From Heterotrichella gracilis (Eukaryota > Sar > Xanthophyceae > Tribonematales > Xanthonemataceae), in the NCBI GenBank assembly GCA_032358255.1, contig JAULBX010026829.1:1-64000 (forward strand): a DNA stretch of 64,000 bases. Reading direction: 5' to 3'. The translations under genes were made by a program, and so were the position numbers. The notes below the pieces were generated by a model. That model saw nothing but the letters and a program-made list of their open reading frames with translations. It had not been told where the DNA came from and did no database searches. Positions 1-64,000 of the stretch are shown piece after piece; the stretch's first letter is position 1, and each line of letters opens with the position of its first letter.

Positions 1-206
1 GTCAAATATTCTGCCATCGACCCCCAATCACCACCGTGTATGCTAACATATTGCATAGTTTTTCTACTCGCATTGACAGTGTTTGGCACTTTCATGATTG
101 TCAGTGTCGATGTTGTTGCAAATTTTCACACTGAAATTTAGATGGTGGATTGAGATTGCCTTTTTTGCCGTCGTCTTGATGCAGCCGTTCAGGTCTTACC
201 TTGTCA

Positions 207-2944
207 ATGACAAGTGTGTCTTATCTGGTGCAGGCTCCTGGTGCCAAGCTGGCTGTGCTGCTGTGCCGCAATGGGTACATGAAGGCGCTGGTCAGAATGA
301 TGACACCTGCAACTGTGAAGGAGATTTGCTTGCGCATGGAGAAGCTGCTGGACAAGCTACCACCTGGCACTGATATTGGTGCTCCAGGCCTTGTGGTGGC
401 GGGACTGTACCAGTAAGTAAAGACCGGTCGTAGTTAGACAGTATACAAAAACTTGACCAGCATACAAAAACTGATTAGCAGCATATACAACTTGTATATA
501 ATAGTACATAATGGCGACTTTTAGCAAGTGACGTGCAGGAAGTGTACAGTTAGTACGTGAAGCATAGAGGTACCCAATGGCAGTGTGTCATTGCAAGATC
601 TGAGAACCCAGCATGCCTATGAATTCCCACTGCATATTCCAAGCTAGAGTTGAACCACAATGTGGTTACCACATATTTTGCCGTAAAGCAACCTTCACTA
701 TACAAGGCAATACTGCGCTCTGTGGTTATGTGACTGGCACTTGCGTGCTGTACAAGTCGCCTGGATAGTGTCAAGAGGGTTCCTTGTTCTCTGCAGGACT
801 CTACTGATTGTACCCCACACGTTTCTTCTGCTGGACAAGGTGTGGAATCACATCGAGGCCATCACACGCCTCACGGCTAACCTCCCAAACTGCACAGGTG
901 CGTTACTCATCACTGCATGCATTGTACCACCTGCGTGACACAGCAAACCAAAAGATGAGTCATCCAGCATTTGCACTATCACTCACCCGTTAATGTGTCG
1001 GTGGCCGTCTGTGTAGTACTGCCATGCCCAGATCGCACAAGCAATGCACTGAATAGAATTCAATACTTCAGGTGCCATCAAGATATAGTCGCATGCCTGG
1101 CTGGGTATGGCTAATGGAATCATGGATTTTGCAGGACCTTGGCAGTTTGACATCCTTGCAGATCCAGCGCGGCCTCCAGACACAATAAACTATAATGCAT
1201 CCCTTGGAGTTCTCAGTGTGCCACTGGGTTTGGACCGGCTGGTAAGTATACAGCTGCATACCAAAATGTCAGTCACATTTGGGGATGTTCAGTGTCATCA
1301 TGAACCAGACTTGTAATTTTCGTCACCCTCCACAGTGGCAGATGGGTGCAACCAAATTATCCGTGTGGCTAAAGTGTAATTCTACCTCTGTAGGCCAGGG
1401 TGGTGCAGCAGAGGGCCCAGCATGTGATTGCAATGCGCCAGAAACCTGTACCAAGCGGAGTCCAGCTTGGGTGTGTGCGTGTGATGGAGGGAACCAAGGG
1501 GCGGGTGGCTGTGCACTTTGTGACAGGAGCAGCTGTGCTGGAGATACTGCGATTGGCAGGTACAAGGCTATTCCTGCCAGACATTGTTTGACAGTGCTGC
1601 TTTTCAGTGTGAACTTGTTTGGAACGCCAGCAGCATAGGTAGTTTCCTCTGCTAATTGGTTGCAAACAAAAGAACACAAACCCAATCCCTAATATTGCAG
1701 CAGCTAGGATAGCAGTGTCACTGAAATGGACGTGTTGCTTTTATGCAGGTATGCTGGTGGAGATTATGGAATCAGAGGGCGTCACGCATGCCTCAGAGGT
1801 AAGTCATTTCCTGTATCATATAGGAAGGTTTCATGTGAGCAGTCAGAGACCAATTTACAACTTAAAAAGATAGTATCCTTGTCCACATGCGTGCACCAGG
1901 GATTACGTGCACTATGTGCACCCCAGGGATGAATTGCAAATGGATATACTGCCATGGGAATGGGCTCATGGCACCACTCCTTCATGCAAACTCCAGGATT
2001 TTTGTCAACGCACTCATCTTGAATCTGTGAACACACGTTGAGGTTGCAAGGTTTGTCAATTGCACATTGGTTAATGTATTCTTGCAGCCTTTAACTTAGG
2101 CCAAGTGATGGACAATCAGAATTTCTCAAGTACAGTGTATGCATACCGGTATTTGGCATGTCATTTATTAGTCACTTATCAGTACCATGTATATCATATT
2201 TCCCTTTGCTTCATGATGTAGGTCGCTCGGGAACTGGCCACGCTGTTTACTGTACCCGTTGATCCCACTTTCATGGCGAAGGGCACTCACCACACACTCA
2301 TGCGTGCCACGCAAGGGGACAAATACATCGTCTCAGGCAGGACCATCACGGATTCCGACAAGGATACGCTGGATCCCCAAGTCAGACTCAAGACTCCCGG
2401 GGATGTGGCGTCTGTGCTGCAGTCGGTCTACGATGGCCTGCAGCAGGAGTGCAGGGGCAGCGCACATGCGTCTCCTGTTGAGTTGCTGTATGTGGAGTAC
2501 ACCATGGATGCAGCCCTGGGCAGGGAGGTGGACATGTACGCTCTGGTGGGCGATGCACAGCCATGGGAGGGTGCTGTGCTGGGGGATGTGATGCTGAGGG
2601 GCGCGCCTGCGCAGTGGGATGGTGGTGGTGGCCCGGGGCCCAAGGAAACCATTCCTGTGGCTGCCACCGCTGCAGCGCCTAGTGGGGACGCATCAGCAGA
2701 AGCTGCATTGACTGTAGAGGGCGATACCAAGCCGCAGGATGATGATCCTCGGGTTGATGACAGTGCGAGGAGGATAAAGGACAGGTTGTGCGCTGGGTGC
2801 GGGCGTGTGGTGGATGACAGCACCGCCATGCGCAGGTGCAAGTGTGGGGGTCCCAGGTACTGTGGGCGTGCCTGCCAAGAGGCGCACTGGCCTGCCCACA
2901 GGAGGGCATGCAGCGCGCGCAAGGGCGGCAGTTTGGCAACTTGA
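207..2944 (+). CDS. MYND zinc-finger protein (5' end uncertain)
   Basis: Exons by eye: 207 or 234-412, 797-897, 1135-1241, 1394-1559, 1749-1798, 2222-2944; phase agrees at all five junctions, and TGA ends at 2944. The last ~40 residues form a MYND finger (CAGCGRVV, then CKCGGPRYCGRAC, then HWPAHRRAC), with the Cys/His spacing that binds two zinc ions and usually contacts proline-rich partner proteins. The rest matches no family I recognise; it holds Leu-rich helical stretches, a motif DKVWNHIEAITRL and an acidic, Ala/Gly-rich linker before the finger. An ATG at 207 is in frame and would give 450 aa, but TGCAG at 229-233 could equally be a 3' splice site, so the gene may begin left of the window. 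The gene ends tail to tail with DCC1. The function is unknown beyond probable protein binding. Confidence 0.75.
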
Positions 2945-3312
2945 CAGTTTGGCAACTTCACATTAATGTTGCACGCATGCACGCTGTGAAAGGGAGTTCC
3001 CGAGAACGTTCACGGTGTTCAAGGCGCAGCCGTTGTGCTTGCGTGCTGTGTCCAGTCCCCATCTCTTGTATGCTGCAACGTTTGCGTTGTGCTTGGAAGC
3101 CTTCATGCGGTCGCCCCCCCTAGTACCGAGCGCAGTACGCCAGGGGGTCTGAAGGCCGCTCCTGCACGGCGCGCGCAAACCGCAGCAGCAGGCCCTGCAC
3201 ACTCACACCCTTCACCTGCGCATGGCAATGGAAAGCAACCCTTAGCTAGGGTCTGAGGGCTGGCGCGGCAACCAACCCCTAATCAGGGTGAAAACAAGAA
3301 TGATGCAAACCC
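2945..3312. other. Spacer between convergent 3' ends
   Basis: Separates the MYND gene (+) from DCC1 (-). No gene seen. Its right part carries two copies of a palindromic motif built on CCCTTAGCTAGGGT, and a third straddles the DCC1 stop codon. Confidence 0.6.
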
Positions 3313-3362
3313 TTAGCTAGGGTATGCGCACACGGATGCAAGGAAGCCCTTGGCTAGGGTTG
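3237..3362. repeat. Four palindromic CCCTTAGCTAGGGT-type motifs
   Basis: Near-identical palindromes lie at about 3237-3252, 3270-3290 (diverged, CCCCTAATCAGGG), 3308-3323 and 3343-3362. Each joins a CCCT half to an AGGG half, like two telomere-type units head to head, and could fold as a short hairpin. The DCC1 stop codon lies inside the third copy and its last ~20 codons run through the fourth. Confidence 0.6.
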
Positions 3363-6300
3363 GAAGCCACGTTGTCCATGCTGTGTAAGTTCTGCAGTGC
3401 GCCGGGACTGTAGGGATTTTGCTTACCTGAAGACCCTCCAAGTAGGGCTCCAGGTCCCCCCATTGCCATCGAGGCCGCCGCCTGAACAGCGCCTCAAAGC
3501 GCGCAGCTGGGTCAGGGGGGAGGGAGGAGGCGGGGAAGTAGCAGATTTGGAGGCCGGCGTCGTCCCCGCCGCCGGCCGGGGTTTCTTGTATGGCCACCCC
3601 CCGCAGCATGTCGGGAGTGCAGGTGAAGGCCTGTAGTGCGGGGTTTTGGTGGCGGGTGGTTGAAAGCGGGGTGTTATCCCGTGGGGCGTGCTTTCTTTGA
3701 GACAACTTGAAAACATGCAGCAACCATGAAAATACCGAGAGCAGAAAACCCCACCCAAAACCCTGCCAGGCGTCTGATTCTGGTCCCCTCCCAATGCTGC
3801 GCACCTCCGGCACCATCTCCGTCCACTGCTCCATGAACTCCTGCGCCTGCCAGGTGGCGCAGCGCTGCAGCAGCTTGAGCGCAAAGTGTACACACACCTG
3901 TGCCACACGCCACATGGCACCCATGTCACATGCCTCGTGAGCTGGCCACATGGGCTGTTTCACCTCGCACACCGCACCCCACACGGCACCTGGCAGTGCA
4001 CATGTGCTGTGTGTATTGGCGTGGTGCGCTGTCACTGCACTGCTGAAGGGACGCAGGCCTGTTTATAGTTTGATGCACATGCAGCGCTGGAGCAGCTTGA
4101 GAGCAACGTGCACGCGCACATGACACGCATGTGATGTGTCACGTGCACTGCGGGCTGAGATGTGCATACAGTACCCTCCACCGTCACCCACACACCATGC
4201 TGACTCATGGACCAAGGGGTGTGAGATACCTGTTTATGACTGCCCCTTGCATGGACTGCTCGGCACATGCACGTCCACTGCATCACATGGGTTGGGGGGC
4301 TGCATCTCATGACCCTACCATGCCCCCCAACTAAACCCTACACCAAACCCCGAGCACGCCCATCAACCTCCCGAACACCCACCTTACTGGCAAGGAGGGT
4401 CCATACCCCACTTCCCGCCGAGCCACCAGGCGCCGCCTCCCCATACACGCGCAGGCAGTGGCGCACCAGCTGGGGGGGGTAGCCATCGCCCCCCACCTCG
4501 CGCACCACCTCCGCCTCCTGCAGCGCCCCCACCCCCCACCCGTGCTGGGTGCAGCTCAGCAGCACCACCTCAAGGAGGGACCCTGCAGGAGAAATGGGGG
4601 GGGATTTAGGAGAATGTGGGGCCCACAGTTGGACATGTAAGTATGATTACACGCAGTACACCTCCATAATGAACTGGCCGTGCCATCCTTTCTTTCAACC
4701 AAGTCAACTTTCCTGAATCATGAAAAAATTCAACTGACCAGGCACACGGCCCCCCTATCCCCCCCCTTGTTGCTGATGTGAAAGGCTGCATTTGAAAACC
4801 CTACCTAGGTATTCCAGGTCCACAGAGCGCCAGTACCCATCCAACTCCAGTGCCTGGCGGTCCGACAGCGCCTGGAGGATCTCGGCGGGGCTGGCCTGCG
4901 AGCAGGTGGGGGAAACGGCGATTTAGGGTTGATCCTAAACCCTACCCAAGGTGACGACTTCACGCCTGCCTAGTACCATGCAAAGATGGCTGCACAGCAC
5001 AAAATGGCCTCTTGCTTATATCCCATTCAGCAGGCCCTCCCACATGTACAGCCCCCCGGTGCTGCTCTCAAAACCCTACTAGGGTGTCCCTTTAACCCTA
5101 CTGGGGTGTCCGTCCACCCCTCCCACTTGCCTGCACCCTATCCAGCAGGTCCTCCCACGTGTACATCCCCGCTGTGTTCCTCCACCCCTCATCCATTGGG
5201 TCATCATCATCATCGTCAGGGGCGCCATAGGGCCGTTCCTGCACACATGAAGAAATACCCAGATTTAAGGCCGGTGGGAGATACCAGCTAGGTAGTTTGA
5301 TATGGGATTTGGGTTATGGCATTGTCCGGATAGGATGTTTTGGGGCGGATTGAGTCAAGACTCAGAATGGCCACCCACAGCAGCAACATCCAAAACATGC
5401 ATTCTGATTAAAATGCGACACCAGCATTGCCAGCCTTGTGTTTGGGGTCTAGAGTTCAAAGGTTAGGGCTCATATTTCAGGAATTAAAATGCAGATTGGG
5501 GAGTGAGTGGCCCACCTGTAGCATTTGGTCCAGCATGGCAAGCCTGGGTGTTGTGTGCACCGCCTCCAGGTGGCTCACAGCAGTGGCGCAAACCACAAGC
5601 GCTGGCTGCTGGTCTGCAACCTTGTTCTGCACACAGGAAACACACGCACCATGGCCGTCAGGTCATGTGCATCGCATTTGGAGTAGTGGAATGGGGACGA
5701 GGGGGATCGGACAGAAGGGTCTAGGGTCATTGGGTTTGGGACTGGTGTGGCAGCGGATTGCGGAGGAGACTGTGGAGGTGGCGGCAGTTCATATTGCGTA
5801 CTCGAGATCCATGCACTCCAATGGGTGTACACGAGATGGCTGGAAGGCAACAGCTTGCACAGGACAGGTGAGGCTTTATGGCCACGGCATGCATAACTGT
5901 AACTATACATGTAAGAAATGGGTGTCAGTGTGACCGTATCTGGCAACTGCGAGCGCATGAGTATCGTTTGGGTGCTGCAAGTGCGTCACCTGTTTGACCT
6001 GTGTGAGCAGGCCCGCCTCGTGTCCTCGCTGGGGCTCGGGTATGGGGGAAGGCGCTGCGCCAGGGGGAGCACACACACATTTAGGTTAATCAAGCGGGGG
6101 GGTATCTTGCATTTGCGGCTGTGAAGTGCGGTACAGGTGGCCAGTACTTGGCAGCGGCTTGTGAAGGATAGGGGTGCAACGTGTGCGCCGACTGCTGGTG
6201 GGTGCACAACCCCAGATTCACACATGGGACTGCAAACAGTGACTACACCGTGTGTTGCACTGCCTCAACCACCATGTACCATGATCGAGCACTTGCGGGC

Positions 6301-7102
6301 CATGGCCACTGTGATATGGTTGCGTTGCCTCAAGTTAACCAAGGTCCTTACCAGTGAGGGGCACATCTGCACACTCTGTGGCTTGGTCCTCTGCCTGTGG
6401 GGTGTTGCAGCAGTTGCACGTGTTCAGTCCACATATTTATATTCGGGGAAGGGTTTAGGGTTTAAAGTGTAGGGTGTAGCGCGTGCGCATGGGAGTGTGC
6501 CCATTAGTGCGCATGGAAGTGTGTTCGAGCAGGTGATGGCGGCAGAGACCAGGTTATCAGATTGTCGGAGGGTAGGTGGAGTACGAGGGTGGCGTTGTGA
6601 GGCTGGGGCGCACCTGGCCTGGGGCGATCAGCAGCAGCGTGTTTGTTGTTTCCACCAGCTTGAGGGCATAGGTGCTTGTGGCGGTGCACAGCACGGCCTC
6701 ATCTTGTGGGCTGCCCTTCATGCAGATCCTACACAGGAAAATGTGCAACTGTTGGTGACCTAAGAGGACTTTATATAACCACAATGTGGTGTGCTTGTTC
6801 GACCCGCGGTGAATCTCTCTCCCACAACCTTGTCATGTGTTGGGGAGGCAGTGCAACCCAGTGTTGATTCCAGCACGCCCACTTGGGTACATCTCGTTCA
6901 CCGCTGCAGTTTCGGTTGTTGGACCAACACGTTGGGGGTTTTATAGTGGTGGGGTGCGAAAACAGTCTGCAACGCACCCGTCTTGGAGCATCTCGTTCAG
7001 CATGGCTTCGTCCACCTCAAGCAGGCGCAGGTCCTTCCTCACATCCGCTCCCATGCGCAGCCGCTGGGGCTGGCTGCTCCGTATGGGTGACACGCACGCC
7101 AT
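3313..7102 (-). CDS. DSCC1: Sister chromatid cohesion protein DCC1
   Basis: DCC1 subunit of the CTF18-RFC clamp loader, which acts with PCNA at replication forks to establish cohesion. Exons (minus strand): 6978-7102, 6614-6728, 5516-5626, 5131-5238, 4805-4895, 4383-4582, 3805-3897, 3313-3630; about 386 aa, against 393 in human. Family signatures in order: LRLLEVDEAML, DEAVLCTATSTYALK, TTPRLAMLDQML, MYTWEDLLDRVQ, ALELDGYWRSVDLEYL, GYPPQLVRHCLRVYG, VCVHFALKLL, FMEQWTEMVPE, RFEALFRRRPRWQW. Intron 4 has a GC donor (CAG|GCAAGT). A short extra exon ending at about 5997 (GLLTQVKQ, phase 0) is possible between exons 2 and 3. The last ~37 residues after PYLEGLQ are poorly conserved and run into palindromic repeats, so the true C-terminus is less sure. 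An in-frame ATG also exists at 7174. Introns carry echoes of exons 1, 4 and 7. Confidence 0.85.
4083..4113 (-). repeat. Echo of DCC1 exon 7 edge
   Basis: Lies in intron 6. It resembles 3860-3903, the start of exon 7 with its acceptor, sharing GCAGCGCTG and CAGCAGCTTGAG-type blocks. It is diverged and non-coding. Confidence 0.55.
5021..5066 (-). repeat. Echo of DCC1 exon 4 end
   Basis: Lies in intron 4. It resembles 5138-5185 (CAGCAGGYCCTCCCACRTGTACA). Between echo and exon lie two CCCTACTRGGGTGTCC units of telomere-like type. Confidence 0.65.
6872..6905 (-). repeat. Echo of DCC1 exon 1 end
   Basis: Lies in intron 1. It resembles 6971-7003, the last bases of exon 1 with its donor (CATCTCGTTCA shared, then an ACGCACCC-like block). 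Confidence 0.5.
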
Positions 7103-9162
7103 GGTGAACCCACCCTCGATATTGCAACCTTTACATCGCAAGATGAGGGGCAACTTAGTCACACCCACCAGCACATAAAGCAGACAGAGGCGAAGGCTAT
7201 CGTTGCCACGCTATTGGATTGTGGTATGACGAGACACACCCGGTCCTTACACTCGAAACGGCTGTCTTGGGTACGCTTGCGCTATATGCATGCATGTGCG
7301 ATTTCACAGGGTCACATTGTCACTCTGTTCACAGAAAGACCCACGTGTCAAGCGGTAGTTTGTACGCACGAGGGAAAGTTGGCAAAGCAATAAAGAGTTG
7401 CTGAGGTGGTTGAACTGCACTTTCAAACGCAGGATCCTAACGTTCAAACGTAGGGTAAGAGCGCCAGGGGAGGAAATAAAAATTCATGCATGTTTCGCAA
7501 ACACCTTAAGGTGCAATTACAAGCGTCTTCGTCCACCCATATTATTGTTCCATATTTCGTTCTCAATGGTTGCAGGATGTGGCACCCGTGCAAGGCTGAT
7601 GTACACGCTTTGCCTGCAGCATGTCACCCACACCCCGTGAGGTGCCTTCGCCCTGGCAAGTGGGTTAGCTGTGCACACTGGGTGCTTGCGACCCAACTGC
7701 CTTGCAGGTGTATCCCTCTAAACCCTTTGAGAGACTGGCATCCCCCAAAGCCCACCCTCAGTGCCGAAGCTGAATCAACAACCATGAGCCCATCAGCCCA
7801 TCAACCGGTTGTTGGGTTAGCATCCAGGGCCATCAGCTAGCACATATGCAACTCTTGTGATTGGCACTTCAACCTGAGGTTTACAGCTGTCACAATGTGG
7901 ACGCAGGGTGGCCGTTCCTAGCGGCATTCACCCACGCCAATGCTAAGGGAGGTGTATGACAGGGACTTGCAACTGAAGGCAAAAACTTGACCAATGCACA
8001 CTCATGCATCAACGACCCACTGTGGCGGGGTGCAGCTGTCTGGCAATCCTAAGAAAAAACCTCACAAAAAATAAACCTAACCAAACCAAACACACGTCAA
8101 AGGGCTCTGCTATTTCCTAAACCCTAAGAATACCCTAACAAAATTCTCTGCCTCGAGGCTGCAGGGGCACATACGTGCACGCCACCCCAGGATCGCAGTA
8201 ACACACATAGAAAATACGGTAGGTGACTCGTGCACATCTCAGTCATGGCGCGTCAGTCCCAAAACCAGCACATAATGTAGCTGCTGCCCTAAACCCTAAA
8301 CCCCTAAACAGTAGACGAGGCCTCAGGGCGAGGACACAAGGCTCCACATCAACTCCTGAGGGCCAAATCAAAATGGTCCACGGGAGCCAGCGCGGCCACG
8401 CCACCCCTGCTGCCCTGCACCTGCCGCAAAACCCTAATCCTAAGCCTAAACCGTAAACAGCTGCGAGATCGGAAAACCCTGCCCGACTGCCACACCTCCC
8501 CCTCCCCACGCCCCACCACGCTGCTTTGCGTGGCAGATTGCGGCAGAGGAGGTGGGTGATGGTGGGTGGTGGACATAGCCGTCTCCAGCTGCAAAACCGT
8601 AAAACCCTAAATCCTAATAATACAGACAGCTGTGAAGTCCCGATATCCCGCCCGCCCTCTGCCGCCCATTCCCCCACCCATCCCAGCAAGCGCATAGCAG
8701 CCAACCCGCCCCCACACCTGGCCCCACCCCCCACCTAAGCCAACGACTGCTTTGCGGACCGAAAATGGGGCCAAGGGTGATGGGTGGTGGTGCAGCATGG
8801 TGGGTGCGGGCACGCCACAGCTGCTTTGCTGGACAGAAGCGGCGGAGCGGGTGATGGGTGGTGGCGGTCGGTGGTGAGGTGGCATCAAGTCACAAGCTGG
8901 CACACTGCCACCAGCATGCCCCTGACAACTGGCTCCCAAAGTGGGGATGCGGGTGACAGGTGGTGGGTGAGATCAAATTAAGTCACAGCTGGCACGTTGC
9001 CCCAAGCTTGCCCCTCACCGCTGGCTCCAGCCGTGGGGATGCGGGTGATGCGTGGTGGGTGAGGCGGGCTCGAGTCACAGCTAGCACATCGCCACCACTT
9101 TGCCCCTCACCGCCGGCTCCAGAAGTGGGGACGCGGGCGATAGGTGGTGAGGTGGGACCAAT
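7103..9162. other. Spacer between DCC1 5' end and transportin 3' end
   Basis: About 2 kb with no convincing gene. It holds scattered CCCTAAA units (around 8107, 8287-8310, 8430-8455, 8604), several related blocks of type CTGCTTTGCGGA...GGTGATGGGTGGTGG (about 8520-8880), and then the tandem array that runs into the transportin stop codon. The left part presumably contains the DCC1 promoter; no clear motif was seen. Confidence 0.5.
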
Positions 9163-9210
9163 TCACAGCTGGCACATTGCCACCAGCTTGCCCCTCACCG
9201 CTGGCTCCAG
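8890..9210 (-). repeat. Four tandem ~91-bp copies ending in the transportin stop
   Basis: Copies begin near 8890, 8981, 9075 and 9163. Each carries CACAGCTGGCAC, GCTTGCCCCTCACCG, CTGGCTCCAG and a GGGGATGCGGGTGA tract. The last copy is the genuine 3' end of the coding sequence (RGKLVAMCQL plus stop); the others are 3'-flanking copies that drifted. The array sits where the 3' UTR should be. Confidence 0.75.
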
Positions 9211-12200
9211 CTGCGCCAGCGCCCCCTCCCACTGCCCCACCGCAGCCAGCTGTTGCTTGTACATGGCCATGAGGGCCGCCAGCTCCTGGCGCAGCGCCTC
9301 GTCGTCTATGTGGCGCCAGGAGGTGAGGGCGGTGCACAGGGAAGAGAAGGAGGTGAGGGCGGCCTGCAGAAAAGTGGGTGAATGAGGGAGGATGCGGGGG
9401 TGAATGGGTGAATGAGGGGGTGAATGGCGGGGGATTGGTAGGGTTTTTGTGGTGGGGTGTGTGTGGGGTTGATTGCCACCAAACTGCATGCTTGAGTGAG
9501 CGTAGAGGGGATAAAGGTGTGTGTGAAACACCACCCCTCAACGCCAGCCCATGCCACCTTTTCCTTATTATTGTATTTTTGAGAAATATTAAAAATTTAA
9601 CTTGAATACTTCAATTACATCCTGCCACCCACCTCTGGGTTGGCCCTCAGCAGCGCGCACAGCCCCAGGAAGGCCTGCTCCTTCTCCACGTCGTCCCTGA
9701 TGGTGCGCAGCACCGCGCACCAGGGCCCCAAAAAGTGCTGCACGTGCGGCGCGATGGGGTCTGGGCACACCATGGCCATGCGCCCTAGGGTAATGGCTGC
9801 GTTTTCTATGATGGACCGGGGCATGCCGCCGGTGGGTACGCACAGGATGGCCACGAGGCGCTCCGCCAGAGGGGAGACGTAGGGGGACATGTCGGCGGGG
9901 GGGAGTTGCACGCACAGCTCGCCTGCGGGTGGAGGGGGTGGGTGGTGTGGGGGTGGGGAGGGGGGGGGGGGGTGCGCTGGTCTAGGTGTGGGTACAGCTG
10001 ACAACCTGTAGCTAACACCCGTCACTCTACATGCTTCACCCCCGACACCATACAAGCTACACCTGTCCTCGGCCCCTGCCATGCAGCGGCTCTCCACCCT
10101 CAACAATCAACCCTTTAAACCCAAACCCTGCCCACCACCAGGTGAGAATATCTGCTTGCTGATGCTGCCCCACACCCCACCCTCAACCACCCCACACACC
10201 CAACATTTCACCACAACCACGCCCTCCCCCCCCCCCCACCCACCCCCCCACACCACCCACCTATCGACCAGCATGCGTTGTTTGCCGCCGCCATGCTGTC
10301 CGCCACCAGCGCCGCTGGCTCCAGGCTGTGCACCACCAGCTGCACCAGATGGGGTAGCAGGGGGGCCAGGTGGGAGGCGCACACACGCGCAAGGTCGCCC
10401 ACCAGGGCAAAGGCGCTCTGGCGCACGTCGGGGGAGGGGTCCTGCGGTGGTGGTGATGGGTGGGTGTGGAAAAGAGACCAAATATAGAGCTGAAATTTGC
10501 GAAGGGAACCAGCATGGTGTGACCGAGAAAGCAAAAATATCCCTCTTCAGATGCTTCCAGTCCTTTCACACACAACATATTTTTCACCTTGCAGCAGCAG
10601 CTATCAGATGCAAATTAGCTATCGGCAGCTGTTCTACACATGATTAAAACGGAGCACAATAGCAGATCTTCTAAAAGCTTCCATTGTTTGCCTTCCCACC
10701 TTGCAGCACTGCAGCAGCAGCTCCCGAATGGCTGTCCCCGCCACCAGCGGCTCCACACTCGCCCTCAGCCCCTCAGCCAGGCCACTGACCAGGTCAAGGC
10801 TACTGATGATGAACTCGGCCTCAGGCTCCTGCGCCACAGGTGGGTGAATGCAACGAACATCACATACTGATATAGATACGTGCCTCGCCGCAGGTACAGG
10901 GCGCTGGTTGGGAGCACCTGCCCAGGAGGCCCAGTCATACCCTCTGTAAAAGATTCCGCACATGCCTGCAGCTTTATGTGCGAGTCAGCTTCAACCCAGG
11001 CGTGTCTGAGAAAGGGGAAATAGGAAAACCCTAAACCCTACCTGCTCCACGTGGTGCCCCGCCTCCAGGGCTGCCTGCGCCCCCAGGTGGGTGGTGATGA
11101 TGCGCAGGCAGCGGTCAAAGACAGGGGGGGCGTACTCCTCAAACGCGGGCCCCAGGGCCTGGGCGATGGATGTGAGGCACTCCAGCAGGGGGAGCAGCTC
11201 TGTGGGGGGGGCAATTGGGGGGTAAGGGAAGTGGCATGAGGATGAGGGGAGGGGGAGGGAGGCCCATGCATGATGGGTGTGAGGCACTCCAGCAGCAGGA
11301 GCAGCTCTGTGGGGGGGGGCGGTTGGGGGGGTGAGGAGGGGGGAGGGGGACACGTACATGGTGGTGTGTAAGGGGGGTGGGTGAGGAGGATGGGGAGGGA
11401 GGCGCATGCGTGATGGGGGTGGGAGGGTGCAGATGGTGGTGGCATGAACAGATTGCACCCTGGAGGTCCTTCCTACTAGACAGCCCAACCTAACTAGTAC
11501 ATCCAAGGTCCACTAGCGAGTTCCACTTGTGCACCAGCACGGCCAGGAACACTTTACAACATACACCTGATTTCAAAACCCCAAACCTTACACATAGAAC
11601 CCTACCCTTGTCGCTGTCCCCCAGCTGGTTCCACTTGTGCACCAGCGCGGGCATGAACACGCCCCTCAGCTGCGGCTGCGCCAGCCCATCCCCCACCACA
11701 TCTGCCAGCGTGCTCAGCGCGTCGTACAGCATGCGCAGGGAGCGGCGACCATAGCTGTGGAAGCCCTGTGCAGGGGGTGATGATGTGCATAAATCTATAT
11801 GTGCCGTTCAAGCGTAAGGATACTGTGCCGCCTTGGTAAAACGCTGCTATATTCAAAACAGAGTAGATATTTTTCTGTTGCAATTCCACTTTGTGTAAAT
11901 CAAGACTGCCAGCGTGCTCAGCGCGTCGTACAGCATGCGCAGGGAGCGGCGACCGTAGCTGCGGAAGCCCTGGGCAAGGGTGATGCGGGGCTGTTGGAAG
12001 GGTGATGCGGCAATGTTGGGGAACCCTTGCGCAAGAGTAATGTGGCGCGTGTGTACTGGGAAGGACAGAGGCTGTGAAAAAGCATTCACTACAGACTATT
12101 ATAGAAGGGGATTCAGCTACTTCATTTTCTGCGTATTTACTATGCTTAACCAGACAGCGGATTCAAACACCTGAGAATGAGGTGATTTACCTCCAGACAG

Positions 12201-15148
12201 CACACGCAGATGCAAATAGACATGGTAAGGGTACTGACAATAGTGATACCTCAGCGACGATGAAATTGCATGCATCCCTGCCTCACCTGTATGATAGCCT
12301 CCAGCACCACCGGCAGGCGCGGCACCATTGCCTCCTTGCCCCCCGCCTCCTCAAGGGTGGCCAAAGCTGAGCAAGACGCCTCCTGCACCACCCTGTTGTG
12401 GTCGCCCACGCACTTGAGCACACCCTGTTGGGAGCGGGAATTGCAGGCTTATGAACCTTTCGGGTTGAGGATTTAGGGGCGAGCAGGGCGCGTCCTGGAC
12501 AGCGCGGTTGTGGTTGCCCTCTAGACAAGATATCTATTTTTTTATCTTTTGGAAAATGTTTGGGATTCCACACCATGAGTACAGGGTTAAAATGGCCCGC
12601 GCCCAGCCCTCGCCCTCCTGCCGCACCAACCAAGTTAGGGTTTTCAGGGTTTTAGGGTTCCTCACCATGAGCACTGTGGCAAACTGGCCTCGTGCCAAGC
12701 CGTCATTTAGACACGGCCATCACTCAACCACTCAAAACACGGCAGCAGCTGGTACCATGTCCATGAACTAGGGTTCAGGGTGTAGAGTCTAGGGTTTCAA
12801 GGGTTTCAGGGTTCCGCACCATAAGCACCGTGTCAAACTGGCCCGGCGCCACGCCCTCGCCCTCCTGCTGCACGATCCACTGCGTGTAGCGAGACAGCGC
12901 CCAGCACCCGATGGACCGCACCAGCGGCCGGCCGTCATTCAAGCACGGCAGCAGCATGGCCACCATATCTTTAAGGTAGGGTAGCAACCCTAGGGCACAG
13001 CCCTCGGATATGGCGCCCAGGGCCAGGATGGCGGACTCGCGTGCGCGCCAGTCGGGCTCCTGCAGCCGCTGCTGCACGATGGGCAGCACGATGGGCAGCA
13101 TGTCGTCTCCGAACACGGTGGAGAGCACGTCCAGGCCCGCCGCGCTGCACTTGCGCAGGTTCCACAAGCCCACCTGCGCATCCAGACCAAATCATATAAT
13201 TATAGCATAATTTTATACGTATGCTCACATAGAATGGACAGTAACAATGGTATACAGAAACCACAAGCCCACCTGCATGCACATTCAGACATAGTTTGTA
13301 ACCTGTAATGTTATGTTTTCTTTGCTTGTCGTATACATGGCTCATCTACAACGGCATATCGGTTGCGCATGCCCAGCTATACTACAATATCAGCCTAAAG
13401 GGCGTTGCTAAGTGCACGATAGCACATAAGCTGCCCTGGTTATTGTGGATTTCCAGTTGCAAACATTCAGAACTCGCATAAGGCCTGCCCACTTGGCACA
13501 TGCTGTTGCATGCTGATTATTACCCCTGATTGGGTCCTTTAAAATTTAAAGTTTAAATGCATGCAAGCTCACCTCCTCCTCCTCCTCTTCCTCGTCTTCC
13601 TCCCCCCCTTCCCCCTTGGCAGCGCTCCGGTGGATGAATGGCTTGAGCTCGCCCTCACCCTCACCCTTGGACCTCTCAGCCTCTTCCGCTTCTTGGACCT
13701 GCGGGTGGGCACATGAAGGATTCAATTCGAGCTCAGAAACTGAAACCCTATACCCTTGAGCCTCTCCGCCGCTTCCGCTTCTTGGACCTGACAGTGTGTG
13801 GCACATGGAGGAGAATCAGACCCATGGAGGAGAATCTGCAAGGCATACCTTTCATCATGCATGAACTCAAGCCGATAACCAACTGACCCTCATGTATAGC
13901 AAGGCGCTAAAATCCAGGAAACAGTCGCCACTGAGACCCTAAACCCTAATGCCAAAGCTTGTTATCAATTGTGAAGGTAGCAGGTCCCCGCATCCCTCGT
14001 CATCGTACACCATGTTCTTGAGCAGCACCAGGATGAGCTGGGCAAGGAACCCTAAACCCCCAACCCTAAACCCCCAACCCTCCCGTACCTCATCATCGTA
14101 CTCATCATACACCATGTTCTTCAGCAGCACTGGGATGAGCTGGGGAAGGAAAACCCTGAACCCCAACACCTAAACCAAAAAACCCCAAGCCCACCCCTAC
14201 CTCGTCATCGTACTCATCATACACCATGTTCTTGAGCAGCACGGGGATGAGCTGCGGCAGGAATGGCTTGAGCACCTCGCTCTCGATCTGCGCCTCGCAG
14301 AAGGCGGACCAGAACTCGCACGACTCCAGCGCCACGCTCTCGTCGCTGTCCTGGGTGGAGCTGAGCATGTAGTCGATCAGCTCCCGCATGCTGCCCTGGA
14401 GGATGTCGGGCTGGATGTGCAGCATCTGGACCAGGCCGGTGCACACCGCGCGGCGCACGCCCGTGTGGTGGGAGAGGGCCAGGGAGAAGAGGCCCTGCAC
14501 GTACTTGAGCAGGTTTTCTTGCATGGCTGGGAACATGTGGCCTGCCAGCAGGTTGAGGATCCCGATGGCGGTGCTCTGCGCCTGGGGATGAGGGCACTGG
14601 AGCACCTCCAGTAGCCGCGGGATGAGCAGCCCCGATGGCTTGTCCGGGAAGCCAACCACGTCATGCTGCAGGGAGAAGGGCACGTCTTCAACCACCTTGT
14701 AGAGGGCGTCCAGTGCCCCATCCAGCAGTTCGGCGCTGGTTGTCTCCAGGCACTGCACCAGCACTGCTAGGAGCTCTGGCCAGGATGCCAGTCCTGCCCG
14801 ACCCACGATGACCGCGATGCAGGTGCCGTTGGTGTGCCGGATCTGGCGCTCCGCGTGGCCGATGCCCTTGACCAGCACCGACTTGATGTACGTCTTGTGC
14901 TCATCAGCCAGGGCGGAGTAGTGCGCGGTGAGGTTGTTTTTGAGCAGGAGCCCAGCTCCTAGCCGCACCGCCACTGGGATGGTGGCCCCGTCGCTGAAGC
15001 TGAACGCCAGGTAATTGTTGAAGTCTGGCACTGACTTGCACTGCTCCAGCTGGGCCAGTATCTGGGTCTGGTCTGCATTGGGGTTCTGGTACTCCAGCAG
15101 CAGGTGGCATATCTGGTTGACGCCTTCGTCGGCTGGCTGCCATAGCAT
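9163..15148 (-). CDS. TNPO1: Transportin-1 (karyopherin beta-2)
   Basis: Nuclear import receptor that carries PY-NLS cargo, such as RNA-binding proteins, through nuclear pores and releases it on Ran-GTP. Ten exons (minus strand): 14201-15148, 13573-13698, 12820-13173, 12287-12424, 11606-11765, 11042-11199, 10700-10828, 10261-10441, 9633-9922, 9163-9363; total 895 codons including the stop, the same size as plant transportin. HEAT repeats run throughout. Diagnostic stretches: PDFNNYLAF, GLLLKNNL, ALESCEFWSAFCEAQ, the acidic loop (exon 2, residues 317-358, mostly E/D), WNLRKCSAAGLDVL, SIGCWALSRYTQW, LPLLECLTSIAQALG, SLDLVSGLAEGL, RQSAFALVGDLARV, AANNACWSIGE, ENAAITLGRMA. The start is taken at MLWQP, which aligns with the family N-terminus. 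Exon-edge echoes sit in at least five introns. Confidence 0.95.
11270..11320 (-). repeat. Echo of transportin exon 6 start
   Basis: Lies in intron 5. It repeats GTGTGAGGCACTCCAGCAG, then GGAGCAGCTCTGTGGGGGG, from 11169-11210, including the CACAG acceptor and G-rich flank. Further partial GATGGGGGTGGGAGG blocks follow to 11430. Confidence 0.75.
11905..11972 (-). repeat. Echo of transportin exon 5 start
   Basis: Lies in intron 4. A nearly exact copy of 11700-11768 (GCCAGCGTGCTCAGCGCGTC through GGAAGCCCTG). It keeps the open frame GRRSLRMLYDALSTLA, so it is young. The genuine exon is the one that continues into DVVGDGLAQPQL. Confidence 0.85.
12486..12745 (-). repeat. Echoes of transportin exon 3 end and exon 4 start
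   Basis: Lies in intron 3. Two copies of the exon 3 donor edge (about 12571-12628 and 12663-12718) resemble 12817-12870 (CACCATGAGYAC...GCCCTCGCCCTCCTG). A weaker copy of the exon 4 start lies at 12486-12520. TTTAGGG-type units (GGGTTTTAGGGTTC) separate them. Confidence 0.7.
13258..13290 (-). repeat. Echo of transportin exon 3 acceptor
   Basis: CCACAAGCCCACCTGC at 13261-13276 repeats the exon 3 acceptor region at 13162-13177, about 100 bp into intron 2. Confidence 0.55.
13750..13796 (-). repeat. Echo of transportin exon 2 start
   Basis: Lies in intron 1. It repeats CTTCCGCTTCTTGGACCTG from the exon 2 acceptor edge at 13684-13702, next to an AAACCCTATACCC telomere-like block. Confidence 0.7.
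13998..14145 (-). repeat. Two echoes of transportin exon 1 end
   Basis: Copies at about 13998-14042 and 14090-14142 repeat 14201-14252 (TCATCRTACACCATGTTCTT, then GAGCAGCAC). CCCTAAACCCCCAACCC-type blocks lie between copies. The nearer copy keeps a GT donor (GAG|GTACGG); the farther one has lost it. Confidence 0.85.
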
Positions 15149-16986
15149 GGTGCACAGCTGTGGGTGGGGACCTCTGCAGCCCCGCAGTGGCCTGCGGTGG
15201 AAAATAAGAGTACATAGTAAGTGCTGCGGGGTTATGCACCCACTCAAGGGCAGTTGGGAGCCCTGGTGGCTCACTTGCATCAGGAGGACCTCTGTTGACA
15301 GAGGTATAGGGCTGGCGTTTGGCAGGAACGTGCGACAGGCAGGTATGCGTGGTGTGTGGCGTGTTGGTGGGGTATACCCAGGGCCTGCATACACCTGAAC
15401 TGTGCCTTCTGTGACAGTACAGTAGGGTCACAAACCACCCATGGAGGTCACTTGTCCCCGCAATTTCTCCTAGAACAACGTTGGCGTCATCAATTTCAGC
15501 AGCATTAACACATAAAGTAGATATAAACCAGTTGACAAGTCGAAGGACCGAGAACACCTCCAGATGCACCAGGCATCGGCATCATGGGATTTCTACCATG
15601 GGTCCATTGATAACAAAAGATCCTCGTCAACTGACTAATTTTAGTCAAGCGTCAACTAAAAATATCTCAGATAAGCGACGGTGGATAGATGCGTGTTCGA
15701 AAAGCGTGCTCAACCCGATTACGTCCTTGCATGTGTAATGCATGCAAACGTACCAGAACTCCACAGTCACAGTTCGCAGCCCATTGCGATACCAAAGTGC
15801 TCTGTCCTTGATTAACTGTTCAAAACATGCCTGTCCTTAATAAGCTTGTGACTTTGGTCTGTACACAGGCCTCGAGGGGGGAGGCGGGAGTGAAGTAATT
15901 CCAGGCCCTTCGCAAAGGTGGCACTGTCAGACTACCGTGGACGGGTGAGCCCTGCCACACCTGCTAAACAGTCGTTGCAGTGAGGCACTCACTGACTGGA
16001 CAAACCCTTTCAACGGACAAAAACTCGTCCAAGCAGCAATGTATCCGCCGCCCAGAATTGTAGTGCCAAGCTGGCAACCCTAATAGGGTTTCCAGGGACT
16101 GTATTCTGTTTCCCAGCTGCTGCTTGAAAACACAATGGGCCAGGATGAACAACGCCTCCTGCTTGGATGGCAAGAGTGTATAATTCAACTGCTCAACCCG
16201 TTGCGGTATTGGCCTTGCCGTTCAGGAAATTCTACAGCGGGTGCCTCACGAGGGCATTCAATACGAGGGCACATATTGTGTGATAAGGGCACCATGCCAC
16301 AAAAATATGTGCATTCTAATGCTAGCCCATATGCCGTCTGGACATTCCGTGTACAGCACCCGAAAAGCCCTGTAATAAATTAACCATATTGCCACTGCGC
16401 CGCTAGCTATACAAACACTTCATAGTTCCACAGCAGCACTGCATGTCCATCAGAGTGACGGTCTGATGTATGTATATTTGGAGTAAATAGCTTGAGGGCC
16501 ATAAAAAATATGATGACAGTCCGTGCCAGCGTTCCAACCGTCACCCACTAGAGTCTAGCTTGAAAGTCGCTACAGCAAAATGCTTTTGTGTCATTTCCTG
16601 ACCCCAGTATCGCAAAAAATCCGATAATCCCCTGCTAAAAATATGTGAGGTGCTAAATGCGGCATGAGCAGCCATACATTATACATCCATCAAACCCATG
16701 AAAAAGCGAGTGTTTCTGACATATATCCCATGGCTTGGGAACAAGTGATCGCACGCCAGTGCTGAGATACTTGCATGCAGCAATTGGTGTTCGTTACTGG
16801 GCTGCATATGCCCATGCATGGGCATTACCATTGACTGCTTGGCAGACCCTGGAACATCTGCTTCATGCAAGAAAGCATGCCATTATCAACCGCCCTTGCC
16901 TATCATGCTACCAGGACTGTTGGCAAATTACAGGTGTTACCGGAGCTGACCAAAACTGTCACGTTCTAAAATTGCGAGAGGCGCTG
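15149..16986. other. Spacer, transportin 5' to AP-1 sigma 3'
   Basis: No convincing gene or repeat. It should hold the transportin promoter and 5' UTR and the AP-1 sigma 3' UTR; I see no motif I would name. Confidence 0.4.
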
Positions 16987-18270
16987 TCACCATGCCCGTG
17001 TCTCCACTGCAGTTGGCGTTTCTGCTGTGCTCATCTTTGCTTCCGTGTAGTGGTCCTGCTCCTCCACCGCCCTCACCACCCCCTGAGACGTATGCACGCA
17101 GCCACTGAGACACAAAAGTACAGTACATGTAGTGGACAACGATTAAAATGTTGCAAACCCACGGATTGGTAGGCAACTGTAATGTGCAATTACTGAGATG
17201 TCCCACTGCTTCAGCTTGCGCAATGCTTGCAGTTGTTTTGCCCTATACCGCGAAAATTCTGAGCATGCATTTACCTTTCCGCTTGACTCTTGCAGTTCGC
17301 CGGCAAGCAGCATTTCATCCAGCAGATAGTGTGCCTGCAGAAGAGACAGCAGGGATCATAATTTCTATGTGTAAATGATGGATTCTATGCACCAAAATCA
17401 GATAACCGAATGAACGGTGCCAGCAGGTGCCTTGAAGACACAGTTCTGTGCGTATTGTGTGGCACCATACCTTGTGGAAGTTGAAAATCAAGTCCAACTC
17501 ACACACGTTGCCAAAGTATTGGTCCAGCACCTCCACAAATTCACTGCAAAGCACCAAAGAAAAGTCAATACAAGCCATCAACAAACTCACTGCGAGTTCT
17601 GGTCCCAGCACCCAAGAAACACTCACTGGATGATCTCCAGCGTCAACAGCTCATTGTCATCATTGTCGACACCACATACAAAGAACAGGCTGGCGTATCT
17701 CTTGTAGACAATCTTCATGTCCCTCCACTCGATGAAATTGCATTGCTTGTTGGACCTGGCGAGGATCATGGGGGTGACATCTTTTATGATCTTTGTCCTG
17801 TCCTTGGTTGCGTATGCTGTGTACCATTGTGCCAACCTGATCTTCCCTTGCCTGCTCATCATAAAGAAAAAGCGGACCTGCGGAAGGGAAGCCAGTTTGA
17901 CAATCAGCACTGTGGCTTTGGCCAGTAGTTGGAAATTGTGTTGTGCGGGAATACCTTAGTAAGGTATTAAACAGCTGTAGGTAACCGTAAGAGTGGACAT
18001 ATTCGAAAGCTGCAAACCCTGGTGTGGGCTTCATCAACCTTGTGACTTGGCAACTGTTTGAAACAAGCTCATTCACCCAGTGCTAGCAGGGGTATTGACT
18101 TTGGTCCCGGCAACTTTGTAGCCTTTTCCCAACCAAATATAACAGACCCATGAATAGTCAAACGCGACAATTGAGGGCAGCAAAAGCAATTCCCTATGTT
18201 TGCTTGCATAAGCTGCCAAGAATACCATCAAGAACTGGGTGTCAACCGCGCTTGACAGACTCACCGCCAT
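16987..18270 (-). CDS. AP1S: AP-1 complex sigma (small) subunit
   Basis: Small sigma chain of a clathrin adaptor that sorts cargo at the trans-Golgi network and endosomes; with gamma it binds dileucine signals. Five exons (minus strand): 18265-18270, 17627-17877, 17471-17543, 17275-17334, 16987-17082, giving 161 aa, the usual family length. Exon 1 is only ATGGCG, followed by GTGAGT; exon 2 then reads [19 protein letters not shown], the family N-terminus. Further signatures: [72 protein letters not shown]. The tail after RAVEEQD is variable, as in the family. AP-1 fits best; AP-2 sigma is less likely. Unlike its neighbours, its introns lack telomere-like units. Confidence 0.93.
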
Positions 18271-20144
18271 GGTTGCCTCAGCTGGAACACCACTTCAGGG
18301 GTGTGTAGTCTTTGGCTGCCTACCAGGTACAACTTGAGTCTTACTTGAACCCTCAACTTCTGCACACCTTGCAGGACGAGAAGGCATTGGCAAGCTTTGC
18401 ACACACCATGTCACACTGCAACACTGAAAGACCAAATGGTGAAGGCCCACCACTAAACTCGTCATATTACCAAGTGGGCTCAGTCCTCAATTGCATCTAG
18501 TCTCACAAGAAAACAAAATAGACTTTCCCAGCATCTATTGCTAACCCATTTGTGTGACTTTGTAAAGAATCGAGCACAACTACAGATGGCACACCAGAAG
18601 CTCAATGCGATATGCACACACTCCGGTGTGCCCTGCAAGCACCTCGAAATAGCACCACAATAGAACGGACAGTACTTATTCCGAGTTTTCACTGTCTAAG
18701 AGGTACCATCTCGAAAGGTATCCTGATCCTCTACTACTGCTCTCTGGCTCTAAATCGCATGCCGGCAGACATGCCGGGAGTTTTGTCCCTGCTGTTACCT
18801 CGCTCCGAAGCCTGGGTTATCCTGGAGCACCCAGACCTTACATAGACTGCAAGCTAAAGACTCAACTCACCATTTACAGCGGGCAAGAAAGTGTCGTTTG
18901 CTGCAGTGTGCTGGTGGGACTGGTCGATATTGCTTGGGTGGCTGTGGGAACTTCCAAACGATGCTCTTCACACGCTGCCCAATACTGTTAACGATACGTA
19001 GAATACAGCTTACCACTTACTATCACAGGTATCACTGGAGTGCTGCGTAATATCCATATGCATGTCAACCAAGGAGGATGTCATATAAGTAAGTCACCAG
19101 CGAGCCCAGCACCGTCCACAGTGGGGTAGGAAAGCCCGAAAGCCACAACAGGAAGGAGATGCCCACTTGTGACAGTACAGTGGAACAAAACTTGGGGAAA
19201 TGCTGGGGGGTCAGGGGAACATGCAAGGTCTTGACGGCAACAGGGGCACTGTGGTAAGCTAAACAGCGCCCAGCTAAAGCAATGTGAGAGCCCACCTCAA
19301 GACATGCCATACTGACACTCCAGAGTGGGAAGGTTGCTGGGATTGATGCCGCAGTTACGCAGTTGCCTTCGTTGCCTGTTCATCCCCCTCAAACCTCGCC
19401 TGTAGCGTCACTCTAGCTGGTTTCAGTCAAGGTGCTGCGATAGGTTCACTATTACAGGATGCAATGGACATCACGTGTCGCTGTGGGTTGCAATTGTTTA
19501 AACATGCTTCCAAGTGGGCACTGTCACACACGTGATACAAGTCTCCATCAAGAGCATTCTGGATCATACACACATGGTTGGTCCACCAGTGGTGTTGTCT
19601 AGACTATTGACCAGCAAGAAGGAAGTTTGGTTGAATCCAGGACACCATTGCCTAGCCAGCAAAGAGATTCTCTATACAATCGTGTGGCACAGCAATAATC
19701 TAGAAGGTACTGAAAACAGTGGAATATCTGCAACTGCTTGAAGGAAGAGAATGCGGGCACTGCCTAACTGTCTGTCAGGGTGCTTGCAGCTGTTGCTCCG
19801 CAGTAATTTTGGCTGCTTGCTGTAGTCGGCTGCTTGCTGTAGTTGGCTGCTTGCGGTAGTTGGACAACCGCCCATTCAGCCCAAAGCTGGTCCTATTGGG
19901 GTATTCTGCAAGCCCCACCTCGCTGCGCCTCCGCCCATCGCAGCAAAGTACCCAGGTGCCTACAGCGGTATCAGCGTGCGCACGCAAGCTGCTGTTTGGG
20001 TAGCAGCCCATGAAGCAACCCAGGACAAAACTGCATACTCCATGCCGCAAAGTGTCCACTGCAGGTTTACCCAGTGGTGTTTCCGCACATCCACCATGCG
20101 CTGCCCCCCGCTCTAACACCCGCCCTTGCTGCAGTGTGACCGCC
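18271..20144. other. Spacer, AP-1 sigma 5' to gamma-CA 3'
   Basis: No gene recognised. The only structure seen is a short tandem array of about 17-18 bp units (GGCTGCTTGCTGTAGTT) at about 19809-19862. Confidence 0.45.
19809..19862. repeat. Short tandem repeat, ~17-bp unit
   Basis: About three copies of GGCTGCTTGCTGTAGTT-like units in a row within the spacer. Confidence 0.65.
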
Positions 20145-21606
20145 TCAGGGCACATATGGGTACTTCTCGCGCAGCTTCTCAAGCTCCACATATGCAAAGG
20201 TGGACGGCGTGTACTCCGCCTCGTGCTGGGACACCTTTGGGAACACGTTCTGTGCGATGATGGCGATGTCAGCGATCTGCACGCCCACAAAAACCCTGTC
20301 AGCATAAACCCTAGGACCAACATCAATCCAGGGCATAATGTACAACCCTGTCAGCATCCAGCTACAGCAACACATATCGATGCAGCTGGCGAGGTGACAA
20401 GGTGCACGGGACTCCAAAACTTAGGGTTTAGGGTTTAACTTGATCAAAACTGACCTCATCCTTGGTGAGGTCCCGGATGTACTTTGCTGGGTTGCCGCCC
20501 CATAGCTGGCCGGAGGGCACCCGCCTGCCTGGCGGCAACACAGAGCCTGGCGACAGCACCGCGTTGCTCTCCACCAGTGACCCCTCCATCAACACAGACT
20601 TCTCGCCGATGATCACGTTGCTCTCGATGGTTGCTGACCGGATCAGGCAGCTCTGGCCAATGGTGACGTACTTGCCAATGGTGGTGGCTGCTGAGAGGCC
20701 GGTTGGGGACGTGCTGTGGGAAGAATTGCACCACAAGTCAGCTAACATTTTGCCAGTGACCCCAGGTAGCCAGGTGAAGACCACCTCACCCAGTGCATAC
20801 TGTTGAACCTCGCCAGTACCTTGGCTAGCAGCAAGCAACCTGGCGTTGTCTGGACATCGACACAGCACAAACCAGCAAAGACGAAATGACGTCTGTACGT
20901 TTGCACAATAGCGGGCACTGGCAATTTTGGCCTAGTTGAGGCTCTTGTTGCCCTGTCATTGCACCTCAGGCCTATATGCATGCATACCCCACGCACCGTG
21001 CAGCATGGATGATGGTCTTGTCTTGTACGTTAGAGAATGCGCCCACTGTTATGTTGTTGAGGTCACCCCTTAGCACGCACTGATACCAGACACTGACCTG
21101 CGGTGGCAAAGGGAGGTGGGTTGGTGGGTGCCGAAGTTGGTGAGGTGCCAACACTGTGCGCACTAGTATGGCAGAAGCATGCCCTTTTTGAGGACAATCC
21201 AACTTTCAGTACCAGACTGCTTGTTTTGATACCCATACGCTTTACTCAACCACTTTGATTTGGGCATTAAAGCCCCTTCTTTTTTATGGATGTCACTGTA
21301 TTCACTGGACGCACTCACCCTGTCAAAGAGGTCCACATCCCCTATGAGGACGGCGTCAGGAGCAACCCACGAGTCTGGAGACAGCGTGGGCACCCTGTTG
21401 CCCAGGATCAGTTGCTGTCTTTGCCTGCAATACACCTCGTCCTCAATATGCACGGGGGCAAGGGCGGATGTGCTGGTCTGGAAAGCAAGGCTGGGAATGA
21501 AGCTGCTGGCTGCATGCGCGGTGCAAGGCAACGAAGCACCCAAGCCACAGGTGCTGGTGACCCTCAGCTGCCGTAGGAGGGCTGCGCCCCTTCGTACGGC
21601 AGCCAT
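20145..21606 (-). CDS. Gamma-carbonic-anhydrase-like complex I subunit
   Basis: Left-handed beta-helix protein of the gamma-CA family, most like plant gCAL, which sits in the matrix arm of mitochondrial complex I. Exons (minus strand): 21319-21606, 20997-21097, 20455-20713, 20145-20276; 259 aa. The first ~45 residues are Arg/Ser/Ala-rich, fitting a mitochondrial presequence. Hexapeptide turns follow: PDSWVAPDAVLIGDVDL, VSVWYQCVLRGDLNNITVG, FSNVQDKTIIHAA, SPTGLSAATTIGKYVTIG, SCLIRSATIESNVIIGE, MEGSLVESNAVLSPGSVLPPG, LWGGNPAKYIR. Where active enzymes have VTVGH...LHG, this protein has VTIGQSCLIRS, so two of three zinc-binding His are absent. It should be structural rather than catalytic. An upstream in-frame ATG exists at 21672. 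Confidence 0.92.
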
Positions 21607-22234
21607 TCCTGCACAGCTGCTGGGGTATATTTGGGTCCCACACACTTGATGCTGGCTGGCAGAGAGGGACAAAGCAGGTGCACGGCTCAGCGAGGGGACC
21701 GGTAGGCGAGTGTCGCTGGTTGATGGTGAAACCCTGCTATATCTACAGCACTTGAGTCTTTAAAGTTCAGAGCATCTCGCCATGGCTTGAGCCGCCGTTG
21801 AACCGTCAACCGGCCGTGTGATACCGCCGGCCACCGGAGATGTGACCTCCCCAGTTGGAAACAAGGGAGATAATGAAGTCAAACACGTGCGCGCAGACTC
21901 CCGACCACGTGCGCCACTCGAACTGCTTGCTTGGCAAAGCTTGGCAGCCTCGGCAGCAGTTCGGTGATACAATGGAACTTCTGCGCGTTCCTGGTACCGC
22001 GGGCTGGTCAAGGGTGGGTGTCGAGCTTGTGGGAACCTGGGAGGGTACGCCGCCATCACACCGCATGTCGGCTGGCCAGTGATTGTTCTTAGGGAGACAG
22101 GGAAGGAGCACTGCGAAAACCCCCACAAATAATTGCGCTGCACTGGACACACCTACAAGGTTACAGCAAGCTTATGCCTGGTGCCCACAGTCGCTACATC
22201 ACCTTGCAGCCATTACTGCATAGTAGGAGCAAGA
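21607..22234. promoter_or_regulatory. Shared divergent promoter region
   Basis: The 628 bp between the head-to-head starts of the gamma-CA-like gene (-) and the DJ-1/PfpI gene (+). Both promoters must lie here. I could not pick out a TATA box or other named element. A 130-aa minus-strand reading frame across it shows no family features. Confidence 0.5.
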
Positions 22235-23261
22235 ATGCCCTCGCCGGGCAGAACCAGCAGCGCAGTGCGTACTCGCGTGCTGGTGGTGATCCTGTACCCG
22301 GGCTTTGAGCACCTGGACGCAGATGGCCCGCTGACCTTCTTCGGGCGCATACCGGGGTTCAGGGTGATCACCGCTGCGCCCGTCAAGGGGGAGGTGGCGG
22401 GTGCCAACAGCGGGGTCAAGTGGGTGGCTGACTTCACGCTGGGCGAGCTGAAGAGCATCAACATAGACTGGTTGCTGGTGCCAGGTAAGGGCGGTGGTGG
22501 CATGCGTGTGTAGAGTGACCTGTAACCCACGGCAGCCGTGGGGGGTCCGCTGACCCACCCCTAAATGAGTGGGTGCTTGCAGTGGGTTCATGCAGTGGGT
22601 GGGGTGGGTGGGTGGGGTGGGTGCTTGCAGTAGGTGCGATGGGTTAAGCAGTGGGTGGGTGGGGTGTTTGCAGTGGGTGGGGTGGGTGGGTGCGGTGGGT
22701 GCTTGCAGTGGGTGGGGTGCGTGAATGCAGTAGGTGCGATGGGTATGGCAATAGGTGGGTGGGTGTTTACAGTGGGTGGGGTTGGTGGGTGCGGTGGGTG
22801 CTTGTACTGGGTGGGGTGGGTTCTTTGCACTGGATACCTCTCACACACCCCTACCCTCCCCAGGTGGCATCGGCACCCGCATCCTCAGCCAGGACCTCCA
22901 CTTCCTCAGCGACCTCAAGGCCCTAGCCGAGTCCTCCGAGCTTGTCATGTCAGTGTGCACAGGCGCTGGCCTGCTGGCCGCAGCGGGGCTGCTCAAGGGC
23001 AGGCGCGCCACCACCAACAAGCGCGCCTTTGAGTGGGTGCAGAAGGTCGACCCTGGTGTGGACTGGCAGTTCAAGGCGCGCTGGGTGCAGGACGGGAACA
23101 TCTTCACATCGGCGGGGGTTGCCGCGGGGATGGACATGGCGGTGGAGGTGGTGTCTCAGCAGTTTGGCGTGGAGATGGCCACTGAGCTGGCACATGTGGC
23201 TGAATATGAGCCGCATAGGAATGCAGATTATGACCCCTTTTCTGAGTTGTACAGTTTGTAG
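22235..23261 (+). CDS. DJ-1/PfpI family protein, isonitrile-hydratase-like
   Basis: Exons 22235-22484 and 22864-23261, 215 aa. The fold signature is clear: RVLVVILYPGFEHLDADGP, then WLLVPGGIGTR, then the nucleophile elbow SVCTGAGLLAAAGLLKGRRAT with Cys105, and FTSAGVAAGMDMAVEVV near the C-terminus. This arrangement fits the branch of the superfamily that includes isonitrile hydratase and the glutamine-amidotransferase-like transcription regulators, more than DJ-1 deglycase itself. The substrate cannot be told from sequence. An ATG at 22133 is in frame upstream and would add 34 residues that might serve in targeting; the start at 22235 (MPSPGRTSS) is preferred because homology begins just after it. 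Intron 1 is a minisatellite. Confidence 0.88.
22575..22830 (+). repeat. GGTGGGTGCTTGCAGTGGGTG minisatellite
   Basis: Fills most of the DJ-1-like intron. The units are irregular mixtures of TGCTTGCAGTGGGTGGGG, GATGGGT and GGTGGGTGCGGTGGGTG. Many copies contain TTGCAG followed by TGGG, which looks like a 3' splice site. The G-runs could form quadruplexes. Confidence 0.85.
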
Positions 23262-24907
23262 ACCAGGTGTGTGTATGATAGTGTGGGTTGCAGGTTTTGT
23301 TTTGCGCCACAGCCTTTGTAGTTGTGGGGGCCGCAGGGCAAAGCTGGTTTGTACCTTGTATTAGTAGGCTGGTCTGATGCCCATGTTCAGCATGTTTTGC
23401 TGCCCACCCTAGTATGCCGGTGGCGTTCATTCTGACTGGACACGGGTGTCTTGGCATGGGGGCCTTGGCACGATGCCAGCTGTTTCTTGTTGTGGGGTCC
23501 CTGACCTGGGCTGTTGCTCATGCTTTCTGATACCGCGTGACAGTTGATACACAGCTGGGAACTGTTGCTCTGTGCGGTGTCCCCAGGTTGTCAGTTACGC
23601 TAGCATGTGGTTTTGGCCCGGCAAGTTTCAGCAACCGGCCCATTGCTGCTGTGAACCACACCATGCAGGGCCGCTGCCAATTCTTCACATATGTACCCCG
23701 TTTATTGATGAGATACGCAGTAGATGTTGAAAATCGCCTGTGTACCTTGGGGAGCTGATTCTTGGTTACCCAGTGTGTTGATATTTCAGTGTGAAGGTAC
23801 CCCGTGTTGGGAACGCCACTTTACCTTAGCCTGTTGTATGTTTGATTATTTTGTCGCGCTGAGTTCTGTGGGGGTTGTTTTCTAGATTTGGGTTTCAGTT
23901 TGGGCTTCCAGGACCCACCTCCTACAAAGTAGCACAGCAGCCTTAGAAAGAAATGAAAAAGAACGTTAAAAGCAAAAGAACGTTTAAAGCATAAATAAGG
24001 CGGCATAGTAGCCATAGTAGTCCAGTCTTAGTACCATGCTTTGCGCTGGTTGATCACTACCGTTTGTTAGCCCCCCCCACCTGTCCTTGTGGCACCACTG
24101 AACACCAGTGAAACCAGCACTGCTGAGCAATATCTGCTCTCTTGCGCCTAGCCTAGCCTAGAAAATCTGCGCCTTTTGCTGCGTGCCCAATTTCAGGGGT
24201 TTGTAACGCGAACTCTTTGGGCACTCATAGCGGGCTAGGGGTACCTGATTTTGCCCCCTGTCTTTCACCTACACCTCTTTGCAAGTTCACCAGCTGGGCA
24301 CCCAAGTTTTGGTGGGTACGCCCAAGTTCAACTGTTGGACAAATGTGGCCAAAACCCCAGGCAAAGCCCTGCCTTGGACACCTCGTTCTAGAACTGTATT
24401 GCCCTCACCCTATGACTACCGGTAGCTAGAGAGCACCTGCCCCCTTTGTTTGTGGCTGCTTCAAGAGGGGTGCACGGCCACTAGTCTGCTGCATAAGCGA
24501 AGGTCTCACTTCCATAACGCCGCAACTCTGGTTCTGGATCCCAACGCTTTGTGCAGACACGACCCACAACGGTCGAAGCTGTGCGGCATGTCTGGCGATG
24601 CCACAACTTGGTCGCTATCTCAACCTGGCAGCATCGTCGTTGTTGCGTGACCCTTCCACGTTACAAGCTTCCCCCTTCGGTCTAGATGCTCCCAAGCCGT
24701 ACCCTGGGTGGATATACAGCTGTAGGTGGCAAGCAAACAGAGGCTATCAGCTGAAACACCCCCTCCTTCCCCAACATTGCTACCCGCACACAGTGAGTAG
24801 CTTTCCTTTGGGTGGGAACACGGGCTATGCTTTGTACACACCCTGGTCTGCCACGGCCACCAAGGCTTGTTTCCTGGGAGGCAAGGCCACACCAACACTG
24901 CCCACTC
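23262..24907. other. Spacer between DJ-1-like and 407-aa genes
   Basis: No gene recognised. A long frame upstream of 24908 (from 24598) shows no conserved features. A short CCTAGCCTAGCCTAG run lies near 24150. The promoter of the next gene presumably lies here. Confidence 0.4.
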
Positions 24908-27900
24908 ATGCAGATCAGCACAGGCTCCCTGAGTGGCCAGCTCTTGCCAGGGCGAGCCATACCTCTCAAGGGCCTCGCCACTGCCAAGCCATACACTGCT
25001 ACACGCCCCCAGGCAGTCGCCAGTGCTCAGATGCAGGACAGCAGCCACCCGGTTGAGCCCCAGTACCTGGCCCCAGACGTTGAAGCTAGGGCGGAAGCAG
25101 AGGGTGCACCCCACACCAAGCGGGGTCAACACATTGATGGGTCGCTGTCCCTGGCCCTGGAGCCCGAAGTCTTGCAGGAGGGCAGCTCAGAAACGCTGGA
25201 GGATGGATTGGAAGATAGGTGCGCTGACCCTCCCACCATGGTACCACCACCCACCCACCGACCCCACCATCCACCACATGCCTCTTGCCTGCACAGCCAG
25301 AGCCGTAGAAAGTCAGCGCATATCATAAATTAAGGTATAGGGTGTGCTCAGGCAGCAAATCACCTCTTCATATGCGTATGCGTGCCAGGCGGTGCACCAC
25401 ACGGTGCGAGTGTAGTGCCGAATTCTCACCCTTGCACACCCTCTCCCCACAGGCCCCTGGAGCCGGAGGCACAGGCTACACAGGCACACACACAGGCACA
25501 GGGCAAGGACCTCTTCAAGGACCTCCAGCACAACATGCAGCAGACGGTAGCGCGCGTGCAGGCCGCCGTCCCCGAGTATGACACCTCTCGCCCAGCTGTG
25601 CTGAATATGGTGCTGCTGCCGCTCAAGCTGGGGCCTGTGCTGCTGGCTAAGATGACGTGGGAGCTGCTGCGCAGGATGCCATCCGAAGGTGAGGACGGTT
25701 GCCTAGGGTTTAGGGAGTAGGGTTAGCAAATGCTCACGTGATCGTATCCTCCACATGCCTTCTGGAGGTGATCATGCTGCTCCGGGTTAGGGATGAGGGA
25801 TTAGGATTCGGGTTAGAGGTTCATGGTGTTTTATATACTAGGGTTCAGGGTTGAGGGCATTTGCCCGGGGAGCACACATGTAATTGAGTTCCATCCTTGC
25901 ATGTCCACCTTGCCTGCCTGCCCTTCTACCCATCAATGCATGTGCTGCTCATGCTCCCCACTTCATTGCATGCCGATCACAGTTGCACAACAGTACGAGG
26001 TATTCCAGAGGCCATCGCCTCGATGTGACTTCGGCTTCTTGCTTTGTGTGGCCCTCAAGGGCTACCACTGGATTGAATCATGCTGGCATCCACTTATGGC
26101 AAAGTCGGCAAACTTACTGATGCTGGCGTAGCCATGCAAATCATTTGGGTGATTGTGGTGCCAGGCACATCCCTATTCAGCATTGGCCCGATAAACCATC
26201 CTTACTTAAGCTCTCAAAACAGTGCTTCCCCTTTTATAAAGCGCCCTCATGCCTTGCAACCGCACCGCAGGTTTGTACTCCGCCCTTGCGCACCAAATCA
26301 TGGTGGCGGCAGACAGCGGCGCATTGGGCGAGCTGGCGGACGCCGCTGACCTGGCCATGCGCCTGGGTGCCAAGCACATCCTGGTGATGGTGAGCGTGAC
26401 GTTGGTGGCCCTCAAGCGCGCTGACGTGGCGGGGGCGCTGGCCTGGGCGGCCATGCAGCGCGAGTATGTGTCCACCGTGGACAAGCTGTCCCAGGGCATG
26501 GTGGAGGGGGGCTACTTGGAGGAGGTGGCGCAGGTGACGAAGTGCGCGGACGCCGCTTCTGAAGGTACGCACGCGCACTGCATCACATGGCTTTGCTATA
26601 TGGATTGAAGTGTTGTTTGGGGTAAGGGGGTAGGGGGTTCATGTGGGGGATGGCAGCAATGCATCCACAGCAGTCCAGCTACCTCAAGAGCATGGTGGAG
26701 GGAGAGTCTCTCAATATGTGCACCTGGCCTGCAAGCAGTCCCCCCATAGGCAGACACTGCCCCCGCCTGGCACCAGACATGAACCCCCATAAAAGCCTAA
26801 AAGTGGCCTTGGAAATTTACCATTTTCCCCTTTCTTACACCATGCTTTCATTGCCGCAGGCCTGCACCGCCCCCGCCTGGCCCAAGTGATGACCCTCCCT
26901 GTGGTCACCCTGGTGCAAAGGGGATTCACCGACCGCATGGCTGCAGTCACCACACGCCTGCTGGACCTCGAAATGGATGAGGTGGGGCCAGCGCTTGCAT
27001 GGATGTGGTGTTACATGTCACAATCTGCAAATGATGATTAGGATGCAAGTCATCCTAGCACTGTTTCTTAACCCATGTATTCTCCCTGGGTGGCAGTAGT
27101 CTCCTTGTGTCATTATTCTCCTGGCACTGTTTATCAGCATATGTTCCCTCCCTGGCTGGGCAGTAGTCTCCTTGCTATTGACTGGCTCGTGGGTGTTTCC
27201 AAGATCAAATCATCAAATCGATTTATGATGAGAGTGAATGGAGGCTTGGATGGTTGCAGGTGGTGCTGCAGCTGATGCTGGACATAGCAATTCATTACAT
27301 CATCAAATTGAGTCATGATAATATGTAATAGAGGTTTGGCTGGTTGCAGGTGGTGCTGCAGCTGATGCTGGCCATTGCAAATGGCGGGAATGCAGATGTG
27401 GTGGCTGACATTGGCTTGGCACAGTTGGACGCGGGCCACACGGGGCACCTGGCCAAGGTGGGAATAGGCCTCACATCTCACTTTTTAAAATGCCTGCAAT
27501 ACCATTACCATTACCCATTACCATTATTACTTGAACACTGCATCTGGGAAGTGGAAAAGGCTTGATTGGGACGTGTTTATCAGCTGGGTTTGGGTGGTCT
27601 GGGTGGGCATGTTGCATTCCGGGGAGTTTGCAAATTCATGTGAAATGGGGGAATGAAGATGTACATTAATTTGGAGAGGATACTGTGGTAATTTATCTTG
27701 GGATAAAAGCTGGGTAGCACAATGCCATGCTTGCATTTGGCTGACCGCAAACCCGGCTGTACTGCTAGAATGCATATGAATTGACTGGTACATTACATGT
27801 GTTTGTTGGTTTGTAATTTACATTCCATGTTCTGCAGATGGCTGGCAACCTGCTGAGCTCGGGCCACGTCTCGGCTGCCGGCCGCATCAGCGCTGCATTG

Positions 27901-27990
27901 GCGACAGCTGGGTTTGCCCAGCTGACTGGCCAGACGGAGCGCCCCAAGGGCGATGTGGAGGAAGCAAAGCAGACCGCGGGCAGGACATGA
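24908..27990 (+). CDS. Unrecognised 407-aa protein, possibly plastid-targeted
   Basis: I do not recognise this family. Exons: 24908-25218, 25453-25688, 26271-26564, 26860-26981, 27350-27457, 27838-27990; phases agree at all junctions and TGA ends at 27990. The first ~50 residues are rich in Ser, Thr, Ala, Leu and Arg with few acids (MQISTGSLSGQLLPGRAIP), like an organelle transit peptide. An acidic linker follows. From about residue 105 the protein is helical and alanine-rich: DLFKDLQHNMQQTVARVQ, NMVLLPLKLGPVLLAKMTWE, ELADAADLAMRLGAKHIL, ALAWAAMQREYVSTVDKL, VVLQLMLAIANGGNADVV. A helical-repeat or coiled fold is likely. AATAAA lies at 28018-28023, just after the stop. Exon 5 and the 3' end both have nearby echoes. 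Confidence 0.75.
27050..27178 (+). repeat. ~70-bp tandem duplication in intron 4
   Basis: Two copies of a unit with CCTRGCACTGTTT...CCCTGGSTGGCAGTAGTCTCCTTG lie head to tail. Confidence 0.7.
27225..27300 (+). repeat. Echo of exon 5 start of the 407-aa gene
   Basis: Lies in intron 4. It repeats TGGTTGCAGGTGGTGCTGCA and GCTGATGCTGGMCAT, including the acceptor, plus ~40 bp of flanking intron (ATCAAATYGAKTYATGAT). It is 90-100 bp upstream of the true exon. Confidence 0.85.
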
Positions 27991-28116
27991 AGCGGGCAGA
28001 GTGGAGGATTTTGAAATAATAAACGGCCTTGCTTGCATGGATATGTAGGTTGAGGGCTGCCAGATAGGATTCTTTAATTGACCTGTCATGGTGAATGACA
28101 CAATGGAATTTTGGGG

Positions 28117-28190
28117 GAAGCACAGCAGACCGCGGGCAGGGCCTGAAGGGTGCAGAGCGCAGTATGCTGGTATTGGAAAATAAATAGCCT
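28117..28190 (+). repeat. Echo of the 407-aa gene 3' end
   Basis: GAAGCACAGCAGACCGCGGG and onward repeats 27961-28030 (GAAGCAAAGCAGACCGCGGG), through the stop region and an AATAAA-containing tail (AAAATAAATAGCC). Confidence 0.8.
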
Positions 28191-28577
28191 GTGCGTCAGT
28201 AAGTGTATGATGTTAGCGCTGCTGGCAGCTTCATAGCAGTGCTGGCATTAGCTGTGGTTTCTTAGCTGGTCTGCCATGGGAGGTGATACAAGGGGGTGTG
28301 TAGGAAGCGAAAGAAACGTACTGCAGTGCTGCGTTCTTTATTTCGAAGTAGCTGAGGGATTGCTGTGTGGTTTTAATTTAGGCAGACTACCTTATAATTG
28401 AGGGTTTGCATTGCTGAACAACGTGTATGCCCAGAGCAGCTCCTTTTTAGGGGTGTTATTTAGGTAGGGTGATTTGTTTGCAGTTAGTAAAGTGTTGCTA
28501 ATGGAGCATTAATGATACTGAAATGGTTGATATGGCTAAATAGCTTAGCAAGAATTAGACATCTAGTGTTTGCCAAA

Positions 28578-28755
28578 TTGGGGTAGGCATAAAGGTGTTC
28601 GCACAGGTGGATCACAGTACAACAGTATCGTCTGGCGTATGGCCAGACACCAACGCCTCAAGGTTATTCCAGGATACATGCTCATTGTGCACTTGTGTAA
28701 CAAACGGTACAAGCACAGCCGTCTGCAAGCCAGGGCACCTTTATGCCTACCCCAA
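28578..28755. mobile_element. MITE-like element with 20-bp perfect inverted ends
   Basis: TTGGGGTAGGCATAAAGGTG at 28578-28597 is an exact reverse complement of 28736-28755. The element is 178 bp long with no coding capacity, as in a miniature inverted-repeat DNA transposon. No clear target-site duplication was found, so the family cannot be named. Confidence 0.6.
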
Positions 28756-29065
28756 GTGCTCAAAGAAATTGGCAGGATATACGATTTTGAAAAATAAAGG
28801 GTTATTAAGGAAATGTGGATTCTTTTCCGGGCAACTGAAGACTACGTAACGGCTCGCACCTCTCGAAACAGCCACCATAACCTGCTCCTCTTCACACCGT
28901 TCCTTCCGCTGCCACGTCCTGTCCGTGTTGTAGAGACTAGCGCAGCGCAGCTCCTTTCCCAGTCGCTACCGTCCGTTCCGGAGCGTGCCTTGCTTGATGG
29001 CCTAACCACACTCCCCTTCCCTTTCCAGCGCACGCTCGCGCTGCAGCACGGCGCGTTTCGGTGGG

Positions 29066-32000
29066 ATGTCTTCCCCGTTGTCCTCCTCCCTCCCAGCTGT
29101 TTCGCCATCTGCGTGGGTGGGCCCTGTGAGGGTGGTGGGGCCCTGGGCGCGGGGTAACCCTACTGGCACCCGGCCCTTTCACCCACGAACCGAGACCCTC
29201 CCGCGGATCGGCAGGGCCAAGAGGGTGCCTTCGGTGGTTGCAAGCGTTGCAAGCTCACCGCAGCAAACGTACTCTAAGGACGGCCTGGTAAGGGCAGCGG
29301 TTGGACGCATGGTCATGCATGTCGGTTCCAGAATGTGCGCATGGGGCCCGCCTAGGACGGTGCCAGCAGGTGTTTGCGTGCTCAACACGCATGCATGCAT
29401 ATGTAATGGCGTGAGAACAGCGCATACATAGCAGTCTGGGCGTGATCTGGGTCGCTGCGATCCATATGGTGATGCCAAGTGGGTAGCTACCTGTTTTGGC
29501 CAGCATGCCACCTATGGGCACACACTGTGTGCATACCCTCACTTAGCCACGTGTCCTGATTGACTTATAGCATAGTAATCCGCCGCTTTTGGGTACGATT
29601 CTACTTGATGGTAGTGAGGCAGAGGCTCCCTCCTACAAACATGCCTCAAGACCAACCCGTAGGGCTAGTCTGCGGCCCAAACCCTAAGGTTTGACACCTT
29701 AGACGCTAAGCTCTTCTGCTCCCTAGCACGGTCCCTGCAACACTACATCCAACAGGATGACGGAATAGCACAACAGTATAACTACCGCTGCACCATTTTC
29801 GGTTCTTAGGCGATCTCTGCCCATCCCCGGGAGAGGCATGTACGGCGCAAGGTTGCACATACGCCACGCACCACCACTCTACCACCCACCGCCGTTTCAC
29901 CCACCACCCTCCATACCGAAGTACTGACCTCCCCGCTTGCACCCTGTTGTTGCTCACCCCCTTGCCACGTGTCACCCCGCAGGACATTGCAGCAGCAGAC
30001 GGCCAGCTGGCGGCGCACGAGGGGCACCTGCGGTACAGATATGCGCAGGTAGGTCGAGGGTTTTGGGGTTAACGGTTTAAGGGTATCACAGCTAGTCGGC
30101 GGCGCTCGAGGGGTACAGATATGCGCAGGGAGGGTCGAAGGTCTAGGATTTGGGGCTTGGCACTGGGTGCTTGCCAGCATGACCGAACAAGGGGCACCTG
30201 CGGGTACAGATGTGGTAGGGCTGAAAGGGTTTCTAGGGTTTCGGGTCACCTGCGGTATAGACATCTGCATATATGGTAGGGCAGCGCAGGGTTTAGGTCA
30301 GGGTGCACGGTTTGGGCCAGGGTTTAGGGGGTAATGTCAGGGTGCATGTGTGTCACTTGGGTTCACGCTGCGCCTGACAAACAGGTGGACTTTAAAGCTG
30401 AAGTCCACCTGCGACAAGAGGTACCTGAGTTGCAGACACGATCATGATGATGGAGTAGGGCAATACAGAATAGGGCAAGACACGTTTGTTGTATGTGCGT
30501 GATCATGGAATAGGGCACGACATGCTTGTTGTATATGCATGGTCATGGAGTAGGGCAAGACATGGTTATCGTATTCGCACGATCATGGGGTAGGCCAAGA
30601 CATGCTTATTGTACATGCATGATCATGGATTAGGGCAAGACATGCTTGTTGTGTATGCACGCTGTGCTCACTCCCCTTGCCTGCGCAGTTCCTGGCCACC
30701 AAGCAGCGCATCGAGGAGACCGCAGGCAGCCTGGAGGAGTTTGCAAAGGTGGGGAGGGCAAAATCCTAAACCCTAAAGCCCAAACCTTAAACCCTAGATC
30801 CTAAGCAGCGCATAGAGGAGACCGCAGGCAGCCTGGAGGAGTTTGCAAAGGTGGGGAGGGCAAAACCCTAAACCCTAAAGCCCAAACCCTAAACCCTAGA
30901 TCCTAAGCAGCGCATAGAGGAGACCGCAGGCAGCCTGGAGGAGTTTGCAAAGGTGGGGGGGCAAAACCCTAAACCCTAAAGCCCAAACCCTAAACCCTAG
31001 ATCCTAAGCAGCACATAGAGGAGACCGCAGGCGGCCTGGAGGAGTTCACAAAGGTGGGGAGGGCAAAACCCTAAACCCTAAAGTTCACACCATGTGCCCT
31101 ATATCCTAAACAGCGCACAGAGGAGACCGCAGGCCTCCTGGAGGTCGCAATGGTGGGGGAAGGGCCAAAACCCTGGACTGGCAAAACCCTGTGTAAGGTT
31201 TTGGGGAGGCCAGGCAAACCCCTGCACATGTGCATGGTAGATGTTAATGCAAGCTGATGCAACTTGATGGCCCCTCCCCTCCCAAGACACACACAGGAAC
31301 AGGTCCCCACACCCTGTTCAGATACCCACCCACGCACCCACGCACACGCACCGCTTCATGACGCCATGAGAGGTTGCAAAATCGACTTGTGCATGCCCGG
31401 GCACCGCTTCGCACCGTGATCACCTCATGCACACCCCTGCTTGCACCCTACCCTTTCTATGCGCAATGCCCTAACGTAGGGTCCATCGCTCACCCTCCAG
31501 TGCCACCATCCCTTCCACCACTGCATTTTCACAAATTAAGGGACGGGTTCCCTGATTGACTCTTGACTTGCGGGGCTATGTGTACCTGGTATGCCGCCGT
31601 ATCTTCGCTGTGGCGTTTCTTTTCTTTTCTTTGTTCTCATGTGGGCTTTCCTCCCCCCGTGCAGGGCTATGAGTTTGGCGGCTTCTCCAAGGTTGGTGAT
31701 GGGGTTGTGTACCGCGAGTGGTGCCCCGCCGCCCAGGCTGTGCAGCTGATCGGGGAGTTCAACAACTGGGGGGGCACGTGGATGGAGCGGGACGAGTTTG
31801 GCTGGTGGAGCGTCACGCTGCCTAACGGTGGGTGTTGAGTCTGGGTAAGGTTTTGGGCTCAGGCTTGGGGGCCGCCTGCCATGGGGTTAGGGTGTCAATA
31901 TTTAGGGCTTGGGGTTTTGTGTTCAGTAGAAAATAGATATAATAATGTATGAATGAATAAATTGCTGAACCAACGTAAAGGAATGATGTCAGATGTAAAC

Positions 32001-35000
32001 AGTTATCTGTGTATTCGCTTCATCCAGTAAATATATGCAAGCCGGACAGGGCTTGGGTGGTAATCTTACCGAGAACCCTACCTGAATCCCTATCCCAGAA
32101 CACTAGCTAAACCCCATCCGCCCCTTTTTCCGCAGGCCCCGGTGGCGAGCCAGCCATCCCCCACGCATCTAAAGTGAAGGTCCGAATGCAGACCCCCGGG
32201 GGGTGGTGGGTTGACCGCATTCCGGCCTACATTTCGTGGGCCACAGTGGAGGCCGGCAAGATGGGGGCCAAATACGACGGGGTGTATTGGGACCCTCCCA
32301 AGGGGGAGCGCCACGAATGGTGCGTGATGGGGAGGGGAGGAGGGGGGTGATAGGTGGAGTAGTACAGGACTTTAGTAGTGACTAGGGTGATTAATACCTG
32401 TCGCGCTGAGACACCTTGCGAGACTGGAATGGGACAAAATTGAAGCTGTGTTAGTGCCGTCTGTGTGGGGTGTTGCATGTTGGGGATGTGCGTTGTCTGA
32501 TTTTGGTGGGGAGATTGTATCGATTTGAGATCGGGTGGATCCGCTGCATGCACCTGGGGGTTGCGTGTCGACGCTCAAAGGACCCACACTACGCACCCCC
32601 TGCAGGCGCCACCCATGCCCCACCCCGTCCCCCCTCTCCCTCCGCATGTCTGAGGCGCATGTGCATGTCCACCACACCACACATCCTTCCACCCCCAACT
32701 CCCTGCCCATCTACGAAGCATGCATGCCATACCAATTACCCCCACGCCCTCCGCATGAGGCGCACGTGTACATGCCCCCAACCCCCCACCCACACCCACC
32801 CTCGCCACCCCCACCCGCAGGGCCCACCCTCGCCCCTCCGCCCCCCGCTCCCTGCGCATCTACGAGGCGCACGTGGGCATGGCCTCCGAGGAACCCAAAG
32901 TGGGGTCCTACACCGAGTTCAAGGACAATGTGCTGCCCCGGGTGAAGAAGCTGGGGTACAATGCCATCCAGCTGATGGCGGTGCAGGAGCACGCCTACTA
33001 CGGGTCGTTTGGGTACCATGTGACCAACCCCTTTGCGGTGTCGTCCAGATCGGGCACCCCGGAAGAGCTCAAGGTGAACGGAAGTTTTTGGTATATTTTT
33101 GGGGTTTTTTTGGGGTTCAAGGTGTAGGGTGTAGGGTGCAGCGCCATCCGGCTGATGGCGGTGCTAAAGCTCAAGATTGGGGAACCCTACTCAACCCTTC
33201 TCGGAGGCGCTGATCGAGGAGGCCCATAGCCTAGGCATGGTGGTCCTGCTGGACATGGTGCACTGCCACATCAGCAGCATGTTACCCTTGTCAAGACCCC
33301 ACCAAAAATCCCAGATAAGAAACCCTTATCCAAAACCCCACAAATTTACCAGCTTCAACCCTAGCACAACCCTTCCCGCAGGCGCTGATCGACGAGGCCC
33401 ACCGCATGGGCATCGTGGTCCTGCTGGACGTGGTGCACAGCCACATCAGCAGCAACGCAGACGATGGACTGGCGGGCTTTGACTTTGGCCAGCCAGGGGA
33501 GAGCAACTATTTCCTGACTGGGGATGCGGGGTACCATCAGGCATGGGACAGCAGGCTGCTGAACTACAGTGGCTATGAGACGCTGCGCTACCTGCTGTCG
33601 AATGTGAGGTGGTGGCTGGAGGAATACAGGTAAATGCAACGCTTAGCCCTGAACGGGAAGGAATAAGCACAAAAGGATGTTATATAAATTGCGGTTATGG
33701 ATGGGGTTGGTTTTTTGCAGGGACCCCACCCAGTGTCTTTCCCCTAAAACAAAATTTTGTCATGTTTATTTTCATTATCACTACTACAAGCAGTTAAATG
33801 TTGTATGTACAGGTTTCCCCGGTGCTTTCTTCCTGCTTTTAATCCTTTGCTTTGTTTCCCCTCAGGTTTGACGGGTTCCGCTTCGACGGCGTGACCAGCA
33901 TGCTGTACCACCACCACGGCATCGGGGTGGGGTTCAGCGGGGACTACAACGAGTACTTCTCCGCAGCAACCAACGTGGATGCGGTGGTGTACCTCATGCT
34001 GGCCAATGACCTCATTCACAGGCTGCTGCCACAGGTGGGGGGGCGGAAAACATCATATCATAATCTTGATTTTATTCACAGGATAAAGTTTTCTTTAACG
34101 ACCCTTAAACTCCTTAACGACCCTTACACCTACCTGTGTGGGGGTGTGCCTCTTGCTGGCCAATGACCTCATTCACAGGCTGCTGCCGCAGGTGGGGTGA
34201 GGGGGGGAGGTGGGGGTGGGCAAGGTATTAAGATATTTATAGGACCCCTTATTCATATTTCATTACCCTTGGGATGGGGATGGGGGTGCTTGGGCAGTTG
34301 TCCCCGGTGAGGGGCCCACCACAAGTGGTGCATATCATATGTGACGTGGCAGCGCACCTTTTTGCCAGCATAGGTGACGAAAGGGCCCTCGCCTGTTTAG
34401 GGTTTAGGGTTTTGTGCCAGCAGCATATGGCAGGGCAGCCTTTTGCCAGCATGAATGACAAGGATGTTGCGTTTGGCAAGCTTGGTGTGGCCACTGCCGC
34501 CAACAAGGTGCCTCTCCGCACCCGGCCTCTTGGCCCAGGGGAGAGGCCTCTAGATGGTGGCAGTGGTCCGCACCAAGCTTGGTGAAGGCGAGATGTTTGT
34601 CATTCATGCTGCCAAAAAGCTGCTCTGACACGTCAACGGCCTCAGTTTCGGGGCTCTCCTGTGGCATGGGCGTTCACACAAAGGGGTTACACTCCACATC
34701 CTGTCACACATGTGGTGCACATTGCACCGCCTCTTCCTCCATCCATCCCCTCCCCCACCATCCCATCACGTTTGCGAAGGAAGTATCGGGCACGCAGACA
34801 CTGGGCAGCCCAGTGGCCTTGGGGCCGAGTATCTCCTCACCTCCCCCCGCCACCCACGCAACCCCCATCCACCTCCCTACCCCACCCAATCCCCAACCCC
34901 TTCCGCCTGTGTTCCCACGCAAACCCCAACCTACACATCTTTCTCTGGCCGCCACGTTGGCCGATGCTGTATCATGCATGCCCTCGCCGTGCCGCCCTGT

Positions 35001-37872
35001 GGGGCGAGGGAGGTACATGGGTTGATCGCCCCCTGCAACCACCTACTCCCCTCCACCACCTGATCCCACCCTGCCTATATTCCCACGAAAACAGCACCAG
35101 AACTCTCCTAAAACCCCATCCGCAGGCCATCACGGTAGCGGAGGACGTGTCTGGCATGCCTGCGCTATGCCGCCCCGTGACTGAGGGAGGCACCGGTTTT
35201 GACTACCGCCTGGCCATGGCCATCCCCGACAGGTGGATCGACCTGCTCAAGAACTTCAGGGATGAGCAGTGGAGCATGAAGCAGATCGTGAGCACGCTGT
35301 GCAACAGGAGGTGAGGGGGAAACGCTACACAAAAACCCTAAGGAAACCCTACAAAACCCTGCTCAAGGGTTTCAAGGATGAGCAGTGGAGCACCAGGGGG
35401 AGATCCATCCCAATTTCAAATAATGCCTACACAATATCCTAATGAAACCCTATGCAACCCTGCTCAAGGGCTTTTGAATGGACTGAAGCATGCAGCAGGT
35501 TGTGTGCACAGGAGATTGAGGAAGTCCTGCACGCATCCTATAGAAGGAAAACCCTGCCCCAAATGATCTAAAGTTATTGTAGAATAAATAAATTGAGCCA
35601 CGACCATGCACGCTGGTGGGGGACCAGACCATGGCATCCCTAGCGTTCTCACACGTATTCTGAATAATAAATAATAATGAAGCAGGAAATGAACCGCAGG
35701 AGGTGGGCCATCTCAATCTGCCATTCGCAGCTCGTCATGCCCACCTTGATTGATTTCCGTAGGTACACAGAGAAGACCATCGCGTATGCCGAGAGCCACG
35801 ATCAGGCGCTGGTGGGGGATCAAACCGTGGCCTTCCGGCTCATGGGTGCGGAGATGTATACAGGCATGTCATCACTCCAAGCGCCCTCCCCCGTGGTGTC
35901 GCGGGGCATCTCGCTGCACAAGATGATTCGGGCGGTGACCATGGCCCTGGGCGGGGAGGCATGGCTGGGGTTCATGGGGAACGAGTTTGGCCACCCGGAG
36001 TGGATCGACTTCCCCAGGTGGGTGAACTTGCTTGGACCCCTTTCCGTAATTTTGATTGTCCCGGTGGAGTGGGTGCAGTAGGGGACCTTAAATACGGGCC
36101 CTCAAATGCTTCAAATGTGTGCCATGGCCGGGGGGTGAGGCGTGGCCGGGGTTTATTTGGGCACCCGGAGTGGATCGACTTCCCTAGGTGGGTGCGGTGG
36201 GTGTGTGGGGGTAAATGGGACTCTGGATGGGTTCCTGCTTGGGAAAATGGGAGATGGAAATCCATTTCGCGCAGGCATGGGAAGGACTGGGGCTAGGTGC
36301 ACCACTGCCGCCAGTGGCAGCTGGCTTTCACTCGCATTCATTCCATCGGAAATCAAATCAAAACCTCTAAATAATCAAAATCGGTCATGCGGCTTAATTT
36401 CATCGGAAATCAGTTGAAATCACACAAAATTAATGCAATATCCTGCTGCAGGGAGGGCAACGACTGGAGCTACGCGCACTGCCGGCGCCAGTGGTACCTC
36501 ACCGACTGCGGCCACCTGCGATACACGCAGCTCAACGACTGGGACCAGGCGCTCATGCAGCTGGACGACAACTATGGCTTCCTGTCCGACCCTCACCAGC
36601 TGGTCAGCTGGGCATCGGACGAGGAGCACGTGAGTGTGTGTAAAGTACTAGGGTGATAACTAGAGGGGCTTTGTGTGTGTGTAGGATGTAGGGTTTTGTA
36701 GGGAGAGGGCTCCTGCAACTGGACGACAACTACAATTTGTCGCGCATCAGCTGGTCAGCTGGGCCTCGGATGAGGAACATGTGAGTGGTGGGGGATGGGT
36801 GGAAGCTTTTGGATGGGGTGGTGGAATGAGCCTCGTTGTTAAGGCAACTGGATGACAACTGTGGCTGAGCAGGGCCCATCGCGTAGAGTGTTCACTTGTT
36901 ATTATTATATTGCAACTCCCTATTTTGATCCCCCCGTTTTCCAATGTGCAGGTGATTGTGGCTGAGCGGGGCCCCATCGTGTGGGTGTTCAACTTCTCAC
37001 CCTTCCACGACTACGAGGGCTACAAGATAGGGGTGGGGGAGCCAGGCAGGTACCGCGTGGTGCTCGATTCGGACGAGCCCAGGTTTGGTGGCAAGGGGAG
37101 GCTGGGCCACGACACAGACCACTTCACAAACCCAGAGGGCATCCCAGGTGCGGCGCAGGGGTTGGAGTTCATCTATAGGGTATTTCAGACGCATGTAGGG
37201 TTGTCTGTTCAGGGTTTTATGGAGAATCTGTGTTTGCAAGGCCAAAGCGTGCGGTTTTAAGTTGGTGTGGCTCCCTCTTGTGCATCCCCTTTAGATCCGT
37301 CTTGTCTGCTTAGAGTTTAAAGCGCCTGTCTTTGCCTCCCCTCTCCCGTCCACCTGTGTGGACCCTCCCCACCCCCATCTTATGGGCCCCCTTTTCTGTC
37401 CCTTGGCATCATCATCCTCCTCCTCTGCTCCCACAGGCCAACCCGAAACCAACTTCAACGACCGCCCCCATTCCATGATGGTGTTTTCCCCCTCGCGATC
37501 CGTGGTGGCATACGCGCGGGTGCCGGAGCCAATCTACTCCTCGCACGGCCAAGCCACAGCCCAATCAGCGCCAGCCCAATCAGGGCAAGACCAACTAGGG
37601 CCACTGGACCTGGAGCAGGTATGGGAACGGAGAGGCGGGACTGTGTCCCCGGGCTTTTGAGTTGGTTTAGCAGGCATTGTAAATTTCAAGCAGCAGTGTG
37701 ACTACCGTATGTGTCATCTGGAATGCATGTACTCAAGTTGGGGGGGAAAGTCTGTGATATTACATACCTCTATATTTGGGCTGGTCAAAATCATAGGTAT
37801 GTTACAGGTATCTGTATTCCTCACCGTTTCCTGTGTGCGCAGGTGCGGCTATTCAACAGGGAGAGGACATGA
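29066..37872 (+). CDS. SBE2: Starch branching enzyme, plastidic class II type
   Basis: 1,4-alpha-glucan branching enzyme (GH13), which makes alpha-1,6 branches of amylopectin in the plastid. Fourteen exons: 29066-29287, 29983-30048, 30689-30748, 31665-31827, 32136-32319, 32821-33073, 33382-33629, 33866-34034, 35126-35310, 35763-36017, 36452-36629, 36952-37147, 37437-37618, 37843-37872; 796 aa. Ser/Pro/Arg-rich transit peptide (~1-65); CBM48 from ~117 ([20 protein letters not shown]); catalytic barrel with DVVHSH (~332-337), [10 protein letters not shown] with nucleophile Asp406, [10 protein letters not shown] with acid/base Glu461, [10 protein letters not shown] with His529-Asp530, and [14 protein letters not shown]; then the C-terminal beta domain ([28 protein letters not shown]). 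All four catalytic regions are intact. Its introns contain the densest exon-edge echoes of the window. Confidence 0.96.
30088..30275 (+). repeat. Decaying echoes of branching-enzyme exon 2
   Basis: Lies in intron 2. The first copy (about 30093-30140) repeats GGCGGCGC...GAGGGGTACAGATATGCGCAG and part of the donor flank; weaker copies of GGGGCACCTGCGGGTACAGA and CACCTGCGGTATAGACA follow near 30190 and 30247. Confidence 0.7.
30440..30660 (+). repeat. ~58-bp minisatellite in intron 2
   Basis: About four to five units of type GATCATGGARTAGGGCAAGACATGCTTGTTGTRTATGCAY, drifting between copies, ending just before exon 3. Confidence 0.75.
30749..31150 (+). repeat. Exon 3 echo plus telomere-like block, four tandem copies
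   Basis: Starts at the exon 3 donor. Copies of the last ~50 bp of exon 3 plus donor begin near 30799, 30905, 31008 and 31110 (AAGCAGCGCATAGAGGAGAC through GAGTTTGCAAAGGTGGGG). Each is followed by CAAAACCCTAAACCCTAAAG and CCCAAACCCTAAACCCTAGA. The first three share a ~105-bp period; the last is most decayed. Copies keep GCAAAG|GTGGGG donors. Confidence 0.92.
33203..33285 (+). repeat. Echo of branching-enzyme exon 7 start
   Basis: Lies in intron 6. It repeats GGCGCTGATCGAGGAGGCCC and on through GTGGTCCTGCTGGACATGGT to the end of HISS, including the acceptor side (CAACCCTTC). A catalytic His codon has changed (VHCHIS for VHSHIS). A small block at 33139-33165 also resembles exon 6 (GCCATCCRGCTGATGGCGGT). 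Confidence 0.9.
34151..34198 (+). repeat. Echo of branching-enzyme exon 8 end
   Basis: Lies in intron 8. It repeats CTGGCCAATGACCTCATTCA and CAGGCTGCTGCCGCAGGTGGGG; the donor is intact. Confidence 0.92.
35350..35395 (+). repeat. Echo of branching-enzyme exon 9
   Basis: Lies in intron 9. CTGCTCAAGGGTTTCAAGGATGAG and CAGTGGAGCA repeat 35242-35276, next to AAAACCCTAAGGAAACCCTA. A second CCCTGCTCAAGGGCTTT block lies at 35459. Confidence 0.75.
36144..36195 (+). repeat. Echo of branching-enzyme exon 10 end
   Basis: Lies in intron 10. GGGCACCCGGAGTGGATCGA and CTTCCCTAGGTGGGTG repeat the exon edge at 35990-36024 with its donor. Confidence 0.9.
36714..36790 (+). repeat. Echo of branching-enzyme exon 11 end
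   Basis: Lies in intron 11. CAACTGGACGACAACTAC and then CAGCTGGTCAGCTGGGCCTC plus GAGGAACATGTGAGTG repeat 36558-36635; the donor is kept. A third trace (CAACTGGATGACAACTGTGG) is at 36844, and GTGGCTGAGCAGGGCCCATCG at 36862 echoes exon 12. Confidence 0.88.
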
Positions 37873-39284
37873 GTGCAAGTGACGGGTTTTGTTTGCGGCA
37901 CCCTGCGCAACCCTAGCGAAGGGTGTGACCGTGGCACAGGGGGTGGCGTGTGGCAGTGCAGCCGGCAGCTACCAGAGTGCAATGTGCGAGGTGGGCAACC
38001 CGAAAAGCAACAAAGTTTTGTGGTGCGCCTCAAAGGGCAGTGCCATGTGGAGACAGCGTGTTGGAACACTCGAGCAATGGTTGGAACGGGTGCTGTTTTT
38101 ATATAAGGACTAGCGTTTACGGGCATGCTAGTAGTACTTAAAAAATGGGTGTGGCCATGCTGCTTTATGATATGGAAGGGATGCTGATTCATGGAAACGT
38201 CTCAGATCCTTAGTAAGAGTGCTGGTCCGTCAGCGTTCTTTGAGCTGCTTTATGTGGAGGGCTGCAATTGATGGAGATCCTATCTTTTGGTGCGTTGTTG
38301 CATCGTGCAACCAGGGGTAGTCACCCAGCGGGTGGCTCCTCTTGCGTGTGGGGCAATGCATGCTAAATTAGATGCATCGTCTGTGTGGCAAGCCTATCGT
38401 GTGCATGTGCTTTTTGAATGGACCAGGTTGCATATTGGACCATCATAACTATTGTCGTATTTTTACTATCAGAGCCTGTCTGACGGACGAGTGGGTGGCT
38501 CACTGGAGCCCAATGAAGCTTCACTGAAGCTAGAAAAGAAAGGGAACAGGTCACATGCATTGTTCAGCACTGTGACAGTTGCAAGGCACAACGCTAACCA
38601 AAAGACCCACCCCAAGGGGCAAGTGCTGGACAAATAGTTGTTTATTAGGACGCACAGGTCATACCCATCATGGTTGAAATGTTGTATGTTACATCCATGG
38701 TCACTCTCTTAGAATTCGCTCCATTCTATGTGATTCGCTGCCAAGGACAGCTGTGTACAAGCTGCTGCTAGTAGCCAGTGTGCGGTGCCAATTCACAGTG
38801 TTCAGTCGTAATACGTACTATGCTGCGCAGCCAAGCACACCACGCACCCCAGTGCCGTGAGTATGAACAAGGTTGCCCGCGGCTGCTGTCCACTGCATGC
38901 ATGCTGCTGACTGATGATGCGCATGCTGTGTGTGTCCCAACACATGACATGTGACCACCATGATCTTACTTGTCCCAAGCAACGGGGACACGTGATGGTA
39001 TGAATCATGGCAATGATGCCCTGGGCCAATGAGTGCGCTGAGAGTCGGCTTGTGTGTATCGTTCAGTACTGCGCACGGTTGGGAAAGGCGACAGTTATCA
39101 ATGCCCAGGGAAAAGTCTGCCTGCTCAATCGCTCCCTCCAAAACCCCACCTGCACCCTGCCGAGGGTCTCAAGAAGAGGACAAGGCCCCACCTGCACCTG
39201 CCCATGGTCAAAACAAACCCCAGCCGAGGGTCCAACACACCCCGGCAATGGCTCCCCAGCACACCCCCAGCCATGCCCCCCTGG
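37873..39284. other. Spacer between convergent 3' ends
   Basis: Between the branching enzyme (+) and the TBC gene (-). No gene or strong repeat seen. Confidence 0.45.
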
Positions 39285-40280
39285 TCACGATCCCAGGTGC
39301 GACTTTGCATCCCCAAAGCTGGCTCGCCACATGTACGCCCGGGACAGCACCAGCTCAATCTCCCGCTCGCTCCACTCCCCGGTGGGCAGCTTTTGGAGGT
39401 ACAGGATCATCTCCTGGAAGTCCATCTTCTTCAGCTGGTCCGACCAGTGCAGGAAGAAGGCCGCGAGGACGTAGGTCAGAAACTCCTTCAGCTGGGGCCC
39501 CTCTGCCAGGTAGGTGTCCCACAGGCGGATGGCCATGGGAAAAGGGACCTCCCGAATGAGCAGGCAGTTGACCCACCGGAAGGCAAACTGGAGGAACTCC
39601 ACCCCTTCCTCCTCCACGTGGGCCGCCACAGGCTCCTCTATGCGCCGCACCAGCTCCTTGAGGTGGAAGACCGTGCGCTGGATGCCAGGCTGCGCGTAGG
39701 TGTAGTGGTCCTGTATGCTGTCCAGCATCTTGCACAGGCACCAGTAGGAGTCTGCCTCGATGTCCATCACTGTGGAGGCCATGTCCTCAGACAGCTGCCA
39801 GCTCTCGATGGGCCCCGTGCAGTGCTGGGACATGAAGACCGCGATCAGGGGCGTGACCAGGTCGTTGATGCCCTGGACGTACCCGCTGGCGGGGTGCTTC
39901 ACTCCCCAGATGTACAGGATCCTCTCCAGGCTCTTTTGCACGGGGTCCAGGTGGAAGAAAGCCACCCCGGGGGCTGTTCGAGGCACGTCCACTGCCACCT
40001 GCCTGAGCGCCCCCAGCTCATCTTCAAACTGTGCTGTGTGCGCCACGTCATAGTACTGGGGAATGAGGTCCCGGTACTCTCTGCGTTTGCGCTCTATGAC
40101 TGTGTCTCTGTTGTCTCTGTTGGCTGGCAGGTAGCCCAGGAGCAGCTGCCAGCACAGCGGCCGCAGGCTGGGGGGGATGCCCGTCCATGACAGCTCCCGC
40201 AGTGCTTCAATGTCCACGACCTTGTCACTGAGCAGCTTCTGGAACTTCCTGAGTTTGCTCTCACTCATGTGAGCGCACAC
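39285..40280 (-). CDS. TBC-domain Rab GTPase-activating protein, TBC1D22-like
   Basis: Rab-GAP that speeds GTP hydrolysis on Rab proteins; TBC1D22 proteins act at the Golgi. One uninterrupted reading frame of 331 aa covers the full TBC domain: LSWTGIPPSLRPLCWQLLLG, the arginine-finger motif VAVDVPR (Arg101), HPASGYVQGINDLVTP with the glutamine finger (Gln136), IEADSYWCLCKMLDSIQD, YTYAQPGIQ, LQFAFRWVNCLLIREVP, RLWDTYLAEG. Both catalytic fingers are present. It ends at the same point as animal TBC1D22. The start could be 40280 (MCAHMSES) or 40268; an upstream exon coding an N-terminal extension cannot be excluded. Absence of introns over nearly 1 kb stands out among these intron-rich neighbours. 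Confidence 0.93.
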   Translation of the reverse strand: MCAHMSESKLRKFQKLLSDKVVDIEALRELSWTGIPPSLRPLCWQLLLGYLPANRDNRDTVIERKRREYRDLIPQYYDVAHTAQFEDELGALRQVAVDVPRTAPGVAFFHLDPVQKSLERILYIWGVKHPASGYVQGINDLVTPLIAVFMSQHCTGPIESWQLSEDMASTVMDIEADSYWCLCKMLDSIQDHYTYAQPGIQRTVFHLKELVRRIEEPVAAHVEEEGVEFLQFAFRWVNCLLIREVPFPMAIRLWDTYLAEGPQLKEFLTYVLAAFFLHWSDQLKKMDFQEMILYLQKLPTGEWSEREIELVLSRAYMWRASFGDAKSHLGS

Positions 40281-41092
40281 AGCTGGCTGTGGGAGGTGGT
40301 GCTGCTAGCAGGGCATTGGCCCTGGCCTGTGCAACGCTGGACACAAGCTGTTTGGTGGCTGTTGGCAGCCCTTTTCACCAGAATATCGTTGGATAAAGGC
40401 CTTAGAGTCCTGCAGTGGTATGGCAGCACGTAAGAGTGTCAGAGTTGGGCTTGTTTTCTTGTTTACAAACTTGTTGCTACAGGCACGGGCATGCACCACT
40501 TGACCCGAGCCCACCATCCATAGACAGTGTGGACACCGTGCGTCTCGGTTGACAGAAGGGAAACTTAGGTATAGGTACAATACCTGCAGCAGTGCTGCTT
40601 ATCCACTTGCACCGGTCTTGGACACCCAACTTGAACCCTCGCTGTGTCCGTAAAACGCACCTTCCCTCACACTTGAAAAGTGCTGACGGGAACAGAGACG
40701 TGAACGTTGGAAGGGAAGGCGAGTAGAATCGTAGTTGAATCACACTTGGTTCTTCGGCCAGAGCAGAGAAATAGGAGCCAGTTCAACATGCCTGTATGCA
40801 TGCATTGGCAGGAGAGGATACCACCCAAATGTCAGCGGGGGAGCCAGGCTGGAGCGCTGCTAAGTAGCTCTCGAGAAGCGCTGCCTTGGTCCCCATATGA
40901 AAGCTTTTAGCGGAACATCCTCTTGGTAACTGTAGTGTACCAGCAACTGCCTCGAATGTTGGGGAAAACAGGGATTTATTAGAGGCAAATTTGGCTTCGG
41001 CATGGCCCCGTCATGTCTTGTGGGACAACGTTTGACGGAGGGGTTGCACTGATCACCTAGGCTGCTTCCACAGACGCATCCCTTGCAGCGAG
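40281..41092. promoter_or_regulatory. Divergent spacer, TBC gene and membrane-protein gene
   Basis: About 810 bp between two head-to-head starts, so it should carry both promoters. No named element seen. Any N-terminal exon of the TBC gene would also lie here. Confidence 0.4.
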
Positions 41093-42833
41093 ATGATTCC
41101 CTTTGTGTGGCGACTGAGCTTGATCACAGCGCTGCTGTTGTGGTGGTTCGGTTTCCCGACTAGCTCGGTGCTCTCCACCCTGGGGAGATGGCTGTCTCCC
41201 ATCAGCAGGTGGGCGCTCAACAGCCCCGCCACGGTAGATGACAGCAGCCTGAAGGGTCTGAAGACAGCCGTCACCAACGTCACAACCGATTTTGGGCAGG
41301 TAAAGCACATCTGAGGGGCTTGGGACACCTGGGCCATATGCATGCATCAAGAGTACTGCTGGGAGTTTGGTGCCCACTGCCGTCCAACCATGGACCAGGT
41401 GTAGTTGGTAAGCTCGTCTCAGATGTTTGAGGCATTGGGTGCTGGTTGCCTGGCTTTAGCCTCTGGCGTCGCTAGCAGTACACCCCATCCCCAAGCTACC
41501 AGTGACTAAACACACTCATGCTGCTCTCCTTGCAACGCCACCACCACAGCCACTCTCACAGCTGCTCAGCACACTCTTACCTATCGGGCCAGTCGCACAG
41601 CTGCTGAACACCAACTACACGAACGTCATTGCCATCCCATATAGCTCCCCTGCACACCTCTTGCCTTGCAATAACCACGACGCCTACCACGCTTGCCACT
41701 AACACGCAGCCACAACCTCAGCAGTTGCTAGCATACTTGTACAGCTGCCCAAGCATACTGTTCCTTGCGAGCAGCAAGCTCACCACCCGCATTGCCCTCC
41801 CCCGCAGCTCATCCACCTGCTGGACGATTTCTTCCACAGCCAAGGGGTGGAGCCAGGGCTGGAGCTGCAATTCAGAAGCTTCCTGGCAGCCAAGGCAGTC
41901 AAGTAAGGAGCACACAGCATCTCACACCATTCCACACCACAATCCAGGGACCCGCACCGCATGGGAGCAGCCCCGCATGCACCACATAATGTTCCACCAT
42001 GTCGTCTGTCCGCACCGCACCACACCGCACCACGCTCCATGCTAACTACACAGTATTGCACACTGCATCAATGTACACGACAGCAGTCTTGCCTGCACAC
42101 TCGTCACAATCAGCTACCCCATCCGCTGTCCCGCCGCAGTGCCCCCAACTATAGGGGTTACCTGCAGCACCCACACGCTCTCGAGACCCTACACCTTGCG
42201 CGTGAACCTTAAAGCCATATGAAGTAGACATGTATGGCAGGCCGTTGCAGTGTCTTCAGGAGCTGCGCCTGCCTGGAAACCCTAGATCTTAACCATTAAC
42301 CATAAACCCTTTTCCCAGGAGTTACGCCCGCCTGGAGACCACCCTTGACTGGGTGCTGTCCATCTACAAGTTTGTTGCTCCCTTTCTGATCATCAGCATG
42401 GTGGCGCGCATATCGGGTGGAGGGGAGGGAGAGGCAAAGACACCCGGCATGTCGCGCCAGGTGTCAGCTGATCGGTGCGTGGTCCTGATTCTTGAACCCT
42501 GAACCCTGCAGTTGATTCGCGATTTGTTGCCCTTACTCCTGATTGCTCTGTAAGTAATGAAATGGGGCAATTTATTCTGCATCATTTCACAGAGAGGTAA
42601 TTGCATCTCAGACTGTCATTGGTGCTGTGTTGTTGGTGGTGCTGAGATGCTTCTATTGGTGGTGGTGGTGCAGTGTGAACGAGAGGGCTGATGGCAGGCG
42701 CTTCTACGGCAGCAGCGGCGCACTGGCGGATTCCGTGCGGCGCAGCAGCGGGGACAGCGCAGCGCGCCACCTGGCGCTGGACAGGCGCCGATCCTCGAGG
42801 GCAGAGGCGCCCTACGGGGAGGCCGGGGGATGA
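41093..42833 (+). CDS. Small membrane protein of unknown function
   Basis: Exons 41093-41299, 41808-41902, 42319-42474 and 42674-42833; phases agree, 205 aa, TGA at 42831. I do not recognise the family. A hydrophobic N-terminal segment (WRLSLITALLLWWFGFPTSS, ~6-27) could be a signal anchor; a second hydrophobic helix lies at ~113-132 (VLSIYKFVAPFLIISMVARI). Between them is a soluble stretch (LIHLLDDFFHSQGVEPGLEL). The C-terminal ~60 residues are rich in Arg and Ser (RRSSGDSAARH, DRRRSSRAEA), probably cytosolic and possibly phosphorylated. Another candidate exon in intron 1 (PLSQLLSTLLPIGPVAQLL, from 41552) lacks a good donor and was left out. Confidence 0.65.
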
Positions 42834-43977
42834 GAGCAGCGCAGAAGTGTGCTGAAGCAATGTCTTATTGTTGGGATCTGGGTGCGCGGGGATGCACTTG
42901 TCCTGGTGCATGCTGTGCAGAGCAACAGCAGCGGTAACAGCAGTGCGCTTTACACTGGATAGGCGCTCGTCGCAGGCACAGGCGCCCTACGGGGGAAGTG
43001 GGTGATGGGGGCTGCGCATGCACCAGTGCACAGGGGTGCCTCAATCACCTGAGGGATTAGGGCCACGTTGTATGGATGGTGGAGTGTGGGGATGTAGTGG
43101 GGGACGGAATCGGGGTGTACACATGAGGGATGGGGGTATTTGGAACTGGGTAGAGTGGGTGTACCATGGGCTGTGATTGGGAAGTCCTTTGGGTTTGTGT
43201 CAGGGCCATGGCAAACTGGTGCATGCAGTGCCAGCAGGTAGTTAGCTAATCACGTGTCGAATGGGGTTGCATGGGTCCAGAATACCCAATGTTGCACATG
43301 TGCTGTCAATGCGCACCGACCGCACAAGCCTTGTATCATAACGGACGGTTTAGGTCGTACTTGCATGACAACGCACCCAAAATGCAAAGCTTTGCCAAAA
43401 GAATAGGTTTGCGGGCAGTGGCACCTGAGCTCCACATGATACTTAGTGTAGCAAATGCATGTAGTTTTACACCATTGTTTTTCTTGCTTTTTGGTTGTCA
43501 ACTTCTGCTCATGTTTAGCTTTTTTATCGCTTTGTCTGGCAGTCGGCCATTTTTTGCAAATAGATCGCAGTTGGTTGGTCACCATGTCTGAGTGTGCAAG
43601 CCTGTTTGACAGCAACAGTGGTTATGCTGTTGGCGTACAGGTCCAGGTGTAGATTAGGCATTGATTGCTCTTGACAGCAACATGGATTCAGTTTTAGGGC
43701 TGTGCGCACATTGCAAGAGACGACCCATGGTTGCCTCCAGGTATGCCCTAGGGTTTTGACAGGGTTTTCTGGAACCCTTTTGCCACACAGTGCTGCGTTG
43801 GAACACGCCATGTTGTCTAATAACTATGAAGCTAACAGGGCCTTTTCAGAAGCACGTACGGTCGTTGTAAATCTGCAAGCCAAGGCCTATTCTCGTGGCA
43901 GACTAGCTTGCAAAACGCAAGGCCACCGTGAAAGTTGAACTTGGAAAGCTGGAGACCCGGTTACCACTAACTGGGGC
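42834..43977. other. Spacer, membrane-protein gene to hydantoinase gene
   Basis: Holds an echo of the upstream gene's last exon (42938-43005); otherwise no gene or strong motif seen. Confidence 0.45.
42938..43005 (+). repeat. Echo of the membrane-protein gene last exon
   Basis: GCGCTTTACACTGGATAGGCGC, then GCAGGCACAGGCGCCCTACG and GGTGATG, resembles 42764-42834 across the stop codon, about 170 bp downstream. Confidence 0.75.
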
Positions 43978-46900
43978 ATGACGCCGCCGTTGCGCATTGG
44001 CGTGGACGTTGGAGGTACTCAGTATTCCCAGGCTGGATCTAAATTGAAGCGTTGGGTCGTATTGTTGGTTCCAAACAGGGTTGAAACTGTCCTTCTGCGT
44101 CACAAAACTGTGTCACATGGTCATTAGGGAACGTTCCATGCATACAGTAGGTACAAGGTCAAGGACCAAGCGATGGATGTATGGCCTACGTTTATATCAT
44201 AACGTGAGGTTGTAGAGTTGCTGTATATTGCACGCGGTGACTGACAAGGCCCATCTCGGTCGCAGGCACCAACACTGATGCGGTGCTGTTGGCTGGGACC
44301 CGAGTGATAGCAGTGGCAAAATGCCCTACCACGCCAGAAGTGCTGAAGGGGGTCGAAGCTGCACTGCAAGAGGTGTTGAAACAAGATATAGGTAGGGTCT
44401 CGTAAGCACCAAACCCACAATACCAGCTTTCGGAAGCATGTGGGACATATGCATGCACATGGCGCCAAGAATCGGCTGATCCCGGAACCCCCTGAAAGCG
44501 GCTGGCAGTACTGAAGAAGGGGTTGCAAGTTCCTTATTAATATATAGTCGTAAAGGTAGGTTGTGGAGAAAGTTGCAGAGACTTCCAAGTGCTTGTTGCT
44601 GTGTCATTGTGTCCGACTGGCTATGGCACAGGCTAGGCATACAGGCCTGTGGGCCTGCTTCTTTTTTGACCTCTTATTGAGTGACTCATGAAGTCATGAA
44701 GACTATGAACTGATGAACCCTTGTGCATGCAGACCCATCCCGAGTGGCGGCATGCATGCTGGGGACCACGCACTTCGTCAACGCACTGGTGCAGCGCCGG
44801 GGCCTGGCACAGGTGGCGGTGCTGAGGCTGTGTGGGCCCGCCACCACCTCGCTCCCGCCCTTTGTGGGCTTCCCTGCAGAGCTGAGGGCGCTGGTGGGGG
44901 ACCGCCACTACCTCCTGCCTGGTGGGTGAGCCATGTGACATGTGTATGCATATATTGGGGAGGTGACGCCACTTCCTTGTCCCAAAGGGAGCCATTGCAA
45001 TACCATGGGTGAAGGCACATTATAATTACAACTATAGTACAATTAGTGATGGCATATGCATGTCTTGGCACCCACTTACTGCAGAGCTGAGGGCGCTGGT
45101 GGGGGCCGCCACTACCTGCAGCCTGGTGGGTAGGTATATGCATAGTATGCATGATGCTCATAGATGTGGGGGCGCCTGATGGCATATGCATATGGACATG
45201 CAACGTGCATGTATTGGTCCCCACTACCAGCTGCCTGGTGAGTCTCCAAAGAGTGGTGATAACCATGGGTCATGCACCGGATACACCACATGCCATGCCA
45301 CTGACGACCCATGCATCCAACCATGGACTGTCACTTGCTCATTGCGTAGCTCAGGGCCAATGATTCGATGGGTTTAGGGTTTGGGTGGGGGCTTCCTGCT
45401 GCCTGGTGAGCCATGCCATGAAAATGACACCTGGCACATGCATCCCTTGGCATTCCACAAATTCCAGACATTTTGGGACGGCCGTGACTAGAGCGTTGGT
45501 GGGGAATCCACAATGTTTACTTGCTGAGGGTAGCCATAGGTGCACGCACCCATTGGTTGCAGACTGCCACTTACCTCACTAGTTGGAAGACTATGCCACC
45601 CATTGATCAGTGATGTGTTGTGACATGGCAGGTGGGTTTGAGTATGACGGTGGGCATGAGATCAGCCCCTTACACGAGGAAGACATCCGAGGGGCGGTGC
45701 GGGACGCAGCCTCAGCAGGGGTGCGCTCCCTGGTGATCTGCGGCGTTTTTTCCCCTGTCAACCCATCGCAGGTAGGGTTTAGGGCTCCTCTGTGCCCCCG
45801 CCTCGTTCCTTGGTGGATGTGGTTGTTGATAGGCAGTGAATTCCTTGCAAAAGGAGGAGGAGATTCAATGCATAAAAATATTATCTATTTATGCAAAAAT
45901 GTTTTGATTTTGTGAGCCCGGGTTGGCTCCCTGAATGTGACTGTCAAATAAATCTTGTAATTTTCCCGCAGGAGGAGGAGTGCTGTGGCATCGTTCTGGA
46001 CGAGCTGCAGCGCTTGGGTAAGCAGTGCACTCAGGAGCATGTTCAGGGTTTAGGGTTTGTGCACTGTAGGGTTTAGGGTGCAGGACAAGCTGCAGCGCAT
46101 GGGGGGGTGGGGTGGGGAGCCCCAGCCTCACTTGNNNNNNNNNNCGGCGGGGGGGGGGGGGGGGCGGCCGCAGCACCAGCATCACTTGCACCCTCATCAT
46201 GACGGGTTTCAGGGTCACCCTCAGGACCCTAAAACCCGTCATGATGAGGGTGCAAGTGATGCTGGTGCTCCCCACCTGGTGTGCTCTACCCAAGCCCTAA
46301 ATACCTAAATACTATTGGGGGCATGTATGCGCTCAATTGTACAGCTGGATTCATGCATCTGCTCAGCGCGTGGGACCTGATGGTGGAGCAAAGGCAACCC
46401 TGCGTGCATGGGTCACATGTGACTAAATCCTGAACCCTGAACCCTATGTAGCATACCCTAAGGCAGCCCTGCATACTTGAGCCATATGTGGTGATTGCCT
46501 GGACCCTAGAGTTTAACCCTAGATCCTGTATCCTAAGGCAACCCTGCATGCATGGGCCACATGTGACTCCCACCTATAAAACCCTCTGGGTGTGTGCGCA
46601 TGCATTACCTTGAATTCAACGGCCTCGTGCTCATCGTACCAGTTATGCGGTGAACCCCTGCGCAGGGTGCGCCCATGGTGCCCACGTGACTGTCTCTCAC
46701 CGCATTGGTCAGCTTGGCCTACTGGAGCGAGAGGCTGCAGCAATACTCAACGGCGCACTGCAGGTGAGTGTCTCCTTGTTGCAGCGTGGCGCAAGCTTGT
46801 GCAACCCGCACAATCGGGTTGACGTCATATGCCAGGAAAGCAGCGCACTTGGAAGGCGCTTTGCAGGTGACAAAACCCTGATACCTAAAACCCTACACCA

Positions 46901-49900
46901 TACTTGAGAAAAAACTGCAGATGGGATACCATAAACCATGAACCATACCCAATGCACACTGCAGGTGACACCATACCTAAATCTCCAGACCCTGCTTGTT
47001 TCCTAGCTTTACCCCACTACCAGCCGAGCCATCCTGCGAGAACAACCAGGAGCTATTCCCTCCCTTTAGGTTTATCAATTTGTGTGAACATTCCAAATGC
47101 AGCCGCTGGCGGCTCGGGTAGTGCCTGCCTGCCGGGCCGCCCTGCGCCGCGCGGGCCTGACCCACACACCCCTGTACTTCACAGCCAATGACGGCACACT
47201 GGTCGGCGCGGAGGCAGCCATGCAGGTGGGGGCCTGCATTGTGCTGTAGTGTTGATGATTGTACTGTACATGTAATTTTTATACATAAAAGTAGGGCTGA
47301 ACTGCTGAATGTTTCCTCCCCATTGTGCAGGTTCCCATATCCACCTTCCAGAGCGGTCCTGTCAACTCCCTCAGGGGGGCAGCATTCCTCAGCGGCATTG
47401 CAGATGGAATTGTGGTGGACATTGGGGGGTAAGGGGACTCTACGAACTGACGTGGAGTGCTAGTGGCAGTGGGCCTTCAGGCATGCCCTTGACTTCAATA
47501 TTAATACATTCGATCATTTGATGAATATCAGACTGCCACTGCTGGGTTGGGGTCTACCATTGAATCCCATCACAATCATTGCAAGTTGCTTATCAGCGCA
47601 TTTGGGAAGAAAAGAAGGGAACGCCACAAAGCGGGGTTAGGGGTCCCGTTACAAAGCATTGTCATTACTCTCGCTATTCTAATTAATTCCAATAAATATT
47701 GATTACTTTTGATTGAACTCGCAGGACTACCACGGATGTCGGTGTGCTTGTCAAGGGCCTGCCCCGCCCTGCGCCAAGGACCGTGGAGATGGTGGGGGTG
47801 CACACAAATTTCCAAATGCCAGAGATTTTGAGCGTTGGGCTGGGGGGCGGGAGCCATGTGGTTTGGGCCCCTGGGGGGACGTGTGCTGTGGGGCCAACCA
47901 GTGTGGGGCACAAGCTGATGGAGAGGCATGTCTAACAAAGACCCTAAATCCCAATCCCTAAAACCCTGAAACCCTGAGGATCATCCCAAAATCTGAAGCC
48001 TGAAACACAAACCCTACACCCTGCGAAGCCATACGCTCAGCATATTTTCTCAGGAGCTGCCATCTATTTAAACTTGACTGTTTTGTCTAACTGCTGCCGT
48101 CCTGGTATGACTTCTGTGTTGAAATGCCACCAGGATGCACAAGTTGATACCGACTTTAACTTTTGCCCTGGCGAGGTAGCAGACAGGGCAGATCAGCATT
48201 TTAATCATTTACATCTTGTTCTGTTTACCTGTGTAATGTGCTCTGTATACCCATTTTCCTGCATGCTTCCTGCTGAATTTGCAAGCTGCCACACAACAAA
48301 AGGAATTTTTCATTCCGAACAGTTGGAAAAACATGTTTGTGTTGGTTTCAACCCTTCCTTATCCCCACAGGGCAGTGAGTCAGAGGGGCAACACAATAAC
48401 TGCAACAGACGTGGCGGTGGTGCTGGGGGAAATGGAATTCGGGGACCCTAATCTGGCCAGGGCCAAAATCAGCGATGAGCAGGCCGCCACTGCATGGGGT
48501 GTAATTCAGGCGCAGCTGGAGGGGTGTGTTGACCAAATGAAGACGCACGCAGGTGGGGGGCATGCAGGTGGGGGCCACCCACAATATGGGGGAATTGGTG
48601 TGTGGCCCATATCCTATGGTGGCCTCCTTCTTTCTTTCGCCTTTCTTTTGTGCTTCAAGACCCTAAACCCTAAGCCTTCGGGTTGCGAGTGGGCACAACA
48701 GGAATGCAAGGTTGCACAGCACCAACTTGGTAGTAAATCGTGTTGCTGAGCCCAAGCATTCACCCCTGGATGGTGGTCCCCCTTTCAGTTGACATCCCTG
48801 TGATCGTGGTGGGCGGGGGAGTGCCCCTGTGCAGCCGCCACCTGGCAGGGGCATCCAGTGTGGTGGTGCCGGACCATGCTGATGTGGCAAACGCGGTGGG
48901 TGCTGCCATACCACAGGTGGGGGCCTGCAACCTTTCACTCCAAACCGTAACGCTTGCTGCATCGAGATCTCAGTTCAAGCCAAACCGCAAGTGCCTGCTG
49001 GACGTTAAACCCTAAACCCTTAGGTCCCAAACCCCCGATAGTAAACCCTAAACACGTGGCGCAGGTGAGCGGCGTGGTGGATGGTGTGTACCTGGTGGGT
49101 GCAGGGGGGGAGGCCAGGGGTGAAGTGATAGCGCAGGCGCAAGGGGAGGCCCTGCAAAGGGCACTGGCAGCTGGAGCGCAGGAGCACACCTGGCAGGTAG
49201 GCATGTAGGAGTCAGTTTGGGGTTTTGATTATAGGATTTTGGTTGGAATGGGTGAAACAACCAATAATGTACAAGGCATCTGCCATGTTTGACATGACGT
49301 TATATTGTGTACTGAACCACACCGCTGTGAACAAACTTGCCTGGTTAGCGAGGCATGTTTCTGACCTCTGGGTGCCACACCCCGGTGAGTAGGGGTTTTC
49401 ACACCAATAATTGTGCTGATGCCACCTGCAAACGCCGATGATGCAGTGATGTGATGCTCCCAGGTGGTTTTCCTGGAGGAGGTACCACTTGCTTACCTGC
49501 CAGGTGGCGCAACCAGGGTGCAAGTGAGGGTGGTGGGGGATCTTGACCTGGGGGCGCTGGCGCTGACATCATCCCATGGGGGTGCTGAGGTGGCGCTGGC
49601 ATCATCCCATGGGGGTGCTGAGGTGGTGGTGGCGTCACCGCGTGGCTATGCTGAGGTGGCGCCGATGTCATCACATGCGGGGGTGGAATCATGGGAGCCA
49701 AAGGTAGGGGATTGAGCAGTGATGAGCACGCAAGCCCACCAGTCTACCTCAGCCACCTCCATCCCACCTCTTCCAATGCCTGCTGCACCAGACTCCGTAG
49801 CAACAGGTCAGCTGTGCGGTGAATGACACCCTAAGCTCTACATTCAAATGGGCTAGCTGCCCTGAAGTGTAACCCAAACTGCATTCCCCTCATAACCATG

Positions 49901-52900
49901 CAGTCACAGAGTTGCTTAAAATCCGCCAGGCTAACATCCTACAGGGCTACTGGCGGCTTTTTAGCAGCTCAATGACTGCCTGGTCATGAGAGGCATGCAA
50001 GTTGGGCCCAGGTTGGCTTCCGAGCAGTCAGCTCCAGCCAGGGCCCATTGCTAGGTAGCGCAAATTTGACTTTTAATTTGAGCTGTAAAGCTCCTGAAAA
50101 GTCTGTTCAATGTGGCTGCACTAGCCTGTTGACAGTGGCTGGAAGCCTGCAAAAAGGTGTCTGGAAGTGTGTGGGCGGTATGTGGAAGTGCCCAGTTTGG
50201 GGATTGGACTGGGGCATGGGTTGACTTTGTGGTGCCAAAGAGGCTTGTGGTTCAGAGGGTGGGCTTCGCCACGTGCCTGCTTGGGGTCACACACCCACCC
50301 CATGCCTCTGACACCAGACCCAAGACTGGGCACTTCCACACACTACTGACAGACTAGTACACCCAGACACTGGCGGTAGCAGGGATAAATCCTCAAACTT
50401 GGTCAATGAGGAGGCGGCAGTGGTGGTGGTGGAGTGGGGGCATTGGGTGTTGATTGCTTGCACAGCCCAGGGGCCTCAATCATGACTGATTGCCTGCATG
50501 ACCGCTTAATTGGAATTCCCATTAACGCACTTGTTCAACCCTTCATGGGACTTCTTCAGCATTCCTCCCTAGAGGTGTCACACTGTCACACTTTGTTGGA
50601 ACAATACTCTCTTGAAAGGCCTTGTACATACCCTCAATTTCAATCTTGCTGCCAACCCACTGTTATGTACCGCGGGTGTACCGCCTTTTCGCCATCGATT
50701 TTTCCTTCTCTCCCTGCTTCCCAGTTGGACGCCAGTGGCGCCTGGGTGGTGAGCCGCAGGGACGCCGCCGCAATTACCCTAGGGTGTGGGGTGCTGGGCA
50801 GCGGCGGGGGGGGCAGCGGCCACCGTGCGCACCTCAAACTGCTGCAGGAGTTTGACAGGTGAGGGGGTGGGTGGGTGGTTTAGACTGCCAGTGTGTAGTA
50901 GCGGTGCATGGCGCACTATGGTCACAATTGCTGGGAACGGCATCCATTATTGAGTCGGCATGAAATAACTCCAATGCCTGGATGTTAGATCCACCCCTGT
51001 CAGTGCCTTGTGCAATCGAAGGTATGCTAACATCTTGTTTCATTAGGACAGTGTTTAATGGGATCACCACCTCATGTGCATTGCAGGGGGGGCGTAGCAC
51101 GTGTGGTCTCTGTGGGGATGCTCCCCCCCGACTGCATAGCTGTGGAGGCTTCCTTCATGGGTGCACCCACAGTGGGGATTGAGAAGCTGGACAGCAACCA
51201 GGCAGAGACAGCCATGCGGGTGGGTGCAGGGGTTTTCTAGGGTTTTGGTATTTGGTAGTCGGTGGGGATTGAGAAGCTGGACAGCAACCAGGCGGAAACA
51301 GCCATGGTTTTTCTGGGTGTTTGGATATTTTAATATAATTTTCTATGGGGATTGAGAAGCTGGACGGCAACCAAGCCGAGACAGCCATGAGGGTGGGTGT
51401 AGGGATTTCTTGCGGGTTTGGGTTTATAGAGTACATCACATGTGGGTGCATCCGCTAGGCCTCAGGCTTCCTTCATGGGCTCACCTTTGGTGGAGGTCAA
51501 GAAGCTGGATAGGAACCAGGCCGAAACAGCCATGCTGGTTGGTGTAGGATGGCATTGCACTGTGATTTGCAAACTGGGCGTTGCAACCAAATCAACAAAA
51601 AGAGCGCCAATCAGCCGCCCCATTGCTGAGTCCATGCACTGGCTTTGCAGCTGAGCACTACTTCAATACTTCTTTCTTATTTATTAGTTGAAAGTAATAT
51701 TGTCGATTAATGATGTTTCCTTTGCAGGAGGTAGCCGCCACGGCCCCTGGGCGCACCCTAGGCGGTATTTTTGCGGGGGAGATTGGCGGTGGCAACGGGG
51801 TTGAGCCCCTAGTGATTGGGTGCAGGGCGGGGCTGGCGGTGGTGGATGTGGACCTCATGGGGAGGGCGTTCCCTGAGCTGCAGGTAGGGTTTGTGCTAGG
51901 GTTTGCATAGGGTTTGATGGGATAGTGTAGGGGTTGTGTAGGGTTTGTGGATGTGGACCTCATGGGCAGGGCGTTCCCCGAGCTGCAGGTAGGGTTTGTG
52001 CTAAGGGTTTGGTGTGCAGACGTTGCCCAACTGACTTAGGCATATCAACATGATCCTGCTCTGTAGCTAGGATGCACAGGGTTTGGCAGGCTGGCAATGT
52101 CAAGATCTGATCTGACCCAGCGTCTGGGTATGCTCTCCCCCCAAGCCTCAAAATAAAAAAAACCCTTGAACATATGTCTGCCGCACACCCTAGACCCTAA
52201 CCTCGCCCCTCCCCCCACCCCCAGATGACCACTGCTAGCATCTATGGCCTGCCCCCTGCCCCCGCTGCCCTAGCAGACGAGAAGGGGAACGTATTACTGG
52301 TGCCTCAAGCGGTGTCCGGGGAGTGGGAGGAGCGCATGCTGCGCCCCGCATGCACCGCCATGGGCTGCAGCGCAGGCTTTGCATCCCCACCGCTCACCCC
52401 CGGGGACCTGGAAAAGGTGAATATATTTTTGGATGGCGTGCAATTTTTAAAAGCAGCAGGTGTTTTGTCTTGTGCATGTGCATGGGCCCAGGCGGTGTCA
52501 GGGGTCTGGATGGAGCGCATGCTGCGCCCCGCATGCGCCGCCATAGGATGCAGTGCGGGCTTTGCATCCCCACCGCTCACCCCTGGGGACCTGGAAAAGG
52601 CAATTACCCCACCTGTGCAAAGAACCTCATGCTTGGTCTTTCCATGTTCTTTCATTTTTCTGTACTTTCCACCCCTGGACCCTTCTCCCTCTTTTTTTCC
52701 CCCCTCGTTTCTGTCCCTGCAGGTTGGGATCCCTGGCACCCTCAGCCTGGCCTGGCACCTGGGCAGGGCCATACTTGAGGCCCAGAGCTGCAAGGGGGAT
52801 GCGGTAGAGGCGTGCGCGAGGGTGGGAGGGGGCAAGCTGCTGTTTGTAGGTGCGCTGTGGCGTGCTTGCATATGTGCACGGTGTTGTAATTGATATTTGG

Positions 52901-54196
52901 AAATGTACCCCAAAGGGTGAGTGGATGTCAGGTAGGGTTGGAGGTGGAGGGGAGGCGCAGATTGGGGTTTAGGGTTTCACCCCCACTGCGCATTAGAGGC
53001 ATGTGCAGGGTTCATGTGTCTGTGCTACTTGTCTTTATGTATACCGATCATCCACTTGCAAGGGTTGCAGTGTGCTGTCTGCCAGCATCATTGCCTTGCA
53101 CCCACCCACCTACTGTGCTTGATGTCCAGAGCTCCTCACTCCCCTTCCCTCCCCACCCCTTCCTCAGGGGGACTACGTGTATACATTGCAACTTATAACA
53201 TAATGTAAATATAAATCCTTAGTTGTAGTATCGTCCGTTTGTCGCCCTCCCCTTCGCTTCCCTCCTCTCCCCCACAATGCCCCAGGCAAGCTCACAGACC
53301 TGCACCAAACCACATCTGAGGGTTTTGCGCGCGGCTACGCCCTGCTCCAGGGATCCCCTCCCCACACCACCCCCAGGGATCCTCACCATCCTGACAGTCC
53401 GCGCATGTCCCCCCCCGGGGAATCACACCATCCCGGCAGCGCAATTCATGGCGGCGGGGGATCCCAGCTGGCTCAGCTGCGGGTTGTGTTCCAGAATGAG
53501 AACCTGGTTGCCTACCTGGATGGCGAGGTGGTGGCCAGTGTGCCTGACCTCATCGTGCTGCTGGAGGCTGAAAGTAGGTGGTGCGAGGCATGCATGGTGG
53601 GACACAAGTAACTGGAATTATAACATGAACATAACATGTATTTCACGCAGCCTCCCCTTGAACCTCGCATTATTTTGCACATTCCAAAGGAAAGGAATGG
53701 AGAGGCCGTGATGTGCATGCCCATCCTGTTCGCTACCATCATCCATACTAGCCTGCCATGGTTGTTTCAGCTACTGAGGACTCGTCTACTTAGCCAATTA
53801 CATCTTTTATATACGTAGTGTTTGGAAAAGTAAAAGCAAATGTTTATTTGTTCCAGGTGGCCTCCCCGGTTCTACCGAGGAGCTGCGTTATGGGCTGAGG
53901 CTGGCGGCGTTTGATTCCACTTCTCTTTTCACATTAATTATCGCTCTTCTTATCATTTTGGAAATGATAGTCAGGCTAGAATTATTTTGTATTTTCTTTC
54001 AGGTGGCCTGCCCGTTTCTACCGAGGAGCTGCGCTATGGGCTGAGGCTGGCGGCCCTGGCCCTACCGGCACACCCCCTGCTGCGCACCCCCCGTGCCCTG
54101 GAGGTGGTTGGCCCCCAGGCGTTTGGGTACCCAGGGGTGGAGTATGTGGCGGTGGGGGAGTACCCCCGTGTGGCTGGCATTCCGCGCCAGGCATAG
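43978..54196 (+). CDS. Hydantoinase/oxoprolinase-DUF917 fusion protein
   Basis: ATP-dependent hydantoinase A/5-oxoprolinase-type domain followed by DUF917 (S-methyl-thiohydantoin desulfurase-like); 987 aa, soluble, probably acting on a cyclic amide. Twenty exons: 43978-44014, 44266-44391, 44733-44921, 45632-45771, 45972-46017, 46666-46763, 47103-47225, 47331-47428, 47725-47925, 48371-48552, 48789-48916, 49065-49196, 49464-49703, 50725-50858, 51087-51219, 51728-51883, 52225-52416, 52723-52849, 53286-53573, 54003-54196. Nucleotide-binding motifs IGVDVGGTNTDAVLL (~7-21) and IVVDIGGTTTDVG (~279-291); SHRIGQLGLLERE; VPISTFQSGPVNS. DUF917 from ~581: LGCGVLGSGGGG, VEASFMGAP, VVFQNENLVAYLDGE, STEELRYGLRLA, VVGPQAFGYPGVEYV. 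Fusion phase is intact at exon 13/14. Intron 9 uses a GC donor. A contig gap lies in intron 5, but phase is preserved across it. Confidence 0.9.
45078..45412 (+). repeat. Three echoes of hydantoinase exon 3 end
   Basis: Lies in intron 3. Copy one (45078-45130) repeats GCAGAGCTGAGGGCGCTGGT, CGCCACTACCT and CCTGGTGGGT; shorter ones near 45216-45245 (CCACTACCAGCTGCCTGGTGAGT) and 45388-45412 (CTTCCTGCTGCCTGGTGAGC) keep the donor edge. Confidence 0.75.
46078..46112 (+). repeat. Echo of hydantoinase exon 5 end
   Basis: GCAGGACAAGCTGCAGCGCATGGG resembles 45998-46018 (GGACGAGCTGCAGCGCTTGGG). It follows GGGTTTAGGGTTTGTGCACTGTAGGGTTTAGGG. Confidence 0.6.
46135..46144. other. Assembly gap (10 N)
   Basis: Ten N bases inside intron 5, followed at once by a run of about 19 G, so the gap size is probably unknown. 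Confidence 0.95.
46172..46269. repeat. Perfect 38-bp inverted repeat
   Basis: Arms 46172-46209 and 46232-46269 are exact reverse complements, with a 22-bp spacer. Lies 27 bp right of the gap. It could be a genuine hairpin or an assembly fold-back next to the gap. Confidence 0.85.
51259..51545 (+). repeat. Three echoes of hydantoinase exon 15 end
   Basis: Lies in intron 15. Copies at 51263-51307, 51346-51395 and 51466-51545 repeat GGGGATTGAGAAGCTGGACA and GCAACCAGGCNGARACAGCCATG. The last copy extends further upstream (GCTTCCTTCATGGGCTCACC). Copies two and three keep a GT donor; the first has lost it. Confidence 0.9.
51944..51992 (+). repeat. Echo of hydantoinase exon 16 end
   Basis: Lies in intron 16. 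GTGGATGTGGACCTCATGGGCAGG and GCGTTCCCCGAGCTGCAGGTAGGG repeat 51842-51889 with the donor; only a few bases differ. Confidence 0.93.
52489..52600 (+). repeat. In-frame echo of hydantoinase exon 17
   Basis: Lies in intron 17. I count 11 mismatches in 108 bases against 52309-52416. The copy is open and lies in the same frame as exon 17, with an AG acceptor before it; its donor GTGAAT has become GCAATT. Family proteins need only one copy. Confidence 0.93.
53855..53912 (+). repeat. Echo of hydantoinase exon 20 start
   Basis: Lies in intron 19. CAGGTGGCCTCCCCGGTTCTACC and GAGGAGCTGCGTTATGGGCT repeat 54000-54050, including the acceptor. The copy would shift frame, so 54003 is the true exon. Confidence 0.92.
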
Positions 54197-55188
54197 AGGG
54201 GCCAAAATTGGTGTGGGGGCCAAGGTGACGAGCGAGATGCAAACCATTTACAAGGGGCTGAGTGCGTGGTGTGAAGGAAAGGGGAGGTCCCCGCCCCGAG
54301 GGAGAGCTGTGTGGAGGTAGTGGGGGCGATGCTAAATATAGATGATCCACTTTGGGCTGGGCATTTACATGTGGTAGGTGGCCAGCTGAAACGGACAGCG
54401 GCTTGCAAACTCTGACCCAGCTGTTGCAGCCCGGATTGGAACAGTTACAGTTACCCCAGGGGGGCGAAGCATGGCTTAACCCTTCAGGATTTTTCATTTT
54501 TTAAAGGTTCTGAGGTCACCATTGCATTGCCCACAATGATTGCGGCATTCATCCAATGACATGGCATCAGCCAGTGCCCATAAGAAAGAGGTGCAGGTGA
54601 AGGTGGCTGACTAGAACCAGGCTGTGGTGCAGTCTTGGATCAAAGCCCTGTATACTTCATGATCAAGCCTTTTTCATCAAGCATTACAGTGTTGATCACA
54701 TGTGATCACACATGATATGATCATGCATGTTCATAGCCAGCACATGATGATTGGCAATGCACATGTTGATTGCTCTTTTGATTCTTGGTTTCAGACCACA
54801 ATACAATTGCATGTTCTCAAGAGCACTACGCTCATGACTGATCGATCTCAGAATATTCTCGACGCTTGCAAGCTCTCAAAACCAGCTGGCCACTGGCATG
54901 TTCCTGCGTCCTGGAACACCACGGGCGGTCGACTGCATTAGGTGCTTAGCCTAAAGTGGCTGTCATGACCACTATAAAGCTGCAGCTCGTGGAAAGGTGT
55001 ATCACAATCCGTGCAGCAAACCCACCGCTTCAAACAGCGTCGCTCAACCCTCGCCACCTGTGTCATACGGTGAATACCAAGATACCTGCGTGCCTCTCAG
55101 ACTGCGTACTTTATACCCACGGCTGACATCAAGTTTCGGTCTCGCATCATTCACATCGTAGGCGAGAAACCTGTTTTCAACCCGCAGC
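54197..55188. other. Spacer, hydantoinase gene to LysM gene
   Basis: No gene seen. Region 54690-54740 is rich in TGATCACATGTGATCA-type palindromes, which might be regulatory; this is only a guess. Confidence 0.4.
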
Positions 55189-57143
55189 ATGGCTTCGTAC
55201 ACCAGGCCCAGCGCACTGCTGCTGGCTGCACTGGTTAGTCTGGCAGGCGGCTGCATGCTGGGAGTTGCCTGCCACGGCAAAGGTACGCACGCACTCGACC
55301 GAAACCCAACTTGCAATAGCTTACTAAAGGGCTCAGCTGAAGTCATGCTCAGTGGTGACACCAAGTTGGAGCATTCATTGCTCTGCAAGGCCAGGCTCTA
55401 GAGGCCTGCTATCCTGTTCACACGAGCGACGCCTGAACTGTTTCACCAAGTCTTCTGCTGGACTGTCTAGCCGCTGGGCAGGCTGAGAACTTGCATGGTG
55501 GTAGTCACCGCCAGCCAGGCACCACCGCACGACCGTTCCAAAGTTCTTGTCTAGGTGTAGCTGTGCCGCACAGCTAGGGGTTGCAACCCATGGCCATGGA
55601 CCACACATACGGCGCCACAACAATTAGATACCAATAGGCTGCTAGCCGTATTGTTCACGATTTCCTCACATTGTCAATGTCATTAAATCAGTGGCACTGC
55701 CACGGCGTTGCATTTCCTGACATCTCGTGCACTGGAGGTGGATGCCTCTCAGGCTGGTGAATCACAGATCTCGAATGGTTGATCCATGGATCAGTCACTT
55801 TTAGTAAAATATTGCCATCCTGAAGCATGTGATATGCATATATATTTCTTTTGCAGCTTGTAGCTGAACTCCAACAGGTGCCACCTGTGAACAGAGGCAA
55901 GCTGCATGTGTACTTATTTACACACGTTCCTGGACCAGCGATCCAGATTTAGTAGTCTGTCCTACAAGCCTTGCGCCACCCAGTCCTGCACTGGCACTGC
56001 TTATGAATATTTTATAAATCATTCACAGTATACCACCTCTGCATTGGTGGTGACAACGCAGCTAAATCACGTAACGCGCCAGGTCCCCCCATGTGGCTCT
56101 GGGCCTCCCTGCAGCGCGTCGCCCTATTGTCCTATCAAACATACCACCCTAGGGCACTAGCTGCATGTGTAATACCCTGTGCATAATATGTCGACACACA
56201 GCTCAAAGTTGACCCCCCATGTGCCCAGGGCCTGCAGCAGGCACGGGCCAGGAGGGTTCCATGCGCCGCGCACCGCTCCAGGACTCCTGCCCCTACACCA
56301 TCAGGGCTGGCGACTTGGCAGACATCTGCACCATGGCAGCACAGCAGGCGGTCCCCATAGCCGTCTCGCTGCAGCAGTACTGTGGGGCTGCGTCGGTGTT
56401 TGACTACCTCCTCGTCGGCCAGGACGTCAACCTCCCCTGCACCATTACCAAGGCCTTGAGGGACAAGCTCGGAGGTAACACCGCATGCCGTACGACACTG
56501 TGCCACACACAACCAGGTTCTGGGCACAGTGGCGTGGTAGGAAGTTCCTTACCTAACATGCCTGCGCAAGGACAGGCTGCATATATAGCTACTAATTTTT
56601 GGTCCCAGTGATTGAGTTGGGGTGCAATTTCGAGCGGTTTTTGGTGCCCACACATTGGTTCACAACTGCTGATTGCAATGATTGCCAGCCATGTTGTCAT
56701 GCCGTGTGCATCCATTATATCTTAAGTGCATGCTGCATGTCCCCATGCCGTGGCATGCATCCGCCCCTACAATCCCAAGACGATGTTGGTGTCCCTGGCC
56801 TCGTTGCTCACCTTTTAAATGAGAAACTCATCAAAGCCAGATTTCAAAGTACTATCATATTGAATAGTTTAAATGTGTGTCCACAGGAGTCACAAGTGGA
56901 GAGGAGGGCAAGCGCCGCAGGCTGTTGATGGAATGCCCATACACCATACGCGCAGGCGACCTCGCAGTAGTATGCTACCTGGCAGCATCTTCTCTCGATA
57001 TAGGCTCCCTGCAGCAGTACTGTGGGGCCGCCTCAGCATTTGAGGGCCTCCTGGTTGGCCAGACCTTCAACATTCCTTGCGCCACTGTGGGAGCAATCAG
57101 GCATGCCGCAAATGCAGGGGAGGGGAGGCGCCGCATGCTGTAG
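55189..57143 (+). CDS. Secreted protein with two LysM-like domains
   Basis: Exons 55189-55282, 56229-56474, 56887-57143; 198 aa, phases agree. The N-terminus (MASYTRPSALLLAALVSLAG) is a typical signal peptide, probably cut before the Cys/Gly stretch. Two related ~50-aa modules follow, at about 52-102 and 130-178, each starting CPYTIRAGDLA, with SLQQYCGAAS in the middle and VGQ..N.PC at the end. YTIRAGDTL...QYN...LLVGQ.I.VPC is the LysM pattern, which binds N-acetylglucosamine polymers (chitin, peptidoglycan). Each module has four Cys, probably two disulfides. Each module has its own exon, so exon duplication is likely. Role could be cell-wall or bacterial-glycan binding; ligand not shown. Confidence 0.8.
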
Positions 57144-58477
57144 TCCATTAACTGACGCTTGGTCAAGTGAATGCCGCACATTTCAAACGTCAAATGCAGC
57201 AATTTTTAAACAATGCCCTTGAGATGACTGGCTGCCTAATGTGCCATCAGCAGCGCACCAAGAACAAATTGGCCAATTGGCCACTTCAACAGTAGCTGCA
57301 TTGGGTGCAGTGGCCAGCAGTCAGTAATTTTGTGTGCACATGTCCACAGCATTACAGTCTTCAGAGGGGTTTGGGGTTAAGGGCGAGGCTATCAAAACCC
57401 AGAATGGGCAAAGTGGCCAGCATCAGCACTGCATGTTCAGTGTTTACAGTTTTGCAAATCCTTTCTGGTGTATAATATAAATTAATACAATAAACGCATG
57501 CATGCCAGTAAGTACTTTGACATTGTGGGTACCAACTGTCAGCGAAATAAGTTATAATTCATTTAAGAGTCCATACAGCCTGCGTGTGTACCAGCGTTGG
57601 ACAATGCGTGTACATATCACTTACCTGCTTATGGACTTGTGGTTTTTTGTTTGGTTGTTTTCCAATGCACCACTGCTGGTGCATTCAGTGACGTGAGTTG
57701 ATAAGCAATATGTGTAAGAATACATGTCAAATACATCCGTGCATGTAACAAATCCCACTTGAGTGCCTGCTGTTAACAGCTCTGACGGGGGGCACAGCCA
57801 TGGGAGTTGAGCAACTGCAGACTCTGTTCGGCTCAGTCATGGGAGTTGAGCAACTGCAGAAGTTCGGCTCAGTCATGTAGCTCAAGGGTGCTTCGATCAT
57901 GATTCTATGCTTGACATGCCATGATGCACTGCGCATGGACCGGACATCAGCCTTGACCCTCGACTGTGGTGTTTGTGCCTTGTGTTATGCAAACGCTCAG
58001 GTCCCCGAGGTACTACGGCTGAATGTATTCCTTTTCAAACATGGGATTACAGGGAGTGGGGTGAGCACATGCCAACAGCATGTCACATGTTAGTAACTTG
58101 CCAAGGGCGCTGGGGTGCAACTGCGACTCAGCGTTTATAAAACCTAAACCCTACAGGGTTATCCAAGCTTGCATCCTGCCACAGCGCAATCTTTCTTAGG
58201 TGGCACCGGCAGGCCATGCATGGTAAGGGCCATACAATTACGCAACCAATATCAGAACCAATGTGGCATCCATATAGTTAGTTAGTTACATGCATTCCAG
58301 CAATACAGCCAAGTTAGCAGTCAGTCTTGCACATGCGGCGCCACGCAGCTCTTTCCTGGCATCCATATGAATCATATATATCACGTCAACCCAGGGCGGG
58401 GGTGGCCCGGGTGGCAACAAAAGATGCCCCCATGAATGAACATGCCTTCAAAACCCCCTCCTAGGGTTTCTGCTTCC
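57144..58477. other. Spacer between convergent 3' ends
   Basis: Between the LysM gene (+) and the AAAP transporter (-). No gene. A short tandem duplication lies at about 57798-57880. Confidence 0.45.
57798..57880. repeat. Tandem duplication, ~45-bp unit
   Basis: CATGGGAGTTGAGCAACTGCAGA...TTCGGCTCAGT occurs twice in a row. Confidence 0.85.
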
Positions 58478-61400
58478 TCACTGGAATACCCCAAAGGTGC
58501 TTGCATCCACAATGATAGACCTCACCGCACCAATGGACCCCAGCACCCCCACCAAGCTGCTCAAAATGATCCCGCCCCAGCTCAGCCAAAAGTGAATACT
58601 GGCAGGCGAGGGTTTCTTCAGCACCAGCCACACCACGGAGGGTATTGTGTAGGAGGTGGGGGTGGTGCCGAGCGCCCCCACCAGTCCCATGATGTCCCCG
58701 AAAAAGGGGAGCAGCACCGCAACAAATGTGGTGAAGGCCACGTAGGTGGAGCGGTACACTGCGCGGGTGGCAAAGCCCATTTTGAAGCCCCGGCGCACCA
58801 GCAGCTGCTCGATCATGTCGTACACAATGAAGCTGAACACCTGCAGGTAGGTTGCAAAGGAGCGGGGTACATATGTTGGGTATGTAAGAAATGCACATCA
58901 ATTGATGTGTATTTAATTGATTATCATTCAATTGGATAATATTTGAAATCTGGCGTCCAATACTCTTCAGTTAATGAGTACTCTGGGAAGTGAGTGACTG
59001 AGAACGATTGCAACTTTAGTCCCATGCAAGTAACACCTGGCCAAGTAAGTAAGTAAGTATTTCTTTCCAGCTCTGAAGCCAGGTTAGCTGGCCAAGTACG
59101 GTACACATATTAGATATAGCGGACCAGCCTGTATTGATTCTCTCACAATGCTCATGAGTGCACATGCTGCTGCAAGGCATGGAGGTTGCCAGAGAGTGGG
59201 GAATGACTTCCATGGATACCGGTAATACTGTATCTGCTACCTGGTACGACGCCAGCACATGCAGCACCACCGCCAGGTCAGCAAATATCATCACTCCCTT
59301 GGGGCGGTTGATGGTCAGGAGCACCTGCAAACCACAACTGCCAATTAATAATTAATTTAATTGCTCTCTGCACGCCTCTTCGGGAGCAGGAATCACCCCA
59401 CCCGGGAGGTGCGCATGTCCGTTCTTGGGGTGCGTGGGCCCCAATAGGAAGTTATGATACACATTATTATTTCTGCACTTTTGTCAAAACCCTCAATCAG
59501 ATGCAAATGGCCACGATCAGCTGCAATCGGATAGGATCAGATGCAACAAGGTCATGAAAACCCTAAGCAATTCTTAAACAGAGTCCCTCTCAGCAGGGCC
59601 ACCCGCGCACGCACATTTCCCTGCACGTTTCTCACATGCCAACAGGCTGTCAAAACAAACCCTAACCCAAACCCTACCCAACCCTCGCCCACGCACGTTT
59701 CCGCCCACTGTGTTTCCATACGCCCAGTATCCTGAGTAGGCCACCGTGAAGTAGCAGTATGCGGTGACCCCATACGCCACATAGATACCCAGCTCCATTG
59801 GCCTGACGTTACTCCCTTTGGGGTCCTGTGGGGATGGAACAAAGTAAACAACAATCTAACTTCGATCAATTCAATTTGAAGTGAAATATCTACATGAATA
59901 TACAGAACTGGAATACATGATACAAGTAAACAGAACCCCTTGTCTAGAATACATCCAAGGCATTGCCAAGGAAGAGACAGCGTGCAGGAGAGCCAGCCTG
60001 GTATATTACTCCTTCCCCAACCTGTTCCACACTGCCCACCACTACCGCCAGACCCTAAACCCTTAACAGATACCACGCAGTCTCTCTCTATACCTTTGGG
60101 GATGTTTTGTTCCCCTGGGTGTCCCTGGGAGGAATGGTGGACTGGATCTCAAGCGCAACGTTGTGGCCCCCATAGGCAAACGCTGCATTAGAAACCCCAT
60201 TTTAGTTCCCTGCAGCCGGATTGGCAACGAGCCTTGCTCAACCAATGCCAAGCACTTCTACCTTGGCAATATTTGCACCAAATGCCATGAAATAAATGTT
60301 ACCAAGTACCATACCATATATCAATAAATCAACAAATAAACTCTTTGCATTTACATGGTGGGCTGTTGGTCCTCACCTACAGTAGCGATGGCGTTGCACA
60401 CACCAAAAAAGATGTCAGCTGTGCTCTTCCCCTCTAGGTTGTACTGCACATTCTCCACTCTGCCATAAACCAGGGGGAGCACCCACGCGATGGTGGAATA
60501 CGTGAGGGAGCATGCGGCGCCAACCGCTGACACAACGCCAAGCTTGGTGAAGTTGGGGACCTGCGGCATCAGTTACTAAATGAATTAGTAATAAAACACA
60601 TACATTTAAGTTAATGTATTCTGGGGACCTGCAGTACCTGCAGCGGGTGTTGTGTGCTTGCGCATGCATCAGTCCCATGGGCGCAAAACGCTGATCATCA
60701 TTGGTTATGTTCAAAACGTACAGCGTGTGTCATTCCTGCTGGTGTAATATCATGGTGTGGCTCGTAGAACGTGAATTCACTCGTTTTGGCGTTAATACAG
60801 CTGGCAGCAAAATTGGACCCACCTGCGCAAGGATCACCTCAGCCACAGAGTACACCACGATCCATGCAGACAGCCCAAACGACTGGCACCCGTACGTGCC
60901 TGTAGCGGGGTCCAGCTGGTCTGCATCGCATGTCAGGTGCCAGATGCGCTGCAGGGATAAGCCGCCAGTGATTGTGTATGTGATGGCCCCCCCTACGCAC
61001 ACCATCAGTTGGAAGGGCAGGAGAGCCCAGAGGCCACGCTTTGGTCCTGAAGAGGCACGAGGAATGTGATTGTGAATAAAGCTATGGTTATCGTCCTGAT
61101 TGTGCATGTGTTTGTAGTGCTTACGGTGATGGCAGGTGCAGGTGCGATTGGGTGTGATTGCGGTTATGGCTGTCGGTGTGATGAAGTGGGAAGCACTGGA
61201 AGCACCACCAGCTTCACGCATGCATATGGATCACACCAAGACCACACTGGCACTATCAACGGTGTTGTAACCTCTGCACCACAATCAGTGCCTCACCGAA
61301 CGCATACTGTGTGAGCTGGTGGTATCTGTTCATGCGCTTGATGCTGCCATCCTTCTGAGGCTGCTCGTGAAGCCATGCCAGCTGCAGGATGGTGTAGAAG

Positions 61401-62013
61401 GAGATGATGGTGGCAAGAACAATCACAACCGTCCCTGCAGGTCACATGGGAGGAGGTAAGGGAACCCTATAGGCGAGGGAACTCTACAGTACAGCTAAAC
61501 CTGAATAGAAAAACCCTATGCAAAACCCCATACCCTATGATGACGCACCCATGTTGGCAAGGGTGCGTCCCGGGTGTGGCTGTGTGGAATACAGCACTTT
61601 GTTGTAGCTGGTAGCTAGCTCAAGTGATGGCGAGGGACGCAACATCAGCTTTACATCAGCTCCCTACCGGGCTAGGAGGCCTGCCCACCTGCATCGTTGT
61701 ACCAGTGCATATGATGCAGTGCACATCTTACTGGGTTTTGCAAAGGAACACATGTAACCCCACCTCCAGGCCACAGGAGGAAGGAGAAGGCGGAGGGCAG
61801 GCCCAGCACCCCCGCCCCCACCATTGCCGTAGTGTTGTGGTAGGCGGAGTGGGTCCAGTTGGCATCTGCGTTGGCCGTGATGGCGAGGTCTTTCTCCTCC
61901 TCCTCCGTGGGAACCCATTCACCCTTATCATTGTGAAGAGGGGTGGTGAGGTCGGCGGCGGAGTCTTCGCCGCCGCCAACACCACCAGCGCGCTCAACGT
62001 CGCTGTTCGTCAT
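58478..62013 (-). CDS. AAAP-family amino acid transporter
   Basis: Proton-coupled amino acid/auxin permease type membrane protein. Eight exons (minus strand): 61764-62013, 61297-61434, 60823-61046, 60377-60560, 60094-60182, 59697-59825, 59241-59324, 58478-58840; 486 aa. After a ~55-residue acidic cytosolic N-terminus, TM1 carries the family motif ([19 protein letters not shown]); then [53 protein letters not shown], the conserved [54 protein letters not shown], and a last exon with three to four helices ([36 protein letters not shown]). About eleven helices, as usual. Substrate cannot be told. A broken copy of exon 1 lies upstream. Confidence 0.93.
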
Positions 62014-63509
62014 TGTGCAAAAGTATTGGATGCGTTGGCCCTGCAGCCCAGGTGGTTTGGTTTAGATGAGATTGCCAGTTCCACACCAAATCAAGATTAA
62101 ACGCTTTATCTTGGGGATTCACCACTGATTTAGCCGAGCAGGCGAGGTGTTGCAATTGCGTGTGCCTCGGAAGGCATGCCTGCATGCCTTGGTCAAAACC
62201 TAGGTCTGATGCGCAACTAAAAGCGTTTTCTTCTTTCTTATTTGAACCAACGATGCAGTATGGCAATAAAATTTGGAGAATTGCATCCCGTGTGTATACT
62301 GGCGGTGCCTGCAGGAGCAGAATGCGCTGTAACTTCTAGGCAACGACGCCACAATGCATGCATGCATATGCAACACAGCGTGCAACTGTGACTGCGCAGC
62401 ATGCTCGAGCAGGATCTGCCACGGAGAATAAAGACAATGTTTTAAACATGTTGTGCGTTATATTACCTGTGGTAGCTTGTTGTCGAATGATGGGGGTTCC
62501 AAGAAGTTGAAGTTACTTGCAACTCGAACGACTGTTGATTGACTGGCCTGAAGATGTTTTCTTCTAGAGCTGTCCTCCTTACTGACAAGGCAACAGTTTG
62601 GAGGTTTTCAATTGGACAGTGGCAATTTGGGTGAGGCAAGCTTCTTTGGAAAGAGTGTGACGGGTCTAAGCGTGGCGAAACTGCCCACCGCGCCTTGACA
62701 CTCACAGCGCAATGCAACGTCACCGGTATACCTCGTGCAATATTCGTACTGACAACCTAGAATAGTGATGCTCACCGAAGGTATCTGCAAGCTGATGTTG
62801 CATCAGGCGCAAGAGCACCCCCATGGGCACACAGTACATGTGCACCTGCAGCGCACACATGTGCACCTGCAGAGCACCACTCATGGACACATGTGCACCT
62901 GCAGCGCACCACCCATGGGCACACAGTACTTGTGCACCTGCACCTACAGCCGTGGCCAACGCTTGCTACCATATATGGGTATATCTCATCTTTTCAGAGG
63001 CCATATACTTGTGCAGGCAGTTTAGGAGATGTACAAGCTTTCACATAGCTGGTGCTTTTGCTAAAGCTGCCACAAGCACTCAATCGCCGTGTTGCTGACA
63101 CTGGCAGGGCACTGTTGGCATTACTATTCTGGTCCATGACAGCAGTCACCTCAGCCAGGTTGTGGCACAAACCGAAGTGCACAAACGCTGCCGGACATCC
63201 TTTTGCAGGCTCTACCTGAAGTTACTGTATTCCTATGGACTTTGCATACTTCGAGGTGTTATGCATGGCCATGTGGCCGTGGCCGCAGAGTGCCCCACCT
63301 CACTTTTGCTGAGCTAAGATTGTGCACAGGACAGGGCTGCTCAGCTTAGTTGCTAGAAAACAGCAAGCATCAGCAACCAGATACCATAAACGTGATCGGC
63401 GGTTCTTATAAACCCTAACCTTGTGCGCCCAGGCGTTGCATGGCTCATGCACGTTCCTCGCATGGCTCATGCCTGCTGAAATGTGGTCACCAGCACTAAC
63501 ATGCACTCA
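62014..63509. other. Upstream region of the AAAP gene
   Basis: No gene seen. A local array of GTGCACCTGCAGCGCAC-like units interleaved with CATGGGCACACAGTAC lies at about 62818-62945. Confidence 0.45.
62818..62945. repeat. Short interleaved tandem repeat
   Basis: Repeated blocks CATGGGCACACAGTACNTGTG, CACCTGCAGCGCAC and CATGTGCACCTGCAG with a period of roughly 30 bp. Confidence 0.75.
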
Positions 63510-63790
63510 CTGGACCTATCAGCAGCGTGGTGTGGCTGGTAGCTCCAGTGATGGCAAGAATTGCACAAATAGCTCTCCTACCTGAAGGCCTGCCCACTTG
63601 AGGCGCGCACATGGCAGTGCACAGCCGATTGAGCCGCGCAGAAGGATCCTCTAGAAGCCTACCTCCTGGCCAAAGCAGGAATGAGAAGGCCAATGGCAGG
63701 CCCAGCACCCCCGCCCCCATGCCCACCAAGGTTCCTGGTGGTTACAGTGGTAGGCTGAGGCCTTGGTGCTGTACCAGGGCCCTGCAGGGT
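63510..63790 (-). pseudogene. Broken copy of AAAP exon 1 and part of intron 1
   Basis: Minus-strand [19 protein letters not shown] (63672-63728) repeats the AAAP TM1, with the donor kept (GGAG|GTAGGC). The stretch before it (TACCAC...) resembles AYHNTTA but is out of frame, with an in-frame stop close upstream. To the left, GGTAGCTCCAGTGATGGC and GAAGGCCTGCCCACTTG match AAAP intron 1 (61610-61690). No downstream AAAP exons follow, so this is a segmental duplicate of the gene's 5' end, not a working gene. Confidence 0.75.
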
Positions 63791-64000
63791 CTCGTACAAA
63801 AATCTACAACACTTTTGAAGATTTGATCTGCTTGGCTGTAAAGTACCATTCCCAGCTGTGATCATACGTCATTCGTGATTTTTCAGCGTGGTGATCGTGA
63901 TTCTGCGCGCTTCGAAGCATGGCGAGGCCAAACACGTCGCCTCTCGGCATGCATCACATGGCCACAAAGATCTGCACATGGTGCACTTTTTCAGGCTTTT

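Follow-up and report, generated by a model that had tools for sequence, protein, structure and literature searches.

Results

Genes in the window and copies of their exon edges

Within the window, the whole stretch of 64,000 nucleotides analysed here, six genes were modelled, with 49 introns and 98 intron-facing exon edges. On the minus strand lie Dcc1 (3805–5238; Pfam Dcc1), modelled with four exons, and transportin (9163–15148), with ten; on the plus strand lie a branching-enzyme gene (29983–37147), for which 11 exons were modelled, and a Hydantoinase_A/S-Me-THD gene (44733–54196), with 18 exons and a 5′ end outside the model. The remaining two are an amino-acid transporter gene and a hexapeptide-repeat gene. 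The transportin model aligns over residues 3–868 with human transportin-1 (2qmr), and the branching-enzyme model, whose domains were found by a Pfam frame scan, aligns over residues 6–652 with rice branching enzyme (3amk); both solved homologues are matched nearly full length, each segment being used once. Pfam matches in the hydantoinase/S-Me-THD gene comprise S-Me-THD_N (2–157 of 158), S-Me-THD_C (3–189 of 190), Hydantoinase_A and Hydant_A_N. Rfam gave no match in the window at gathering scores, and a tRNA scan of the window found none. Proteins from the window that were searched have no relative in viral contigs, transportin has none in genome contigs either, and the best 80 of the 430 branching-enzyme relatives are all titled bacterial.

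Copies of exon edges within introns are real. Of the six genes modelled, four are confirmed to have them: Dcc1 and transportin (minus strand) and the branching-enzyme and hydantoinase/S-Me-THD genes (plus strand), in which 20 of 39 introns carry one at a score of at least 28. The first-pass annotation had spoken of at least six genes on both strands; both strands stand, with four modelled genes, but the amino-acid transporter and hexapeptide-repeat genes have no copy at that score in any of their 10 introns.

Copies occur in four of nine transportin introns at a score of at least 28. The donor-side edge of exon 1 recurs twice at 14000–14151 (92.1 and 93.9% identical), with a TTTAGGG-like spacer, and the acceptor-side edge of exon 5 recurs at 11906–11969 (96.9% over 64 bp). 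At the other end of the gene, a tandem array at 8847–9211 repeats the last 48–49 coding bases, the stop codon and 3′ flank with a period of about 92 bp, in 3.7 units including the source (repeat call at 8873–9210); it contributes three exon/flank pairs, and its stop-edge score is 83 against a control maximum of 25. In Dcc1, two of three introns hold copies, at 5022–5067 and 4081–4119.

On the plus strand, eight of ten branching-enzyme introns are affected. The exon-2 edge is followed by four copies (30701–31174) that are 97.9, 97.9, 89.6 and 86.5% identical to the exon and recur about every 102 bp with an AAACCCT-type spacer, the acceptor-side edge of exon 6 is copied at 33207–33279 (89.0% over 73 bp), and the donor-side edge of exon 7 at 34137–34191 (90.9% over 55 bp). 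Six of 17 introns are affected in the hydantoinase/S-Me-THD gene. Here, the donor-side edge of exon 13 has three copies (51262–51535) whose identity falls with distance (95.6, 91.5 and 80.6%); a 63 bp TAGGGTTT-like spacer precedes a copy of the exon-14 edge (51884–51988, the copy itself at 51947–51988 and 95.2% identical over 42 bp); the last 111 bp of exon 15 recur at 52489–52599 (89.2%), with homology stopping 1 bp beyond the junction; and the first 52 bp of exon 18, acceptor site included, recur at 53857–53908 (94.2%). The three copies previously called nearly exact, those of hydantoinase exons 14 and 15 and of branching-enzyme exon 7, are thus close at 95, 89 and 91% identity, which is a looser fit than that wording implied.

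Three further cases lie in unmodelled plus-strand open frames without a Pfam match. An acceptor-edge tandem duplication at 27209–27380 has a period of 90 bp and little or no filler; the coding end and stop codon of a frame at 26–28 kb are copied into the 3′ flank at 28112–28165 (score 52); and the coding end of a frame whose stop lies near 42833 is copied at 42926–43018, where a match of score 50 stops 14 bases short of the stop and another passes it at 71% identity. The Pfam frame scan of the plus strand at 23.8–29.8 and 40.7–44.7 kb gave only a sub-cut-off Hydant_A_N match.

Own-edge matches compared with controls

Each of the 49 modelled introns was compared with its own flanking edges and with other edges, along the lines that the first-pass annotation had proposed for the whole genome, and there is an own-edge excess. 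At a score threshold of 28, 28 of 98 edges have a copy in the adjoining intron. Other edges give 20 matches in 4532 comparisons, a control from which the edges of neighbouring introns in that gene were excluded, and own edges in reverse complement give none in 98. These two controls rule out chance or low complexity as the source of the matches. In all, 46 copies score at least 26 and 43 of them at least 28; the latter lie 85–407 bp from their sources, in agreement with the earlier estimate of a few hundred bases, and their match reaches the splice junction in 20 of 43 and ends no more than six bases from it in 31 of 43.

An unbiased local BLAST, with telomere-like heptamers masked and low-complexity pairs dropped, gave 34 direct and no inverted exon/intron pairs (24 junctions by hand count), in line with the same-orientation claim, as well as three exon/flank pairs, one flank-only pair, and 10 direct and two inverted intron-only pairs. 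Grouped by hand, the 10 direct intron-only pairs comprise four in which copies of a single exon match one another and six that fall in four introns. Introns with copies average 508 bp, those without 301 bp.

Decay and coding status of the copies

The copies evolve as non-coding DNA. Their identity is graded from 98 down to 71%, and in 43 source-copy pairs (three of the 46 copies, scoring below 28, were dropped; several copies of one edge are included, such that the pairs are not independent) 26 of 28 indels shift the reading frame, while the 210 changed codons divide into 128 non-synonymous, five stops among them, and 82 synonymous. The 22 copies of at least 88% identity have 36 synonymous and 39 non-synonymous codon changes. 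Coding constraint that would hold the copies in frame was not found in these pairs, and in the gene models the copies sit inside introns whose outer splice sites are those used. Because the changes are of a non-coding kind, the copies are local duplications and not missed exons, as had been argued from homologues that use each segment once; frame-breaking indels and neutral-type codon changes rule out missed or alternative exons as their general explanation.

Spacers, breakpoints and order of copies

Many copies are set apart from their source by unrelated, sometimes telomere-like, sequence, and direct repeats flanking inserted non-homologous DNA were found. A few families, at 30701–31174, 8847–9211 and 27209–27380, are simple tandem arrays in which filler is scarce or absent; at other edges the layout is not an uninterrupted tandem, and unmatched spacers measure, for example, 123 bp in transportin (TNPO) intron 4 and 127 bp in HYU intron 1. 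In the former, 140 bp separate the copy at 11906–11969 from the acceptor, and only the last 17 bp match. When the spacers of 31 of the 46 copies (score at least 40) were searched within the window, several had no other match (for example HYU 15 and 17, and SBE 7 and 9 on the donor side), and what spacers do share is telomere-like sequence or sequence of their own family, with a few short and weak matches besides. Degenerate TTTAGGG/CCCTAAA motifs are a general intron feature in the window. Telomere-like sequence is present in 13 of 20 copy-bearing introns and 12 of 29 others (p = 0.15), such that telomere-like filler as a cause is suggestive, but the association is not significant.

Source-copy homology drops within the first bases beyond the splice site, and for several close copies it ends near the edge even though source and copy lie far apart (as in TNPO intron 4). 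A splice-linked breakpoint nevertheless has weak standing, as the measured bias is only moderate: the shift of the duplicated tract towards the exon was 0.235 versus 0.363 (p = 0.007) at the 16 junctions with a best copy at least 88% identical, taken from 36 of 43 copies (junction distance up to 15) collapsed to 25 junctions with the best-scoring copy kept. Part of this bias may come from faster decay of intron pairs and from chance extension. Short matches past a junction mean little, because chance extensions reached at least 14 bases in 10% of trials at unrelated intron positions.

Several edges carry three or four copies. In multi-copy families, one of nine of which has no common interval, 15 of 22 comparisons show the nearer copy to be closer in sequence to the exon, six show the opposite and one is a tie. 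Mean divergence was 0.133 from copy to exon and 0.157 from copy to copy, with the plainly misaligned second copy of SBE 8 (0.51) counted in these means.

Stop and start edges

Stop-codon edges have a copy in the 3′ flank in three of nine cases, two of which belong to genes with no Pfam match, versus none of five start edges; in this test the coding end was misplaced by one base in two cases, early for TBC and late for the 28 kb frame, the PfpI-like start was set one base late, and start codons are predicted. Because stop edges also show copies, a tie of the duplication to splice sites as such is not supported, which weakens the case for splice-site-specific copying. The earlier proposal of repeated local duplication across exon/intron borders is supported by the own-edge excess, the BLAST pairs and the multi-copy edges.

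Discussion

The reading that we favour, and consider probable by a modest degree, is that recurrent repair of staggered breaks, or template switching during repair, duplicates coding-edge DNA together with filler and thereby lengthens introns. Stretches of about 25–120 bp overlapping the edge of a coding sequence would be duplicated repeatedly beside themselves, and the two copies would often be kept apart by some tens of bases of filler, either unrelated or telomere-like. The most probable route would be fill-in of the two overhangs and then end joining that takes up filler, with short-range template switching as an alternative. Events inside an exon would destroy the gene and be lost, and those over a splice site (donor or acceptor) or a stop codon would leave one intact copy in use and survive, lengthening the intron or 3′ flank while the spare copy decays without constraint. 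Copies at stop edges and none at start edges are what such a tolerance filter predicts. Against this reading count the two modelled genes with 10 copy-free introns, the few plain tandem arrays and the lack of a significant link to telomere-like sequence. What the sequence shows is the copies, their orientation, their non-coding decay, the stop-edge cases and the excess over random placement; that staggered breaks are repaired in this way, and why coding edges are hit more often than intron interiors, we infer.

Random placement of ordinary local tandem duplications, with the exon-edge cases merely surviving selection and also staying recognisable for longer since the exon copy does not change, is a somewhat doubtful alternative. 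It would accommodate the stop-edge copies, the plain tandem arrays, the intron-only duplications in four introns and a tract shift that is only moderate. However, coding-edge events exceed what random placement yields: a simulation in which the decay rate of intron pairs is two to four times that of the free copy alone, simple in design and compared with one window, predicts 45–71% intron-only events against four of 28 observed (P from 9e-10 to 6e-4, and at most 0.0016 if five of 29 are counted). The same excess over intron-only events is left unexplained by break repair and selection alone. It is possible, and we offer this only tentatively, that coding edges are hotspots of duplicative repair in this lineage and that introns expand away from the exons in the manner of growth rings, with each event adding filler and a fresh edge copy beside the exon and pushing older copies inward. 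If so, much intron DNA would be decayed exon edge and filler.

An assembly artefact is improbable. Haplotypes or paralogues that share exons and not introns, when misjoined into short-read contigs, would repeat exon edges, and this would explain the edge bias, the short overlaps and the direct orientation; the window also has a ten-N gap near 46136 with a near-palindrome close by. Yet the graded identity with frame-breaking indels and stops, the three or four copies at several edges, and a balance of synonymous and non-synonymous changes in the closest copies that is not allele-like all argue against it. Unannotated alternative or mutually exclusive exons are more improbable still: a few young copies (near 53857, 11906 and 52489) preserve the reading frame and are preceded by AG and followed by GT or GC, but the broken frames, the synonymous share of changed codons and the single use of each segment in solved homologues oppose this. 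Least credible of all is splicing- or RNA-linked copying, such as insertion of reverse-transcribed pre-mRNA pieces into introns, which would fit the fading of homology just beyond the splice site but should, for free cDNA, insert in both orientations, and stop-codon edges behave alike.

In a genome where spare copies persist at between one quarter and one third of the splice and stop edges tested, successive intron-lengthening events would become readable and datable and their rate measurable, and the output of repair could be separated from the tolerance of selection, because stop, start and splice edges predict differently.

Comparison with known systems

Introner elements are one route by which intron DNA spreads; the members of an introner family resemble one another and sit at sites that are unrelated. 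The copies described here differ in that each resembles its own neighbouring exon, and introner-like similarity between loci was not found within the window, where the match rate for other edges stays far below that for own edges.

The first-pass annotation held that known routes of intron growth do not describe such copies, which overstates the case, as there are precedents in two reports (PMC4974935, PMC3443670). The first reports a tandem duplication crossing an intron–exon border in a potato RdRp gene, which shares with our cases the local direct duplication and the duplicated tract across the border; reported Drosophila cases (PMC2891723) share the local direct duplication. In both, as reported, a new intron arises, whereas here the copy decays within an existing intron, non-homologous filler often lies between copies, and the same edge can be hit several times. 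The second gives a route of intron gain in which DNA bordered by repeats is inserted as a break is mended; this route is alike in the direct repeats around inserted DNA and in the gap filling of staggered breaks; the repeats of that route, as given there, are short, whereas ours span about 25–120 bp including the coding edge and lengthen an intron that already exists. Where intron DNA comes from is a largely unsettled question in general, and according to that second report thousands of novel introns do not fit the mechanisms put forward. Insertions of telomeric repeats at breaks are reported too, in some cases with the flank duplicated (at six of 130 rodent and four of 25 primate loci; PMC2246262), and resemble our cases in having telomeric-type repeats at insertion sites; that report concerns mammals, and here the link between motif and copy is not significant. 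Judged by title or the opening of the abstract, none of the papers listed in literature searches describes exon-edge copies that lengthen introns. The parts of the proposed mechanism are known, and it is the density of the copies and their bias towards coding edges that look new.

Gene models and the extent of exon-edge copies

From its spliced genes we judge the window to be eukaryotic, and its gene types and TTTAGGG-like motifs may point to a green alga; no eukaryotic relatives were found in the sequence collections searched. The analysis covers this one window and six partly modelled genes, whose exons were built from open frame, consensus sites and homology. The models comprise 55 exons, which connect in open frames, and 49 introns, all with GT-AG sites apart from two GC donors. 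Human transportin-1 (2qmr) aligns with residues 3-868 of the transportin model (9163..15148, minus strand) and rice branching enzyme (3amk) with residues 6-652 of the branching-enzyme model (29983..37147, plus strand), and the domains of the other four models are Hydantoinase_A/S-Me-THD, hexapeptide-repeat, Aa_trans and Dcc1. The Hydantoinase_A and S-Me-THD domains are united in one modelled reading frame (44733-54196), whose 306-base intron 15 (52417-52722) lies within the open frame, so that its retention would be readable. We take S-Me-THD to be the former DUF917, the hexapeptide protein to be a gamma carbonic anhydrase (GCA) and a further gene at 22-23 kb to be PfpI-like.

The first-pass annotation had proposed that introns carry copies of their own flanking exon edges in the same orientation, and both parts of this proposal are borne out. 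When up to 150 bp of each exon edge was aligned to the adjoining intron, scores of at least 28 were reached by 28/98 own edges, 20/4532 other edges and 0/98 reverse-complemented own edges; at a score of at least 34 the counts were 24/98, 0/4532 and 0/98. An unbiased local self-BLAST likewise gave 34 direct and 0 inverted exon/intron pairs. Copies occur in 20 of the 49 introns; all 46 are 71-100% identical to their source and lie 28-407 bp from it (71-98% and 85-407 bp for the 43 scoring at least 28). The effect is uneven, since copies are absent from 10 introns of two genes, those for the amino-acid transporter and the hexapeptide-repeat protein. Separately, the transporter's first coding-exon edge, with its donor site, is copied 1.9 kb upstream at 86% identity in the same orientation (63655-63719 and 61756-61820).

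Copies also occur at coding ends. The transportin coding end and its stop codon form a tandem array of 3.7 units including the source, extending into the 3' flank (8847..9211, minus strand), and two further plus-strand open frames without a Pfam match, near 28.0 and 42.8 kb, have stop-edge copies, the match in the latter ending 14 bases short of the stop. Of the nine stop edges, these three exceed the control maximum of 25 with scores of 50-83, and the remaining six stay below it at 15-20. At putative start codons, 0/5 edges have copies (scores 16-21, inside the control range).

Decay of the copies and the sequence between them

Across 43 copy-exon pairs, differences at codon positions 1, 2 and 3 number 72, 56 and 126, 26 of 28 indels break the frame, and of the changed codons 82 are synonymous and 128 non-synonymous, the latter including 5 stops. 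The synonymous share of 39%, against 29% expected for unconstrained single changes, fits a mixture of change in an unconstrained copy and synonymous change gathered by the constrained exon itself, a mixture we infer without fitting. In 22 comparisons at multi-copy edges the nearer copy was more exon-like in 15, the opposite held in 6 and one was tied; mean divergence within these families is slightly lower from copy to exon (0.133) than from copy to copy (0.157). The exception is the branching-enzyme exon-2 array, in which copies 1 and 2 are identical across the compared stretch, so that duplication of copy from copy occurs too.

Several of the youngest copies are set apart from their source by unrelated sequence and not by a diverged copy: in transportin intron 4 identity is 96.9% over the exon part, but just 17/140 bases match from copy to acceptor. 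Plain tandem arrays are present as well. Some spacers are mostly telomere-like (for example 51884-51946 and 30749-30802). Degenerate TTTAGGG/CCCTAAA heptamers reach a coverage of 4.65% in modelled introns, 0.24% in coding sequence and 0.89% in the remaining window, which includes unmodelled genes; their 253 matches (123 and 130 by strand, near parity) compare with a mean of 13.75 in dinucleotide shuffles. At least one occurs in 33 of 49 introns (for example 30863-31080, 51884-51949 and 12640-12820), and they are more frequent next to donors: among the 44 introns exceeding 200 bp, 18 carry a heptamer within 66 bases past the donor, against a mean of 9.0/44 at random interior positions. In the modelled introns, heptamers and copies are not significantly associated (p = 0.15).

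Other intronic repeats include an array of GTGGGTGGGG-type units (22571-22833), similar to donor sites of this window and apparently within an intron of the PfpI-like gene; a self-complementary stretch of ~200 bp (75%) in a branching-enzyme intron (34428-34630), possibly a decayed inverted-repeat element; and, in a hydantoinase intron (46135-46269), ten Ns near a near-perfect palindrome of ~100 bp (91%), either real or an assembly scar.

Origin of the copies

The pattern at stop and start edges is expected if duplications are tolerated as long as one intact coding copy stays in use. Random duplication with survivors filtered by selection is nonetheless an unlikely account by itself: when tracts of observed lengths were placed at random in modelled genes and fully exonic tracts were lost, 45-71% of visible events were predicted to be intron-only (with the decay of intron pairs set at two to four times the rate of the free copy alone, events taken as independent and a simple score threshold), whereas the independent events observed are 4 intron-only and 24 at exon-edge junctions (P ≤ 6e-4; 0.0016 if 5/29). 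A tolerance filter alone is thus probably insufficient for the coding-edge excess. Tracts are also shifted exonward, with an intron share of 0.21 against 0.36 by chance (25 junctions, p = 0.00015), or 0.235 against 0.363 at the 16 junctions with copies of at least 88% identity (p = 0.007). Because exons are richer in G+C than introns (63.7% and 51.3%), duplication may favour coding DNA that is G+C-rich or transcribed. Internal duplication of coding DNA also happens, as shown by an in-frame 33 bp tandem repeat of 3.8 copies within a coding exon, between the parts encoding hydantoinase and S-Me-THD (49558-49682); such duplications perhaps sit where the protein tolerates them. Misassembly of divergent haplotypes would likewise repeat exon edges, but we consider it highly improbable because the copies show frame-breaking decay and form families with several copies per edge.

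We therefore lean, with some reserve, towards duplication during repair combined with a tolerance filter, a reading that leaves the coding-edge excess unaccounted for. A staggered break that was filled in and then joined with filler would yield tract, filler and tract in direct orientation. It is this fit, together with precedents from break repair, that favours repair duplication: telomeric insertions at mammalian breaks are described in PMC2246262 as carrying a duplicated flank in some cases, and the title of a reference in PMC8153287 attributes tandem duplications in plants to the repair of adjacent nicks.
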